Assembly (NCBI GenBank): GCA_944323445.1
Contig: CALUSM010000017.1
Coordinates: forward strand, 1-53,479
Reading direction: 5' to 3'
DNA length: 53,479 nucleotides
Source of the DNA: an uncultured Bacteroidales bacterium
GTDB taxonomy: Bacteria > Bacteroidota > Bacteroidia > Bacteroidales > UBA932
Shown here: positions 1 to 53,479 of the stretch, piece after piece
How positions within the stretch are numbered: position 1 is the first letter of the stretch
How the letters are laid out: every line of letters starts with the position of its first letter
Notes under the pieces: generated by a model
What the model was told of the DNA's origin: nothing
The model's input: only the letters and a program-made list of their open reading frames with translations
Databases searched by the model: none
Position numbers and translations under genes: made by a program

Positions 1-46
1 CAACTTTTTGGAACTCAGATAGATGCGCGGAATGCGCCGCCGGTTA

Positions 47-79
47 TGGGGTGCCGTCTCTTGCACAGAAACGGCACAT
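47..79. repeat. Palindrome 1a of a mirror-loop pair
   Basis: The 7-bp arms GTGCCGT (51-57) and ACGGCAC (71-77) enclose a 13-nt loop, CTCTTGCACAGAA. The flanks are TGGG on the left and AT on the right. The second copy at 201-233 has the same arms and the same flanks in the same orientation, but its loop is the exact reverse complement. The 27-bp cores are therefore perfect inverted repeats of each other while the outer bases are direct repeats. Confidence 0.85.
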
Positions 80-98
80 CTGCAATTAATCATTGACG

Positions 99-129
99 CA
101 AAGCTAGTTAAAAATCGCGTACTGTCAAA
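99..129 (-). promoter_or_regulatory. Leftward promoter between the two palindromes
   Basis: On the minus strand, TTTG (129-126) is followed by 19 nt and then TAGCTTTG (106-99). This is an exact match to the Bacteroidota sigma-A consensus TTTG-N19-21-TAnnTTTG, and one of the best -33/-7 pairs in the window. It points off the left edge, so its gene is not visible. It lies inside the segment bounded by the inverted 27-bp repeats 51-77 and 205-231, and would point toward pncB if that segment were inverted. Confidence 0.6.
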
Positions 130-200
130 ATAATCTGACAAAATTGACAGAATCCATAATGGTCCGCGGCGGAAGTCACTGACCGGCAGCCTCTTTGCCC

Positions 201-233
201 TGGGGTGCCGTTTCTGTGCAAGAGACGGCACAT
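201..233. repeat. Palindrome 1b of a mirror-loop pair
   Basis: The arms GTGCCGT (205-211) and ACGGCAC (225-231) and the outer bases TGGG and AT are identical to those of the copy at 47-79. The 13-nt loop TTCTGTGCAAGAG is the exact reverse complement of the other loop. A further half-arm, ACGGCAC, lies at 261-267. The sequence from 234 to the pncB promoter shows no ORF or other structure I can name. Confidence 0.85.
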
Positions 234-316
234 TTTATATACACATAATGCACGAGCGCTACGGCACCGAAACGACTTTTAGAGTTTAAAGATGACCAAA
301 CTTGGATAATTCATCG

Positions 317-324
317 TATATTTG
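317..324 (+). promoter_or_regulatory. pncB promoter -7 box
   Basis: TATATTTG matches TAnnTTTG. No convincing TTTG/TTG element sits 19-21 nt upstream. Transcription would start near 330, only a few bases before ATG 336 and about 20 before ATG 351. This makes 351 a serious alternative start for pncB. Confidence 0.55.
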
Positions 325-335
325 TCTGCTCAAAG

Positions 336-1556
336 ATGAAAAACAGGACTATGAAGCAGATTATAACCCATTTCACCGACGATGACCTTTACAAATTTAC
401 GATGTGCTGCGCGGTGATTGACAACTTCCCAAGAGCTCAGGTAAAATACTCATTTACAGACCGTGACAACACTGTCTATCCGGATGGTTTCGCCGACGAG
501 CTGTCCAGGCAGATTGCTGCTCTGGACGATGTGGTCATCACTCAGGACGAGATAGACTTCATGCAGCGCAGGTGCAGCTATATTCCGGGATGGTTCTACA
601 ACTATCTGAAAGGCTACCGCTTCGACCACCGCTGGGTGCAGGTGCGGCAGGACGCGGAAGGACATCTGGAGATAGACATCGAGGGCAGTTGGGCGGACAC
701 AATCCTGCTGGAGGTGAAGATTCTGGCCATAATCTCGGAGCTTTACTACATGTTTACCGGCGAGTACCGTAAATTTGACTACAGCGCCTATTATGACAAA
801 ACCTACCGCAAGGCGGAGCGTCTGCTCGAGGCCGGCTGCATCTACAGCGATTTCGGAACCCGCCGCAGGGCTTCCTTTGAGGCTGAGGATACGGTAGTCA
901 GGGCTATGAAAGACTGTGCTGGAAGCCGCAGATGGCCCGGCAAGTTCGTCGGCACGAGCAATGTCTATCTGGCGATGAAGTATGACCTGATTCCGGTCGG
1001 GACGATGGCCCACGAGTTCATCTGCGCCATCGGAGGCATGTACGGTCCGCAGATGGCCAACCACATAGCCATGGACTGCTGGCGCAACACCTTCCGCGGC
1101 GCCCTGGGCACCTTCCTCTACGACAGCTTCGGCTGGGATATTTTCAGCCTGAACTTTTCGGAGGACTTCGCCAACCTGTTCAAAGGGCTGAGAGTGGACA
1201 GCGGGGACAACCGCGAACAGCTCATGCGCATAGTGGACAAGTACCGCTCCCTAGGCATCGACCCGCGCACCAAGCAGGTGATATTCAGCAACGCCCTGGA
1301 CGTAGACCATGCCCTCGAGATCCAGAGTTACGCCACGGACTACTGCCAGCCGTCGTTCGGCATCGGCACCCACTTCACCAACGACTTCGACGGTGTCCAT
1401 CCCATGAACATCGTCATCAAGCTCATCGCCGCCAAGATCACCGAGTCCTGGTCTTTCTACAACGACACCTGCAAGCTCAGCGAGGACACCGGCAAGCACA
1501 CCGGCCGCCCCGAAGTCGTGAAGCGCTTCATGCAGGCCCTGAACATCCAGGAATAA
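336..1556 (+). CDS. pncB: Nicotinate phosphoribosyltransferase
   Basis: Converts nicotinate, PRPP and ATP to nicotinate mononucleotide in the Preiss-Handler NAD salvage pathway, in the cytosol. The 406 residues match the usual length of the bacterial PncB family. The N-terminal segment ITHFTDDDLYKFTM is the characteristic family opening. GTMAHEF, with His226, is at the expected place of the phosphorylated histidine, followed by a glycine-rich stretch. RVDSGD and the C-terminal IGTHFTND contribute to the phosphoribosyl site in the family. ATG 336 is given as start, but ATG 351 (MKQIITHF) would begin almost exactly where family members do and leaves room for a short leader after the -7 box. Monocistronic; the stop is one base from the convergent nhaD stop. 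Confidence 0.95.
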   Translation: MKNRTMKQIITHFTDDDLYKFTMCCAVIDNFPRAQVKYSFTDRDNTVYPDGFADELSRQIAALDDVVITQDEIDFMQRRCSYIPGWFYNYLKGYRFDHRWVQVRQDAEGHLEIDIEGSWADTILLEVKILAIISELYYMFTGEYRKFDYSAYYDKTYRKAERLLEAGCIYSDFGTRRRASFEAEDTVVRAMKDCAGSRRWPGKFVGTSNVYLAMKYDLIPVGTMAHEFICAIGGMYGPQMANHIAMDCWRNTFRGALGTFLYDSFGWDIFSLNFSEDFANLFKGLRVDSGDNREQLMRIVDKYRSLGIDPRTKQVIFSNALDVDHALEIQSYATDYCQPSFGIGTHFTNDFDGVHPMNIVIKLIAAKITESWSFYNDTCKLSEDTGKHTGRPEVVKRFMQALNIQE

Positions 1557-1557
1557 A

Positions 1558-2922
1558 TTATATCAGCGAGACTAGGAATTGCTGCAGGATATAGACCGCT
1601 ATGCCGGCAAAGTAACCGAGCAGGGCGAGCAGGCTGACGTGCTTGAAATACCAGATGATATTGATGTTCTCGAGGCCCATCGCCACGACACCTGCGGAGG
1701 AGCCGATGATGATGATGCTTCCGCCGGTACCTGCGCAGTATGCAAGCATGTGCCAGAATGTTCCGTCCACAAGGAAGTTGGAAAGATAGGCCGGGTCAGC
1801 GGATGCAGCCAGGGCAGCGGCGTCGGGAATGGGGAACATACCCATGCTGGCCGCCACGAGAGCCGAGTTGTCGACCACGGATGAGAGCAAGCCGATGATG
1901 GTGCTGATGGCGTAGGCGTTGTGGACACCCTCATTGAGCCCCTCGGCCATGGTGCTGAGCACACCGGCAGTACCGAGAGCAGATACGGACATCAGGATAC
2001 CGAGGAGGAAGAGCACCGTAGGCATATCGAGCTGCTTGATGATTTTGGAAACCCTGTTCTTCAGCGACTCGGCGACCTCTTTCTTCTTCTTGTACATCAT
2101 ATCGGTGTATATCCACATAATGGCCAACGCGAACATTACTCCTATATAAGGAGGAAGTCCCACGACACTCTTGAAGACAGGGACTAAAATCAGAAGTACC
2201 ACACCCAATATCAAGATAGTGCGGCTCTCGCGTCCGGAGATGAAAGCAGGTCTGAAAGCCGCCTCCTCGTTGGTCTGCTGTTCCACTATCACACCTTTCA
2301 GGAACCTGGCGGCGATGGCCACCGGGATATACAGACAGATGAGACAGGGGACAATAAGGGACTTCATAAGATCGAGCGAGGTCACATTACCCTTCATCCA
2401 CAACAGGATAGTCGAAACGTCTCCGATAGGCGACCACGCACCGCCGCAGTTGGCGGCTATAACGATGATAGAGGCGAAAAGCCAGCGTTCCTTATAGTTT
2501 GTAATCATCCTCCGCAGGAGCATCACCATGACGATAGTCGTGGTCATGTTGTCCAGCACGGAGGACATCAGGAAAGTGATGGTGGCCAGCAGCCACAGCA
2601 GACGGGTCTTCTTCCGGGTAGTAATATGCTTTGTGATGACCTCGAAACCTCCGTGGGTATCGATGATGTCCACGATAGTCATGGCACCGATAAGAAAGAC
2701 CAGTATCTCACAAGTACTGCCTAAGGCACCGAGCAGGTCCGAGGATATCCTGGCATGGTCCAGGGACGGGTCGATGGATGTCGAAAAGAGGCTGAGAAGG
2801 CTCCACATCAGGCAGCAGAGGAGGAGCGCAACGGATGATTTATTGATGTTGATCCTGTTCTCCATGGCTATAAGCACGTAAGCCAGGATAAAGACCACAA
2901 CCAATATAACTGCAAGATTCAT
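1558..2922 (-). CDS. nhaD: NhaD-family sodium:proton antiporter
   Basis: A 454-residue polytopic inner-membrane protein with roughly a dozen hydrophobic segments. It matches the ion transporter superfamily members called NhaD, which exchange Na+ or Li+ for H+. Diagnostic stretches are GGAWSPIGDVSTILLW in the first half and VVDNSALVAASMGM plus GTGGSIIIIGSSAGV in the second: the two pseudo-repeat halves with conserved Asp, Asn and Ser in broken helices. The start is 33 nt after the folC stop on the same strand, so it is probably cotranscribed with folC. Nothing suggests a functional link to folate. The substrate is inferred from family only; other members of the superfamily carry anions, but the motifs favour NhaD. 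Confidence 0.88.
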   Translation of the reverse strand: MNLAVILVVVFILAYVLIAMENRININKSSVALLLCCLMWSLLSLFSTSIDPSLDHARISSDLLGALGSTCEILVFLIGAMTIVDIIDTHGGFEVITKHITTRKKTRLLWLLATITFLMSSVLDNMTTTIVMVMLLRRMITNYKERWLFASIIVIAANCGGAWSPIGDVSTILLWMKGNVTSLDLMKSLIVPCLICLYIPVAIAARFLKGVIVEQQTNEEAAFRPAFISGRESRTILILGVVLLILVPVFKSVVGLPPYIGVMFALAIMWIYTDMMYKKKKEVAESLKNRVSKIIKQLDMPTVLFLLGILMSVSALGTAGVLSTMAEGLNEGVHNAYAISTIIGLLSSVVDNSALVAASMGMFPIPDAAALAASADPAYLSNFLVDGTFWHMLAYCAGTGGSIIIIGSSAGVVAMGLENINIIWYFKHVSLLALLGYFAGIAVYILQQFLVSLI

Positions 2923-2955
2923 ATCGTTTTTAACTTTTTAGTTTTATACTTGTAA

Positions 2956-4335
2956 CTATTTTGTTTCAATGCTATTCTGCAGCGGAACGTCCGATTTCTG
3001 CAAAAAACGCGCCATTGCCTCCGCCACCACATAACTGCTTCCCCCTATGAACACTATGTCAGAAGTGCCCGCCTCGCTCATTGCCATATCCACAGCCTCC
3101 TCCACGCTCTCTACCGCAACGGAATCCACAGCACCTGCATCCGCCTTGCCCCTCTCCCTGCGGGAAGAGTCCACCAGATCCTTCAGCTTACCGGCCGGCA
3201 TGGCCCTGCTGCCCTGAGCCTGAGTGAAGATGTACTTAGCCTCGAGAGGCAGAAGTCCGCGGACCGCCTCCACATCCTTGTCCCCGGCCATACCGTACAC
3301 CATTATTATATGTCTGCCGGCGGCCTCGGCCTCCAGCTGCCGCATTGTCTCCGACAGAGCCTGAACATTGTGCCCTATGTCGCATATAACCTCCGGAGCC
3401 GTGCGGAGCCTCTCCCACCTGCCACGGAGACCGCTGACTGCCGCCGCATGCTCCAGAGCGTAGAGCACAGCTTCAGTGAAAGCGGCGTCCCAGGCTCCCA
3501 ATACATGAAGGGCGGTCATCACTGTCCGGATATTCCGCACCTGGCAGGAAGAGCGCAGGTCTGCCCGGGAAGCAATGTACTGCGGATCCGCGTCTTTCCC
3601 GCACAACTCACCGGAGCGGTACAGCCTGGAGCCGCACGATGAAGCGGTTTCCGCGGCCACTGCCTCCGCCTCAAGGGGCAGATCTCCGATGACCACCGGC
3701 ACTCCGGGCTTTATGATTCCGGCCTTCTCGCGGGCGATCTTTTCTATTGTATCTCCGAGGATATCCTTGTGGTCCAGACCGATGGAGGTGATGATGCAGA
3801 GCTCCGGCACGATGATGTTGGTCGAGTCCAGCCTTCCCCCCAGCCCCGTCTCGATAACTGCAATATCCACCCTTTCGCGGGCAAAATAGTCGAAGGCCAT
3901 GGCTGTGGTAATCTCGAAGAACGAGGGCCTGCGCTCCTCGATAAAGCTCATGCTGCGGGACATGAAATCCACCACATCCTCCTGCCCTATCTCCCTGTAG
4001 TGACGTCCGTCAGGCCCCTTTCCGGAGCTGACGACCCGTATTCTTTCCCTGAAATCCACCAGATGCGGCGAAGTGTACAGTCCCACCCTGCTTCCTGGAT
4101 ACCTGAAAGCCAGGGCAGAAGCCAGCATGTGGGCCACGGAACCCTTGCCGTTGGTACCGGCTATATGTATGGTACGCAGTGAATTGTGTGGATCTCCCAG
4201 GAACCGGGCGAAATCAGTCATACTTTCCAGACCGGGGTGATATCCCGAAACCCCTACCCGCTGAAACGAGGGGGCTATGCTGTAGAGCATCCGGACACAT
4301 TCCCGGTACCGGTTCTGTAGACTTGGGTCGGTCAT
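2956..4335 (-). CDS. folC: Folylpolyglutamate synthase / dihydrofolate synthase
   Basis: Mur-ligase family enzyme of 459 residues. It adds glutamate to dihydropteroate and/or folates, using ATP. The P-loop GTNGKGSVAHML is at residues 60-70, and the folate-binding and second ATP motif ETGLGGRLDSTN follows in the first third. The C-terminal Mur-ligase domain contains CDIGHN. The protein is slightly longer than the common 420-440 because of an insertion near residue 390, rich in Arg, Lys and Asp. Divergent from purL across 94 bp and upstream of nhaD in the same direction. Whether it has both activities cannot be read from the sequence, but no second FolC is in the window. Confidence 0.93.
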   Translation of the reverse strand: MTDPSLQNRYRECVRMLYSIAPSFQRVGVSGYHPGLESMTDFARFLGDPHNSLRTIHIAGTNGKGSVAHMLASALAFRYPGSRVGLYTSPHLVDFRERIRVVSSGKGPDGRHYREIGQEDVVDFMSRSMSFIEERRPSFFEITTAMAFDYFARERVDIAVIETGLGGRLDSTNIIVPELCIITSIGLDHKDILGDTIEKIAREKAGIIKPGVPVVIGDLPLEAEAVAAETASSCGSRLYRSGELCGKDADPQYIASRADLRSSCQVRNIRTVMTALHVLGAWDAAFTEAVLYALEHAAAVSGLRGRWERLRTAPEVICDIGHNVQALSETMRQLEAEAAGRHIIMVYGMAGDKDVEAVRGLLPLEAKYIFTQAQGSRAMPAGKLKDLVDSSRRERGKADAGAVDSVAVESVEEAVDMAMSEAGTSDIVFIGGSSYVVAEAMARFLQKSDVPLQNSIETK

Positions 4336-4359
4336 CGGTATTTTTTAAAATTTTGAGCG

Positions 4360-4392
4360 CAAAAATGGGAAATATTCTCAAGAATTAGCAAA
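4360..4392 (-). promoter_or_regulatory. folC promoter
   Basis: On the minus strand TTTG (4392-4389), 21 nt, then CATTTTTG (4367-4360), one mismatch from TAnnTTTG. It lies about 25 nt upstream of the folC ATG at 4335 and overlaps the purL regulatory region, so the two units are transcribed divergently from a 94-bp gap. Confidence 0.5.
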
Positions 4393-4400
4393 ATAATCTC

Positions 4401-4408
4401 TATTTTTG
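4401..4408 (+). promoter_or_regulatory. purL promoter -7 box
   Basis: TATTTTTG matches TAnnTTTG, 21 nt upstream of the purL ATG at 4430. No good -33 element is visible. No purine riboswitch-like fold is apparent in the short leader. Confidence 0.5.
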
Positions 4409-4429
4409 AACCCCAAATTCTAGAATATC

Positions 4430-7400
4430 ATGGTATACTTTTTCCGCTCCCCCGAGGGGCAAATCATAGCAGTCGATTCTCAGACAGCATTTTCTGCTGA
4501 AACAGCGGACACCCTCACATGGCTTTTCTCCGGTGCGGAGCTCCTTCAGGGCTCCACAGTGACCGGCACATTCATCGGTCCCAGGCGCGAGATGATTACG
4601 CCCTGGAGCACCGCAGCAGTGGAAATCACTCAGAACATGAACATTACCGGCATCGCCAGAATCGAGGAGTTCTTCCCTGTGCCCGAGGGCCGCTACGCCT
4701 CCGACACCGAGATACCCCACGACAAGATGCTACAGAGGATATACCACGGACTGGACGGCGACATTTTTGTCATCGACCGTCAGCCTGAACCCATCCGCTA
4801 CATCACTGATTTCGAAGCATATAACAAGGAAGAGGGCCTGGCTCTCTCCGAGGACGAGATCCAGTATCTCAAGGACCTCTCCGCCAAGCTCGGCAGACCT
4901 CTGACCGACAGCGAGGTATTCGGCTTCTCCCAGGTCAATTCGGAACACTGCCGCCACAAGATATTCAACGGCACCTTCGTCATCGACGGAGTGGAGATGG
5001 AAAGTTCACTCTTCAAGCTGATAAAGAAGACCTCTGCGGTCAATCCCGGCCGCATCGTCTCCGCATACAAGGACAACTGCGCCTTCATCGAGGGTCCCAA
5101 GCTCAGGCTCTTCCACCCCGCTGCGGCCGCCAAGCCCAGCTTCTTCAAGGAAGAGGAGGTCAAGACCGTCATCTCGCTGAAGGCCGAGACCCACAATTTC
5201 CCCACCACCGTAGAGCCGTTCAACGGAGCGGCCACCGGCAGCGGAGGAGAGATACGCGACCGTATCGGAGGCGGCAAGGGTTCCTTCCCCATAGCCGGTA
5301 CCGCCGTCTACATGACCTCCTACCCACGCATCGACAGCGGCCGCGAATGGGAGGCCCGTCCTCCCCGCAAGTGGCTGTACCAGACCCCTGCGGAGATTCT
5401 TATCAAGGCATCCAACGGTGCCTCCGACTTCGGCAACAAGTTCGGCCAGCCCCTCATCTGCGGCTCCCTCCAGACCCTTGAGCACACTGAACAGGATCCC
5501 GACGGCTCCGAGCGCAAGTACGGCTATGACAAGGTCGTGATGCTCGCCGGAGGTGTTGGCTACGCCAAGAAGGCCGACGCCGCCAAGGACCGCCCCTCGA
5601 AGGGAGACGACATCATCCTCATGGGAGGCGACAACTACCGTATCGGCATGGGCGGAGGAGCAGTATCCTCCGTCGCCACAGGAGAATATGCCAATTCCAT
5701 AGAACTCAACGCCATTCAGAGGGCCAACCCCGAAATGCAGAAGAGGGTCTACAACGCCATCCGCGCGGTGGCCGAGAAGGACCACAACTCCATCATCTCC
5801 ATCCACGACCACGGCGCCGGCGGACACCTGAACTGCCTCTCGGAGCTGGTAGAGGAAGTTGGCGGCGACATCGACATCTCCAGGCTGCCCGTAGGCGACC
5901 CCACCCTCTCGGACAAGGAAATCATCGGCAACGAGAGCCAGGAGCGCATGGGACTGGTAATGAAGAAATCCGACACCGAGGAGCTGCGCAGGATAGCCGA
6001 AAGGGAAAGGGCACCGTTCTACGTCATAGGCGAGGTCAGCGGCAAGGGCAATTTCACCCTCCGCGACAGCAAGACCGGCAACGCCCCCATCGACCTGGAG
6101 CTCAGCGATATGTTCGGCTCTACTCCCAAGACCGTGATGCACGGTTCCTCTCCCAAAGGAGGCGCCGACGGTCACGGAGGCTTCGCCCCGCTCAGGCAGA
6201 CTCCCGCAGGAATGTCTCCGGAAGCCCTTACCGAGGCCATACGCAAGGTGCTGATGCTCGAGTCAGTGGCCTGCAAGGACTGGCTGACCAACAAGGTGGA
6301 CCGCTCGGTGACCGGCCTGATCGCCTGCCAGCAGTGCTGCGGTGAACTTCAGCTGCCGCTCAATGACCTGGGAGTCACCGCCATCGGCTACGACGACCCC
6401 GAGGGCATAGCCGTGTCCATCGGACATGCTCCCGCCGCCGCCATGATAGACCCGGCCGCAGGTTCCCGCCTGGCCATAGCCGAGGCCCTGACCAACATCA
6501 TCTGGACTCCCATCCGCGACAACATCTACGGCATCTCCCTCAGCGCCAACTGGATGTGGCCCTGCCGCAACGAGGGCGAGGACGCCCGCCTCTACCGAGC
6601 CGTCAAGGGAGCCAGCGATTTTGCCATTGCCCTGGGCATCAACATCCCCACCGGCAAGGACTCCATGTCCATGACCCAGAAATATCCAGACGGGGAGAAG
6701 GTCCTCTCGCCCGGTACCCTGATTATCTCGGCCACCGGACAGAGCAAGGACGTGGGAACGACCCTCCATCCCGTGATGTCCCGCGACGAGGGCACCACCC
6801 TGCTCTACATTCCGTTCGTACCTATTATTAAAGGTGACGCCGCCTTCCCTCTGGGAGGCTCCGCCTACGCCTCCACACTCGGCAAGGTGGGCGCCAAGGC
6901 TCCCGACATCACCGACCCCGAATATTTCAAAACCTGCTTCAACCGCCTCCAGGATGCCATGTTCAACTCCATGAGCAACCCCGTCCTGGCCGGACACGAC
7001 ATCTCCGCCGGAGGCCTGATCACCACCCTGCTGGAGATGTGCTTCTCCAACACGGAGGGAGGCGCCGACATCGACCTCAGCGCCCTGGAATCCTCCGACA
7101 TCCTCCTCTCCGAGGTGCCGGGAGTCGTACTTCAGGTGAAGAATGCCGGCATGGACGAATTCCTCCGCAACCTCGGCCCCGTCAAGGCCTGGACCATCGG
7201 CCGTCCCGTTCAGAAGGGACGTACCCTGAAAGTGGTCTACGGTTCCGACAGCAGGACATTGTCCCTGGACATCGATGCCATGCGCGAGAGCTGGTACCGC
7301 ACCTCCTGGCTCCTGGACAGCCTCCAGACTCCCAAGGAGCTGGCCGCCGAGCGCTACGCCAACTACAAACGGCAGCCTCTGGAGTTCTCCTTCCCCAAGC

Positions 7401-8185
7401 ATTTCGACGGTCGCTACTCCATTCCAAAGGAGCATAAGGTCAAGGCCGCCATCATCCGTGAGACCGGCTCCAACGGCGACCGCGAGATGGCATGGGCCCT
7501 GTACATGGCCGGATTTGCCGTCAAGGACGTACACGTGACCGACCTTGTATCTGGCCGCGAAACCCTCGAGGACGTACAGATGATAGTCTTCGTAGGCGGT
7601 TTCTCCAACGCCGACACCCTCGGCTCGGCCAAGGGATGGGCCGGAGCCCTGCTCTACAACGAGAAGGCCCGCACCGCCATCGAGCGCTTCTACGCCCGCA
7701 AGGACACCCTCAGCCTCGGAGTCTGCAACGGCTGCCAGCTGATGGCCGAGATGGGCCTGATCACTCCCGAGCACAAGGAACTCTCGCCCAAAATGAAGCA
7801 CAACGCCTCGCACAAGTACGAATCCGCATTCGTAGGCGTACACATCGAGAACTCGCCTTCCATCCTCCTGTCCTCCCTGCAGGGCTCCAGGCTTGGCATC
7901 TGGGTGGCTCACGGAGAGGGCCGTTTTTCCTTCCCCAGACCTCTGGAAGAATACAGTATCGCCTTGAGATACAACTACGATGCCTACCCCGCCAACCCCA
8001 ACGGATCTCCCGCCGCGATAGCCGGAGTATGCTCCCCTGACGGCCGCCACCTGGCCATGATGCCCCATCCAGAGCGCTGCCTCAGGCCCTGGAACTGGGC
8101 GCATTATCCCGACAGGAAGAGCGATACGGTCACTCCTTGGATTGAAATGTTCATAAACGGAAGAATATGGCTCGAAAGACTCTGA
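4430..8185 (+). CDS. purL: Phosphoribosylformylglycinamidine synthase, large single-chain type
   Basis: Fourth step of de novo purine synthesis: FGAR plus glutamine and ATP to FGAM. At 1251 residues it is the long fused form carrying both the synthetase and the glutaminase, so no separate purQ or purS is needed. After an N-terminal PurS-like region the linker contains [15 protein letters not shown]. Two AIRS-type ATPase halves follow, with [18 protein letters not shown] and PTGKDSMSM among the conserved stretches. The C-terminal class I glutaminase has its nucleophile in [10 protein letters not shown] (Cys1099) and the His/Glu pair in MMPHPERC (His1213, Glu1215). Its last 19 bases overlap the start of phoH in another frame, suggesting translational coupling. 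Confidence 0.97.
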
Positions 8186-9561
8186 AAAAAGCAGAGGTGC
8201 AGTTCCGCAGTCTTGACAACCGCCCGCTGCGCCCCCCGAAAATCTTCGTGCTGGATACCAACGTCATCCTGCACGACAACCGTTGCATCTTCAACTTTCA
8301 GGACAATGACATCTTCATCCCGGTGAGCGTCATTGAGGAACTGGACAAGTTCAAGAAAGGGGACGACAACCTCGGCTACAACGCAAGGGCCTTTGTCCGC
8401 GCCCTCGACAAGATATCGGACAACACTCTCTTCGACAGAGGTATAAGTCTAGGCAAGGGCCGCGGCCATATCAAGATAGAGATGGGTCATGGATACACCG
8501 GTGAGATTCGGGACTCGCTCATAGACGATATCCCGGACCACAGGATTATAGCCACCGCCATCTGGCTCCGGGACAACAATCCGGACCGAAAGGTCATCCT
8601 GGTGACCAAGGACATGAACATGAGACTGAAGGCCAAGGCCCTCGGTCTCATGGCCCAGGACTATCTGTCCGACAAGGTGCAGGAGGAGCGTATCGTCAAG
8701 ACCGAGAAGGAGGTGCTCACGGTCCGCAACATGAAGGACGATTTCATCCGGAAGATAAATGAATCACCGGAAGGAGTACCCTTCGCCCAGGTCGGTATCC
8801 GCCGCAGACCGGCACCCAACCAGTACTACAAGATATACGACAGCACCAAAAACCTTACCCTGGCCCGCTACGACGACCGGGACAAGACCATCGTCAGAGT
8901 CAGGCCGCAGACCGCCTACGGCATCTCGCCCCGCAACGACGAACAGACCCTGGCCATGGACGCAGTCATGAATCCGGACATCAAGCTGATAGCACTGACG
9001 GGCAGGGCCGGTACCGGCAAGACACTCATAGCCCTGGCCGGAGCCCTTGCGCAGTCCGGCAAATACGAGCAGATACTGCTCTCCCGCCCCGTCATTCCGC
9101 TCAAGAATCAGGAGCTCGGCTTCCTGCCCGGCTCGGTGAACGAAAAGATCGGTCCCTACATGCTGCCCCTGTTCGACAATCTGGCCGTCATCAAGAGCTG
9201 CTTCTCGTCCACCAGTAAGGAAGTCATCAAGATCGAGGATATGCTCCGGCGCGAGAAGCTTATCATCAACCCTCTGGCCTACATCAGGGGACGCAGCCTG
9301 AGCAACGTCTTCTTCATCGTCGACGAGTCCCAGAACCTCACCCCGCACGAGGTCAAGACCATCATCACCCGTGCCGGAGAAGGCACCAAGATAGTCTTCA
9401 CCGGAGACATCTACCAGATAGACCAGCCCTACCTGGACTTCAACTCCAACGGACTGACCCACCTCTGCGACAAGTTTTTCGGACAAAGTGTCTTCGCCCA
9501 CATCAACATGGTGCACGGAGAGCGCAGCCACCTTTCCGAGCTTGCCGGCAAACTCTTATGA
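8167..9561 (+). CDS. PhoH-family ATPase with N-terminal PIN domain (PhoH2 type)
   Basis: The 464-residue protein has two domains. An N-terminal PIN-type ribonuclease ([14 protein letters not shown] with the first catalytic Asp, then further acidic residues around the [10 protein letters not shown] and VTKDMNM stretches) is followed by a PhoH P-loop ATPase. The latter shows Walker A GRAGTGKT (Lys285), the Walker B-like [10 protein letters not shown] and a TGDIYQID sensor motif. Proteins with this fusion (YlaK, PhoH2) act as RNA helicase/RNases in the few cases studied, some as toxin-antitoxin modules. No antitoxin-like small gene precedes it here. The start codon lies inside the 3' end of purL (19-nt overlap), so it is read from the purL mRNA. 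Confidence 0.92.
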
Positions 9562-9609
9562 TTTGCTAAATATTTTTAAGTGACTGGTAGGGGATTTGTG
9601 AAAAATCGT

Positions 9610-9617
9610 TATTTTTG
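9610..9617 (+). promoter_or_regulatory. ppdK promoter -7 box
   Basis: TATTTTTG matches TAnnTTTG and would start transcription near 9623, giving an AT-rich leader of about 50 nt before ATG 9674. The 112-bp gap after phoH shows no clear terminator, so read-through from purL-phoH is possible. Confidence 0.5.
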
Positions 9618-9673
9618 TACCCTAATAGTTTACGGTCTTTGACTCAAACCAATATTTTATTATTTTATATTCT

Positions 9674-12385
9674 ATGTCAAACAAAAGAGTTTATTTCTTT
9701 GGAGGAAAAGAGGCCGAAGGAAACGGTTCTATGAGAAACCTCTTGGGCGGTAAAGGCGCGAACCTCGCCGAAATGTGCACGCTCGGAATGCCCGTACCCG
9801 CGGGATTCACCATCACCACCGAATGCTGCACTGAGTATTACAATCTGGGATGCAAGTATCCCGCAGAACTCGAAAAGGAAGTCAATGACGCTCTCTCACG
9901 CGCAGAAAGCATGATGGGCCGCAAGTTCGGGGACAAGGACAACCCTCTCCTCGTATCCTGCCGCTCCGGCGCACGCTCATCCATGCCCGGCATGATGGAG
10001 ACCGTACTCAACATAGGTCTTTGCTCCGCGACCATACCCGGTATGATCGCCAAGACCGGCAATCCCCGCTTCGTCTACGACGCATACCGCCGTCTGATCA
10101 TGATGTACTCGGACGTGGTAATGGAGAAGGCCGAGGGCATCGAGCCCGCAGAGGGCCAGGGCATCAGGGTACAGCTCGACAGGATGCTGGGCGACCTGAA
10201 GGCCAAAAAAGGCTACAAGAGCGACACAGACCTCACCGAGGAAGACCTCAAGCAGCTCTGCGCCGACTTCAAGGTACGTGTAAAACAGGTACTTGGAAAA
10301 GAGTTCCCCGACAACGCATACGAGCAGCTCTGGGGCGGTATCGGAGCCGTATTCAAATCCTGGAACGGCAAGCGTGCCATCGCCTACCGCCGCATCGAGG
10401 GCATTCCCGATGACTGGGGAACAGCCGTGAACGTGCAGGCCATGGTATTCGGCAACATGGGAGACAACTCCGCAACAGGCGTGGCCTTCTCCCGCAACCC
10501 CGCCACGGGTGAGAACAAGTTCTACGGAGAGTGGCTCATCAACGCCCAGGGCGAGGATGTAGTAGCCGGTATCCGCACCCCCAACCCCCTGAACGAGGCC
10601 ACCAAGAACGAGCACAACCGCCATCTGGCCTCCCTCGAGACAGCCATGCCCGAGGTTTACAAGGAACTGGACGAGATACAGAATCATCTCGAGAACCACT
10701 TCCACGACATGCAGGACATCGAGTTCACCATCCAGGACGGCAAGCTCTGGATGCTCCAGTGCCGCGTCGGCAAGAGAACAGGTCTGGCAGCTCTCAATAT
10801 GGCCATGGACATGCTCCATGAGGGTCTTATCGATGAGAAGACAGCCGTCATGAGAGTGGCCCCCGCCCAGCTCGACGAGCTCCTCCATCCTATTCTGAAT
10901 CCCGCAGCGGAGAAAAAGGCCACCGTCATCGCACAGGGCCTGCCAGCAGGTCCCGGCGGCTCTGTCGGCAAGATCGTCTTCACAGCCGAGGATGCCGTAG
11001 CCGCTGCAGAACGCAAGGAGAAAGTGATTCTCGTCCGCGAGGAGACCAATCCAGAGGACGTGGAAGGCATGCGTGCCGCAGACGGTCTGCTCACAGCCCG
11101 CGGAGGTATGACCTCGCATGCGGCTCTGGTAGCCCGCGGATGGGGCAAGTGCTGCATCGTAGGCTGCGACGCCCTGCATATTGACCTTGAGGCCAAGACA
11201 CTCACCATCAACGGAAAGACATACCACGAAGGAGATGTATTCTCGCTCAACGGCTCCAAGGGCTTCGTTTACGACGTCGCAGTAGAGACCATGGACGCAT
11301 CGGAGAATCCCCGTTTCGTAGAATACATGACCCTCGTCGACAAATATCGCAGACTGGGTGTGCGCACCAACGCCGACACTCCCGAGGACGCAGCCCGCGC
11401 CCTGTCCTTCGGAGCCGAGGGCATCGGCCTCTTCAGGATCGAGCACATGTTCTATGGCGCACATTCCGAAGAGCCTCTCTCAAAGCTGCGCAAAATGATT
11501 CTTTCCACTACCGAAGAAGAGAGAATAGCCGCGCTGGCAGAGCTCGAGCCTTACATCAAGCAGGCCGTCAAGGCCACCATGAAGGTGATGGACGGCAAGC
11601 CGGTAACTTTCCGTCTTCTCGACCCCCCTCTCCATGAATTCGTTCCCCAGACTCCCGACAAGGAGGCCGAGCTGGCCAAGGAGCTTGGAGTATCCATCAG
11701 CGACATACAGAAGCGCGGAGAGAGCCTGCACGAGGTCAATCCCATGATGGGACACCGCGGAGTGCGTCTCGGCATCACCTACCCCGAGATCAGCGAGACC
11801 CAGTTCCGTGCCATCTTCGAGGCCACTGCCGAGCTCATCAAGGAGGGCCTCAATCCCAGACCCGAGATCATGATTCCCGTAACCATCATCGTCCGCGAGC
11901 TCGACTTCGAGAAGAAGATCTGCGACCGCGTGCACGATGAGGTGGAGAAAGCTACAGGCGTGACCATCAACTATCTCTACGGTACCATGATTGAGATTCC
12001 GAGGGCTGCCCTCCTGGCCAACTTCATGGCTAAGACCGCCCAGTTCTTCTCCTTCGGAACCAACGACCTGACCCAGATGACCTTCGGATTCTCCCGCGAT
12101 GACATCGGAGCCTTCATGGGCGACTATCTCGAGAACAAGCTCCTCGACGCGGATCCGTTCCAGACCATCGATGTGGAGTCTGTCGGCAAACTGCTCGAAA
12201 TAGGTGTACATGGCGGCCGCAGTACCAACCCCAACCTCAAGGTGGGCATCTGCGGAGAACACGGCGGAGACCCCGCTTCAGTGGAGTTCTGCCACAAGAT
12301 AGGCATGAACTACGTGTCCTGCTCGCCTTTCAGAGTACCCATCGCACGCCTTGCTGCGGCGCAGGCTGCAATCAGGAACGAATAA
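9674..12385 (+). CDS. ppdK: Pyruvate, phosphate dikinase
   Basis: Interconverts pyruvate + ATP + Pi and phosphoenolpyruvate + AMP + PPi, a central step of PPi-linked glycolysis or gluconeogenesis in anaerobes. The 903 residues cover all three domains. The N-terminal ATP-grasp domain opens with YFFGGKEAEGNGSMRNLLGGKGANLAEM. The central phosphohistidine domain carries GGMTSHAALVARGWGK with the transferred-phosphate His482. The C-terminal PEP/pyruvate TIM barrel carries the catalytic Cys860 in GICGEHGGDP. It is a single gene with its own promoter and a strong intrinsic terminator. No regulatory DUF299-type kinase gene (PPDK regulatory protein) is adjacent. Confidence 0.97.
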   Translation: MSNKRVYFFGGKEAEGNGSMRNLLGGKGANLAEMCTLGMPVPAGFTITTECCTEYYNLGCKYPAELEKEVNDALSRAESMMGRKFGDKDNPLLVSCRSGARSSMPGMMETVLNIGLCSATIPGMIAKTGNPRFVYDAYRRLIMMYSDVVMEKAEGIEPAEGQGIRVQLDRMLGDLKAKKGYKSDTDLTEEDLKQLCADFKVRVKQVLGKEFPDNAYEQLWGGIGAVFKSWNGKRAIAYRRIEGIPDDWGTAVNVQAMVFGNMGDNSATGVAFSRNPATGENKFYGEWLINAQGEDVVAGIRTPNPLNEATKNEHNRHLASLETAMPEVYKELDEIQNHLENHFHDMQDIEFTIQDGKLWMLQCRVGKRTGLAALNMAMDMLHEGLIDEKTAVMRVAPAQLDELLHPILNPAAEKKATVIAQGLPAGPGGSVGKIVFTAEDAVAAAERKEKVILVREETNPEDVEGMRAADGLLTARGGMTSHAALVARGWGKCCIVGCDALHIDLEAKTLTINGKTYHEGDVFSLNGSKGFVYDVAVETMDASENPRFVEYMTLVDKYRRLGVRTNADTPEDAARALSFGAEGIGLFRIEHMFYGAHSEEPLSKLRKMILSTTEEERIAALAELEPYIKQAVKATMKVMDGKPVTFRLLDPPLHEFVPQTPDKEAELAKELGVSISDIQKRGESLHEVNPMMGHRGVRLGITYPEISETQFRAIFEATAELIKEGLNPRPEIMIPVTIIVRELDFEKKICDRVHDEVEKATGVTINYLYGTMIEIPRAALLANFMAKTAQFFSFGTNDLTQMTFGFSRDDIGAFMGDYLENKLLDADPFQTIDVESVGKLLEIGVHGGRSTNPNLKVGICGEHGGDPASVEFCHKIGMNYVSCSPFRVPIARLAAAQAAIRNE

Positions 12386-12409
12386 GCAGAACCATACTGA
12401 CTACAGGAC

Positions 12410-12448
12410 AGAGACTGTGCCGGGTTTTCCGACACGGTCTCTTTTTTT
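12410..12448 (+). terminator. Intrinsic terminator after ppdK
   Basis: A near-perfect 14-bp stem starts with AGAGAC at 12410 and closes with GTCTCT ending at 12442. It has a TTTT-containing loop and a run of seven T. This is a classic rho-independent terminator that separates ppdK from the exported-protein operon downstream. Confidence 0.85.
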
Positions 12449-12492
12449 ACAACAATTACCGTCACATCGGGGCCCCTTGTTCATATTTTTCG

Positions 12493-12500
12493 TATATTTG
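12493..12500 (+). promoter_or_regulatory. Promoter -7 box of the exported-protein operon
   Basis: TATATTTG, in the same context CGTATATTTGT as the pncB promoter, lies 39 nt upstream of ATG 12540. The next three genes follow with gaps of 12, 26 and 19 nt and no further promoter-like box was seen, so this is probably the operon promoter. Confidence 0.5.
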
Positions 12501-12539
12501 TAATCGAATGATAATGACTAATCCTAAATTTTAATTAGC

Positions 12540-13016
12540 ATGAAACGATTTCTGTTACTCTCTCTCCTCTGCCTCTTCACTGTCTCGGTATACGGACAGG
12601 GCAGACTTCTCGAAAGCAGCGTGGACAAACGTCCAGCCTGGGTAAAAAAAAGTGTAGACCGCTATGACCTCATGAAAGTAAGCCAGCAAAGCACCGTCAG
12701 CCTTGAGGACGCACGCAACAAGGCATTCGAGGAACTGCACAACTTCGCATCCAACTCCATCACCGCCTATCTCATGCGCACGCATGTAGAAGGAGCTGAT
12801 GCGGAAGAGGTCCGTGCCAGGGTCGAGAATTCCCAGTACATCAGGAACATATCCGAAGCCACCTCGCTCATGACATACTGGGAGCACCGTCTCGTCAAGA
12901 AACAGGACGTGTACATCTACTACATCCTCTACGATTTCAACGACACCGAAAAGAAAAAGGCTGCCCTGGACATCAACATGGATGACTTCAGGGACAGGAA
13001 TAAAGATAATTTCTAA
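12540..13016 (+). CDS. Exported LPP20-like protein
   Basis: First gene of a four-gene operon. The 158 residues begin with a clear Sec signal peptide (MKRFLLLSLLCLFTVSVYG, cleaved near Gln20; no lipobox Cys). The mature part starts KRPAWVKKSVDRYDLMKVSQQSTVSLEDARNKAFEEL. This resembles LPP20/FlgP-type domains, which begin with a P-x-W motif and an 'ARx.A' helix. The same pattern recurs in the N-terminal part of the fourth protein (KRTPEWINAAERNYL, then ...EDAKAAVLENV), and both proteins share a YWE-x-R strand further on. Expected location is the periplasm. Function is unknown; assignment to the LPP20 family is by eye and moderate. Confidence 0.6.
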   Translation: MKRFLLLSLLCLFTVSVYGQGRLLESSVDKRPAWVKKSVDRYDLMKVSQQSTVSLEDARNKAFEELHNFASNSITAYLMRTHVEGADAEEVRARVENSQYIRNISEATSLMTYWEHRLVKKQDVYIYYILYDFNDTEKKKAALDINMDDFRDRNKDNF

Positions 13017-13028
13017 CACACGCTGATC

Positions 13029-13997
13029 ATGAAGAAACTGATATTTATCACCGCATTCCTGACAATCTTCGTTCCGGCTCTCTTCTCCCAGGCCAGGAAA
13101 CCTGTCATAATGGTAATTCCCAGTGACGCGTACTGCGCCAGAGAAGGCTATATGACCACATATCAGGACGGTAACGGGAATACCCTCAGCACACCTGACT
13201 ACAGCAGGGCATTCGTCTCCGACGAGAACCTCAGACTGGCCATCTCCGAGCTCTCTTCCATCATGGCCGGCAGGGAGTTTCCCCTCAAGGACCTTGAGCA
13301 GACCCTGAAAAGCCTGCAGAACCAGCAGACTGAAGCCGCCCTCTTCTCCGGTTCCGGCGGAGGAGTCATCACCGAATCGCCGCTGGACCGCATCAAGCGC
13401 ACGGCAAAGGCTGACATTATCATGGACCTGGACTTCTCCATCAAGAGCAGAGGTCCTCAGAAATACATTACATTCAACCTCAGGGGCGTAGACGCCTACA
13501 CCAACAAAGTGATCACCGCTGTCTCCGGTGACGGCAGTCCGTCATCCGCAGCGACTGTGGGACTACTGCTGGAGGAGGCTGTCCTCAACTACATGGACCA
13601 GTTCAACTCCGCCCTTCAGGCCCACTTCGACGACATGTTCGCCAATGGCCGTGAAGTCACCATATCTGTGAGAATGACAGAAAACTGTCCTCTTACCATG
13701 AACGATGAAGTGGAATTCCTCGGCGAGGTGGTGCTGCTCTCCGACGTGATTGACTACTGGATGGACGAGAATACAGTAAACCACCGGTTCTCAAGAGTCT
13801 CCGGCGGTGACTACTTCGTAGATTACGAGCAGGTGCGCATACCTCTTTACAAAACTGTTCTCGGCAAGGAAAGGGCAATTGACACCAGAGGCTTTGCGAT
13901 GGACCTGGCCCGTTTCCTGAACAAGGAACCTTTCAATCTCCCTTACAAGATCAACGAGAGAGGACTTGGCAGTGTTTGGATTGTATTGGGAGACTGA
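13029..13997 (+). CDS. Exported DUF6175-like protein
   Basis: The 322 residues start with a signal peptide (MKKLIFITAFLTIFVPALFS). The mature protein opens KPVIMVIPSDAYCAREGY, reads on through MAGREFPLKDLEQTLKSL, and has a strand ADIIMDLDFSI. This matches my recollection of the Bacteroidales DUF6175 family. The layout (opening strand, a helix with polar residues, then an 'aDyil'-like strand) recalls the TolB-N/CsgG/LpoB fold of outer-membrane accessory proteins, which is inference. The last third includes EVTISVRMTENCPLTMNDEVEF and ends WIVLGD. It lies 12 nt after the LPP20-like gene and shares its operon. Biochemical role unknown. Confidence 0.65.
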   Translation: MKKLIFITAFLTIFVPALFSQARKPVIMVIPSDAYCAREGYMTTYQDGNGNTLSTPDYSRAFVSDENLRLAISELSSIMAGREFPLKDLEQTLKSLQNQQTEAALFSGSGGGVITESPLDRIKRTAKADIIMDLDFSIKSRGPQKYITFNLRGVDAYTNKVITAVSGDGSPSSAATVGLLLEEAVLNYMDQFNSALQAHFDDMFANGREVTISVRMTENCPLTMNDEVEFLGEVVLLSDVIDYWMDENTVNHRFSRVSGGDYFVDYEQVRIPLYKTVLGKERAIDTRGFAMDLARFLNKEPFNLPYKINERGLGSVWIVLGD

Positions 13998-14023
13998 CAA
14001 TTAATTTACAAACACACGGTATT

Positions 14024-14482
14024 ATGAAAAAAATTCTGACCACCCTTGTACTGGCGCTCGGCGCCGCTCTCCTCCTCCAGGCGCAGGAGGAGAGACTGTC
14101 CGTAATGGTAGCTCCGCCGGAAGGTATGACTCACAGAAGCGCCGTCACTACCCTTACCTCCAACCTGAAGCAGGCTCTCGCTCTCAACGACGCAGCCGCT
14201 GACAGCAGCCGCTTCATCCTGCAGACCAAAGTCGCAGAGCTGTCCAAGGACGTAACAGCCACAGCCCCTCCGATGTTTGTTACGGAACTGGAGATTTCAC
14301 TTTTCATAACTGACACAAAGTCCGGAGAGATTCTGAGCCAGTCCTCTTTCACTGTCAAGGGTATCGATGACAGTGACCAGGCCTCCTACATGGATGCCGT
14401 GAGAAAGGTGAAAGCCCGCGACCCCAGGCTCCGCGCCATGATAAAACAGGCAAACGAGTATTTCTTCGAACACATCTACTGA
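14024..14482 (+). CDS. Small exported protein, possible CsgG/FlgO-like fold
   Basis: ATG 14024 is chosen because it starts a perfect signal peptide (MKKILTTLVLALGAALLLQA) after a 26-nt gap; upstream in-frame codons give only intergenic translation. The 152-residue product continues LSVMVAPPEGMTHRSAVTTLTSNLKQAL and has a strand FVTELEISLFITDTKSGEILSQSSF before a helical C-terminus ending FFEHIY. The strand-helix-strand order and the 'tDtksGeil' turn resemble the nucleotide-like fold of CsgG, FlgO and LpoB proteins. I recognise no named family. The genes on both sides in the operon are also exported, so it is probably part of the same envelope complex. Confidence 0.55.
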   Translation: MKKILTTLVLALGAALLLQAQEERLSVMVAPPEGMTHRSAVTTLTSNLKQALALNDAAADSSRFILQTKVAELSKDVTATAPPMFVTELEISLFITDTKSGEILSQSSFTVKGIDDSDQASYMDAVRKVKARDPRLRAMIKQANEYFFEHIY

Positions 14483-14501
14483 ACTCAAACTGCATACTGA
14501 T

Positions 14502-16442
14502 ATGAAAGACATAAAAAGCATACTGACAGCCGTCCTGTTCACATTATTTACCCTTCTTCCCGCCTACGCACAGAAGCAGGACTACAAAGTCGAGGAAGCC
14601 AGCGCGAAAAGGACCCCGGAATGGATCAATGCGGCAGAGCGGAACTACCTCAACGTCACAGCCACAGCCGGAAACATCGAAGATGCGAAAGCAGCTGTGC
14701 TGGAGAATGTCAAGAAACAGATTGCCCAGAGCATAGCCACACGCATCGTATCCGAGTCCAGCCTCAGCACATCCGCTTTCCAGAGTGACGGAAGTTTCAG
14801 CAAAACCCAGAGTCTTGAGTCCTCAATCCTCTCCCGGACAGCGAAACTCCCTTTCATAGGAGAGATATCCCTGTCAAAAGCCGCGGATTATTACTGGGAA
14901 AAAAGATACTACCGGTCTTCCGGAAGATTTGAGTACTTCTACGCCGTCAGATATCCGTTCAGCGAACTGGAGATGAAGGAGCTCGTGGATGAATACCAGG
15001 CCTACGACCGGAGTCTCAACGAAAGACTCTCCAAGTTTCAGAACGACCTGGACTTCATCACATCCATAGAAGAGATCGGAGAAGCCCTGAACAACCTCAG
15101 GACATTTCTCAACGAGTTTGACACCCAGGATCCGCGGTACAACCAGGTCCAGAACCTGTCAAACCAGTACCGCCAGCTGTACGACCAGATTACCATAGAC
15201 TGGTTCCAGGAAAAGAAAGGCATGGTGGTCGTCAACCTGTCCCTCGCAGGCCGCAGCATCTCCACCAGCCAGAGACCTCAGATCAAGTCCAACTGCGCAT
15301 CTCAGATATCCTCCGCATACGAGGGCAACTCCCTAGTGATAAGATACAACGATGAATACTGCTACGAAGATGACCAGAACTCGATAGAAGTCCGCTTCAG
15401 AGCCGGCAACAAATATATCACCGGGCATATCTACTTTAAGAACAACGTGGATATCTCCCTGACCGGAATAGTTTCCGACGCTCAGACGGGACAGCCTGTA
15501 CAATATGCCAGACTTACCCTGATTCCCGGTGGCAAAACCGTAACGACCGGACGCAACGGTCTCTACGTATTCAACGACCTTGCCTCAGGCAACTACTCCA
15601 TACAGGCAGTCAAGAACGGATACAAGGCATCGGAGGTGCAGGCATCCGTCACATCCGGATCCACAGCCAGGACCGATATAAAGCTGCTTCCAGAGCCTCG
15701 GACTGCTGCTCCGGCTCCGGAACCGGAACCGGAACCTGTACCTGAACAGCCGCAGAATCCCGCCCCCGCCCCCGCTCCTGCCCAGACCGTCAGCACGGGC
15801 AAGGATCCGCTGAACACGGTACGCAACGGTCTTGCGGCATACTTCCGTTTCAACGGCACCACCCGCAGCGAGGTTTCCTCCGTTCAGGGCAATCCTGTCA
15901 ACGGCCCCCAGTACACGACTGACAGCCCTGACGGGACCCAAGCCATTGCGGTAAGCTCCATTGACGGCAGCCAGCTGGCTTTCCCCAAGACTCTGATAGT
16001 TTATCCCTGCAGGAACTACAGCGTGACTTTCTGGATGAAAGGCTTTGCAGACGGACATGTATGGTCCATGGCAAGCGGTGACAGACGGTACAACCAGCCA
16101 AAACTGACAATCCAGGACGGAAAATTCTACCTCTACAACAGCTCCAACTACAACGGTTCAAGTTTCACCCACCCTCAGCTCGATTACAACTGGCATTTCA
16201 TAGCAGTAGTAGTAAGGACAGAGGGCAATAACGTAATCGGCTCGCTGTATATCGACGGAGTACTGGTCGACTCGCTCAAGCTCTACGGTTACACCAACAA
16301 TGCCTGCACCAAGTTCCTGCTTGGAGGTACCAGTGAGTCAGGAGACAATGCCATAGACACCAACTTCGACAACCTCAGGATATACAACTCCAGAGCCCTT
16401 TCCGACAATGAAGTGGCTCAGATCTATATGTCTGAGAAATAA
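14502..16442 (+). CDS. Exported multidomain protein: LPP20-like, carboxypeptidase-regulatory-like and LamG-like domains
   Basis: The 646-residue protein closes the operon. Domains in order: signal peptide (1-24, ending AYA); an LPP20-like domain related to the first gene (about 25-170); a helical region (about 170-240); a mixed region; a carboxypeptidase-regulatory-like beta sandwich (about 320-395, with the pattern GxVxDAxTGQPVxxARLxL then GxYVFNDLASGNYSI); a Pro/Glu/Ala linker (about 400-435); and a concanavalin-like LamG_3 jelly roll (about 445-645, with FWMKGFADGHVWSMASG, LDYNWHFIAVVV and a final FDNLRIYNSRALSDNEV). The last domain typically binds glycans or acts as an adhesion module. 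A surface or periplasmic anchor role is inferred. The stop abuts the convergent hydE. Confidence 0.75.
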   Translation: MKDIKSILTAVLFTLFTLLPAYAQKQDYKVEEASAKRTPEWINAAERNYLNVTATAGNIEDAKAAVLENVKKQIAQSIATRIVSESSLSTSAFQSDGSFSKTQSLESSILSRTAKLPFIGEISLSKAADYYWEKRYYRSSGRFEYFYAVRYPFSELEMKELVDEYQAYDRSLNERLSKFQNDLDFITSIEEIGEALNNLRTFLNEFDTQDPRYNQVQNLSNQYRQLYDQITIDWFQEKKGMVVVNLSLAGRSISTSQRPQIKSNCASQISSAYEGNSLVIRYNDEYCYEDDQNSIEVRFRAGNKYITGHIYFKNNVDISLTGIVSDAQTGQPVQYARLTLIPGGKTVTTGRNGLYVFNDLASGNYSIQAVKNGYKASEVQASVTSGSTARTDIKLLPEPRTAAPAPEPEPEPVPEQPQNPAPAPAPAQTVSTGKDPLNTVRNGLAAYFRFNGTTRSEVSSVQGNPVNGPQYTTDSPDGTQAIAVSSIDGSQLAFPKTLIVYPCRNYSVTFWMKGFADGHVWSMASGDRRYNQPKLTIQDGKFYLYNSSNYNGSSFTHPQLDYNWHFIAVVVRTEGNNVIGSLYIDGVLVDSLKLYGYTNNACTKFLLGGTSESGDNAIDTNFDNLRIYNSRALSDNEVAQIYMSEK

Positions 16443-16443
16443 C

Positions 16444-17487
16444 TCATCTTTTACCGAAATGCGCGGAATCTCCCCATCGGCCCCAGCCGATGGGGATTTT
16501 CATTTCCCTAAGCCTCTGCTCCGTACGGGAGGATGAGATGGCGGCGTCCTCGTCCACTCCGGGCTTGCTCTCGTAGATCTGATATTCCTCCCTGACCTCT
16601 GAAAGAGTAAGATTGGGCATAAGGACGTTCGCCCCGGCCATTATGGCTTTCTCGCGTCCATAGGGGTCAATTGCCTGCATGGCGGTGGTGGCCGCTATAT
16701 TGATGTCAGGCATCAGAAGCCGCAGCAGCGCAACCATCTTTATCGAGAGCTCCAGGCGCTCTGCCCGGGGAAGAAGCAGGTGGCGGTAGCGGTACAGCGG
16801 GGTCTGCGAGTGTTCCAGATAAGGTCCCATGCCGCACATGTCTATATCCATGTTCCGGAAGAACAGCAGGTCATCCGCCAGATGGGCCGCGTTCTGGAAC
16901 GGAAGACCGATCATGACTCCTGTTCCCACCTGATAGCCGCATGCCCGCAGGTCCTTGAGAGCCTGCACCCTGGCATCGAAACTATGAACGGCGTCGACAG
17001 GATGTATTCTCCCGTACAGCTCTCTGGAAGAGCTCTCTATCCTGAGCAGATACCGGTGTGCTCCTGCCTCGAACCACTCCCGGTATACCTCAATCGGCTG
17101 TTCTCCAAGAGAGAGCGTGATACCCAGCGGCCAGCGGCGCTTGATCTCTATAAGCAGGGCTGTAATCCTGTCGATGAAAGCCCTGTCCGTCCTCTCCCCG
17201 CCCTGTATCACCATCGAAGCATAACCCTCCCTATAGGCAAATTCAGCGGACCTGAGCACCTCCTCGGAGGATATCCCGTACCGCCCTGTACTACGGTTGT
17301 CCCGACGTATACCACAGTAGAGACAGTTCTTCCGGCATATATTGGAAATCTCCACCAGTCCGCGTAGATAAACCTCCTCCCCCACCGTGGATACTTTCAC
17401 CCTGTATGCCCTGTCATACAGTTCTTTCAGACGGTCAGGACTCTTCTCCTCAAGCCAGGAGACAAGCGATGTTCTGTCAAGTTCCAT
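16444..17487 (-). CDS. hydE: [FeFe]-hydrogenase H-cluster radical SAM maturase HydE
   Basis: Radical SAM enzyme of 347 residues, required with HydF and HydG to build the 2Fe subcluster of [FeFe] hydrogenase; it acts on the HydG-derived Fe(CO)2(CN)cysteine synthon. The cluster-binding motif CRKNCLYC (Cys51, Cys55, Cys58) is intact, followed by GGERTD and the barrel segments expected of the BioB/HydE group (MCGMGPYLEHSQTPL, INIAATTAMQAIDP, GANVLMPNLT). It lies 18 nt after hydF in the same direction, so the two form an operon. hydG is missing from this place. The final codons contain a hairpin that can serve as terminator for the convergent gene. Confidence 0.95.
   Translation of the reverse strand: MELDRTSLVSWLEEKSPDRLKELYDRAYRVKVSTVGEEVYLRGLVEISNICRKNCLYCGIRRDNRSTGRYGISSEEVLRSAEFAYREGYASMVIQGGERTDRAFIDRITALLIEIKRRWPLGITLSLGEQPIEVYREWFEAGAHRYLLRIESSSRELYGRIHPVDAVHSFDARVQALKDLRACGYQVGTGVMIGLPFQNAAHLADDLLFFRNMDIDMCGMGPYLEHSQTPLYRYRHLLLPRAERLELSIKMVALLRLLMPDINIAATTAMQAIDPYGREKAIMAGANVLMPNLTLSEVREEYQIYESKPGVDEDAAISSSRTEQRLREMKIPIGWGRWGDSAHFGKR
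16472..16500 (+). terminator. Hairpin inside hydE, probable terminator for the rightward operon
   Basis: A perfect 10-bp stem, CCCCATCGGC / GCCGATGGGG, with a CCCA loop is followed by ATTTT on the plus strand. It starts 30 nt after the stop of the LPP20/LamG gene and lies entirely inside the 3' coding part of hydE, so the terminator and the codons for IPIGWGRWG share sequence. Confidence 0.6.
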
Positions 17488-17505
17488 ATCCCTAACACTG
17501 TTTCC

Positions 17506-18717
17506 CTATACCGTCAGTGGCCTCAGAGCCCTTCCGTAAATTCCTTTCATATAAGAGATAGCCATCCCGTAATTGGTCACTGGGACGCCGCTCTCAATAG
17601 CCGGCAGCAGTCTGGAATACAACTGTCTGCGGGTAATCATACAGCCTCCGCACTGCAGCACCAGGGCATAGTCCGTCATAGGGCGTCCTATGCTGTCCAG
17701 CCCCCCCACCACATCGAATGCCAATGACTTTCCTGTTCTTTTCCGCATCAGTGCCGGAATTTTCACCCTCCCGATATCCTCGCAGGAGGAATGGTGGGAA
17801 CAAGATTCCAATATCAGGACCCTGTCCCCGTCCTGCAGCCTGTCTATCATCGGTGTTCCCTGAAGATACTGTTCGAAACAGCCTTTGCTCCGCGCCAGAA
17901 GCATGCTGAAACTGGTCAAGGGTATCTCTTCCGGAACAGCAGCAGCTACTTCCGAGAAAGCCTGGCTGTCAGTCACCACCAGGTCAAACGCCGCCGGTAC
18001 AGCACTTTTTGGGAAAAGGGCAGGAAGAGAGTCCGGCTGGACGACAGTCACCACTGCCCCGATATCCAGCAGCGAGCGGATTGCGTTGACTTGCGGGAGA
18101 ATCAGCCTTCCTGTCGGAGCCTCTCCGTCTACAGGACATACCAGCAGCACTTTCTGTCCCCTGGAGACCAAGCCCGCAAACATAGGCTGCTCGCTGAATA
18201 CAGAGCCGGATACCAAGCTCCGTACCGCATCCACAACCCCTTTTACCACCTCTTCCAGGACAATGCCTTCCGCAGTCGCAGAGAATTCCAGACAGCTTAC
18301 CCCGGGATAACGCTCAGACAGCCGTCGCCTCATCCCTGGACTGAGGACGGACAGGTCGGATTTTCCATGAATCAGAACAACAGGAATCGAATAACGGGAA
18401 AACTGCCCCATCAGTTCTTCCTCCTCCCGGCCGAAATCATCGCCCGTGAATACCAGCAGTGCGACATCTATCTGACTTATCACTCCGGCTGTCCTGGCAA
18501 CTCTCATCTCTCCCAGGCTTCCCCCGTCATCTATTCCGGCCGTATCCACAAGGACACAGGGTCCTAGACCGAATATCTCCATCCGCTTGCGGACAGGGTC
18601 TGTAGTAGTGCCCGGTCTGTCTGAGACGATTGCGACATCCTGTCCCACAACAGCATTGATCAAAGAAGACTTTCCTACATTCCGTCTTCCGAATATTCCG
18701 ATATTGACTGTACTCAT
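17506..18717 (-). CDS. hydF: [FeFe]-hydrogenase H-cluster maturation GTPase HydF
   Basis: Scaffold and delivery protein for the H-cluster 2Fe unit. Counting from ATG 18717 (MSTVNIGIFGRRNVGKSSL) it has 403 residues; the longer reading from 18723 would need a TTG start and adds only two residues. The N-terminal GTPase has the P-loop GRRNVGKSS (10-18), the switch stretch SDRPGTTTDPV and VDTAGIDD. The middle is the dimerisation domain. The C-terminal cluster-binding domain shows CSHHSSC and, some 45 residues on, QCGGC: the conserved C-x-H ... C-x-x-C set that holds the [4Fe-4S] cluster. First gene of the hydF-hydE unit. Confidence 0.95.
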   Translation of the reverse strand: MSTVNIGIFGRRNVGKSSLINAVVGQDVAIVSDRPGTTTDPVRKRMEIFGLGPCVLVDTAGIDDGGSLGEMRVARTAGVISQIDVALLVFTGDDFGREEEELMGQFSRYSIPVVLIHGKSDLSVLSPGMRRRLSERYPGVSCLEFSATAEGIVLEEVVKGVVDAVRSLVSGSVFSEQPMFAGLVSRGQKVLLVCPVDGEAPTGRLILPQVNAIRSLLDIGAVVTVVQPDSLPALFPKSAVPAAFDLVVTDSQAFSEVAAAVPEEIPLTSFSMLLARSKGCFEQYLQGTPMIDRLQDGDRVLILESCSHHSSCEDIGRVKIPALMRKRTGKSLAFDVVGGLDSIGRPMTDYALVLQCGGCMITRRQLYSRLLPAIESGVPVTNYGMAISYMKGIYGRALRPLTV

Positions 18718-18769
18718 ACACAATTTTATTTTCCTGAAAGCAAAAATATATCATTTTAATCTTTATTGC

Positions 18770-18777
18770 TATCTTTG
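18770..18777 (+). promoter_or_regulatory. Promoter -7 box immediately before the DUF6913-like gene
   Basis: TATCTTTG matches TAnnTTTG and ends only four bases before ATG 18782. Because transcription normally begins 5-7 nt after this box, the mRNA should be leaderless. Confidence 0.5.
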
Positions 18778-18781
18778 GCGG

Positions 18782-19339
18782 ATGATTAATTGTTTTGTGA
18801 CACGGATTATTCAGCGGCATATCCTGAAGAAGAACGCCTGCTCCCATCAGGGGAGATATGTGCCTCTGGCATCAGCCAGGAGCATGGGCTTTATAGTCAA
18901 TGCCGCGGAGCCCGGCGCTGAACAAGCTGTCAAAGTTCTCAGAAAGGCCTTGACGGACCACAAAATCAGATACAAAGGCATCTGCCTGGACCTGCGCAAG
19001 GAATCTCCTGAAGAGCCGGAGCTACATTCCGGCCCTGAGATGCTCGTCATAGGACGCAGGAACATCAACTGGTACGGTCTCCCGGAAGAAGCCGTCTGCT
19101 CTGAATTCACAAAAGAACCTTTCGACATCCTGATAGACCTTACTACAGGATCAGACGGACTTTTCACAGTCGACTATATACTTAGGAAAGCCTCCGCACA
19201 GTTCCGCATCGGCACCTCGGGACGGCAGACATGCATCTATGACATGACTGTTTCGGGGAACAGCGGGGACAACGCACCCGACAGACTGGCAAAAAGCATC
19301 ATCAATTATCTAATTTCAATACACACTGATTCAAAATGA
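18782..19339 (+). CDS. DUF6913-like protein
   Basis: The open frame extends upstream into hydF, but ATG 18782 directly follows a -7 box and is taken as start, giving 185 residues. The N-terminal 30 residues are basic (VTRIIQRHILKKNACSHQGRY). A Rossmann-like core follows with GFIVNAAEPGAEQAVKVL, IRYKGICLDL, FDILIDLTTGSDGL and a C-terminal helix DRLAKSIINYLISI. This fits the small Bacteroidota family DUF6913 as I remember it, which has no known function. It shares the bases ATGA with the DUF368 gene, so the two are translationally coupled. It is probably cytosolic or peripheral to the membrane. Confidence 0.65.
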   Translation: MINCFVTRIIQRHILKKNACSHQGRYVPLASARSMGFIVNAAEPGAEQAVKVLRKALTDHKIRYKGICLDLRKESPEEPELHSGPEMLVIGRRNINWYGLPEEAVCSEFTKEPFDILIDLTTGSDGLFTVDYILRKASAQFRIGTSGRQTCIYDMTVSGNSGDNAPDRLAKSIINYLISIHTDSK

Positions 19340-20265
19340 GAAAATTTTCATCCTACGCAATGATCACCGTCAAGGGAATAGGCATGGGCGCGGCTGACGT
19401 CATTCCCGGTGTATCCGGCGGCACAATCGCCTTCCTGACCGGCATCTACGAGGAGCTGCTCGGATCCATCAAGTCCATCAATGCACAAGCCCTCAAACTG
19501 CTCTTCACAGGCAAGCTGAAACAGTTTTGGAAACACATCAACGGCACGTTCCTCTTCTCGCTGATTCTCGGCATCGCCATCAGCTTCTTCTCTCTGGCCA
19601 AGCTCATGCAGTATCTCATGGCCAACGAGCCCATCCCTCTGTGGTCCTTCTTCTTCGGACTTATCATAGCCTCGGCCATACTTATTCTCAAGGATATAGA
19701 CCTGACCAAAATAAAGAACGTCATCGCCCTCCTCCTCGGAATTGCCGCAGGAGCCGCCATCTGCCTGGTATCTCCTACCGAGACCCCCAACCACCTTTGG
19801 TTCATCTTCCTCTGCGGCGCCATAGCCATCTGCGCCATGATTCTGCCCGGAATATCCGGCAGTTTCATCCTGCTTCTGCTCGGCAAATACGAATATATGC
19901 TCAAGGCCCTGACCGACTTAAACATAGTCCTTATACTGGTCTTTGTAGCCGGAGCCGCCATAGGTATCGTCTCATTTTCCCATTTCCTGTCCTGGCTGCT
20001 CAAAAAATATCACGTAACCACCATATCCGCCCTGGCCGGCATCATGATCGGCTCGCTGGTCAAGGTATGGCCATGGCAGCATCAGATCGGAGATGTCTCC
20101 AGGCCTGTACTGCCATTCCATCCCGACCTCGAGCCGCTGTTCTCCGGACATATCGGCCTGGCAGTCACCTTCGCCCTCATCGGAGTCGCACTGGTACTGG
20201 TACTCGAGCTTACCGCTGCCCGCATGCAGAAGAAACGGGAGCAGGAAAAAGTCATTTCCGACTAG
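19336..20265 (+). CDS. DUF368 membrane protein, probable undecaprenyl-phosphate translocase (PopT type)
   Basis: A 309-residue polytopic inner-membrane protein. The N-terminal signature VKGIGMGAADVIPGVSGGTIAFLTGIYEELL and the second-half copy ICAMILPGISGSFILLLLGKYEYML are the paired 'PG(V/I)SG' motifs that define DUF368. Members of DUF368 (PopT) and of the unrelated DedA family (UptA) recycle undecaprenyl phosphate across the membrane in Gram-positive and some Gram-negative bacteria. The role here is inferred from family. About nine hydrophobic segments are visible. The start overlaps the previous stop by four bases. The last 14 bases overlap the convergent EamA gene, and a terminator hairpin sits within that gene. 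Confidence 0.88.
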   Translation: MRKFSSYAMITVKGIGMGAADVIPGVSGGTIAFLTGIYEELLGSIKSINAQALKLLFTGKLKQFWKHINGTFLFSLILGIAISFFSLAKLMQYLMANEPIPLWSFFFGLIIASAILILKDIDLTKIKNVIALLLGIAAGAAICLVSPTETPNHLWFIFLCGAIAICAMILPGISGSFILLLLGKYEYMLKALTDLNIVLILVFVAGAAIGIVSFSHFLSWLLKKYHVTTISALAGIMIGSLVKVWPWQHQIGDVSRPVLPFHPDLEPLFSGHIGLAVTFALIGVALVLVLELTAARMQKKREQEKVISD

Positions 20266-21127
20266 CCAGCCAGACCCCGGCCATGATACACAGAGCCCCT
20301 GTCACAGCGACGGGGGTTATTTTTTCTCCCAGGACAATAGCGGAGGTCACGCAGGTAATGACCGGATTGAGATAGAGGTAGTTCGAGGATTTCACCACTC
20401 CTATGTGCCTCAGTACCAGGTTCCAGGTCAGGAAGCACACCAGAGAGGCCATGACTGCCAGAAAGAGCAGGTTCATCCATACCCTGGCTCCGGAGTTGAA
20501 AAGGAGTCCCGGCTCGGGAGGATTGACAATGAAGGTAGGGAGAATAGTGATAAGTCCATAAAAGAACACCTTCCGGGTGATCAGCATATTGTCATACCTA
20601 TTCTCCAGTTTGCGGATAAATATGCTGTAGAAGCCCCAGGACAGAGCCGCCGCCAGGGTCAGCAGGTCACCGGCCGGAGATATCCTAAGGCTCGTAGCAC
20701 CGTCAAAAACCACCAGGGCCACGCCGGCCAGGGCTACAGCGGAGCCGATATATACCATGCGGCTTATCTTCTCGTTCTTGAAAAACAGCCGGCTTAGCAA
20801 TGTGGTGAGAATAGGCGTACCGCAGAGCAGGAACGACACATTGGAGGCCTGGGTTATGCCGAGGGCCGTATTCTCCGTAAGGAAGTACAGGGAACCGCCG
20901 AACAGGCCTGCGCCGGCCAGCATCATCTCGTCCTTCCAGTTGTCGGCAAAAAGTTTTTTATGGGACACGATCCATATCCCCGCATAGGCTATGAGGAAAC
21001 GGTAGAAAAATATCTCATTGGGAGAAAGTCCGTTATTGATCAGTATCTTCGTCGACACGAATGTAGCACCCCAGATTACCACCGTCATAATGGCCAGGAA
21101 ATGATAAAAACCCTTATTCTGTCCCAT
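20252..21127 (-). CDS. EamA-family (DMT) transporter
   Basis: A 291-residue inner-membrane protein of the drug/metabolite transporter superfamily, with ten hydrophobic helices in two EamA halves. The first half starts VIWGATFVSTKILIN, with ALGITQASNVSFLLCGTPILTTLLSRLF. The second starts LLTLAAALSWGFYSIFIRKL and closes IVLGEKITPVAVTGALCIMAGVWLA. These are the standard signatures, including a glutamate in the last pair of helices. The substrate cannot be told; related proteins export amino acids, purines or other metabolites. The promoter is part of a palindromic divergent region shared with the TamB-like gene. Confidence 0.9.
   Translation of the reverse strand: MGQNKGFYHFLAIMTVVIWGATFVSTKILINNGLSPNEIFFYRFLIAYAGIWIVSHKKLFADNWKDEMMLAGAGLFGGSLYFLTENTALGITQASNVSFLLCGTPILTTLLSRLFFKNEKISRMVYIGSAVALAGVALVVFDGATSLRISPAGDLLTLAAALSWGFYSIFIRKLENRYDNMLITRKVFFYGLITILPTFIVNPPEPGLLFNSGARVWMNLLFLAVMASLVCFLTWNLVLRHIGVVKSSNYLYLNPVITCVTSAIVLGEKITPVAVTGALCIMAGVWLASRK
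20296..20326 (+). terminator. Terminator for the DUF368 gene, embedded in the EamA gene
   Basis: Stem CCCCTGTC / GACGGGGG with an ACAGC loop, followed within three bases by a run of six T on the plus strand. It begins 30 nt after the DUF368 stop and lies wholly within the 3' coding end of the opposing transporter gene. Confidence 0.7.
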
Positions 21128-21147
21128 AATTCAATTCAGAAAAAATA

Positions 21148-21177
21148 TTAACTTTGTAAGTTAATGTGCAAAGTTAA
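21148..21177. promoter_or_regulatory. Palindromic divergent promoter region
   Basis: TTAACTTTG (21148-21156), 12 nt, then CAAAGTTAA (21169-21177): a perfect 9-bp inverted repeat. Each arm contains TAACTTTG, matching TAnnTTTG, one for the rightward TamB-like gene and one for the leftward EamA gene. The two -7 boxes face away from each other's start sites, so the initiating polymerases would collide or exclude each other. Confidence 0.55.
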
Positions 21178-21264
21178 AAGTAAAGTTAGAAAACCATAAG
21201 AACATTTAGAAAAATATTATCCGGCCTTCTGATTCTCATCTGCATAGCTCCCGTCGCAGCCTAT

Positions 21265-24200
21265 GTGGCCCTGCAGTTCCCTCAGCTGCAGACCCGCATG
21301 GCAAAGCATGTCCTCTCCAGGATGGAAGGGCATCTGAACGGCTCCATGGATATAGACCGTATCGCCATAATCTTTGTCAACAAGGTTATGGCATACGGCA
21401 TATCCGTCACCGGAGAGCAGGGCGACACCCTGGCGTCAGTAGAGAAACTGTCCGTCTCCATATCTCCGGCGGACCTTCTGATGGGCCGTCTCCGCATCAA
21501 CCGCATCTTCCTGGAGGACGGTTGTTTCAACCTCATAAAAGAAGGCTCCGGCAACAACATCAACCGCATATTCAATATAATGCCCCTGCCCGACTCGCTC
21601 AAAAAGCCGTTCAGGATACCGGATATGTACATCGACGAGATCATGCTCCGCGACATGGCATTCTCGCTTCAGGATCCGGAATCCGGCGCCACACCTCCCG
21701 ATCCGGCTTGCATAGACTTCAAGAATCTGAGGCTTAAGAGTATAGACGCGCGCATCAACCGCATAGAAATAGAAGACAACACCATCTCGTGCCGCATCAG
21801 GGACCTGAGCTGCACCGAGCGCAGCGGCTATGAGCTCAATTCGCTGAGCGGAAGGTTTTCCCTGAACTCCAGAGAGTCCAGGATAGACAACCTGCATCTG
21901 GTCGACTCCTGGTCGGAAATCAATGCAGGCTACCTGTCTTTCGGCTACAACAGCGGAAAAGACCTCGAGGACTTCGTCAACAGAATCGTCCTCGGAGCGT
22001 ATTTCGACAACAGCATACTTGATTTCAGAAGCATCGGAGTATTCGCTGAAAGCCTGAAGGACAATGACCTCCGGATCAGGATGAGCGGAGAGATAAACGG
22101 GCCTGTCTCACGGCTCAGTACCTACGACCTGGATGTGACCGCATATGACAGCACTGAAATAAGGCTCAGCGCGGCAATTTCCGGACTGCCGGACATCCGC
22201 AACACCTATTTCAACACGACTGTCAAGCATATCTCCACCACTCCACGGGAACTATCCGGAATAATATCCAGGTTCAGCGGCAACGGGAACGGACTGGGAA
22301 ACATCATCCCGGACAAGAGAATAACCCTGACAGGCATAGCATACGGTACGGTTTCCGACCTGTACAGCATAGGAAACATTTCCTCTGACATCGGCTCAGT
22401 CAGTTACGAGGCCGACCTAGACGGGAATGAAGACGGCAAGGGCAGCACCCTGGCCGCAGGCCTGTGGGTGGACAGCCTGGATGCCGGAACCTTACTAGGA
22501 AATGAGGTGCTCGGCGAAGTAAACCTGGACACAAGGCTGACCGCAGAGTTGTCCGCTCCCGGAGAAGGAGGACCGAGCGCCGTCCTACACCATCTGAATA
22601 TAAAGAACATCACTGTAAACGGCCACGAATACAAGGACATAGGCATGACTGGAGAGTTCTATGACAGGACTGCTGACATCAGGCTCATCAGCCATGACAG
22701 CGCTTTCCCCGCCATGTTCCAGGGCATCGTGGACCTCAGCTCCGGGGATAATAAGAACGGCCTGGAACATATCCGGTTATTCCTGGATGTGCCCTACGCG
22801 GACCTGCTGGCGATGAACATTGTTGACAAAGGCACGATGTCCACGGCAGGAGTTACGGCAAGCGCGGACCTGCGGTTCACCGAACGCAGCATACTCGGCA
22901 GCATACTGCTGAAAAACATCAGCTACGCAAATGACAACGGAGAGTACGCCATTGACTCCATCAACATCCGGTCCGCACTCTCTGAAGACCGGCATATCGT
23001 AACACTGCGCTCTCCCATCCTCCAGGCGGGCTACACCAGCACGGACGCGCCCGGAAGACTGGTAGAGAGGATAAAACTGGCGCTGAGCAATCCCTCTCTC
23101 GACCGTCTGCTGACCATTGACTCGGCGAAGACCGCAGGAGAGAACGGATACTACAATTTCCATCTGCGCACCTTCGACATGTCCCGCATCTGTGACATCA
23201 TCATGCCTGGTCTCAACATCGCAGACAGCACGACTATAGACATGAGTCTGAACGAGAGCAATATGCTCAATCTGGAAATGCAGTCCTCCGGAATTGCGTT
23301 CAGGAACAGAAAAGGCAGTGGCTACACTCTCAGAGACATCGCGCTGATTGCAGGCAACACAGGACAGGGAGTCAGGGGGGCACTTGCCGTAGACCGTATC
23401 ACCGCCGGAGCCGTCACTCTGGACCACACCGGCATATCCCTGTCTGAGGACGGAGACCGGCTGCTTCTGAGACTGGGCTACAACAACGCTGACACCAGCT
23501 CTCTGGACCTCACGGCCGGCATACGGGCCTGGAAGGACCAGAGGGACATGCTGATGGCCGACATTAAGATTGACAGTTCCGAGCTGAACCTGCGCAACCA
23601 CAGATGGACTCTCACCCCAACATCATTGAAAATAAGACCGAAAGACTATTCGATAACAGGATTCGGACTGTACAGCGACAACGACACTCTCCGGATTGCC
23701 GGCTCTGTGTCGGATAATCCGGAAAGCACGCTCTCCCTCTACCTTGCCAATCTCGACCTGGACCTTCTCAACTCATTCTCCGGAAGCACCCTGGACATCC
23801 AAGGCAGGCTTTCAGGAGAAGTGGACCTGTACAATTTCTTCTCCAGCATGGGGGCCACGATGGACATAACCGGAACTGACATCAGCCTCAGAGGTGAGAG
23901 ACTGGGTGAAATCTCTGTGCTGAGCCGCAGGGATCTGGCCCGTAACCGTTTCAACATTCTGGTCAACAACTATATCGACGGACAGAATCCAATCAACATC
24001 ATAGGCTCCTTCACTCCGGGACGCAACTACCTTGACCTGGACATAAGCCTCTCCCGCCTGCACATGACAGCCGCAGCGCCTTTTCTGTCCGGTATCGCCG
24101 ACATAAAGGACGGCTACATAAGCGGGAATATAGGCATAACCGGACAGCCAGACATGCTCATCCTCAACAGCGGCAATACCAGGGTGGACTCGCTGGCCGT

Positions 24201-25827
24201 CACACCGGCCTTCACCCAGGTTCCTTATATCCTCAACGGTCCCGTCACTCTCAGCCGCCAGCGCATCGACCTGGACAGTCTGAGAATCACCGACCCTCAC
24301 GGCTCAACCGCCACACTCACAGGAAGCCTCTCCCACGACTTCTTCAGGAACCTGTATCTCGACGCCAATCTGGGATTCAACAATTTCATGGTCCTCAACA
24401 CCACCGAGAGGGACAACGGGAAGTTCTACGGCACCGCGTACGCTTCCGGAATGATCGGCATATCCGGATTTACCGATGACCTCGTCATAGACGCCCAGGT
24501 GACTACCGGAGACAATTCCTCCCTCCATGTACCCCTGTCCTCATCCTCATCAGCGTCAACGACCGACTTGATATCATTCACGGATTTCCGGTTGCCTGCA
24601 GACAGCACCATGACTTCCGATACAGGTACGGAGGAGTCCGAAAGCAAGCAGCACCGGGGCAACATCGAAATCAGGGCCACTGCAGGCATAACCCAGGGCA
24701 CGGAACTGCTCATAGAGATGAACAAGCAGCTCGGAGAAGTGCTGCGCTGTACCGGAAACGGCAATGTCAACGTAACGTTCAATCCAATGCGCAACATGTT
24801 CGACGTACGCGGTGACTACACCATATCCGAGGGCAGCTACCACTTCGTCCTGTCCATCCAGTCCAGGGACTTCATCATCAATGAGGGAGGAACTATAGCC
24901 TTCAACGGAGACTTCCGCAACACCAACCTCAATGTCGGGGCCACATACCGCACCAAAGCCTCCATCTCCACCCTGATAGCCGACACCACATCCGTCGGAA
25001 ACCGGCGCAACGTCAACTGCGGCATACAGCTCCAGGGCCCCCTCTCCAATCCGGAACTCTCATTCTCAATCGACATCCCCGACCTGGACCCCATCACCAA
25101 AGGACGGGTCGAGAGCGCCCTCAGCACCCCTGACAAGGTGCAGAAGCAGTTCATGGCCCTGCTGATATCGGGCAGCTTCGTTCCCGACGAGCAGTCAGGC
25201 ATCATCAACAACTCCACCATCCTGTACTCCAACGCCAGCGAGATACTCTCCAACCAGTTCAACAACATCTTCCGCCAGCTGGACATTCCCCTCGACCTGG
25301 GACTCAACTACCAGCCTGGAGGCACAAACGGCAGCTGGGGCATGTTCGATGTGGCCGTATCCTATCAGGCGTTCAACAACAGACTGATAATAAACGGAAA
25401 CGTCGGCAATGACGAGACATCGTCCAACTGGGCCGGAGACTTCGACGCGGAGATAAAGGTTGACCGGCAGGGCAAACTGCGCATAACGCTGTTCACCCGT
25501 TCCGCCGACTCCTACTCCAACTACCTGGACAACACACAGCGCAGCGGATTCGGTATCACCTATCAGGACGAGTTCGACACCTTCGGTGACTTCTGGCGCA
25601 ATATATTCCTCTCCCGCAAGCGGAGGGAGCAGTACGAGCTGCAGCTGCTGGAAGAAGCTGAGGAAGAGCTGGAAAGGGAGGCCGCAGAGGCGAACATCGT
25701 AAAGGAGGAAGTGCTCAGGCCCAGGGAAAATCCCATGAACTTTCTGGAAGAGACCGGCTCTGTGGAATATCAGGAGACAGAGTATCAGGCAGAGGAATAC
25801 AGCGGGAACAGCGTCAAGGCAGAGTGA
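21265..25827 (+). CDS. TamB-like translocation/assembly or lipid-transport protein (DUF490 family)
   Basis: Very large envelope protein (1520 residues from GTG 21265). The body is a long series of amphipathic beta strands of the AsmA/TamB type. The C-terminal DUF490 region is clear, with RGDYTISEGSYHFVL, GGTIAFNGDFRNTNLNVGATY and LLISGSFVPDEQSG. After it comes an acidic Glu-rich tail. TamB proteins bridge inner and outer membrane and move phospholipid or assist outer-membrane assembly. The printed start is a compromise. The frame stays open back to codon 21190 and there encodes an obvious membrane anchor (ILSGLLILICIAPVAAYVAL), but has no ATG, GTG or TTG. ATG 21164 lies right after the -7 box in another frame and would join this frame by one -1 shift at AAAA (21190-21193). 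Confidence 0.88.
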   Translation: MALQFPQLQTRMAKHVLSRMEGHLNGSMDIDRIAIIFVNKVMAYGISVTGEQGDTLASVEKLSVSISPADLLMGRLRINRIFLEDGCFNLIKEGSGNNINRIFNIMPLPDSLKKPFRIPDMYIDEIMLRDMAFSLQDPESGATPPDPACIDFKNLRLKSIDARINRIEIEDNTISCRIRDLSCTERSGYELNSLSGRFSLNSRESRIDNLHLVDSWSEINAGYLSFGYNSGKDLEDFVNRIVLGAYFDNSILDFRSIGVFAESLKDNDLRIRMSGEINGPVSRLSTYDLDVTAYDSTEIRLSAAISGLPDIRNTYFNTTVKHISTTPRELSGIISRFSGNGNGLGNIIPDKRITLTGIAYGTVSDLYSIGNISSDIGSVSYEADLDGNEDGKGSTLAAGLWVDSLDAGTLLGNEVLGEVNLDTRLTAELSAPGEGGPSAVLHHLNIKNITVNGHEYKDIGMTGEFYDRTADIRLISHDSAFPAMFQGIVDLSSGDNKNGLEHIRLFLDVPYADLLAMNIVDKGTMSTAGVTASADLRFTERSILGSILLKNISYANDNGEYAIDSINIRSALSEDRHIVTLRSPILQAGYTSTDAPGRLVERIKLALSNPSLDRLLTIDSAKTAGENGYYNFHLRTFDMSRICDIIMPGLNIADSTTIDMSLNESNMLNLEMQSSGIAFRNRKGSGYTLRDIALIAGNTGQGVRGALAVDRITAGAVTLDHTGISLSEDGDRLLLRLGYNNADTSSLDLTAGIRAWKDQRDMLMADIKIDSSELNLRNHRWTLTPTSLKIRPKDYSITGFGLYSDNDTLRIAGSVSDNPESTLSLYLANLDLDLLNSFSGSTLDIQGRLSGEVDLYNFFSSMGATMDITGTDISLRGERLGEISVLSRRDLARNRFNILVNNYIDGQNPINIIGSFTPGRNYLDLDISLSRLHMTAAAPFLSGIADIKDGYISGNIGITGQPDMLILNSGNTRVDSLAVTPAFTQVPYILNGPVTLSRQRIDLDSLRITDPHGSTATLTGSLSHDFFRNLYLDANLGFNNFMVLNTTERDNGKFYGTAYASGMIGISGFTDDLVIDAQVTTGDNSSLHVPLSSSSSASTTDLISFTDFRLPADSTMTSDTGTEESESKQHRGNIEIRATAGITQGTELLIEMNKQLGEVLRCTGNGNVNVTFNPMRNMFDVRGDYTISEGSYHFVLSIQSRDFIINEGGTIAFNGDFRNTNLNVGATYRTKASISTLIADTTSVGNRRNVNCGIQLQGPLSNPELSFSIDIPDLDPITKGRVESALSTPDKVQKQFMALLISGSFVPDEQSGIINNSTILYSNASEILSNQFNNIFRQLDIPLDLGLNYQPGGTNGSWGMFDVAVSYQAFNNRLIINGNVGNDETSSNWAGDFDAEIKVDRQGKLRITLFTRSADSYSNYLDNTQRSGFGITYQDEFDTFGDFWRNIFLSRKRREQYELQLLEEAEEELEREAAEANIVKEEVLRPRENPMNFLEETGSVEYQETEYQAEEYSGNSVKAE

Positions 25828-27076
25828 CCCGGACTACTTTGCCTATGAGATTCCTGTCATAGGGCCGCTCCACCTTTATATAATTGCGCGTATATCCGGT
25901 CATTTTCCCGTCTCTGGACCTGCTCTCGAACAGTACCTCCTCCTCCCTGCCGCTGTTCATGGCACAGAACTCCCCGTGCAGGCGTCCGCACATCCGCTCA
26001 AGTACCTCCACCCTGGCCGTCTTCACGCTCTCCGGAACCTGGTCCGGCATCACCGCCGCAGGAGTACCCGCCCTGCGGGAATAAGGGAACACATGGATGA
26101 ACGCAGGATGAATCTCCTCGAGAAAATCACAGGTTGCGCGGAAGTCCTCCTCCGTCTCCCCGGGAAATCCGACAATAACGTCTATTCCGAAAAAAACATT
26201 GTCAATCCTGCTGCGTATCAGCTCTATCTTCCTGCGGAAATCCTCCGTCCGGTACCTGCGCCCCATACGGCCGAGTATGCGGTCGCAGCCGGACTGCAGG
26301 GGTATGTGGAAATGCGGCAGGAATTTGGTTCCGGAGGCAATCCAATCTATAATCTCCGGAGTCAGCAGATTGGGTTCAATGGACGATATGCGGTAGCGCA
26401 GAATGCCGTCCACCCCGTTCAGTTCCTGGAGCAGGGACAGGAAACTCTCTCCTGTCTTACGGCCGTAGTCTCCTGTATTGACTCCGGTCAGGACTATCTC
26501 CACTATTCCAGAGGCTGCTATTTCCCCGGCCTGTTTTAAAAGAAGGGCCGAGGGGAGGCTCCTGCTGCCGCCACGGGCATAAGGCACGGTGCAGTAAGAG
26601 CATTTGTAGTCGCAGCCGTCCTGAATCTTGAGGAAGGCACGGGTCCTCTCCCCGGTCGAGTATGCGGGAAAGATGTTCTCTACCGAGTCGATATCACAGA
26701 GCTCCACTCTCTGCGGAGCTTTTCCGTGTCCTCCGGCAGCCAGCATACGCTCCACCTCATCCACCACAAGACCCTTGCTTCCGGCTCCCAGCACTATGTC
26801 CACCCCGTCAAGCCCTGCAATCTCGTTTCCCTTGAGCTGGGCATAGCATCCCACCACGGCTATCAGGGCTCCGGGCGAGCGGCGGTGCAGGCGGCGCATG
26901 AGATTGCGGTCCTTCTTGTCGCTGTGCTCGGTGACAGAGCATGTATTGACCACATAGATGTCCGCCTCGGAGTCAGAAGACACCACCTCATAGCCCCTGC
27001 GGGCAAATTCCCTGGCTATGGTCGAGCTCTCCGAATAGTTGAGCTTGCATCCCAGAGTATGTACCGCCACCCTCAT
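25814..27076 (-). CDS. mtaB: tRNA t6A37 methylthiotransferase MtaB
   Basis: Radical SAM methylthiotransferase that converts t6A37 of tRNA to ms2t6A. The 420 residues show the three-domain plan. The N-terminal UPF0004 domain has the extra-cluster cysteines Cys10 (HTLGCKLN), Cys46 (NTCSVTEHSD) and Cys77 (VGCYAQ). The radical SAM domain has CDYKCSYC (Cys155, Cys159, Cys162). A C-terminal TRAM-like domain ends at KVVRVTLP. The HTLGCKLNYSES opening separates MtaB from MiaB and RimO. The first four bases of its frame overlap the folB stop, so folB and mtaB are coupled. Its 3' end overlaps the TamB-like gene by 14 bp, tail to tail. Confidence 0.94.
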   Translation of the reverse strand: MRVAVHTLGCKLNYSESSTIAREFARRGYEVVSSDSEADIYVVNTCSVTEHSDKKDRNLMRRLHRRSPGALIAVVGCYAQLKGNEIAGLDGVDIVLGAGSKGLVVDEVERMLAAGGHGKAPQRVELCDIDSVENIFPAYSTGERTRAFLKIQDGCDYKCSYCTVPYARGGSRSLPSALLLKQAGEIAASGIVEIVLTGVNTGDYGRKTGESFLSLLQELNGVDGILRYRISSIEPNLLTPEIIDWIASGTKFLPHFHIPLQSGCDRILGRMGRRYRTEDFRRKIELIRSRIDNVFFGIDVIVGFPGETEEDFRATCDFLEEIHPAFIHVFPYSRRAGTPAAVMPDQVPESVKTARVEVLERMCGRLHGEFCAMNSGREEEVLFESRSRDGKMTGYTRNYIKVERPYDRNLIGKVVRVTLP

Positions 27077-27432
27077 AGTTCCTGCAGGTCTACGGTCACC
27101 CTGGATGCTCCCACCTCCCCGCCGAGAGGAGGACAGAGCTTGGAGATACTTACCCTGGCCCTCCCGACCAGAGGAAACTCCGCATGGAAGCGGCGAAGGA
27201 TGCGTCCGGCCACATGCTCCAGCAGATGCGACGGCACGGCCATCTCCTCCTTTACTATATCGTATATCCTCTGATAGTTGAGCGTATCCTCCAGGTCATC
27301 GCTCACGGCGGCCTTCCGTATATCGGTCCAGGCCTCGAAATCTACTGTGAAATGATTCCCTATCACCTGCTCCTCGTGGAAGCAGCCGTGACGGGCATAA
27401 AAGCGCATTCCGCAAAGTTCTATTTTTCCCAT
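27073..27432 (-). CDS. folB: Dihydroneopterin aldolase
   Basis: Folate pathway enzyme that cleaves dihydroneopterin to 6-hydroxymethyl-dihydropterin and glycolaldehyde. The 119 residues are the normal length. Family motifs are all present: the opening IELCGMRFYARHGCFHEEQVIGNHF with the substrate Glu, DTLNYQRIYDIVKEEM, LLEHVAGRI, and the catalytic Lys in VSISKLCPP. It starts 6 nt after the methyltransferase stop and overlaps mtaB by ATGA, so it sits in the middle of a three-gene leftward operon. folC lies 23 kb away, so the folate genes are not clustered. Confidence 0.93.
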   Translation of the reverse strand: MGKIELCGMRFYARHGCFHEEQVIGNHFTVDFEAWTDIRKAAVSDDLEDTLNYQRIYDIVKEEMAVPSHLLEHVAGRILRRFHAEFPLVGRARVSISKLCPPLGGEVGASRVTVDLQEL

Positions 27433-27438
27433 GATGTT

Positions 27439-28149
27439 CTAAATTCCGGCATAGATTAAAAATACGGCAGGCCGTTTGGTAATGACCAGGCCCTCCTTGC
27501 GCCATCCGGCTACGGTCAGAGTCCTTATATACTGGCCCGGAAGCGTGATATCCGCCGCCACACATACCTTCGTAGACGGCTCACAGACAGAGAGTATATC
27601 CTGCAGCAGCGCATCACTCCGGTAAGGAGTCTCTATGAGTATCTGGGTCTCCGAATTACGGCGGGACCTGTTTTCCAACTCCTTGAGACGCCTGCGGCGG
27701 GCATCGGTCCTGGCGGGCACATAACCCGCAAAAGCGAAGCACTGTCCGTTCATGCCCGAAGCCATCAGGGCCATCATAAGGGATGACGGACCCGGAAAAG
27801 GGACTACCTCCACACCTGCCTTGTGGGCCAGCGCGACAAGAGCTGCTCCGGGATCCGCCACGGCAGGCATACCTGCCTCGGAGATAAGCGCCATATCCAG
27901 GCCTTCGGAGAAATGCTCCGCGATATGCTCTATGTCCTGCATGGAGGAATGCTCGCTGATCTCATAGAAAGTCAGAGTATCTATCTTTCCCCTGAATCCG
28001 ATGCGGGAGAGATACCTGCGGGCGGTACGTATGTCCTCGACCGCAAAAGCGGTCACGTGGGCTATCTGTCCGAAAACATAAGGAGGAATGACCTCCTCGG
28101 GAGGGTTGTCCCCCAGAGGGGCCGGTACGAGAAAAAGTCTGCCGTTCAT
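27439..28149 (-). CDS. RsmI-like SAM-dependent methyltransferase (tetrapyrrole methylase fold)
   Basis: The 236-residue protein of the tetrapyrrole-methylase superfamily resembles RsmI, the 16S rRNA C1402 2'-O-methyltransferase: opening GRLFLVPAPLGD, then FAVEDIRTARRYL, the conserved ISEAGMPAVADPGAALV and VVPFPGPSSLMMALMASG. Bacteroidota often carry this shorter paralogue beside true RsmI. The GD in place of the usual 'PIGN' near the start and the absence of the RsmI C-terminal helical domain suggest the paralogue, so no symbol is given. First gene of the folB-mtaB operon; its -7 box ends only six bases before the start codon. Confidence 0.85.
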   Translation of the reverse strand: MNGRLFLVPAPLGDNPPEEVIPPYVFGQIAHVTAFAVEDIRTARRYLSRIGFRGKIDTLTFYEISEHSSMQDIEHIAEHFSEGLDMALISEAGMPAVADPGAALVALAHKAGVEVVPFPGPSSLMMALMASGMNGQCFAFAGYVPARTDARRRRLKELENRSRRNSETQILIETPYRSDALLQDILSVCEPSTKVCVAADITLPGQYIRTLTVAGWRKEGLVITKRPAVFLIYAGI

Positions 28150-28155
28150 ATTTTA

Positions 28156-28183
28156 CAAAATTACACAATTTTTCCTATCTTTG
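28156..28183. promoter_or_regulatory. Overlapping divergent promoters with leaderless starts
   Basis: Minus strand: TAATTTTG (28163-28156) ends six bases before ATG 28149. Plus strand: TATCTTTG (28176-28183) ends six bases before ATG 28190. Both match TAnnTTTG, and both predict transcription starting at or next to the A of the start codon. Only 12 bp separate the two boxes. Confidence 0.55.
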
Positions 28184-28189
28184 AGGCCG

Positions 28190-28969
28190 ATGAGCGCTAA
28201 AGTCCGCAACAAAATAGAATTTCTCGGCACAGGCACCTCCCAGGGCATGCCCATCATCGGCTGCTCCTGCCCTGTCTGCCGCTCGGATGATTTCCATGAC
28301 AAAAGACTCAGAACCTCGGCCTACATCGAATATGACGGCCTGCGGCTGGTCGTGGATGCCGGTCCTGATTTCCGCCAGCAGATCCTGCGCAGCGGCATCA
28401 AGGAGCTGGATGCCGTGCTGCTGACCCACATGCACAAGGACCACACCGGAGGCCTGGACGATGTCAGAGCATTCAACTATTTCATGAACAAGGCATTTCC
28501 TATCTACGCCGAGCCCATAGTCCAAGAATCGCTCAAACGCGAGTACGCCTACGCCTTCGGGGACCACCGTTATCCAGGAGTACCTGACTTCATACTGCAC
28601 ACCATAGGCGAGGCCCCCTTCAGCATCAACGGAACGGAGATTATCCCGGTAAGGGCCATGCACTACAGACTCCCTATCCTGGGCTTCAGGTTCGGCAGGC
28701 TGGGATACCTGACAGACGCCAATTACATAAGTCCCGAGTCCATAGAGCTTTTCCACGGAGTGGACATCTTCGTCGTAAGCTGCATACGCAGGACTCCGCA
28801 CATCTCCCACTTCTCCCTGGACGAGGCCTTGGAAGTCTGCCGCAAAGTCGGAGCACGACAGAGTTTCCTGACCCACCTCTCCCATCAGCTTGAGAAATAT
28901 TCCGACCTCTGCAGGGCATTACCAGAAGGGGTGGAACCGGCTTATGACGGACTTTCCCTAACCTTTTGA
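28190..28969 (+). CDS. Metallo-beta-lactamase-fold hydrolase (PhnP-like)
   Basis: Start ATG 28190 (MSAKVRNKIEFLGTGTSQG) is fixed by the preceding -7 box and by family alignment; the open frame upstream is intergenic. The 259-residue protein carries the di-metal motif HMHKDH (His80, His82, Asp84, His85), then AMHYRLPILGFRFG and LTHLSHQ. An N-terminal CSCPVC knot (Cys25, Cys27, Cys30) matches the PhnP/RNase Z-like subgroup with an extra zinc. PhnP itself is a cyclic phosphodiesterase, but most Bacteroidota members are uncharacterised and no phn genes are nearby. Cytosolic. Confidence 0.87.
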   Translation: MSAKVRNKIEFLGTGTSQGMPIIGCSCPVCRSDDFHDKRLRTSAYIEYDGLRLVVDAGPDFRQQILRSGIKELDAVLLTHMHKDHTGGLDDVRAFNYFMNKAFPIYAEPIVQESLKREYAYAFGDHRYPGVPDFILHTIGEAPFSINGTEIIPVRAMHYRLPILGFRFGRLGYLTDANYISPESIELFHGVDIFVVSCIRRTPHISHFSLDEALEVCRKVGARQSFLTHLSHQLEKYSDLCRALPEGVEPAYDGLSLTF

Positions 28970-29040
28970 GACAGTTTTATTTGCTTTTTAGGATTATTTG
29001 TCCTATCTTTATAGGGCTAATCTTAAATCCACATGTTATT

Positions 29041-29460
29041 ATGATTAAGGAACACGACACCTATGACTACAACACCGTCTTCACAGAGAAAGACGCCGAA
29101 GTCTATGCAAAGCTGACGGACGACTACAATCCCGTCCACATAGACCGTGAATATGCCACCGGCACCGAATTCGGACGTCCGGTAGCTCAGGGAGTTCTCA
29201 TTCTCTGCGCATTCGCCAAGGTATTCGGCACAATGTGGCCGGCCGACAGACTGGCTTACTTCATCTCACAGAACGTCACATACCTCAGACCGGTGTACAT
29301 CGACGAGCCCTACCACATCCGCTTCGAGTGCACCAGCGTAGACCACAAAAGGATGATAGGCACCATTGTCGGCACAATGAGAGACAAGGACGGCAACAGC
29401 GTCGTGATTACAGAAGCGCGCATCTTCTCCAAAGAGCATTTCTCGGCACCGGCCATGTAG
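29041..29460 (+). CDS. MaoC-like hot-dog hydratase
   Basis: ATG 29041 (MIKEHDTYDYN) is preferred to an upstream TTG, whose extension is unlike the family. The 139 residues form a single hot-dog domain with the R-specific enoyl-CoA hydratase motif D-x4-H (Asp28, His33 in LTDDYNPVHID), then GRPVAQGVLILCAFAKVFG and NVTYLRPVYIDE. Likely a (3R)-hydroxyacyl-CoA or -ACP dehydratase, though many such proteins act on other thioesters. It follows the hydrolase gene by 71 bp, with TATCTTTA as a weak -7 candidate, and ends at a strong terminator. Confidence 0.85.
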   Translation: MIKEHDTYDYNTVFTEKDAEVYAKLTDDYNPVHIDREYATGTEFGRPVAQGVLILCAFAKVFGTMWPADRLAYFISQNVTYLRPVYIDEPYHIRFECTSVDHKRMIGTIVGTMRDKDGNSVVITEARIFSKEHFSAPAM

Positions 29461-29479
29461 GACCGTCTGCTGACAGGAA

Positions 29480-29519
29480 AAAAAGAGGCTGCTCAGGAAA
29501 ACAGAGCAGCCTCTTTTTT
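29480..29519. terminator. Bidirectional intrinsic terminator
   Basis: A stem of about 15 bp (AAAAAGAGGCTGCTC / GAGCAGCCTCTTTTTT) with a 9-nt A-rich loop, flanked by A's on one side and T's on the other. It serves both the rightward MaoC gene and the leftward DUF5723 gene. Confidence 0.9.
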
Positions 29520-29542
29520 GCACTTGATCCGGTCGGAAAGAG

Positions 29543-30964
29543 TTAGTATCTCCTGTTCTTTCCGCCCAGGGATATGGTCAGGCCGAAATTGACATCGAGC
29601 ATCACCTCCTTGGCCGGTACCGGAAGCTTGATTCCTTCTATATTGAGAGCGGTGTAGTTCAGAGGAGTGTAGTCGCTGCCAAGGAATATGCCGATACCCT
29701 TCTTGGGAACGAAGGTAATCAGCCATCCGATTGTGGAGTGTGTCTTGAGAAGAGAATAGCTCAGGGCTATGTCGAAACTGCGTACGGGCGCATAGTTCCA
29801 GGCAATAGTCAGCTCGTTCTCAGTCCTGAAACGTCCGAAACGGGCGGAATACAGCAGCCCCACGTTCATCTTGTCGTCCAGGAACGAATAATCCACGCCC
29901 GCATGCAGGGTAGCTGCCAGAGTCCCGTTCTGGGCCTTGTCCACCTTATCTTCCGTGAATGACGCAAGATTCATCAGCTCGTCCGCAATTCCCTCAAGCT
30001 GAGAATTGATGTCGCCTTCACCTCCGAGATGCTCGACACCTTCGAAACGCACAGTCCCGTCAGCAGTAAAAATACGGGACTTGTTCTGACTGTAGGTGAT
30101 GAATCCGAGGTCGGTCACCGATACTGAGAACCGCAGGCCGTCCACAGGAGTACCCTGGGAAATGGTATACTCGGCGCCCAGGTCAAAAGCCAGGCCGAAT
30201 CCGCCTACTCCGAGAGAGGAAGGATCAAAATTGACTCCGCTGATATATCCGTTGTCATCAAAGGCGGGAGAAAGACCGCCGCCGAGAAGACGCATCGTAC
30301 CCAGGGATGACACCGCCCAGCTCTGTGAGCTGAGATTCAGGTCGAGGCGGTCGACATTCATCTGCATGTCAGCCATGCTGGCAAGAAACTTGACCTTACC
30401 GCCCACTCTCAGACCCTTCACAAACTCGTCCAGACCGCGGGAATAACCCAGTGCGAGACTGGCGTAGGCCTGCGCCCCTATAGCCAGATTCTGAATGCTG
30501 TATGACTGGGGATCCGTGGTCATTCCACACTTCAGGAAACGGAAAAGCTCAAGAGGGATGGAGCTGTCCATATTGACATCCAGTCCAAGGGACAAGGTCC
30601 AGAAAGAGTCCTTGCGGGTGAACCATCCGACATCGACCAGATTGTAGCCGAAACTGAAATCAGTATAAGAATCATTCTTCAGGCCCGAGAGAAAGAGTTC
30701 CGGACTGACCTCACTGTTCAGAAAGAGTCCGGTCTTTCCGTTCGAGAGAGGAAACAGGAATGTAGTGGGACCGTAGTTGGTTGCCAGCTGGATGTCGAAC
30801 CCGTTGAGCAGCGGGACGCCTATGTATCCCTGGTCAGGAACAAATGCGGGATTGAGGTAATGGCTCTGGGTAGAGTTCCTTACAAAATAGCTGGTTCTGC
30901 TCTGCGCGCCAAGGACCGCTGCTGCCAGGACGAGCACCGATATGGTAAGAAGTATTTTTTTCAT
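29543..30964 (-). CDS. DUF5723 outer-membrane beta-barrel protein
   Basis: The 473-residue exported protein has a signal peptide (MKKILLTISVLVLAAAVLGAQ). The mature part begins YFVRNSTQSHYLNPAFVPDQGYIGVPLL, the typical opening of the DUF5723 family, and continues with alternating hydrophobic strands rich in Gly, Phe and Tyr ending LDVNFGLTISLGGKNRRY. Predicted to be an outer-membrane barrel of the FadL-like general type; substrate unknown. It lies 9 nt after a lipoprotein gene in the same direction, a common arrangement for a barrel and its periplasmic partner. Last gene of the long leftward run. Confidence 0.82.
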   Translation of the reverse strand: MKKILLTISVLVLAAAVLGAQSRTSYFVRNSTQSHYLNPAFVPDQGYIGVPLLNGFDIQLATNYGPTTFLFPLSNGKTGLFLNSEVSPELFLSGLKNDSYTDFSFGYNLVDVGWFTRKDSFWTLSLGLDVNMDSSIPLELFRFLKCGMTTDPQSYSIQNLAIGAQAYASLALGYSRGLDEFVKGLRVGGKVKFLASMADMQMNVDRLDLNLSSQSWAVSSLGTMRLLGGGLSPAFDDNGYISGVNFDPSSLGVGGFGLAFDLGAEYTISQGTPVDGLRFSVSVTDLGFITYSQNKSRIFTADGTVRFEGVEHLGGEGDINSQLEGIADELMNLASFTEDKVDKAQNGTLAATLHAGVDYSFLDDKMNVGLLYSARFGRFRTENELTIAWNYAPVRSFDIALSYSLLKTHSTIGWLITFVPKKGIGIFLGSDYTPLNYTALNIEGIKLPVPAKEVMLDVNFGLTISLGGKNRRY

Positions 30965-30973
30965 ATTTCTGGC

Positions 30974-32752
30974 TTAGTAGTTAGATTCATTGTTGATATC
31001 GTTGATATCCAGGGTAATGCCGCCAGGAACCTCGAGAGAGAGGTTTGCCCTGATATAGGCGTCCGACGACAGTGGCTCGCCCGGCACTTCCCCGGCAAGA
31101 AGCTCGAACTGGAATACAAGAGCATAGATGTCCTCCTGTATGTCTGTCTTGGGCACAGTCAGCTCCAGCTCGGTAACCGCAGGGGCGGAACCGGCTCCTG
31201 CACTGTTTACCATCTGCTCAACATCCGGAATTTCCAGACGGCGCATACCGCTGTCCAGGAAATAGGCTGTCAGCTTGATACCCAAGGGGATGGTGCTGGT
31301 AAGCTCACCGCTGATGGTGACATTGGCCGAGCGGACCAAGTCAGAAAGCAGCACAGGCATCCCCGTCAGCGTATCCCTGACAGGCACCCGCAGGCTCTCT
31401 CCGAAAGAAAAAGGCAAGTTGAAAACGAACTCACCGTCTACACTGTACTCGCCTTCACAGACTATATATGCGTCCTCCCCGGGATCGGTATTCGAGACAA
31501 TCCTTATGTCCACGGCATCGGGAATACGCTTGATAAAATTCCTCATATCCGCCTCAATCCATGTATATCCGGACTCCAGACCGGCCGGCCTTTCGGTAGA
31601 GATCCAATAGAAAGCACCGGCGGACTCCCCGGGGTCATCTGATACGGGGGTCTCCAGCTCCAGATGCAGGGCATCGCCCTCTCCTTCCGCAAACACAGGC
31701 ACCAGGTCGGCATTGATGTTTACGGGCACTCCTGAGTTAGTGTTGAGCTCAGCCGTGATGTAGGGATTGTAGAAATCCAGCACCACGTCCTCGGCCTTGA
31801 ACATATCAGGGATACCTTCCAGCGTTACAGACTCATTCACAGGATCCACGTCGACGTCCACCCTGCCCAGGAAAGCCTCAGGCACCAGGCTGCCGTCAGC
31901 AGACCCGCCGCGCACGGAAACAGTCATGTATGCGGCAAGTTCCTCTCCTGAAAGACTCTCAAGATCCTGAGGATCGAAGTAAAGATGGAAATTACGTACG
32001 GTAAACTCATCCGAGAAGACAAACGGCTGCTCACTGCCGTCCTCTGGTACTTCAAACTCAATGGCCGTGAGGGTAAGCGGCTCAAAATAGACATGACCGC
32101 TCCGGTCCACGGTGCCTGAGAAAGTCACGGTATTGCCTTCCAGCATCGCTGACTCCTCGAAGACATAACGGTCAGGCACCACCACCTGCACCTCCATCTC
32201 CAGGGACTCCGGAAGAGGGCTGCCGCAGACAAGCTCGACTACAGGCTGCAGGTAAGTGTCGGCCAGCTCTACCCGGCTTATGCTCACCAGTCCGTGCCCG
32301 CGTGCTTCCTCGAATCCGAACTCATAGGCGAACTGCTCGTCGAGTCCCAGGTCTATCATAATCAGGTTGCCGCCAAGTCCTGTCTCCGGTATATCTCCGG
32401 CGTCAGGCAGTATGGTAGACACCGGGGAAATCTCATGATCAAGTCCCTCCACGGTCAGCTGTTCGGTAAAATCGCTCAGCGACACCTTCTCGTTGAAATT
32501 CTGAAGAAACTGAATATAATAGTTACCGTTTTCGTCTATTCCGATAACATCTCCTTCCGAGAGCTCCAGGAAGTCACCGATGGACACAGTATCCGTGGAG
32601 CCCAGGGGCATTGCAAACGCCTCGCCGCCGACAGTTATGCCGGCATCGAAGTCATCCTCGCCCAGAGCTATCTCCGAAGAGCACGAGCACAGGGCCGCTA
32701 CCGCCGCGGCCACAGCCGTAACGGTATACAAAATTCTAAAATACAGTCTCAT
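30974..32752 (-). CDS. Large exported lipoprotein of unknown function
   Basis: 592 residues. The N-terminus has a hydrophobic segment and a lipobox (LCSC, lipidated at Cys24), so it is a lipoprotein of the outer membrane or the cell surface. Much of the rest is beta-rich and acidic, with repeated sandwich-like units: a VSxRG...DG pattern, VDVDPVNESVTLEGIP, and near the C-terminus a repeat of 'LTVPKTDIQEDIYALVFQ'. No domain family was recognised. It directly precedes DUF5723 (9-nt gap) and may be its surface partner. Upstream, only 21 nt separate it from the HMA-domain gene. Confidence 0.7.
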   Translation of the reverse strand: MRLYFRILYTVTAVAAAVAALCSCSSEIALGEDDFDAGITVGGEAFAMPLGSTDTVSIGDFLELSEGDVIGIDENGNYYIQFLQNFNEKVSLSDFTEQLTVEGLDHEISPVSTILPDAGDIPETGLGGNLIMIDLGLDEQFAYEFGFEEARGHGLVSISRVELADTYLQPVVELVCGSPLPESLEMEVQVVVPDRYVFEESAMLEGNTVTFSGTVDRSGHVYFEPLTLTAIEFEVPEDGSEQPFVFSDEFTVRNFHLYFDPQDLESLSGEELAAYMTVSVRGGSADGSLVPEAFLGRVDVDVDPVNESVTLEGIPDMFKAEDVVLDFYNPYITAELNTNSGVPVNINADLVPVFAEGEGDALHLELETPVSDDPGESAGAFYWISTERPAGLESGYTWIEADMRNFIKRIPDAVDIRIVSNTDPGEDAYIVCEGEYSVDGEFVFNLPFSFGESLRVPVRDTLTGMPVLLSDLVRSANVTISGELTSTIPLGIKLTAYFLDSGMRRLEIPDVEQMVNSAGAGSAPAVTELELTVPKTDIQEDIYALVFQFELLAGEVPGEPLSSDAYIRANLSLEVPGGITLDINDINNESNY

Positions 32753-32773
32753 AACTTAGGTTTTTTGTGAAAT

Positions 32774-32986
32774 TCAGTTCTCAAGGGTGTAGTCTCCGGC
32801 TTTCTCTGTTATAACAGACTGAAGCTCGGACATTGTATATACCTTGTCCGTAAACTCAATCACTGCCTCCGCAGGATCGAGAGTCACGTTTGCCTTCACG
32901 CCCGGGATGGAATCCAGAGCCTTCTGTACATGCATGACGCAATGATTGCATGCCATGCCTTTCACTTTGTATACGACTTTTGACAT
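32774..32986 (-). CDS. Heavy-metal-associated (HMA) domain protein, CopZ-like
   Basis: ATG 32986 (MSKVVYKVKGMACNHC) gives 70 residues, the normal size for a free-standing HMA domain; the longer frame from 33013 would run through the promoter. The metal site MACNHC binds Cu(I) or similar soft metals. The ferredoxin-like alternation continues with VQKALDSIPGV and VTLDPAEAVIEF. Usually such chaperones serve a P-type ATPase, but none is in the window. Its neighbours are a nuclease-helicase gene and a lipoprotein gene. Confidence 0.88.
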   Translation of the reverse strand: MSKVVYKVKGMACNHCVMHVQKALDSIPGVKANVTLDPAEAVIEFTDKVYTMSELQSVITEKAGDYTLEN

Positions 32987-33010
32987 ATAGGTTAAATTTG
33001 TTTCTGGACG

Positions 33011-33042
33011 CAAAGATAATCAAAACGCGGCAATTTGTCCAA
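33011..33042 (-). promoter_or_regulatory. Promoter before the HMA gene
   Basis: On the minus strand TTG (33042-33040), 21 nt, then TATCTTTG (33018-33011). It overlaps the addA-like stop codon. It would allow the last three genes of the leftward run (HMA, lipoprotein, DUF5723) to be transcribed independently of the nuclease genes. Confidence 0.5.
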
Positions 33043-36040
33043 CTTCCTCCACTCCGTCTTCTCCATACCACAGCCATCCCTCCACCTCCCGATAGCCCAT
33101 CTGTCCCAGGAGGTCCATATAACCCCTCACCTGGCGGCGGTACTCCCCGTCCCTGCGGCGGCCGAACTTGTAATCCACCACCACGGCTTTCTGCCCGTCA
33201 CGGCTGAACATCATCCGGTCCGGACGATAGCTGTCCCCTCCAGGCGAGAGTATGGGCGTCTCGTTCATAAGGGTATAGGTCCCGTCAAACCAATGCCGTC
33301 CGCTCACCGACAGCAGCATGGATGAGAGCTGCTCCAGCACCCGCGGTTCCTCCTTCCGGGAAAGATGCCCCGAGAGCACCGCATCCCGCACTGCCCCTTC
33401 GAGGTCGGAGTCAGTCTCCACCACGGACAATATCTCATGCAGGACTATCCCCCTCATCCTACGGCTGTCCCTCGAGAAAAACTCCTCCCCGGATAGGGAA
33501 AGCCGCAGCCTGTCCCTCAGCGGCACCGAGGGCACATGGTCCATCTCCTCCCCGGAGACACCTCCATCCTCCCCCTTTTTATAGAAGGGCACCGTCCATT
33601 CTCCCTCCTCATACACTCCGTCCGCCAGCCTTCCATACAGGTGGTTATATAGGATATTGGACACAGAGGACGGAGGGGTGCTCCCGTCCTTGGACGGACG
33701 GACCAGGGCAAATACCAGCAGCTCCTGGACAGCCCGGGTAAATGCAACATAAGCTACATTCACTGCATCCACGGCACTCAGGAGCATCTCACGCCGGTAA
33801 TCCCCGGCAAATACAGTCTTTTCCAAAGCACTGCGGCACTCCAGGGGATAGACCGGCAGCATGTCGAAGGGTGGCACGGAGGAGCCGCACCAGATGTACT
33901 TGACGGAATTGCCCTTGGAGGCAAAGGGTATCTGGAGGTAGGGAATAATGACAGCCTTGAATTCCAGTCCCTTGGACTTATGAATCGTTATTACGCGCAG
34001 GGCGTCCCGGCCTTCGGGTGCCGAAACGGAACGGTTCGCGCCCTCGGAGTCCCACCAGCGCAGGAAGCCGGTGATGTCGGACCCCTCGGTCCCGATGTAC
34101 TCCAGCACGCAGTCCAGAAAGGCATTGATGAAAGCCGAGCCGCCGTCCTCCTGTCCTTCCGGTCGGCTGCGCAAAAGTCTTTCGCAGATGTTGTACAGGG
34201 ATTTGTCGGATGGCGTCTCCTTGCCGGAGGCCATCTCCCGCAGCCTGTCTACCGCCCTGCGCACAGCAACCGAGGAGGATATCCTCAGGGAGTCCTCCGT
34301 CATGATGCTGTAGCCCTCGGTTATCAGCAGGTCAGATATGGCAGCGCCCTCGGCCCTGGTCCGCACCAGGAAGGCTATGTCTCCTGGGCGGTACCCGTGT
34401 TCCAGCAGGGTGCGGACCGACTCGAGGATCCGGCCCAGGTAAGCCTCCTCGGTCATTACGGCATTGTTGCCCTCGGTAAATGTCACTTTTATGTGTCCGG
34501 CAGGACGGCTGCTTCCTTCGGGTATCTGCTGGACCGCATCGGAATAGATACGTCCGATGAGCTCATCCCCGGTCAGGTTGCCCAGGGCTCCGAAGAAGGA
34601 ATTGTTGAAGGAGACGACCTCGGAGGAGCTGCGCCAGTTGTAGGCCAGGGTCCCGGAGAGGAGCTTGCGCGGGTCAAAGCGGGAGACTATCTCTGTGTCC
34701 AGCAGCCTCCAGTCGGATCCCCTCCAGCGATAGATGCTCTGCTTGACATCACCGACTATCAGGCAGGAATGACCTGCGTCCACGCTGTCGCGGAGCAGGG
34801 GTTCGAAATTGTCCCACTGCATCCGGGAAGTGTCCTGGAACTCGTCCAGCAGATAGTTGTCCAGATGCGAGCCCACACGCTCATATATAAAAGGTGTGTC
34901 GCTGCCGTCAATGATGTCCGAGAGGAAACGGGGTGTGTCGGAAAGCAGGACCAGGTTGTTGCGGCGGCAGTGGTCCCGGACCTGGGCCTCGATGTCGCTC
35001 AGGATGCCCGCGACAGAGAGGTTACGCTGAATCTCCAGGGCAGTGAAGTAGTTCCGCAGACGTTCCGGATCGGAAGCCTTGCACACCAGGTCCTTCAGTC
35101 CGGCGTGACAGGCCGAGGTGATGTCCGGAATCCGTTTTTTGGCCGATGAGGCGCACCATTTGTCCGGTTCCTTCTCAGCCATGCCGGCAAATGTAGCCGA
35201 CGGGGCCTCGAAACGGCCGGAGCGGAGCTTGTCGAAATAGTTCATGAACGAGCGGGAGCCGCCCTTGAAGTCCGAGGGGGTCAGGTCATAACGGGCCATT
35301 ATAGAAGAAGCATCATCCGCCATCCTTCGGCTCTCCTCACGGAAATCCTTGACAATCTTACGCATGGCCTCTGCGCACTCAGCGATGGACGCCCTCCCGG
35401 CCAGCTCCACCCCAGCCCCGCGCACTGCCAGCTTGAATGGTTCCTTGAAAAGCTCTGAACCCAGGCGCAGGAGCTGGGGAACGCTGTTCCAGTCCCGTCC
35501 GTTCTCCACAGCCTCAATGGACAGGTCAATGAGCCACTGCAACAGCTCCTCGTTGTCGTCGATGGAACTCATCAGTTCGTCCACAGCCAGGGCCAGGATG
35601 CTGTCGTCGTTGATCTCCACGTTGTAGGAGGAGAAATGCCCAGTCTCGATGGCAAAAGCTCTGAGCACTTGCTGGAAGAAACGGTCTATGGTACTGATAT
35701 TGAAGAGGGAGTAATCGTTCAGAATCGCCGAGAGCAGGGCTGAGGCATGAGAGCGGACCGCTTTCTCCACCGCCTCTGGAGCGGTGCCGTCAGCCGCCAT
35801 GTCCCTGAACCGGCCGGTCTTCATCAGGTCCCGGACAAACGGAGACTTCTCCCCCGAGGCAATCCGGTGCAGTTCCTCCAGGACCCTCTGCTTCATCTCC
35901 CCGGTGGCCTTGTTGGTGAAGGTCACCGCCAGAATCGACTTATAGCGGTCAATACCGCCGCCGAAAAGCATCCTCAGATACTCTCCCGTAAGCTTGTGGG
36001 TCTTGCCCGACCCGGCCGATGCCTTGCATATCTCCAGCAT
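33020..36040 (-). CDS. AddA/RecB-like UvrD-family helicase-nuclease
   Basis: 1006 residues. The SF1A helicase core begins at the very N-terminus with Walker A in CKASAGSGKTHKL (Lys13), then LAVTFTNKATGEM (motif Ia), DEFQDTSRMQW (motif II), GDVKQSIYRWRGSD (motif III), and VITIHKSKGLEF plus VAFTRAVQEL (motifs V-VI). The C-terminal PD-(D/E)XK nuclease shows the catalytic set in DRMMFSRDG...VVDYKFG. It is placed 18 nt after the AddB-like gene, which makes an AddAB-type double-strand-break resection complex. The protein is shorter than Bacillus AddA (about 1230), as usual in Bacteroidota. Confidence 0.9.
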   Translation of the reverse strand: MLEICKASAGSGKTHKLTGEYLRMLFGGGIDRYKSILAVTFTNKATGEMKQRVLEELHRIASGEKSPFVRDLMKTGRFRDMAADGTAPEAVEKAVRSHASALLSAILNDYSLFNISTIDRFFQQVLRAFAIETGHFSSYNVEINDDSILALAVDELMSSIDDNEELLQWLIDLSIEAVENGRDWNSVPQLLRLGSELFKEPFKLAVRGAGVELAGRASIAECAEAMRKIVKDFREESRRMADDASSIMARYDLTPSDFKGGSRSFMNYFDKLRSGRFEAPSATFAGMAEKEPDKWCASSAKKRIPDITSACHAGLKDLVCKASDPERLRNYFTALEIQRNLSVAGILSDIEAQVRDHCRRNNLVLLSDTPRFLSDIIDGSDTPFIYERVGSHLDNYLLDEFQDTSRMQWDNFEPLLRDSVDAGHSCLIVGDVKQSIYRWRGSDWRLLDTEIVSRFDPRKLLSGTLAYNWRSSSEVVSFNNSFFGALGNLTGDELIGRIYSDAVQQIPEGSSRPAGHIKVTFTEGNNAVMTEEAYLGRILESVRTLLEHGYRPGDIAFLVRTRAEGAAISDLLITEGYSIMTEDSLRISSSVAVRRAVDRLREMASGKETPSDKSLYNICERLLRSRPEGQEDGGSAFINAFLDCVLEYIGTEGSDITGFLRWWDSEGANRSVSAPEGRDALRVITIHKSKGLEFKAVIIPYLQIPFASKGNSVKYIWCGSSVPPFDMLPVYPLECRSALEKTVFAGDYRREMLLSAVDAVNVAYVAFTRAVQELLVFALVRPSKDGSTPPSSVSNILYNHLYGRLADGVYEEGEWTVPFYKKGEDGGVSGEEMDHVPSVPLRDRLRLSLSGEEFFSRDSRRMRGIVLHEILSVVETDSDLEGAVRDAVLSGHLSRKEEPRVLEQLSSMLLSVSGRHWFDGTYTLMNETPILSPGGDSYRPDRMMFSRDGQKAVVVDYKFGRRRDGEYRRQVRGYMDLLGQMGYREVEGWLWYGEDGVEEVGQIAAF

Positions 36041-36058
36041 ATTCTGTATAAATTTTAT

Positions 36059-38884
36059 TTATCGGTTACATAAAGCGGTGAAGGGGCAGTACTCACAGGC
36101 CTCCCCGTCCTCACAGGCCCTGAAGGGCTCTTCTGGGTCCAGGATACGGTCCAGGAGGACACCGAGTTCCTGCGTGAACTCCCCGTATTCGGATTGCTGC
36201 ACAGTACGCAATGACCGAAACTCGGTGTACAGACTGCGGGTGTAATATATCTCGAGCAGGACGTCCTCCACATCATTGACCCTGGGCTCTTCCTTGCGGC
36301 CAGAGAGAATCAGCAGGTACAGCAGCAGCTGGAAGAAATGGCTGCCGGCCGCGCGGGTGTCGCTCCGGAACAGGTCACCTATCTCCCTGCAGCGGAAATG
36401 GTCCCCGCCGGTCTTGTAGTCCACTATCCTCAGCTTCCCTCCCACCCGGTCGATACGGTCGAAAATGCCGCGGATCTGCACGCTGTGCCCCTGGGGAGTC
36501 AGGAACGAAGCAGTGTAATTTTTCTCCAGAGCCACTACAGTGTCAATCCTGTCTCCATCCGCCCTGGACGCATCCACCTCAAGAGTACGGGCAGCCAGCC
36601 TGACCACCAGCGCCCCGGCTATGCGGTTGCGCCCGTTTATCTCCTTCAGCCCCAGTTCTCCGCGAAAGCCCTCTTCCACCAGAGCGTCCAGCCTTTCCTG
36701 GTCCGCAGCCGCCCTTTTCAGAGCGCTGCGGTCCACCGGCCTGCCGATGAAGTGCTCGTAGAGACGGCGCATTACATAGTGGTAGAGCGTTCCGAAAGCG
36801 GCGTTGTCAACCCCCTCTGACAGGTCCTCCTCTTCCTCCAGTCCCAAAATGTACTGGTAGTAGAAACGCATGGGGCAGCCCAGCCAGGTCTGAAGGGAAG
36901 AATTGGAATAGGCCATCTCCCGCAGGCGTTTCAGATGCTCCTCCGTCTTGGGCACGGGAGCCACCTCCTGCAGGCTGCTGCCGGTGACGGTGAACGAAAC
37001 GGTGCGGCGCTCCACGGGATAGTGGAAATGGTATTCTAGCTGCTTCACGTAGCGGCTCTCCTCCCCCGAGCGCAGACCGTCACCGCGGCTGTCGGTCAGC
37101 AGCCAGACCCGCCTGGCCCTGCAGATACTCCGGTAGAAATGATAGGCCGAAATCGAATCCTGGAACTCGTAGGTGGGCAGGCCGAATCCCCTGCGCAGGT
37201 TGTAGGGGATCATAGAAGCCGCTGTGTTCCTGGAGGGGAAAGTACCCTCGTTGACCGACAGGACAATCAGATTCTCGAAGTCCAGGGCCCTTATCTCCAG
37301 CGGCCCCATAATCTGCAGTCCGTCCAGGGGCTCGCCGCTGAAGGGGATGGACACCGAGGCCTCCAGACGGCGGAGCAAACGGAAACAGGTGTCCTTGCGC
37401 ATGTCGATCCCCAAGGAATGCAGCAGGTTGAGACTGCGGCTGTAGCCCATCAGGAACTCCTTGTCGATACTGTCCGCTCCCTCGGCTACTGCGTCCAGAA
37501 TGGCACTGAGGTATTCCGATACGGACTCTGAGGCCGGTATTCCTGGTTTCTCCGCGTCCTGGAAAATCAGCCCGAGAAGAGGCTCGCCCTCTCCGAGGGA
37601 TTCCGCGTCGGGATAGATGGTATTTTCATTTACAATACTCTCCCTGAGTGCCTTTGCCCTGTCCTTGAGAGCTTCCGCGCCCCCGATAAAAGGATGGGCC
37701 AGCAGACTCAGCACGTCCCGCCAGTAGAAACGGATCCGGCCGTCGCGTAGGCGGAGGCGGTCCTGCAGGGCGGCTATGGCGGCGACGAAGGAGGAGACAT
37801 TGCTGTGTGCCAGGGAGTAGCCCATGGTGACATTGACCGGAGTGACCTCCTCCGGCAGTGAGTTGAGCAGGGGGAACAGCAACTGCTCGTCCGGCAGTAG
37901 GACGGCGGTCGAGAAGAGGTCGGAGGTGCCTTCCTCCCGCACTATCCTTTTCAAAATATCATGGACATACTTGGTCTGTCCCGCCGCAGAGGGGATGGAT
38001 ACCGCCTCGATCAGCGGGGGAGCATCGCAGAGACCTCCGTCCTCTGGCAGCGGATAGCGGGAGGGATAGCGGGAGACATTGTCCTCCATGAAAAGGGACG
38101 ACTTGTTGGCCGGATCGCGGACCGCCTTCCCGTAATAGTCCCAGTAGAAGTCCCCTCGGCCCATCTTCTGAAGGGTGTAGAAAAGGGTTTTCTCGCAGCG
38201 GTTGGGGGCGTTGAGCCCGACGAAGACGGTCTGCTCATAGCGTTCCAGCATGCGCAGCAGCTCCGGGTCGCCCTCCTTCAGGCGCCTGGCTACGGAGCGG
38301 TAGATCATGCCCTCGTAGGCCTCTCCCCTGCTTTCCAGCATAGTACGCAGACCTGTATAGACATCGTACATACTGTCCCACATACCCAGGAACTGCTGCT
38401 CCTTGCGGCCCTCGCGACAGGGAATCACTACTCCCCAGAATGAGACAATGGCCTCCCGCTGGGCAGGACTTAGATAGTCGTAGCGGTCCTCTATCTCCTT
38501 AAGATCCCGTATGTTCGTAAAGAGACCCTCGGCATCGGCCATGTATTTGTCGATATCGTCGAAATCGCCCAGTATCACCTCCCCGCGGTAGATAAAGTCA
38601 TCAAAACTCCCGTCAAAGCCCTCCACCTTTTCACGATATACTGTGTAAAGCCGGTGCAGGAGGGTTATGCGGTCCAGGGAACGCAGTCCCGAAAGGCTTG
38701 CGAAAAGGTCGTTGATATTGGTGATTGCGGGAGAAAATATAGGTTTTTCGGCCGCCTCTCCCAGATAGCGGCGGAAGAAGAGGGACGAACGGCGGTTGGG
38801 AAACACAAAGCAGTAGCCGCGCAGCTCCCCGCCCGTAAGGCTGTAGAACTGCCCGGCCACGCTTCTGAGAAACTCCTTTCGCAT
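36059..38884 (-). CDS. AddB-like PD-(D/E)XK nuclease subunit
   Basis: 941 residues. The N-terminal inactivated helicase-like half opens YCFVFPNRRSSLFFRRYL. The C-terminal nuclease has RIRGIFDRIDRVGGKLRIVDYKTGG-type motifs, of which FDRID and VDYKTG are visible. The AddB iron-sulphur 'staple' is intact: Cys670 (WLGCPMRFYYQY) pairs with Cys930, Cys933 and Cys939 (CEYCPFTALC), the C ... CX2CX5C set that locks the nuclease domain. Together with the downstream AddA-like gene it forms the RecBCD-type end-processing machine. It lies 21 nt after pgi, so it seems to be transcribed with central-metabolism genes. Confidence 0.88.
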   Translation of the reverse strand: MRKEFLRSVAGQFYSLTGGELRGYCFVFPNRRSSLFFRRYLGEAAEKPIFSPAITNINDLFASLSGLRSLDRITLLHRLYTVYREKVEGFDGSFDDFIYRGEVILGDFDDIDKYMADAEGLFTNIRDLKEIEDRYDYLSPAQREAIVSFWGVVIPCREGRKEQQFLGMWDSMYDVYTGLRTMLESRGEAYEGMIYRSVARRLKEGDPELLRMLERYEQTVFVGLNAPNRCEKTLFYTLQKMGRGDFYWDYYGKAVRDPANKSSLFMEDNVSRYPSRYPLPEDGGLCDAPPLIEAVSIPSAAGQTKYVHDILKRIVREEGTSDLFSTAVLLPDEQLLFPLLNSLPEEVTPVNVTMGYSLAHSNVSSFVAAIAALQDRLRLRDGRIRFYWRDVLSLLAHPFIGGAEALKDRAKALRESIVNENTIYPDAESLGEGEPLLGLIFQDAEKPGIPASESVSEYLSAILDAVAEGADSIDKEFLMGYSRSLNLLHSLGIDMRKDTCFRLLRRLEASVSIPFSGEPLDGLQIMGPLEIRALDFENLIVLSVNEGTFPSRNTAASMIPYNLRRGFGLPTYEFQDSISAYHFYRSICRARRVWLLTDSRGDGLRSGEESRYVKQLEYHFHYPVERRTVSFTVTGSSLQEVAPVPKTEEHLKRLREMAYSNSSLQTWLGCPMRFYYQYILGLEEEEDLSEGVDNAAFGTLYHYVMRRLYEHFIGRPVDRSALKRAAADQERLDALVEEGFRGELGLKEINGRNRIAGALVVRLAARTLEVDASRADGDRIDTVVALEKNYTASFLTPQGHSVQIRGIFDRIDRVGGKLRIVDYKTGGDHFRCREIGDLFRSDTRAAGSHFFQLLLYLLILSGRKEEPRVNDVEDVLLEIYYTRSLYTEFRSLRTVQQSEYGEFTQELGVLLDRILDPEEPFRACEDGEACEYCPFTALCNR

Positions 38885-38905
38885 GTGTCGGAGTCTTGTA
38901 TCTGA

Positions 38906-40207
38906 CTATTCGAGCCTCTTGCAGATGGCCTCGGCCTGTGCCTCATAGCCGGGCTTGCCGAGGAGGGCGAACATGTTCTTCTTGTAGGCCTCCACACCGG
39001 GCTGGTCGAAAGGATTGACGCCGAGAATGTAGGCTGAGATGCCGCAGGCCTCCTCGAAAAGCATGAAGAGCTCGCCGAGGTTGTATTCATCGATGCGGTC
39101 CACGATGACCCTGCCCTGAGGCACGCCGCCGTCGAGATGGGCCAGACCGGTACCGGCCTCGGCCATCTTGTTGCAATGCTCGAGATGCATGCCGGTGAGG
39201 AAGTTAAGACCGTCGAGATTCTGGGGATCGTTGGGGATGATCAGTTCACGGCCGGCGTTCTCCACGGAAATGACGGTCTCGAAGAGCATCCTCAGACCCT
39301 CCTGAATGTACTGGCCCATGGAATGCAGGTCTGTGGTGAAGTTCACGGATGCGGGGAATATGCCCTTGCCCTCCTTGCCCTCGGACTCTCCGAAGAGCTG
39401 CTTCCACCATTCGCCGAAGTACTGGAGCTTGGGGTTGAAATTGACCAAAATCTCCACTTTCTTGCCGGCATCGTAGTGCTCATTGCGGGCAGCGGCATAT
39501 ACCAGAGCCGGATTCTCATCGCTGCGCTGGGAGCAGCGGCGGGCCATGGCTGCGGCACCCTTCAGCATGGCGCGGATATCGTAACCGGCGATGGCGATGG
39601 GCAGCAGGCCTACCGGTGTGAGGACGGAGAAACGGCCGCCCACATTGTCAGGAATCACGAATGTACGGTAGCCCTCCTGATCCGAGAGGCTCTTCAAGGC
39701 GCCGCGGGCCTTGTCAGTGACAGCCACGATGCGGGAAGCAGCCTCAGTCTTGCCGTAACGCTCCTCCAGATGTCCCTTGATGACACGGAAGGCCACTGCA
39801 GGCTCTGTAGTGGTGCCGGATTTGGAGATGACCACTGCGGCCACCGATTTATCCTGAATGTAGTCGAAGAGCTCGGCGTGATATTCCTCCGAGAGGTTGA
39901 AGCCGGCGAACACTACGTGAATGCCTTTCTCATTGAGGTCGAAAGAGTGCGAGAGAGCCTCAAGGGCCGCCTTGGCTCCGAGATAGGAGCCGCCGATGCC
40001 GATGACCACGGCCACCTGTACGCCCTTGTCCTTCCATTCCCTTGCAATGTCCTCGCAGCCCTTGACGATGGACTCAGGAGTATCCATAGGCAGATCAAGC
40101 CAGCCAAGGAAATCATTGCCTCTCCCCTGTCTTCCCTGAAGGGTATCGAATGCGTTCATGGCCTTTTCGATGTAGGCCTCAGAAGGTTTGAAATTTACAT
40201 TTACCAT
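38906..40207 (-). CDS. pgi: Glucose-6-phosphate isomerase
   Basis: Interconverts glucose 6-phosphate and fructose 6-phosphate. The 433 residues match the short bacillus/thermophile-type PGI, not the 550-residue enterobacterial one. Sugar-phosphate-binding motifs VVIGIGGSYLGAKAAL and ISKSGTTTEPAVAFRV are present, followed by VGGRFSVLTPVGLLP, SVNFTTDLHSMGQYIQEG and the C-terminal LGVNPFDQPGVEAYKKNM with the catalytic Lys. It lies 26 nt after gpsA. gpsA-pgi is a recurrent pair in Bacteroidales, often after lysS, which is absent here. Confidence 0.95.
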   Translation of the reverse strand: MVNVNFKPSEAYIEKAMNAFDTLQGRQGRGNDFLGWLDLPMDTPESIVKGCEDIAREWKDKGVQVAVVIGIGGSYLGAKAALEALSHSFDLNEKGIHVVFAGFNLSEEYHAELFDYIQDKSVAAVVISKSGTTTEPAVAFRVIKGHLEERYGKTEAASRIVAVTDKARGALKSLSDQEGYRTFVIPDNVGGRFSVLTPVGLLPIAIAGYDIRAMLKGAAAMARRCSQRSDENPALVYAAARNEHYDAGKKVEILVNFNPKLQYFGEWWKQLFGESEGKEGKGIFPASVNFTTDLHSMGQYIQEGLRMLFETVISVENAGRELIIPNDPQNLDGLNFLTGMHLEHCNKMAEAGTGLAHLDGGVPQGRVIVDRIDEYNLGELFMLFEEACGISAYILGVNPFDQPGVEAYKKNMFALLGKPGYEAQAEAICKRLE

Positions 40208-40233
40208 AATTATTATGTTTTAAGTTCATAGTT

Positions 40234-41280
40234 CTACATCAGGCTGTCCTGCAGGGCACGCATGGCCTCCACGGCATTTTCCTGCTCGTAGAGGATTGAA
40301 TGGACCGTGTCGGCGATAGGCATGCGGACCTGGAACTTGCGGTTGATTTCGTGGATGGCCCTGGTGGCGTAGTAGCCCTCGGCAACCTGGTTCATCTCCA
40401 GGATTGCGGTCCGGACAGAGTAGCCTTTGCCCAGCATGTGGCCAAAGTTGCGGTTGCGGGAGAAGGGGGAGTTGCAGGTCACCAGCAGGTCCCCGAGGTA
40501 GGCCGACATGGAGGTGTTGCGGCGGGTATCGGGATTGGTGACGTTGATGAACTCTTTCATCTCTCGGAAGCAGCTGGCTATAAGCACGGCCATGAAGTTG
40601 TCCCCGTAACCGCAGCCGTAGCAGATACCGGCGGCGATGGCATAGACATTCTTCAGGGCGGCGGCATACTCCACTCCGTAGATATCGGTGCAGGCTATCG
40701 TGTTCACATAGTAGTTGCGGAAGAAACCGCAGAGATATTCGGCGACTTCTATATACTTGGACGATAGGGTTATGTATGAGAGACGCTGCATGCTCACCTC
40801 CTCGGCGTGACATGGGCCGCTGATTACCCCTATCCGGTCGAAGGGCACCCCGTGATCCTGATGAAAATACTCGGCTACAGTCAGAAAACGGTCTCCGATA
40901 AAACCCTTCACTGCCGATATCAGCAGCTTGCCCCCATAGGATGCGGTAATCTTTCCTACCTCTTTCAGAAAGTACGCTGACGGGATAGCGAATATCAGGA
41001 TATCCGACTCCTCCACCACGTAATTGATGTCGTTGGTAATGGCAAAGCTGTCAGCGTCCAGCTCCACCGCAGGCAGATACTTGGAATGATGGTGATAGCG
41101 CTCAATATGCTCTATCGCATCGGTGTCGCGCATGTACCAGTTCAGCTGCCGCCCGTTATCCGTCAGCAGCTTCACTAATGCCGTTGCCCAGCTTCCGCCT
41201 CCTATCACTCCGAAGACGGGATCGTCCTTCATCTCCACGGCGGTATCCCCGCCCATCTTCTCGTATATCGTATTTTTCAT
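40234..41280 (-). CDS. gpsA: NAD(P)H-dependent glycerol-3-phosphate dehydrogenase
   Basis: Makes sn-glycerol 3-phosphate from dihydroxyacetone phosphate for phospholipid synthesis. The 348 residues have the Rossmann motif GVIGGGSWATALVKLL near residue 24, then ILIFAIPSAY, ISGPCHAEEV and the catalytic Lys in GVEYAAALKNVYAIAAG. The C-terminal helical domain contains LGDLLVTCNSPFSRNRNFG. The N-terminus is about 15 residues longer than E. coli GpsA; an internal Met at residue 17 (MKDDPVFG) is an alternative start. First gene of the long leftward run, with its own promoter. Confidence 0.95.
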   Translation of the reverse strand: MKNTIYEKMGGDTAVEMKDDPVFGVIGGGSWATALVKLLTDNGRQLNWYMRDTDAIEHIERYHHHSKYLPAVELDADSFAITNDINYVVEESDILIFAIPSAYFLKEVGKITASYGGKLLISAVKGFIGDRFLTVAEYFHQDHGVPFDRIGVISGPCHAEEVSMQRLSYITLSSKYIEVAEYLCGFFRNYYVNTIACTDIYGVEYAAALKNVYAIAAGICYGCGYGDNFMAVLIASCFREMKEFINVTNPDTRRNTSMSAYLGDLLVTCNSPFSRNRNFGHMLGKGYSVRTAILEMNQVAEGYYATRAIHEINRKFQVRMPIADTVHSILYEQENAVEAMRALQDSLM

Positions 41281-41307
41281 GCCTTTCAGTTTGCAAACTC
41301 AATACTG

Positions 41308-41315
41308 CAAATATA
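41308..41315 (-). promoter_or_regulatory. gpsA promoter -7 box
   Basis: TATATTTG on the minus strand, 27 nt upstream of ATG 41280. The leader contains the perfect palindrome AGTTTGCAAACT (41288-41299). The rest of the 276-bp divergent gap up to 41556 holds two similar AT-rich stretches near 41440-41470 (CGATTTTATCA and CGATATTTTATCG) and otherwise nothing I can name. Confidence 0.5.
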
Positions 41316-41556
41316 CGAAATTTTCCGATACCCGTCCATCCTTTCCGTCCACACTCATATCCACCATTCCTTCACGTTTACCGTCCATCTGCCGTCAACA
41401 AGCCGACAACCACACTATACAGTCAAGTTTGCCTTTCACTCCGATTTTATCACAACGATATTTTATCGGGGTTGGCACAAGGCGCACCGCAGGAAGCTGT
41501 CCGGCTCAAGAATACCGGGACATCGTGGCATGCTTTTCGATATATCCTGCTGTATC

Positions 41557-42501
41557 ATGACAGACACAACACAGGCCATAATCAAGAAAGAGAAGATTGC
41601 GTCCGAGTCCGACGGACTGGAGATCAGCATCCTGCTGTGCGGACCCGCCGCCGGCACGCCCAAGGGCATCGTTCAGATAGTGCACGGAATGTGCGAGCAC
41701 AAGGAAAGGTACATCCCGTTCATGGAATACCTGGCGGCCAACGGGTTCTTCAGTATCATACACGACCACCGCGGACACGGGGAGTCGGTGCGCTGCTCCG
41801 AAGACCTCGGGTATTTCTACGAGGGAGGCTGGACGGCCATGATAGACGACATCAAGGCTGTCACGGAGAGAGTACGGACCGAGCATCCGGACCTGCCGCT
41901 GATTCTTCTCGGGCACAGCATGGGCTCGATGGCAGTACGCTCATTCGCAAAACGTTACGACGACATGATCTCGGGCCTGATCGTCTGCGGCAGTCCCAGC
42001 CGCAACAGCGGAGCCGGTATCGGGAAACTGGTGGCCAGGCTCTATGCCGCGCGGGCCGGGGAGAAATGCCGCCCGAAGATCATCCAGACCCTCGCCTTCG
42101 GTTCGTTCAACCGCCGCTTCCGACACGAAGGCTCGCCCAACGCCTGGGTCTGCTCCGACCCCGAGATCGTACGCAACTACGATGCCGACCCTCTGTGCAA
42201 CTTCCAGTTCACGGCCCACGGCTTCCTCAACCTCTTCTCCATCATGCAGGACGCCTACAGCATCTCCGGACGGAGGCCCCGCAACCCCTCCATGCCCGTA
42301 CTCTTCATCTCCGGAGAAGACGACCCCTGCCTGCTGAGCCCCAGGAAATTCCACCAGGCAGTCCGCACCATGCAGCGGGCCGGATACACGGACGTGCGGT
42401 CCCGCCTCTACTCCTCCATGCGCCACGAGATACTCAACGAGAAGGGCAAGGAGGCAGTCTGGGAGGATGTCCTGACTTTCTGCAAAGGCCTCGTAGACTG
42501 A
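41557..42501 (+). CDS. Alpha/beta hydrolase, lysophospholipase-like
   Basis: ATG 41557 (MTDTTQAIIKKEKI) is preferred; the frame opens nine codons earlier at ATG 41530 with a Cys-rich stretch unlike the family. 314 residues with the serine hydrolase core: GIVQIVHGMCEHKERY (oxyanion region), IHDHRGHGES, and the nucleophile elbow LGHSMGSM (Ser121). The acid and histidine of the triad lie in the FISGEDDPC and SSMRHEILNE stretches. This is the PldB/monoacylglycerol-lipase group. No signal peptide, so cytosolic or membrane-peripheral. A terminator is not evident before the next gene, 73 bp on. Confidence 0.88.
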   Translation: MTDTTQAIIKKEKIASESDGLEISILLCGPAAGTPKGIVQIVHGMCEHKERYIPFMEYLAANGFFSIIHDHRGHGESVRCSEDLGYFYEGGWTAMIDDIKAVTERVRTEHPDLPLILLGHSMGSMAVRSFAKRYDDMISGLIVCGSPSRNSGAGIGKLVARLYAARAGEKCRPKIIQTLAFGSFNRRFRHEGSPNAWVCSDPEIVRNYDADPLCNFQFTAHGFLNLFSIMQDAYSISGRRPRNPSMPVLFISGEDDPCLLSPRKFHQAVRTMQRAGYTDVRSRLYSSMRHEILNEKGKEAVWEDVLTFCKGLVD

Positions 42502-42528
42502 ACCTGACACGTTCTAGTCAAAAATAAC

Positions 42529-42559
42529 TTGCTAAAAACCCGACACCTTCCTAATTTTG
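42529..42559 (+). promoter_or_regulatory. Promoter of the DUF554 gene
   Basis: TTG (42529-42531), 20 nt, then TAATTTTG (42552-42559): a good -33/-7 pair, ending 15 nt before ATG 42575. Confidence 0.6.
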
Positions 42560-42574
42560 CACGGATTTAGGAAA

Positions 42575-43252
42575 ATGTTAGGAACTATCGTCAATACCTC
42601 GTGCATCATCGCCGGCAGCCTGCTCGGAAGCCTGGCCCGGAAGGCCATCAAGCCCGAGTACCGGGACGCCCTGTACAACGCGATGGGACTGGCCGCCCTC
42701 CTGCTCGGGACGGGCGCCTTCGTCTCCAACATTTCCAAGAGCGAATACCCTGTCCTGTTTATCGCCAGTCTGGCCATAGGCTCGCTGACAGGTACGGTAC
42801 TGAAGATTTCAGACCGGTTCAACGGACTGGTCTCCAGATACTCGAAATCGCGGCTGGCCGAAGGCCTCTCCACCGGCATCCTGCTCTACTGCATCGGCAC
42901 CCTGTCGATGGTCGGTTCGGTGATGAGCGCCCTGTACGGGGACAATACCTATCTGTTCACCAACGCCATGCTCGACCTCGTGACATCCACTGTCCTGGCC
43001 AGCACCTACGGCATAGGAATGGTCCTGGCGGCCCCGGTGCTATTCCTGTTTCAAGGGTCGATATACCTGGTCACCTCCCTGGCCGGTGACGTCATTTCCG
43101 ACAGCCTGATGAGCGAGATATCGATAGTCGGCGGAGTCCTCATCGCCAGCTCCGGACTCTCCATCCTCGGCATCAAGGACTGCAGGACCCTCAACATGCT
43201 GCCGGCCCTGCTCGTACCCGTACTTTTCTACATCGTCAAGTCGTTTTTTTAG
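42575..43252 (+). CDS. DUF554 membrane protein (YqgA-like)
   Basis: ATG 42575 gives 225 residues; the TTG six codons earlier lies inside the -7 box and is rejected. The opening MLGTIVNTSCIIAGSLLGSLARKAI with its GSLLG motif, followed by MGLAALLLGTGAFVSNI, LLYCIGTLSMVGSVMSALYGD and a C-terminal VGGVLIASSGLSILGIKD, defines DUF554. These proteins are polytopic inner-membrane proteins of unknown transport function. The downstream EamA gene starts three bases after the stop, so they form a pair. Confidence 0.87.
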   Translation: MLGTIVNTSCIIAGSLLGSLARKAIKPEYRDALYNAMGLAALLLGTGAFVSNISKSEYPVLFIASLAIGSLTGTVLKISDRFNGLVSRYSKSRLAEGLSTGILLYCIGTLSMVGSVMSALYGDNTYLFTNAMLDLVTSTVLASTYGIGMVLAAPVLFLFQGSIYLVTSLAGDVISDSLMSEISIVGGVLIASSGLSILGIKDCRTLNMLPALLVPVLFYIVKSFF

Positions 43253-43255
43253 AAT

Positions 43256-44308
43256 ATGAACCAGCATTTCGGAGAGATCATCTCACTCATCGTCGCCGTC
43301 TCCTGGACCCTCACGGCACTGAGTTTCGAATACGCCAGCAAGAAAGTAGGCTCCCTGTCTCTCAACATCATCAGGCTGATCATGGCCATGGTGATGCTCG
43401 GAATCTTCCTGCTTGTCGTCACCGGCTCGCCCTTTCCCGTCAATGCAGGAGGGGCCGCCTGGCTGTGGCTCGCCCTCTCCGGCCTCGTCGGATACGTCTT
43501 AGGAGACTTCTGCCTATTCAACTCCTATGTGGTCATCGGCTCCCGGCTCGGCCAGCTGTTCATGACCCTCGCCCCGCCTACAGCCGCCATCGCCGGCTAC
43601 TTCTTTTTAGGACAGAAGATGTCGCTGACAGCCATTGCCGGCATGCTGGTCTGTGTAGCCGGTATCGGCATCTCGATTCTCGGCAGGACGGACTCTGAGA
43701 ATACTGGCCAAGAGGGCACAACAGACAAGACATATCATGCATACCACGAAAGCAGTAAAAGACGTCACGGGCATGCCTTAGGACACTACCGCAAACCGCA
43801 CGGACTGCACCATCATCACAGAATCGGCATCAATCTACCGCTGAAAGGCGTGCTCTTCGGCATCGGAGCCGGCATCGGCCAAGGCGTCGGACTGGTACTC
43901 AGCAAGATAGGTATGAACCACTACATGGAGGCCGCCCCGCCCGTCACCGACCTGGACAACCTCGTCATCCCCTTCGCCTCCACCCAGATACGCGCCGTCA
44001 CCGGCCTGGCCGGTTTCCTGATCATCATGTTCCTGCAGAAAAAGGGCCGGAGCCTGCTCGCCTCCTTCAAAGACGTAAAATCCATGGGCGCCGCCGCCAC
44101 CGGCACCTTTTTCGGCCCCTTCCTCGGCGTTTCCCTCTCCCTGCTCGCCGTCAACTACACCGAAGCCGGCATCGCCTCCACCATCATGGCCCTCACCCCC
44201 ATCCTCATCATCCTCCCTTCCAAGCTCATCTACAAGGAGAAAGTAACCGCCAGACAGGTCATCGGAGCCGTCATCAGTGTCACCGGAGCATCGCTGTTCT
44301 TCATCTGA
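43256..44308 (+). CDS. EamA-family transporter with a histidine-rich loop
   Basis: The 350-residue DMT-superfamily protein has two EamA halves: LIVAVSWTLTALSFEYASKKVG ... TLAPPTAAIAGYFFLGQKMS, and LFGIGAGIGQGVGLVLSKIG ... TPILIILPSKLIYKEKVTARQVIGAVISVTGA. Between them is a hydrophilic insert of about 45 residues (about 145-190) with ten histidines, including HHHH at 185-188 and several basic residues. Ordinary family members are about 290-300 residues, so this insert accounts for the extra length. It could bind a transition metal and sense or gate transport, which is inference. Starts three bases after the DUF554 stop. Confidence 0.87.
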   Translation: MNQHFGEIISLIVAVSWTLTALSFEYASKKVGSLSLNIIRLIMAMVMLGIFLLVVTGSPFPVNAGGAAWLWLALSGLVGYVLGDFCLFNSYVVIGSRLGQLFMTLAPPTAAIAGYFFLGQKMSLTAIAGMLVCVAGIGISILGRTDSENTGQEGTTDKTYHAYHESSKRRHGHALGHYRKPHGLHHHHRIGINLPLKGVLFGIGAGIGQGVGLVLSKIGMNHYMEAAPPVTDLDNLVIPFASTQIRAVTGLAGFLIIMFLQKKGRSLLASFKDVKSMGAAATGTFFGPFLGVSLSLLAVNYTEAGIASTIMALTPILIILPSKLIYKEKVTARQVIGAVISVTGASLFFI

Positions 44309-44337
44309 GCAGAACAGTCCGGTCTGTATGAGCAGAG

Positions 44338-44696
44338 CAGTCTGTAATTCAATTTTTCAGCCCACATTCACATTTCCAGCATATTACCTCCAATCACCGC
44401 ACAACAGACACCACCCAATTTACCGACAGTCTGTAGGAGAGGGAATTCGGAATGATTCTTGTTTTCAGAGCATTCCGACGAAGAACGGAAAACAGACACA
44501 GGGGGTAAAAGGCGTAAACGAGTGTCTGCACCCCTCAGTCTGTAAGAGAGAGAATCCGGTACTGCTCTTGTTTTCAGTGTGTTTTCAGGACATGTAGAAA
44601 ACAGACTCACCTCTCTCAGCGCCAGTCTGTAGAGCACCCGACTCACACATTCCTCTCAAGACACGATGGTTAGTACGAATAGCGGATTACAGACTG
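44338..44696. repeat. Irregular repeat array between the EamA gene and the regulator gene
   Basis: The motif CAGTCTGTA occurs at 44338, 44427, 44536 and 44623, and once inverted (TACAGACTG, 44688-44696). It alternates with AACAGAC(A/T)C at about 44404, 44491 and 44600, giving ACAGAC/GTCTGT stems. The units starting at 44427 and 44536 also share GAGAG and TCTTGTTTTCAG. A perfect 8-bp hairpin TCGGAATG / CATTCCGA lies near 44447-44479. The spacing is uneven (89, 109, 87 nt). No ORF of substance fits, so this 424-bp intergenic region appears to be a structured non-coding repeat, possibly transcribed. Confidence 0.7.
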
Positions 44697-44711
44697 AATA
44701 GAAAAATTTCA

Positions 44712-44719
44712 TAATTTTG
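44712..44719 (+). promoter_or_regulatory. Promoter -7 box of the regulator gene
   Basis: TAATTTTG ends 13 nt before ATG 44733. The region where a -33 element would lie is inside the inverted CAGTCTGTA copy of the repeat array, so the array abuts or overlaps this promoter. Confidence 0.5.
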
Positions 44720-44732
44720 CACTCACTCACTT

Positions 44733-45506
44733 ATGATGATGACGAAATTCCCAACAATCTGCCTGACGATTCTGCTCTGCATTTCCGCCGGTATCTGTGC
44801 GGCACAGAGCAAGGACACAACTGCCTGCATGAAGATGGAAGAGGCGATGCAGGCCGGGAAAGAGGATGCCGGGCGCATGATTGAGGAGACCGGGCGCATG
44901 ATTGAGGAAGTGCAGGAGAAAGTCGTCCGGCAGAAGAAGGCCATGACCGCATACCGGAAAGCCCTCGACCCGAAAGTACGGACGAGGAGAGTCATCGGCT
45001 GGACTGCCGCGGCGGTACTCGTCACCGCGCTGCTCTCTGCGATGACTGTCATCATGAGAAAAAAATACGGAAACAGTACCGCATCCCCCGTATCAGGCCA
45101 GGAGCGGAAAAAGATAGAGGAAATGACCGCCCTGCTGACAGGCCTGCTCTCCGAAAAGGACCCGGAAAGCGGAATTTCCAAGGAGAACTGCGCACGCCTG
45201 AAAAAAATGGCCGGAGACAAGCACAGCCTCATCTCCGCCGTACTGAGCTCCTACCGCATAACTCACCCGGAGTTTATCTCCGTACTTCAGAGCTACGGCC
45301 TCACCGATGAGGAGACCGGATACTGCTGTCTTTACGCCGCGGGGCTCAACGGCAAGGACATCTCGTTCCTGCTCAACAACGGAGGCCGCAGCCACTACAA
45401 CACCGCCAGCCGGATACGGGCCAGGCTCGGCCTGCGGGAAAGCGACACGAACCTCAGCATCTATATCCGCAGCCTGCTTGCGAACTGCGACAGGGACAGC
45501 AAATGA
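44733..45506 (+). CDS. Membrane-anchored LuxR-like transcriptional regulator
   Basis: 257 residues. Three consecutive ATGs start it; the first is listed. Order of parts: signal-like hydrophobic N-terminus (to about 24); a periplasmic coiled-coil with a repeated GRMIEE motif (about 30-90); one transmembrane helix (VIGWTAAAVLVTALLSAMTVIM, about 88-110); a cytoplasmic linker; and a C-terminal HTH of the atypical Bacteroidales LuxR kind (LTDEETGYCCLYAAGLNGKDISFLLN, then the basic YNTASRIRARLGL and DTNLSIYIRSLL). Such one-component regulators often sit next to an outer-membrane barrel gene, as here. The target is inferred to be the following gene, whose promoter bears repeated ATTAAACTTT boxes. 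Confidence 0.75.
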   Translation: MMMTKFPTICLTILLCISAGICAAQSKDTTACMKMEEAMQAGKEDAGRMIEETGRMIEEVQEKVVRQKKAMTAYRKALDPKVRTRRVIGWTAAAVLVTALLSAMTVIMRKKYGNSTASPVSGQERKKIEEMTALLTGLLSEKDPESGISKENCARLKKMAGDKHSLISAVLSSYRITHPEFISVLQSYGLTDEETGYCCLYAAGLNGKDISFLLNNGGRSHYNTASRIRARLGLRESDTNLSIYIRSLLANCDRDSK

Positions 45507-45522
45507 CCGCCGGCCGGGAAAG

Positions 45523-45605
45523 ATGAAACTTTTCCATAACGCACCTCTGACAATCAACGATTTGCACCTTCAAAAATTAAACTTTTCATGTTGTGATTAA
45601 ACTTT
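45523..45605 (+). promoter_or_regulatory. Putative operator: three AT(T/G)AAACTTT boxes
   Basis: ATGAAACTTT at 45523-45532, ATTAAACTTT at 45576-45585 and ATTAAACTTT at 45596-45605. The last two are exactly 20 bp apart (about two helical turns). The middle box ends just before the -33 element and the last lies between -33 and -7 of the barrel gene's promoter. This fits binding of a dimeric regulator on one DNA face; the adjacent LuxR-like gene is the obvious candidate. Confidence 0.5.
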
Positions 45606-45621
45606 ATCCCCTCCATTTTTG
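45591..45621 (+). promoter_or_regulatory. Promoter of the outer-membrane barrel gene, overlapping a hairpin
   Basis: TTG (45591-45593), 20 nt, then CATTTTTG (45614-45621). The bases 45603-45628 form an 8-bp hairpin TTTATCCC / GGGATAAA with a 10-nt loop that includes most of the -7 box. ATG 45640 follows after 18 nt. Confidence 0.5.
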
Positions 45622-45639
45622 GGATAAAAACCGATTACC

Positions 45640-47757
45640 ATGAAAGCCATTTTTCTCACCGTTCTCAAAACTTCAGTCCTGCTGCCCCTCCTATGCATAT
45701 CCGCTCTGCCGGCATATTCCCAGGACACCTCCGAATCCACACTCCAGGACACCCTGACCCTCGAAGAAGTCGTCGTCATCGCCCGCCGCACCCGCCATCA
45801 GGCCGACGGCTACACGGTGAACCTGCGCTCCTCCGACATTGTCCGGGGCAAGAGCACTTCGGACGCCCTTGTATTCCTGCCGGGTGTCAGCCGCCAGGGC
45901 TCCGTCTACAGAATCAACGGCATCGATATCAGCGAGATCTACGTGGACGGAATGAAACTCACGAGTTTCGACGAGCTGGACAACATCCCGGCGGACAGAA
46001 TCGACAAGGTCAAGGTCAATTACCTCGCAGGACTCAACCAGAACGCCTCAATCACCGGCGGAACCATCGAAATCACACTGAAACGTATTCCGGAAGGCGG
46101 CTACTCCGGCAGCGTCTCCGCCATAGGAGGCTATGCCAATTACGGAGGTCTGGGCAATGCCGGTATGCTCTTCCAGGCCCGCTACGGCGCAACCAGCATC
46201 TACAACAGCCTCACCGTCAACGGCGGAGCAATGAAGGAGCGCGGCCTGCAGAGTACCCTGACCTCCGGCGGCGGGCTGCTTTCCGAGAAAGACGAGCTAA
46301 CCTCTGCCCCGTTCTGGGGAATCCAGGACCGCCTCAGCATCAATCAGGAAATCAACAGAAGGAACAATATCGGGTTCAGCTACTATGCAGGATGGAGCCG
46401 CTCCTCCACGGAGACCGCAACACGCGAAGGCACCGTCTCCACCTCCATGCTCAACAACAGCGGACGCCTGACTCAGGAGGCCACTCTCAGATATTCCTCG
46501 GTATTCAATGACCGAGGGACATCCATGACCGTCACCGCCGACTGGCTCAACCGCAGCCTGTCCACCGAATACCTCTATACATCGGAACAGGAACCGTCCC
46601 GGCAGCAGGAGCAGTCCGCGCAGGAGAGCCGGGACAACATGCTGAAACTGGCAGCCGATTTTTCCGACCCTCTGTCAGAAAAATTGGAACTGGAATACGG
46701 TGCCTCGGTCCAGTACATCACCTCCACGTATGCTCCCGAAACCGCGTCAGAAGGATTCCTGAGCAGCAGCCTCCCTACCCGGACCAGGGCCTTTACCCCG
46801 CTCGCCTATGCCTCCATCTCCGGAAAATTGTGGAGAATCCAGTACAGCGCCGGCCTGAACCTCCAGATGAACTGGATAGAGTACTCCCCTCTCGACGGCA
46901 GCGGCAGCCCTTCCAGAAACATCCAGTGGGGCATCAACCCCTCCGTCCAGTTCCGCATGCCGTTAGACAGCCGCGGACGTTTCTCCATGAGACTGAACTA
47001 CAGGCATCAGCTCGACAACATCCCGTATGACGCCATCTCCACTACCGTCCGCTGGACCGACCCCTGGCATTATTCCGTCGGCAATCCGGACCTGGTCGCC
47101 CCTACCCGCGACCGCATCATGCTCGGCCTCTCCCTTTTCGGGGACATCCTGACATTGCAGGGTTCCTACACTCATTCCCGCAACTCCATTTACTGGGACA
47201 ACCGCACCGACCCCGGCTCTCCCGACATTTTTTACGAGACCCCTGTCAATCTCCCCCATCGCAATTCCTACGGCCTCAACGCCGAACTCAACCTCAACCC
47301 TCTCAAGCCGTGGCGGATAAAACTCTCCGCCGAATACACCTTCAACGTGGAGAACAGTACCATCGGCGGGATTACCTACCGCGGCACGAACACACACCAG
47401 TTCTACATGCTCCTCAACCAGCTCAGCTTCAAGGGCTGGGGAACGGTCATCAACGCAGTCTACGAACCGACGTTCCGTACCTTCGGGTACACCTACCACT
47501 CGGTGTACACGGTCAATCTCCAGCTGTACAAGACATTCCTGGACGGTCGGCTCAGGGTAGCCCTGTCCGGTAACGTCGCGGGAAAACGCCGCCGGATAGA
47601 CCGTACGGTCGGCGACCGGATCATCACCCACGCCTACACGACACCTGCGCAGACCGCCACGCTGTCCGTCTTCTGGTCTTTCTCGGGAGGCCGGAAAGTC
47701 AGTGTGCGCAGGGTCAGCGGTAGCCAGAGCTACGAGGAGATCGTCAATGAACGGTGA
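45640..47757 (+). CDS. TonB-receptor-type outer-membrane beta-barrel protein
   Basis: The 705-residue exported protein has a signal peptide (to about residue 28, ALPAYS), then a TonB-box-like LTLEEVVVIARRTRHQADGYTV, a plug domain (VRGKSTSDALVFLPGV, INGIDISEIYVDGMKL, VKVNYLAG) and a C-terminal barrel of alternating strands ending FWSFSGGRKVSVRR. The N-terminal carboxypeptidase-like domain common in SusC relatives is absent, and no SusD partner follows. This places it with the outer-membrane-beta-barrel (OMP_b-brl_3) group. It may export or import an unknown ligand. The gene is preceded by a membrane-anchored regulator; its 3' end overlaps the convergent ATPase gene by 28 bp. Confidence 0.85.
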   Translation: MKAIFLTVLKTSVLLPLLCISALPAYSQDTSESTLQDTLTLEEVVVIARRTRHQADGYTVNLRSSDIVRGKSTSDALVFLPGVSRQGSVYRINGIDISEIYVDGMKLTSFDELDNIPADRIDKVKVNYLAGLNQNASITGGTIEITLKRIPEGGYSGSVSAIGGYANYGGLGNAGMLFQARYGATSIYNSLTVNGGAMKERGLQSTLTSGGGLLSEKDELTSAPFWGIQDRLSINQEINRRNNIGFSYYAGWSRSSTETATREGTVSTSMLNNSGRLTQEATLRYSSVFNDRGTSMTVTADWLNRSLSTEYLYTSEQEPSRQQEQSAQESRDNMLKLAADFSDPLSEKLELEYGASVQYITSTYAPETASEGFLSSSLPTRTRAFTPLAYASISGKLWRIQYSAGLNLQMNWIEYSPLDGSGSPSRNIQWGINPSVQFRMPLDSRGRFSMRLNYRHQLDNIPYDAISTTVRWTDPWHYSVGNPDLVAPTRDRIMLGLSLFGDILTLQGSYTHSRNSIYWDNRTDPGSPDIFYETPVNLPHRNSYGLNAELNLNPLKPWRIKLSAEYTFNVENSTIGGITYRGTNTHQFYMLLNQLSFKGWGTVINAVYEPTFRTFGYTYHSVYTVNLQLYKTFLDGRLRVALSGNVAGKRRRIDRTVGDRIITHAYTTPAQTATLSVFWSFSGGRKVSVRRVSGSQSYEEIVNER

Positions 47758-49118
47758 CACTCATCAAGAGATTTTTTCGAAAGAAATCTTTTCAGCAGGA
47801 AGGTAAGAAAATATGGGAAAGTATAGAACTTGCCATTATAACCGATGTTCTTATACCCAAGCTTTATACCATACTTTATGTCCGGATACCGCACGTCCTC
47901 AGTCAGTTTGTTAAGTGAAGGTGTCGCTCCGTCTTTTGCCTTAACTTCTACAGGAACCAGCGAATCCGCATCTCTGATAAAGAAATCCATTTCAAGGGAA
48001 GGCTTGTCACTGTTATAGTAGAAAAGCCTGTATCCCTGCTTTACAAGCATATCACCCACGATATTTTCGTAAACGGCACCTTTATATGTTCCGAGATTCC
48101 TATTTGCCCTCAAATCTTCCTGAGCCTCTTCGTCAAGCGATGCAATCAGCAGACCGGTATCCTTGAAATATATTTTATAAAGTTTCGGATCATAATTTCC
48201 TTTGAGAGGCAGTTCCGGATGATTCAAACAGTAACAGATATTGATTACCCCTGCATCCGCAAGCCATTCCACACAACCTATGTAATCTCTGTTTCTCGCA
48301 TTTTTTGCTATCTTGGTTATCTGGAACCGTTTATTCTCCTTTGAAAGAAAGGTTGAGACATGATTATATACCGCTTTGACCTTGGCCTTGTCCAGTCCTT
48401 CCACATATTTGGTAATGTCTTCCTCATAATCCTTAAGCAGCTGTTTCTGAATAGCCAAAGTCCCGCTGAAATTCTTATTCGCCACATAGGTGTTTACAAC
48501 TTCCGGCATCCCCCCTACTATGACATAATCCCGGAAAATATCCAGCAGTACTTCCATCTGCAAAGATGAAAGAGGTTTAAGTTCCAGCATGTGGCCGTAA
48601 AGTTCCTCCACAAAGTCTTCTGAATATCCTTTGGCCCAGAGAAATTCCTCGAAGTCCATGGAATGCATCTCGTAATCATCCTTGTAACCGACACTGTTGG
48701 ATTCTATTTCCCTGTAATTTATCCCCATAAGAGAACCGGAACAGATGACGTCGAACCGACCGTCCAGCTTAAAAAATTTCAAAGATGTCGCGCAATTGGG
48801 ACAGGCCTGCAGCTCATCGAAGAAAAGGATTGTCTCTCCTGGTATAAACTTGAAATCGGGATTCAGTAATGACATATTTTTAAGAATGGCATCGACCTCA
48901 AACCCGTCATCGAAAATACTGCGATATTTTTTCTGCTCAATAAAGTTAATTTCGATAAAACTGGTATAATTCCGACTCGCAAACCACTCTACGGAGCGTG
49001 TTTTTCCGACCTGTCTGGCCCCTTTGATGATAAGAGGCTTACTATCAGGATTATTCTTCCAGTCAATCAGATATGAATCAATCTTTCTTTTCAGTAGGCC
49101 ATCCATGTTTTCTGTCAT
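47730..49118 (-). CDS. AAA_14/DUF4143 ATPase
   Basis: 462 residues. An N-terminal AAA_14 ATPase with Walker A PLIIKGARQVGKTRSVEWF and the Walker B-like ILFFDELQACP, then CSGSLMG. A C-terminal DUF4143 nuclease-like domain follows (GAVYENIVGDML, LEMDFFIRDADSLVPVEVKAKDG). The family is widespread, often mobile or in variable loci, and of unclear function; links to toxins or chromosome maintenance have been proposed. The gene is visibly AT-richer than its neighbours, uses codons such as ATA and TTT freely, and stands alone. The last 14 or so residues (KKSLDECHRSLTISS) read partly through the antisense of the barrel gene, so the native stop may have been lost. Confidence 0.88.
   Translation of the reverse strand: MTENMDGLLKRKIDSYLIDWKNNPDSKPLIIKGARQVGKTRSVEWFASRNYTSFIEINFIEQKKYRSIFDDGFEVDAILKNMSLLNPDFKFIPGETILFFDELQACPNCATSLKFFKLDGRFDVICSGSLMGINYREIESNSVGYKDDYEMHSMDFEEFLWAKGYSEDFVEELYGHMLELKPLSSLQMEVLLDIFRDYVIVGGMPEVVNTYVANKNFSGTLAIQKQLLKDYEEDITKYVEGLDKAKVKAVYNHVSTFLSKENKRFQITKIAKNARNRDYIGCVEWLADAGVINICYCLNHPELPLKGNYDPKLYKIYFKDTGLLIASLDEEAQEDLRANRNLGTYKGAVYENIVGDMLVKQGYRLFYYNSDKPSLEMDFFIRDADSLVPVEVKAKDGATPSLNKLTEDVRYPDIKYGIKLGYKNIGYNGKFYTFPYFLTFLLKRFLSKKSLDECHRSLTISS
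47769..47792 (+). terminator. Weak terminator for the barrel gene, inside the ATPase gene
   Basis: Hairpin AGATTTTTT-CGA-AAGAAATCT (47769-47789; one G-T pair) followed by TTT. It starts 12 nt after the barrel-gene stop and lies within the 3' coding end of the convergent ATPase gene. Confidence 0.4.
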
Positions 49119-49131
49119 TATAAATTCACTG

Positions 49132-49139
49132 CAAATATA
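49132..49139 (-). promoter_or_regulatory. Promoter -7 box of the AAA_14/DUF4143 gene
   Basis: TATATTTG on the minus strand ends 13 nt before ATG 49118. Confidence 0.5.
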
Positions 49140-49142
49140 ATG

Positions 49143-49196
49143 ATTTCACATTATCCGGCATTAAACTACCTTAAGATTTCACACTTTCCGCCATAC
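49143..49196. repeat. Imperfect 21-bp direct repeat upstream of the ATPase gene
   Basis: ATTTCACATTATCCGGCAT at 49143-49161 and ATTTCACACTTTCCGCCAT at 49176-49194 agree at 16 of 19 positions and are 33 bp apart (about three helical turns). They could be an operator or a mark left when the AT-rich gene arrived. Confidence 0.45.
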
Positions 49197-49286
49197 TTTA
49201 TGTATCATTTTCACAATTTCTGCTATCTTCTTAACCGGATTGTGATAACTAAAAAATCTTTATACTCGCAGTACATTATTTTATTG

Positions 49287-49294
49287 TATTTTTG
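49287..49294 (+). promoter_or_regulatory. Promoter -7 box of the propeller lipoprotein gene
   Basis: TATTTTTG matches TAnnTTTG and ends 18 nt before ATG 49313. Confidence 0.5.
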
Positions 49295-49312
49295 TTATAA
49301 AATCCGCATTGT

Positions 49313-50377
49313 ATGAAAAAGAATCTCATCCTCCTGCCGGCAGCGCTGATATTTGCTGCCTCCTGCTCCGGAACATCCGGTGACATTCCTACTTACACAG
49401 AGTCCGAATTTGCCTCCGCATCCGCTGAAATCTCGATGGCAGACCTCGGGGAACGGGGGTACGAAGTGGAGAGGATCCTTCTCTCGGGCGCTGAGGAAAG
49501 CGGACGGCTGCTCGTTTCGGATGCAGTAGACGTAGTATTGACCGAGGACAATATTTTCATGCTTACGGCAGATATGAAGGTGCTGAGGCTGTCCAGGGAC
49601 GGCAGACTGAAAGGTTATGTCGGAGTCAAGGGCAATGGTCCCGGGGAATACCTGTTTGTCAATGACATCTTTCTCGCTCCGGACGGGAACGGCATCTGTA
49701 TCAATGATATAATGAAAGGCGTCCTCACCTACGGACTGGACGGGACATACATCGGGACCCGGGAGCCAGAGACTCAGGCACAGATGGCCTACACCTTGGC
49801 CGACGGTCCATACATACTGGAATCCGTACAGACAGTGCTCGGCAACGAAGCCGACCGGCTCCGCATCCGGGACACCAGCGGCCGTCAGACAGGCAGGTTC
49901 GCCAACCATCTGCTTTTCCGGCTCACTCCCAAGGCCAATGTCACTGCATATCAGGAATACAAGGCCCTCTTCCAGAACGGGGACGGAGAGATCATCTTCC
50001 ACCAGATGAGCACCGACACCATATTCACCGTGCATCCGGAAGTCCCGTCCATCGAACCGAGGTGCTGCTTCACCTTCCGGCATGGAATCGCACAGAGCGA
50101 CCTGTCCTCATTCACTGATGTCTGGAACGATATCTACTTTATCTATGACTACGCCGAGGATGCTGCCTTCCGCTACGTCACCCTCATGGAGCCCGGCCAG
50201 CAGAAGCAGCTCTACCTGATCGACAAGACCGACAGCACCATCTACCGCTCGGCACTCACCTTCCCCGGCTCAGAGGAAGCCTTCTACCCCAAGTGGCAGT
50301 ACGGTGACCAGCTCATCGACTACTGCCTCACCGATGACGAGGAGCCCTGCCTGACGATACTCCGTTACAGAAATTGA
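49313..50377 (+). CDS. Six-bladed beta-propeller lipoprotein
   Basis: 354 residues with signal peptide and lipobox FAASC (lipidated Cys18). After a short spacer come propeller blades of the Bacteroidales '6-bladed beta-propeller' family. The marker GNGPGEYLFVNDIFLAPDG (the GxGPGEY turn) is followed by LTYGLDGTYIGT and repeated D-G turns, ending CLTILRYRN. Such lipoproteins face the periplasm or surface and occur in many copies per genome; their ligands are unknown. The convergent gene at 50564 is a paralogue of the same fold but on the other strand, with two palindromes between them. Confidence 0.82.
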   Translation: MKKNLILLPAALIFAASCSGTSGDIPTYTESEFASASAEISMADLGERGYEVERILLSGAEESGRLLVSDAVDVVLTEDNIFMLTADMKVLRLSRDGRLKGYVGVKGNGPGEYLFVNDIFLAPDGNGICINDIMKGVLTYGLDGTYIGTREPETQAQMAYTLADGPYILESVQTVLGNEADRLRIRDTSGRQTGRFANHLLFRLTPKANVTAYQEYKALFQNGDGEIIFHQMSTDTIFTVHPEVPSIEPRCCFTFRHGIAQSDLSSFTDVWNDIYFIYDYAEDAAFRYVTLMEPGQQKQLYLIDKTDSTIYRSALTFPGSEEAFYPKWQYGDQLIDYCLTDDEEPCLTILRYRN

Positions 50378-50395
50378 CGGCCAGCTTCCTCTCCG

Positions 50396-50433
50396 GAAGG
50401 TGCCGGGAAAACACCTGATGTGTCGGCACCTTC
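50396..50433. repeat. Palindrome 2a of a mirror-loop pair
   Basis: Perfect 10-bp arms GAAGGTGCCG / CGGCACCTTC with an 18-nt loop (GGAAAACACCTGATGTGT). It begins 19 nt after the propeller gene's stop and could act as a rightward terminator, though only a few T's follow. Confidence 0.75.
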
Positions 50434-50501
50434 TCGATTTAGTTATATTCAGAACCGCATTAGAGGTACTTCTCGCCCATATTGCCTGAGATACCCATAG
50501 G

Positions 50502-50539
50502 GAAGGTGCCGACAGAAGCTGTGTTTCACCGTCACCTTC
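50502..50539. repeat. Palindrome 2b of a mirror-loop pair
   Basis: Arms GAAGGTGCCG / CGTCACCTTC (one mismatch) with an 18-nt loop (ACAGAAGCTGTGTTTCAC). Reversed and complemented, this loop agrees with the loop at 50406-50423 at 11 of 18 positions, including AAACAC, whereas in direct orientation only 6 agree. The 68 bp between the two palindromes show nothing recognisable. Confidence 0.75.
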
Positions 50540-50563
50540 CAGCATTGCGTTTTGCGTATATAA

Positions 50564-51742
50564 TCAATCTTTCAGCCGGGCGAGCATCAGCACATCGTTG
50601 TCCGTAGGCTGCAGGTCGGAAAGAATCGCCCGGACCCGCTTCGCCGCAGAACCGGTCAGCATCCCTTGCTCCAGGGCCTGGGGAGCCGCGACTAAGAACT
50701 CCTCCGCCGGAATGCTCTGTACCAGATAACCGCACTGGATAGAATATCCGCCCTGATACCCGCCGAGAAAGTCATTGAGAATCTCAGTAGGATAACTTAC
50801 GCTCTTCCCTGACTTCAAGTCCGTAAGCACATTGGCCACAGGTACTCCGATGATTATGCGCGGCATGTATTCCTGCATTTCCGTCAGGACAGAGAGCACT
50901 TTTCCCGGCAGCAGGGTACTTTTCAAGGAAGAGCCGCTCTTCAATGACCGGGTATTGACAGTAAACACCGGCCGCAGCACATCCCCTTCCAGGACATACA
51001 GGGTATCGGGCCAGTTGCCGCTGGACTCGAACGACACATCCAGCGCACCGTCGATATTGAAAGACGTACCCACGAGAGTATTGGACGGAGTCCGGGTGCG
51101 CTGCCTTCCGACCTCGGGTATCTCCCAGAGGATCTTGCCCGAAAGGTCCTGGCACCAGGCTATAGCCGGACATGAATCCTCCTCATAAGGCACCGCCATG
51201 ACCGTCAGCGTGCCGGCCCGCCCGTCCACCATGAAACTGGCCGAGCCCGCTCCGAACTCGTCCATCGGCTTATATGCTAACGGGACAGTCCCCAGATATT
51301 TCCCCGAAGTCAGGTCATAGGTCTTGATACGGTCCGCCGCATCCATTATCCACACCCTGCCGCCGTCCTCGTCCACAAAAGTCTGAGAGGAATTCAGATA
51401 CTCCCCTGGGCCGCGCCCGAGATGCCCCACGTTACAGATGAACCTTCCGGTATGCCGGTCGAACACCCTGACAGGAGCCTTGCTCAGAATGGCCTGAGCG
51501 TCTTTGACCAGATAATTTTTCGTAATGAGCACTTTCGCCGCGGTGAATGCATCCAGAGTATCGCTGTCCAGCGCGATGAATTCCGGCTCCGCAGCCAGGT
51601 TCGAGAACACCAGAGTATCCTGTCCCTCCGTCATCTGAGAATAGTCGAAAGTCACCAGACCTCCCTCTCCGAGCCCTCCCCTGCCGCAGGAGGCTGCCAG
51701 GAGCACCGCCGTTGCAGCCAGGAAAAATTTTACCGATTTCAT
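50564..51742 (-). CDS. Six-bladed beta-propeller lipoprotein
   Basis: 392 residues with signal peptide and lipobox LAASC (lipidated Cys19). The family turn GHLGRGPGEYLNSSQTFVD and blade motifs IKTYDLTSGKYLGTV and DGRAGTLTVMAV show the same propeller type as the gene at 49313, though overall identity is low. The C-terminal extension (TGSAAKRVRAILSDLQPTDNDVLMLARLKD) is a helical tail seen in the longer members. It lies 20 nt after an unrecognised gene in the same direction, probably cotranscribed with it. Periplasmic or surface location; ligand unknown. Confidence 0.82.
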   Translation of the reverse strand: MKSVKFFLAATAVLLAASCGRGGLGEGGLVTFDYSQMTEGQDTLVFSNLAAEPEFIALDSDTLDAFTAAKVLITKNYLVKDAQAILSKAPVRVFDRHTGRFICNVGHLGRGPGEYLNSSQTFVDEDGGRVWIMDAADRIKTYDLTSGKYLGTVPLAYKPMDEFGAGSASFMVDGRAGTLTVMAVPYEEDSCPAIAWCQDLSGKILWEIPEVGRQRTRTPSNTLVGTSFNIDGALDVSFESSGNWPDTLYVLEGDVLRPVFTVNTRSLKSGSSLKSTLLPGKVLSVLTEMQEYMPRIIIGVPVANVLTDLKSGKSVSYPTEILNDFLGGYQGGYSIQCGYLVQSIPAEEFLVAAPQALEQGMLTGSAAKRVRAILSDLQPTDNDVLMLARLKD

Positions 51743-51762
51743 ATTTTTGCCATTGAATCTAT

Positions 51763-52785
51763 TTACTTACCCCTGCGGTCAAATCGATATTTCCCGCGTT
51801 CCGTCCTGTCCGTGAAAAACCGGAAAGAGGCTATCTCCCGGTCAAAGACATGAAGCGATGCCGTAACCTCCGGATATTTTTTAATATGCACCCTCTCCAT
51901 CGAGAGCGGACAGAAAGCGAATATACGGTCCGTTCCCTGCACATCGAGCAGCCGGCACATACTGTTGAAAATTACAGCATCCCCCGATTTCAGGACAATA
52001 TTGAAAAATGGAAGATCCTCCTTGCCGCATTTCACCTCCACTTCAAAACAAAGCAGCGCCGGGTTGATTTCGACCTCGTCGCTTACCGGGTCGAAATGAA
52101 TGTCCGAGAAGAAGCCGCTGTAGTGTCGATAGTCTTTAGATTTGCTGAAACATATCTCTCCGCCCACCGGTGTCATGACTTTCAGACAGGCGGAATAAGG
52201 GACAAACGCCTCCTCCACCGGCATTGTCAGACGGAAAAATTTAAAGCAAGCCCACTCTTTCCACTGCAGAGGGACGTCACCCTCCTCAATGATTCCTATA
52301 TCATAGAGAACTCCGGGCTCAAGCATCCCGCTGCTCACCGGAACAGTCAGTGTCAGCTTGTCCTCCTCCTGTCCGACCGGCATGGAATAATCCACATCCA
52401 TCTTACAGACGATCTTCCGTGGAATCTCCTCCGTCGCCTTCTTAGAGGCCTCGCTGTACATATCCAGGATCTTCCGATACGAGGATCGGTCCATCTTTAT
52501 GGACTCGGACACCTGGCCTTCCTTATATTCCCATTCATTGAACCGACTGACGTCATGCTGATAAGCCGCGCAGTCCTCGTCCTTGAAAATCGCTACTCTT
52601 ATCCTGACAGTCTTCTCCTCATTGAGGTCCCCGTTACTAAACACCTCCTGCTGAAGAGTTATACCCTTGATGCTGTCATCCCAGATCAGGCTTTTGAATC
52701 TCGAGTCCGGATTCGGCTCATGGCCGTCCTTGCAGACATCGACAAGGGATGACGGGTGATAAAAAAAGTATCTACGGCTGTCCAT
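51763..52785 (-). CDS. Unrecognised cytosolic protein
   Basis: ATG 52785 (MDSRRYFFYHPSSLVDVCKDG) gives 340 residues. The frame extends to a GTG at 52833, but that codon lies upstream of the -7 box and is rejected. No signal peptide or membrane segment. The N-terminal half is mixed and charged (KGITLQQEVFSNGDLNEEKTVRIRVAIFKDEDCAAYQHDV). The middle has SSGMLEPGVLYDIGIIEEGDVPLQWKEWACFKFFRLTMP. The last third is beta-rich with several Cys. It ends RGKYRFDRRGK. I recognise no family. It precedes the propeller lipoprotein gene by 20 nt. Confidence 0.7.
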   Translation of the reverse strand: MDSRRYFFYHPSSLVDVCKDGHEPNPDSRFKSLIWDDSIKGITLQQEVFSNGDLNEEKTVRIRVAIFKDEDCAAYQHDVSRFNEWEYKEGQVSESIKMDRSSYRKILDMYSEASKKATEEIPRKIVCKMDVDYSMPVGQEEDKLTLTVPVSSGMLEPGVLYDIGIIEEGDVPLQWKEWACFKFFRLTMPVEEAFVPYSACLKVMTPVGGEICFSKSKDYRHYSGFFSDIHFDPVSDEVEINPALLCFEVEVKCGKEDLPFFNIVLKSGDAVIFNSMCRLLDVQGTDRIFAFCPLSMERVHIKKYPEVTASLHVFDREIASFRFFTDRTERGKYRFDRRGK

Positions 52786-52813
52786 AGGCTGATTGCTGTT
52801 TGTGTGGTTAGTG

Positions 52814-52821
52814 CAAATATA
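52814..52821 (-). promoter_or_regulatory. Promoter -7 box of the unrecognised gene
   Basis: TATATTTG on the minus strand, 28 nt upstream of ATG 52785; the palindrome pair begins 18 bp further upstream. Confidence 0.5.
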
Positions 52822-52839
52822 GTAATTTTCCACTCAATA

Positions 52840-52885
52840 TTGCCGCAACGGCACCGTTTTGCGGAATTCTCTGCCGTTGCGGCAA
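52840..52885. repeat. Palindrome 3a of a mirror-loop pair
   Basis: Perfect 14-bp arms TTGCCGCAACGGCA / TGCCGTTGCGGCAA with an 18-nt loop (CCGTTTTGCGGAATTCTC). It lies between divergent genes, so it cannot be a simple terminator. Confidence 0.8.
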
Positions 52886-52944
52886 TGTCTTTTCTGCACA
52901 ACCGCTGTCACAGGCGCTCTGGACGGCATCGACCCGCCGCCTCC

Positions 52945-52990
52945 TTGCCACAACGGCAGCAAATCACGCGAAACACTGCCATTGCGGCAA
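52945..52990. repeat. Palindrome 3b of a mirror-loop pair
   Basis: Arms TTGCCACAACGGCA / TGCCATTGCGGCAA (two mismatches), again with an 18-nt loop (GCAAATCACGCGAAACAC). Its reverse complement agrees with the loop of the copy at 52840 at 11 of 18 positions. The right arm supplies the TTG used as -33 element by the promoter of the gene at 53033. Confidence 0.8.
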
Positions 52991-53011
52991 CAGAATTTTT
53001 CCGTACTTTTG
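52982..53011 (+). promoter_or_regulatory. Promoter of the right-edge gene
   Basis: TTG (52982-52984), 19 nt, then TACTTTTG (53004-53011), a full consensus match, 21 nt before ATG 53033. The -33 element is part of palindrome 3b. Confidence 0.6.
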
Positions 53012-53032
53012 TCTGCAGATAAAGCATCACCC

Positions 53033-53479
53033 ATGGACGAGAGACTTCTGATAAAATGCGACAGCAGCATCTACGCCGACAACATTTCGAGCGTACTGGA
53101 AGCCAACAATATCACTGTGCGCAGGCACGACGATGAAAGCACTGACCGGCGGACCGGAGCGCATGGTCCTGACTCCGGCACCGCACTGTACGTACCCGAC
53201 AAGGACTACGAAAAAGCCCTGGAGATAATCGCCCCCATCGCCGACAGGATGCACGAAGCCATCCCCTTCTGCCCCAAATGCGGCAGCGACAACGCCATAC
53301 CCATAGCCCCTTCCCGGTACACCACCGCGGTTATAGTCGCGTCCGTCATCCTGGGACTCGGCTCAGGCTTCTATCCCTGGTGGTCATTGCTGCTCGGCAT
53401 TAAGTCCGGCACCGGCAGCATCATCGCCGGGATATTCCTGCTGCTCGCCATCTTCATGGCCATGTCCACCAAATACCTG
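53033..53479 (+). CDS. Membrane protein with DUF2007-like domain and zinc ribbon (3' end beyond window)
   Basis: Open from ATG 53033 to the edge (149 codons, no stop). Residues 1-75 resemble the small ACT-like DUF2007 'putative signal transducing' domain: LIKCDSSIYADNISSVLEANNITVRRHDD, then ALYVPDKDYEKALEII. A CPKCGS half-zinc-ribbon follows at about residue 84, then two hydrophobic segments (AVIVASVILGLGSGF and SIIAGIFLLLAIFMAM). The arrangement is frequent in small Bacteroidota membrane proteins of unknown function. The C-terminus is not seen. Confidence 0.7.
   Translation, partial: MDERLLIKCDSSIYADNISSVLEANNITVRRHDDESTDRRTGAHGPDSGTALYVPDKDYEKALEIIAPIADRMHEAIPFCPKCGSDNAIPIAPSRYTTAVIVASVILGLGSGFYPWWSLLLGIKSGTGSIIAGIFLLLAIFMAMSTKYL

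Follow-up and report, generated by a model that had tools for sequence, protein, structure and literature searches.

In a 53,479-bp stretch of DNA from an uncultured Bacteroidales bacterium (the whole of which we call the window), two pairs of palindromes, B and C, are best explained as belonging to two REP-like repeat families that have as their source loci RAYT-like genes on other contigs of the same genome, C39 (family B) and C42 (family C); we put the probability of this reading at about 0.72. The window is contig C17 of a 59-contig metagenome-assembled genome (MAG) of 2,291,593 bases, 88.9% complete. The best-matching relatives' loci are from Candidatus Coprenecus merdigallinarum and two uncultured Bacteroidales MAGs, at 99% identity, and judging from these relatives the genus is probably Candidatus Coprenecus. 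REPIN-RAYT systems are known mainly from Proteobacteria; the several families described here come from a single gut-bacterial genus, whose sister species are similar enough for the gain, loss, flipping and insertion of units to be seen.

Three pairs of palindromes in the window

An inverted-repeat scan of the window returned 18 inverted repeats, the first three being pairs A, B and C, with the following features.

Pair A arms, 51-77/205-231: 27 nt, 100% inverted, 127 nt between (inverted-repeat scan)
51..77, + strand: pair A palindrome 1, 27 nt, folding z -3.6
78..204, no strand: pair A inner segment, between palindromes 1 and 2
205..231, - strand: pair A palindrome 2, exact inverted copy of palindrome 1
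Pair B arms, 50395-50438/50497-50540: 77% (inverted-repeat scan)
50397..50432, + strand: pair B palindrome 1, family B, 36 nt, scored +
50433..50502, - strand: pair B linker, 70 bp, family linker matched at 45/70 in the - orientation and 21/70 in the other
50503..50538, - strand: pair B palindrome 2, scored -, 106 bp after palindrome 1
Pair C arms, 52840-52885/52945-52990: 80% (inverted-repeat scan)
52840..52885, - strand: pair C palindrome 1, family C, loop scored -
52886..52944, + strand: pair C linker, orientation by eye
52945..52990, + strand: pair C palindrome 2, loop scored +, 105 bp after palindrome 1

The three twin palindromes with opposite loops described in the initial annotation are real, and all three were recovered. 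The opposition is clear in pair A (27/27 identities inverted versus 20/27 direct) and weak in pairs B (28/36 versus 23/36) and C (37/46 versus 33/46). Folded as DNA, the six palindromes have z-scores of -2.3 to -6.5, better than most shuffles. Pair B is intergenic, between the 3′ ends of two convergent genes, and pair C is intergenic between the starts of two divergent genes; pair A lies upstream of the window's first ORF of at least 100 aa, a nicotinate phosphoribosyltransferase gene, and its left neighbour is unseen because the pair stands at the very start of the contig.

Positions 51-208 of the window recur at C1:213121 with 98% identity, and four family A palindromes were found, spread over three sites that each lie no more than ~300 bp from the end of a contig. 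No partner RAYT-like gene for pair A was found in this incomplete MAG; a blastn search covering parts of the relatives' genomes matched own-genome loci only, and a family A pattern scan of IMG/VR gave 0 matches. A looser A pattern gave many chance matches and was left out of the results.

Separate repeat families with a fixed pitch

By sequence, pairs B and C are ordinary members of two separate repeat families. Together with its linker, pair C aligns to the array found upstream of RAYT-C, the RAYT-like gene on C42 (78%, E 6.5e-24), and pair B aligns with a family B array on C22 (74%, E 1.3e-18). Whole-genome pattern counts gave 31 copies of B, 45 of C (with up to 1 mismatch) and 98 of a further family, D, and a reversed control pattern found 0 in this genome, its sole match over 19 genomes being 1 for B in G008. 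One genome-wide family embracing all three pairs, as initially annotated, was considered and rejected: the linkers differ and the palindromes of A, B and C were recovered separately, so we recognise several families rather than one. The cores GGTGCCG and ACGGCA, noted earlier as shared, are indeed present as strings, but the pairs that hold them are separate families with different linkers.

The pitch of the arrays is fixed, at 106 bp in B, 105 bp in C and 117-118 bp in D. In families B and C a unit of 105-106 bp joins a 34-36 nt hairpin to a conserved, oriented linker of ~70 bp, and array sizes range from one to five; the D unit, of 117-118 bp, has two mini-palindromes 38-39 bp apart. Within a locus sample of 798,912 bases of this genome, family B occupies 10 loci (1 single, 4 double and 5 triple) with spacings of 106 bp (13 times) and 105 bp (once), and family C occupies 13 (4 single, 5 double, 3 triple and 1 quadruple) with spacings of 105 bp (13 times) and 104 bp (once). 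These numbers follow curation, in which six of 16 B loci found by pattern were dropped, five as D-type hairpins or lookalikes (C1:207299, C10:32, C3:10585, C3:89810 and C4:8354) and one as a chance match (C42:3512); six D-type hairpins ending the C40:6668 cluster were also dropped from the B counts, as were 11 of 24 C pattern loci, which match only with 2-3 mismatches.

Multi-palindrome loci outnumber singles (9/10 in B, 9/13 in C), which bears out the expectation that doublets would exceed singlets. For inverted doublets the answer is divided: 5/11 two-palindrome loci, window pairs B and C included, have opposite palindromes (3/6 in B and 2/5 in C), but neighbouring palindromes are mostly direct, with 18/23 direct and 5/23 opposite in B, and 10/14 direct, 2/14 opposite and 2/14 of orientation not scored in C. 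The REPIN, which the initial annotation took as the unit, gives way to a fixed-pitch array. In B arrays, two palindrome forms alternate with two linker forms, and most B linkers scored match the family linker at 40-70 of 70 positions, the linker consensus having been trained on rows that include some D-type lookalikes. Orientation and linker scoring for B skipped loci flagged as D-type and added the out-of-sample contigs C15, C16, C18, C22, C34 and C37.

A GTAG/GTGG foot occurs in 1/30 B-pattern palindromes (6 of these 30 being D-type hairpins) and 0/27 C palindromes. By a rough ORF call, in which some ORFs are probably spurious, palindromes fall within ORFs of 150 aa or more in 5/30 cases for the B pattern, 3/27 for C and 14/45 for D, in a sample that is 86% such ORF.

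RAYT-like genes and their adjoining palindromes

The initial annotation had asked for Y1-type transposase genes in this genome, and they are present. A PF01797 search gave five matches at E <= 0.001, four of them over the cut-off, and a search with a profile built from these matches recovered seven RAYT-like Y1 transposase genes, on C39, C42, C48, C8 (two), C5 and C1; the C1 gene is divergent and forms a separate branch of the protein tree (90 distinct rows, each covering at least 200 profile positions). Compared with Pfam as whole proteins, 1/5 is over the cut-off, with weak scores. NCBIfam REP_Tyr_transpos is the sole family match for 5/5 proteins, at 25-46 bits, below its 80-bit cut-off, so such proteins are likely missed in annotation. 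The five proteins scanned have no PHROGs phage-family match and no Pfam HTH match.

Across 35 aligned relatives, H51, H53, Y108 and N112 do not vary, and the same is true of E228, D254, C258, D262 and R304 in the C-terminal part. An AlphaFold model of a RAYT-like protein (pLDDT 88.6, pTM 0.89) has its best PDB match in 4er8, E. coli TnpA-REP with a REP hairpin (E 5.5e-6), followed by IS608 TnpA and ISDra2 TnpA; 4er8 is also the sole match at E <= 1 in a PDB sequence search (E 0.0011), and for the C-terminal half the structure-search list gives no convincing match. Alignment, model and PDB matches together show a Y1 HUH fold with the HUH pair and one catalytic tyrosine. The proteins are about 305-320 aa long (one is 383 aa) with a conserved C-terminal extension, and they have a Y motif Y[IV][LS][RK]N[PA]xHH; judged by eye in 6 rows, the W is missing from its expected position.

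Three of these genes adjoin a palindrome family of their own. On C39, the first family B palindrome lies 14 bp past the stop codon of RAYT-B, and two more follow at 106 bp; on C42, RAYT-C has 3 family C palindromes immediately upstream and 3 immediately downstream, and another 4 stand past a neighbouring gene; and on C48, family D immediately follows RAYT-D and recurs on the opposite side, past a neighbouring gene. Both C8 genes are flanked on each side by a ~180-200 bp inverted-ended element, the C5 gene has weak repeats only in its flanks, and the C1 gene has a GGGGTGCG-like 27-nt repeat, 78% alike, on both sides; no clear palindrome family was seen beside these last 2/7 genes (C5, C1). The proposal that repeats flanking such genes match the window palindromes holds for pairs B and C, beside RAYT-B and RAYT-C, but not for A, which has no partner gene found. 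The same division applies to their proposed role as non-autonomous RAYT partners: families B and C adjoin RAYT-like genes and would be moved by the proteins, but no such neighbour was found for A. Neither an absence of Y1 genes nor a lack of excess doublets, the two outcomes that the initial annotation had set against itself, was found.

A strong inverted repeat is present in 49/125 flanks, at 38/64 loci, of the main protein group, versus 49/836 flanks of other long ORFs (odds ratio 10), where the 64 distinct loci come from the genus and other Bacteroidales and include orthologues, so are not independent, and the control comes from this genome; the divergent protein group has one in 6/50 flanks. 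Each RAYT type is single-copy, kept by descent at one locus and under purifying selection: four species share the locus of RAYT-B, and dN/dS is 0.05-0.08 for RAYT-B, 0.03-0.10 for RAYT-C (three pairs) and about 0.10 for RAYT-D (one pair). As we analyse them, the gene family, private adjoining palindromes, fixed locus and purifying selection are as would be expected of a RAYT system.

Distribution of genes and repeats in the genus

We compared gene presence with B, C and D pattern counts over 19 genus genomes, G030 having been left out of the RAYT gene search, yet entered in the counts as without genes. Intact RAYT-B is present in G000, G002, G009 and G014, with a frame-broken copy in G005; RAYT-C is present in G000, G002, G012 and G017; and RAYT-D is present in G000, G009, G014 and G012, G003 having a 115-bp piece of the gene where a contig ends. 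B counts are highest, at 31-44, in the four genomes that carry intact RAYT-B, the rest of the 19 ranging from 0 to 29. The informative genomes are G012, with RAYT-C and RAYT-D and not RAYT-B (C 19, D 47, B 0), and G017, in which RAYT-C is the sole gene of the three types (C 34, B 0, D 2), and both fit a rule in which repeats go with their cognate gene.

There are exceptions. Family C copies occur without a RAYT-C found in G014 (128), G005 (55), G003 (41), G007 (41) and G009 (23), and G003 has 29 B copies with no RAYT-B found. Contig C42 of G014 ends within a C array at the expected RAYT-C position; the C exceptions break the cognate rule unless the gene was lost in assembly, and the contig-end explanation applies to G014 only. 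One-sided rank tests of cognate gene and repeat gave p 0.0007 for B, 0.039 for C and 0.0026 for D; the presence of RAYT-B also tracks non-cognate D (p 0.0019) and C (p 0.0069) counts, so part of the signal is shared descent.

Changes at individual sites between species

At the pair C site there is 1 palindrome in G003, 2 each in the window's genome, G014 and G005, and 5 in G002, and the corresponding flank-to-flank distances of 54, 159 and 474 bp are exact 105 steps; the loop of the first palindrome is reversed in G005 relative to the window's genome and G014. At C8:16179, with a pitch of 105 bp, we observed 1 palindrome in G003 and G009, 2 in the window's genome and G005, 3 in G014 and at least 4 in G002 (contig end), with the flank distances in G009 and G005 off whole units by 8 and 49 bp. 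The pair B site has a doublet in the window's genome and G009 and a remnant in G005; in G014, G003 and G002 it holds about 1.58 kb with a palindrome remnant and a gene that we take to be tryptophan-synthase-like.

One insertion is directly visible. A ~280 bp B element at about 62229-62508 of C8 is present in the window's genome and G009, and there is a clean empty site for it in G014, G003, G005 and G030; among the nine relatives aligned, G013 and G017 carry a different element at this spot, and G012 and G007 are uninformative. The insert is mostly B units and linkers, and since its length exceeds that of palindrome-linker-palindrome, what moves may be a composite unit.

Proposed mechanism and alternatives

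We propose, as the likeliest mechanism, that a Y1 protein whose single-copy gene stays at its own locus through descent would recognise its own hairpin in single-stranded DNA, nick it with its tyrosine, and thereby help copy or insert units at new intergenic sites; arrays could then gain and lose whole units, and a palindrome could flip inside its frame. The data show directly the genes with their fold, the repeat copies beside them, how the units are built, copy number changing unit by unit, a single empty site and purifying selection. We infer the binding, cutting and moving of repeats by the RAYT-like protein from the family to which it belongs, and we also infer how units and flips may arise. 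A broader proposal is tentative, and we think it somewhat more doubtful than probable: that a distinct RAYT-like lineage with an extra C-terminal domain runs a fixed-pitch REP system, with hairpins ten helical turns apart (105-106 bp), a conserved directional linker, whole-unit gain and removal, in-frame flips and several independent families per genome, whose arrays act as species-variable spacers where they lie between divergent promoters (pair C). The strict pitch is a direct hint at the arrangement of the protein or of its DNA substrate.

Passive tandem repeats, altered in unit number by slippage or recombination, with RAYT-like genes merely sitting in repeat-rich places, would account for the whole-unit copy change at two sites without any other change or a transposase, for tandem copies being mostly in the same orientation, and for the abundance of family C in genomes with no RAYT-C found; we nevertheless consider this unlikely, as it leaves unexplained the dispersal to many loci, the clean empty site at C8, and three different RAYT-like genes each adjoining its own family. 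What moves could instead be a larger miniature element with its own inverted ends, driven by another transposase and carrying B units as passengers. The ~280 bp C8 insert is seemingly bounded by an inverted 15-mer (by eye), one end read in the window's genome and the other, degenerate there, in the G014 C26 copy, and G013 and G017 hold a different element at the same spot; set against this, one such insertion only is resolved, its left end is degenerate, and the insert is itself mostly B units and linkers, so that we find this reading a little harder still to accept.

A role as transcription terminators or other cis-acting RNA or DNA signals, multiplied for that use, would suit palindromes that fold well, the position of pair B between convergent genes and the one terminator-like stem within pair C. 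No Rfam family is found in the window at the gathering threshold, however, terminator-like sites show no clear excess (4 found versus 2.4 expected), pair C lies between divergent gene starts, and neither the conserved linkers nor the variable copy number fits; we regard such a role as very improbable. The regular spacing of short palindromes also recalls CRISPR-like or integron-like arrays, but the spacers are homologous copies of one linker rather than unique sequences and the families adjoin Y1 genes, leaving this idea a negligible chance. REP-like families with RAYT-like source genes remain our preferred reading.

Comparison with known systems

Pneumococcal BOX elements are modular repeats with an inner unit in variable number. 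Our families are likewise modular and vary in unit number, and on that general description they differ from BOX in sequence, host and Y1-gene linkage.

TIRYTs (subclass 2.1) have HTH-bearing C-terminal tails and terminal inverted repeats, as described in the parts of the TnpA-Y1 survey drawn on here (PMC6006769). The long C-terminal extension, the inverted-ended elements flanking the C8 genes and the GGGGTGCG-like repeats on both sides of the C1 gene resemble that arrangement; unlike it, the five proteins have no Pfam HTH, and families B, C and D consist of hairpins rather than of simple terminal repeats. Subclass 2.6 is mostly from Bacteroidetes, with 'atypical secondary structures' beside the gene and copies elsewhere in the genome; like class 3 it is without the GTAG foot, and those same parts of the survey describe no more than atypical structures beside genes for Bacteroidetes (PMC6006769). 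The Bacteroidetes host, the missing GTAG foot and structures beside the gene with genomic copies are shared with our system. Table 1 of the survey gives subclass 2.6 a median of 179 aa, W motif WQ and Y motif YIH[QN]NP (PMC6006769), and by that description our proteins, at ~310 aa, with Y[IV][LS][RK]N[PA]xHH and no W, are set apart; by eye, their length, Y motif and missing W match no row of that table.

Among the closest frameworks is that of REP, BIME and REPIN sequences with TnpA-REP: short imperfect hairpins, mostly intergenic, tandem or paired and in many copies, with a single-copy Y1 HUH gene beside its own repeats and several families per genome, as outlined in the portions of two sources used here (PMC6006769, PMC8266576). 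Families B and C share with these the short imperfect hairpins, their mostly intergenic position, the tandem or paired arrangement, the many copies, the adjoining single-copy Y1 HUH gene and the presence of several families per genome. They differ from the REPs of E. coli and Pseudomonas in being without the GTAG/GTGG foot, from REPINs in that their units are mostly direct, keep a fixed pitch and carry a conserved oriented linker, and from TnpA-REP in proteins of about 305-320 aa (one of 383) with a conserved C-terminal extension. Compared with described REPINs, then, the system is set apart by the missing GTAG foot, direct fixed-pitch units and longer proteins.

Families B and D, the latter a palindrome family adjoining one of the seven RAYT-like Y1 transposase genes (RAYT-D), are probably related, judging from their sequences, because they have in common the hairpin frame AAGGTG-N24-CACCTT, to which family D adds an outer CACCTTCGG/CGGAAGGTG. 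Family A copies at positions 1-240 of the window, C1:213121, and C46:45 (C1 and C46 being other contigs of the same assembly) are near-identical and every one lies at a contig end, the pattern that would be predicted for a repeat that has multiplied recently and interrupts assembly.

At its right end, the ~280-bp family B element inserted on contig C8 (about 62229-62508; L063) supplies a TTTG that lies about 21 bp upstream of the -7-like box belonging to the next gene; this TTTG is absent from the empty allele. The same spot is occupied in two relatives, G013 and G017, by one copy of a second type of element, which is AT-rich, ~180-200 bp long, and has inverted ends; elements of this type also flank two RAYT-like genes on both sides (L003, L005, L116, and others).

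Matches to the Bacteroidetes -7 box motif TAnnTTTG place two apparent divergent boxes around pair C (window 52801-53020), such that the spacing of the two putative promoters would vary with the number of units. At the pair B site (window 50377-50564), three sister species (L237, L239, and L240) have a gene, presumably tryptophan-synthase-like, that the window's genome lacks there.

A RAYT-like protein is also encoded in a Fibrobacter metagenome-assembled genome (L131); its position in the tree, nested among rumen Bacteroidales, suggests either horizontal transfer or a binning error.
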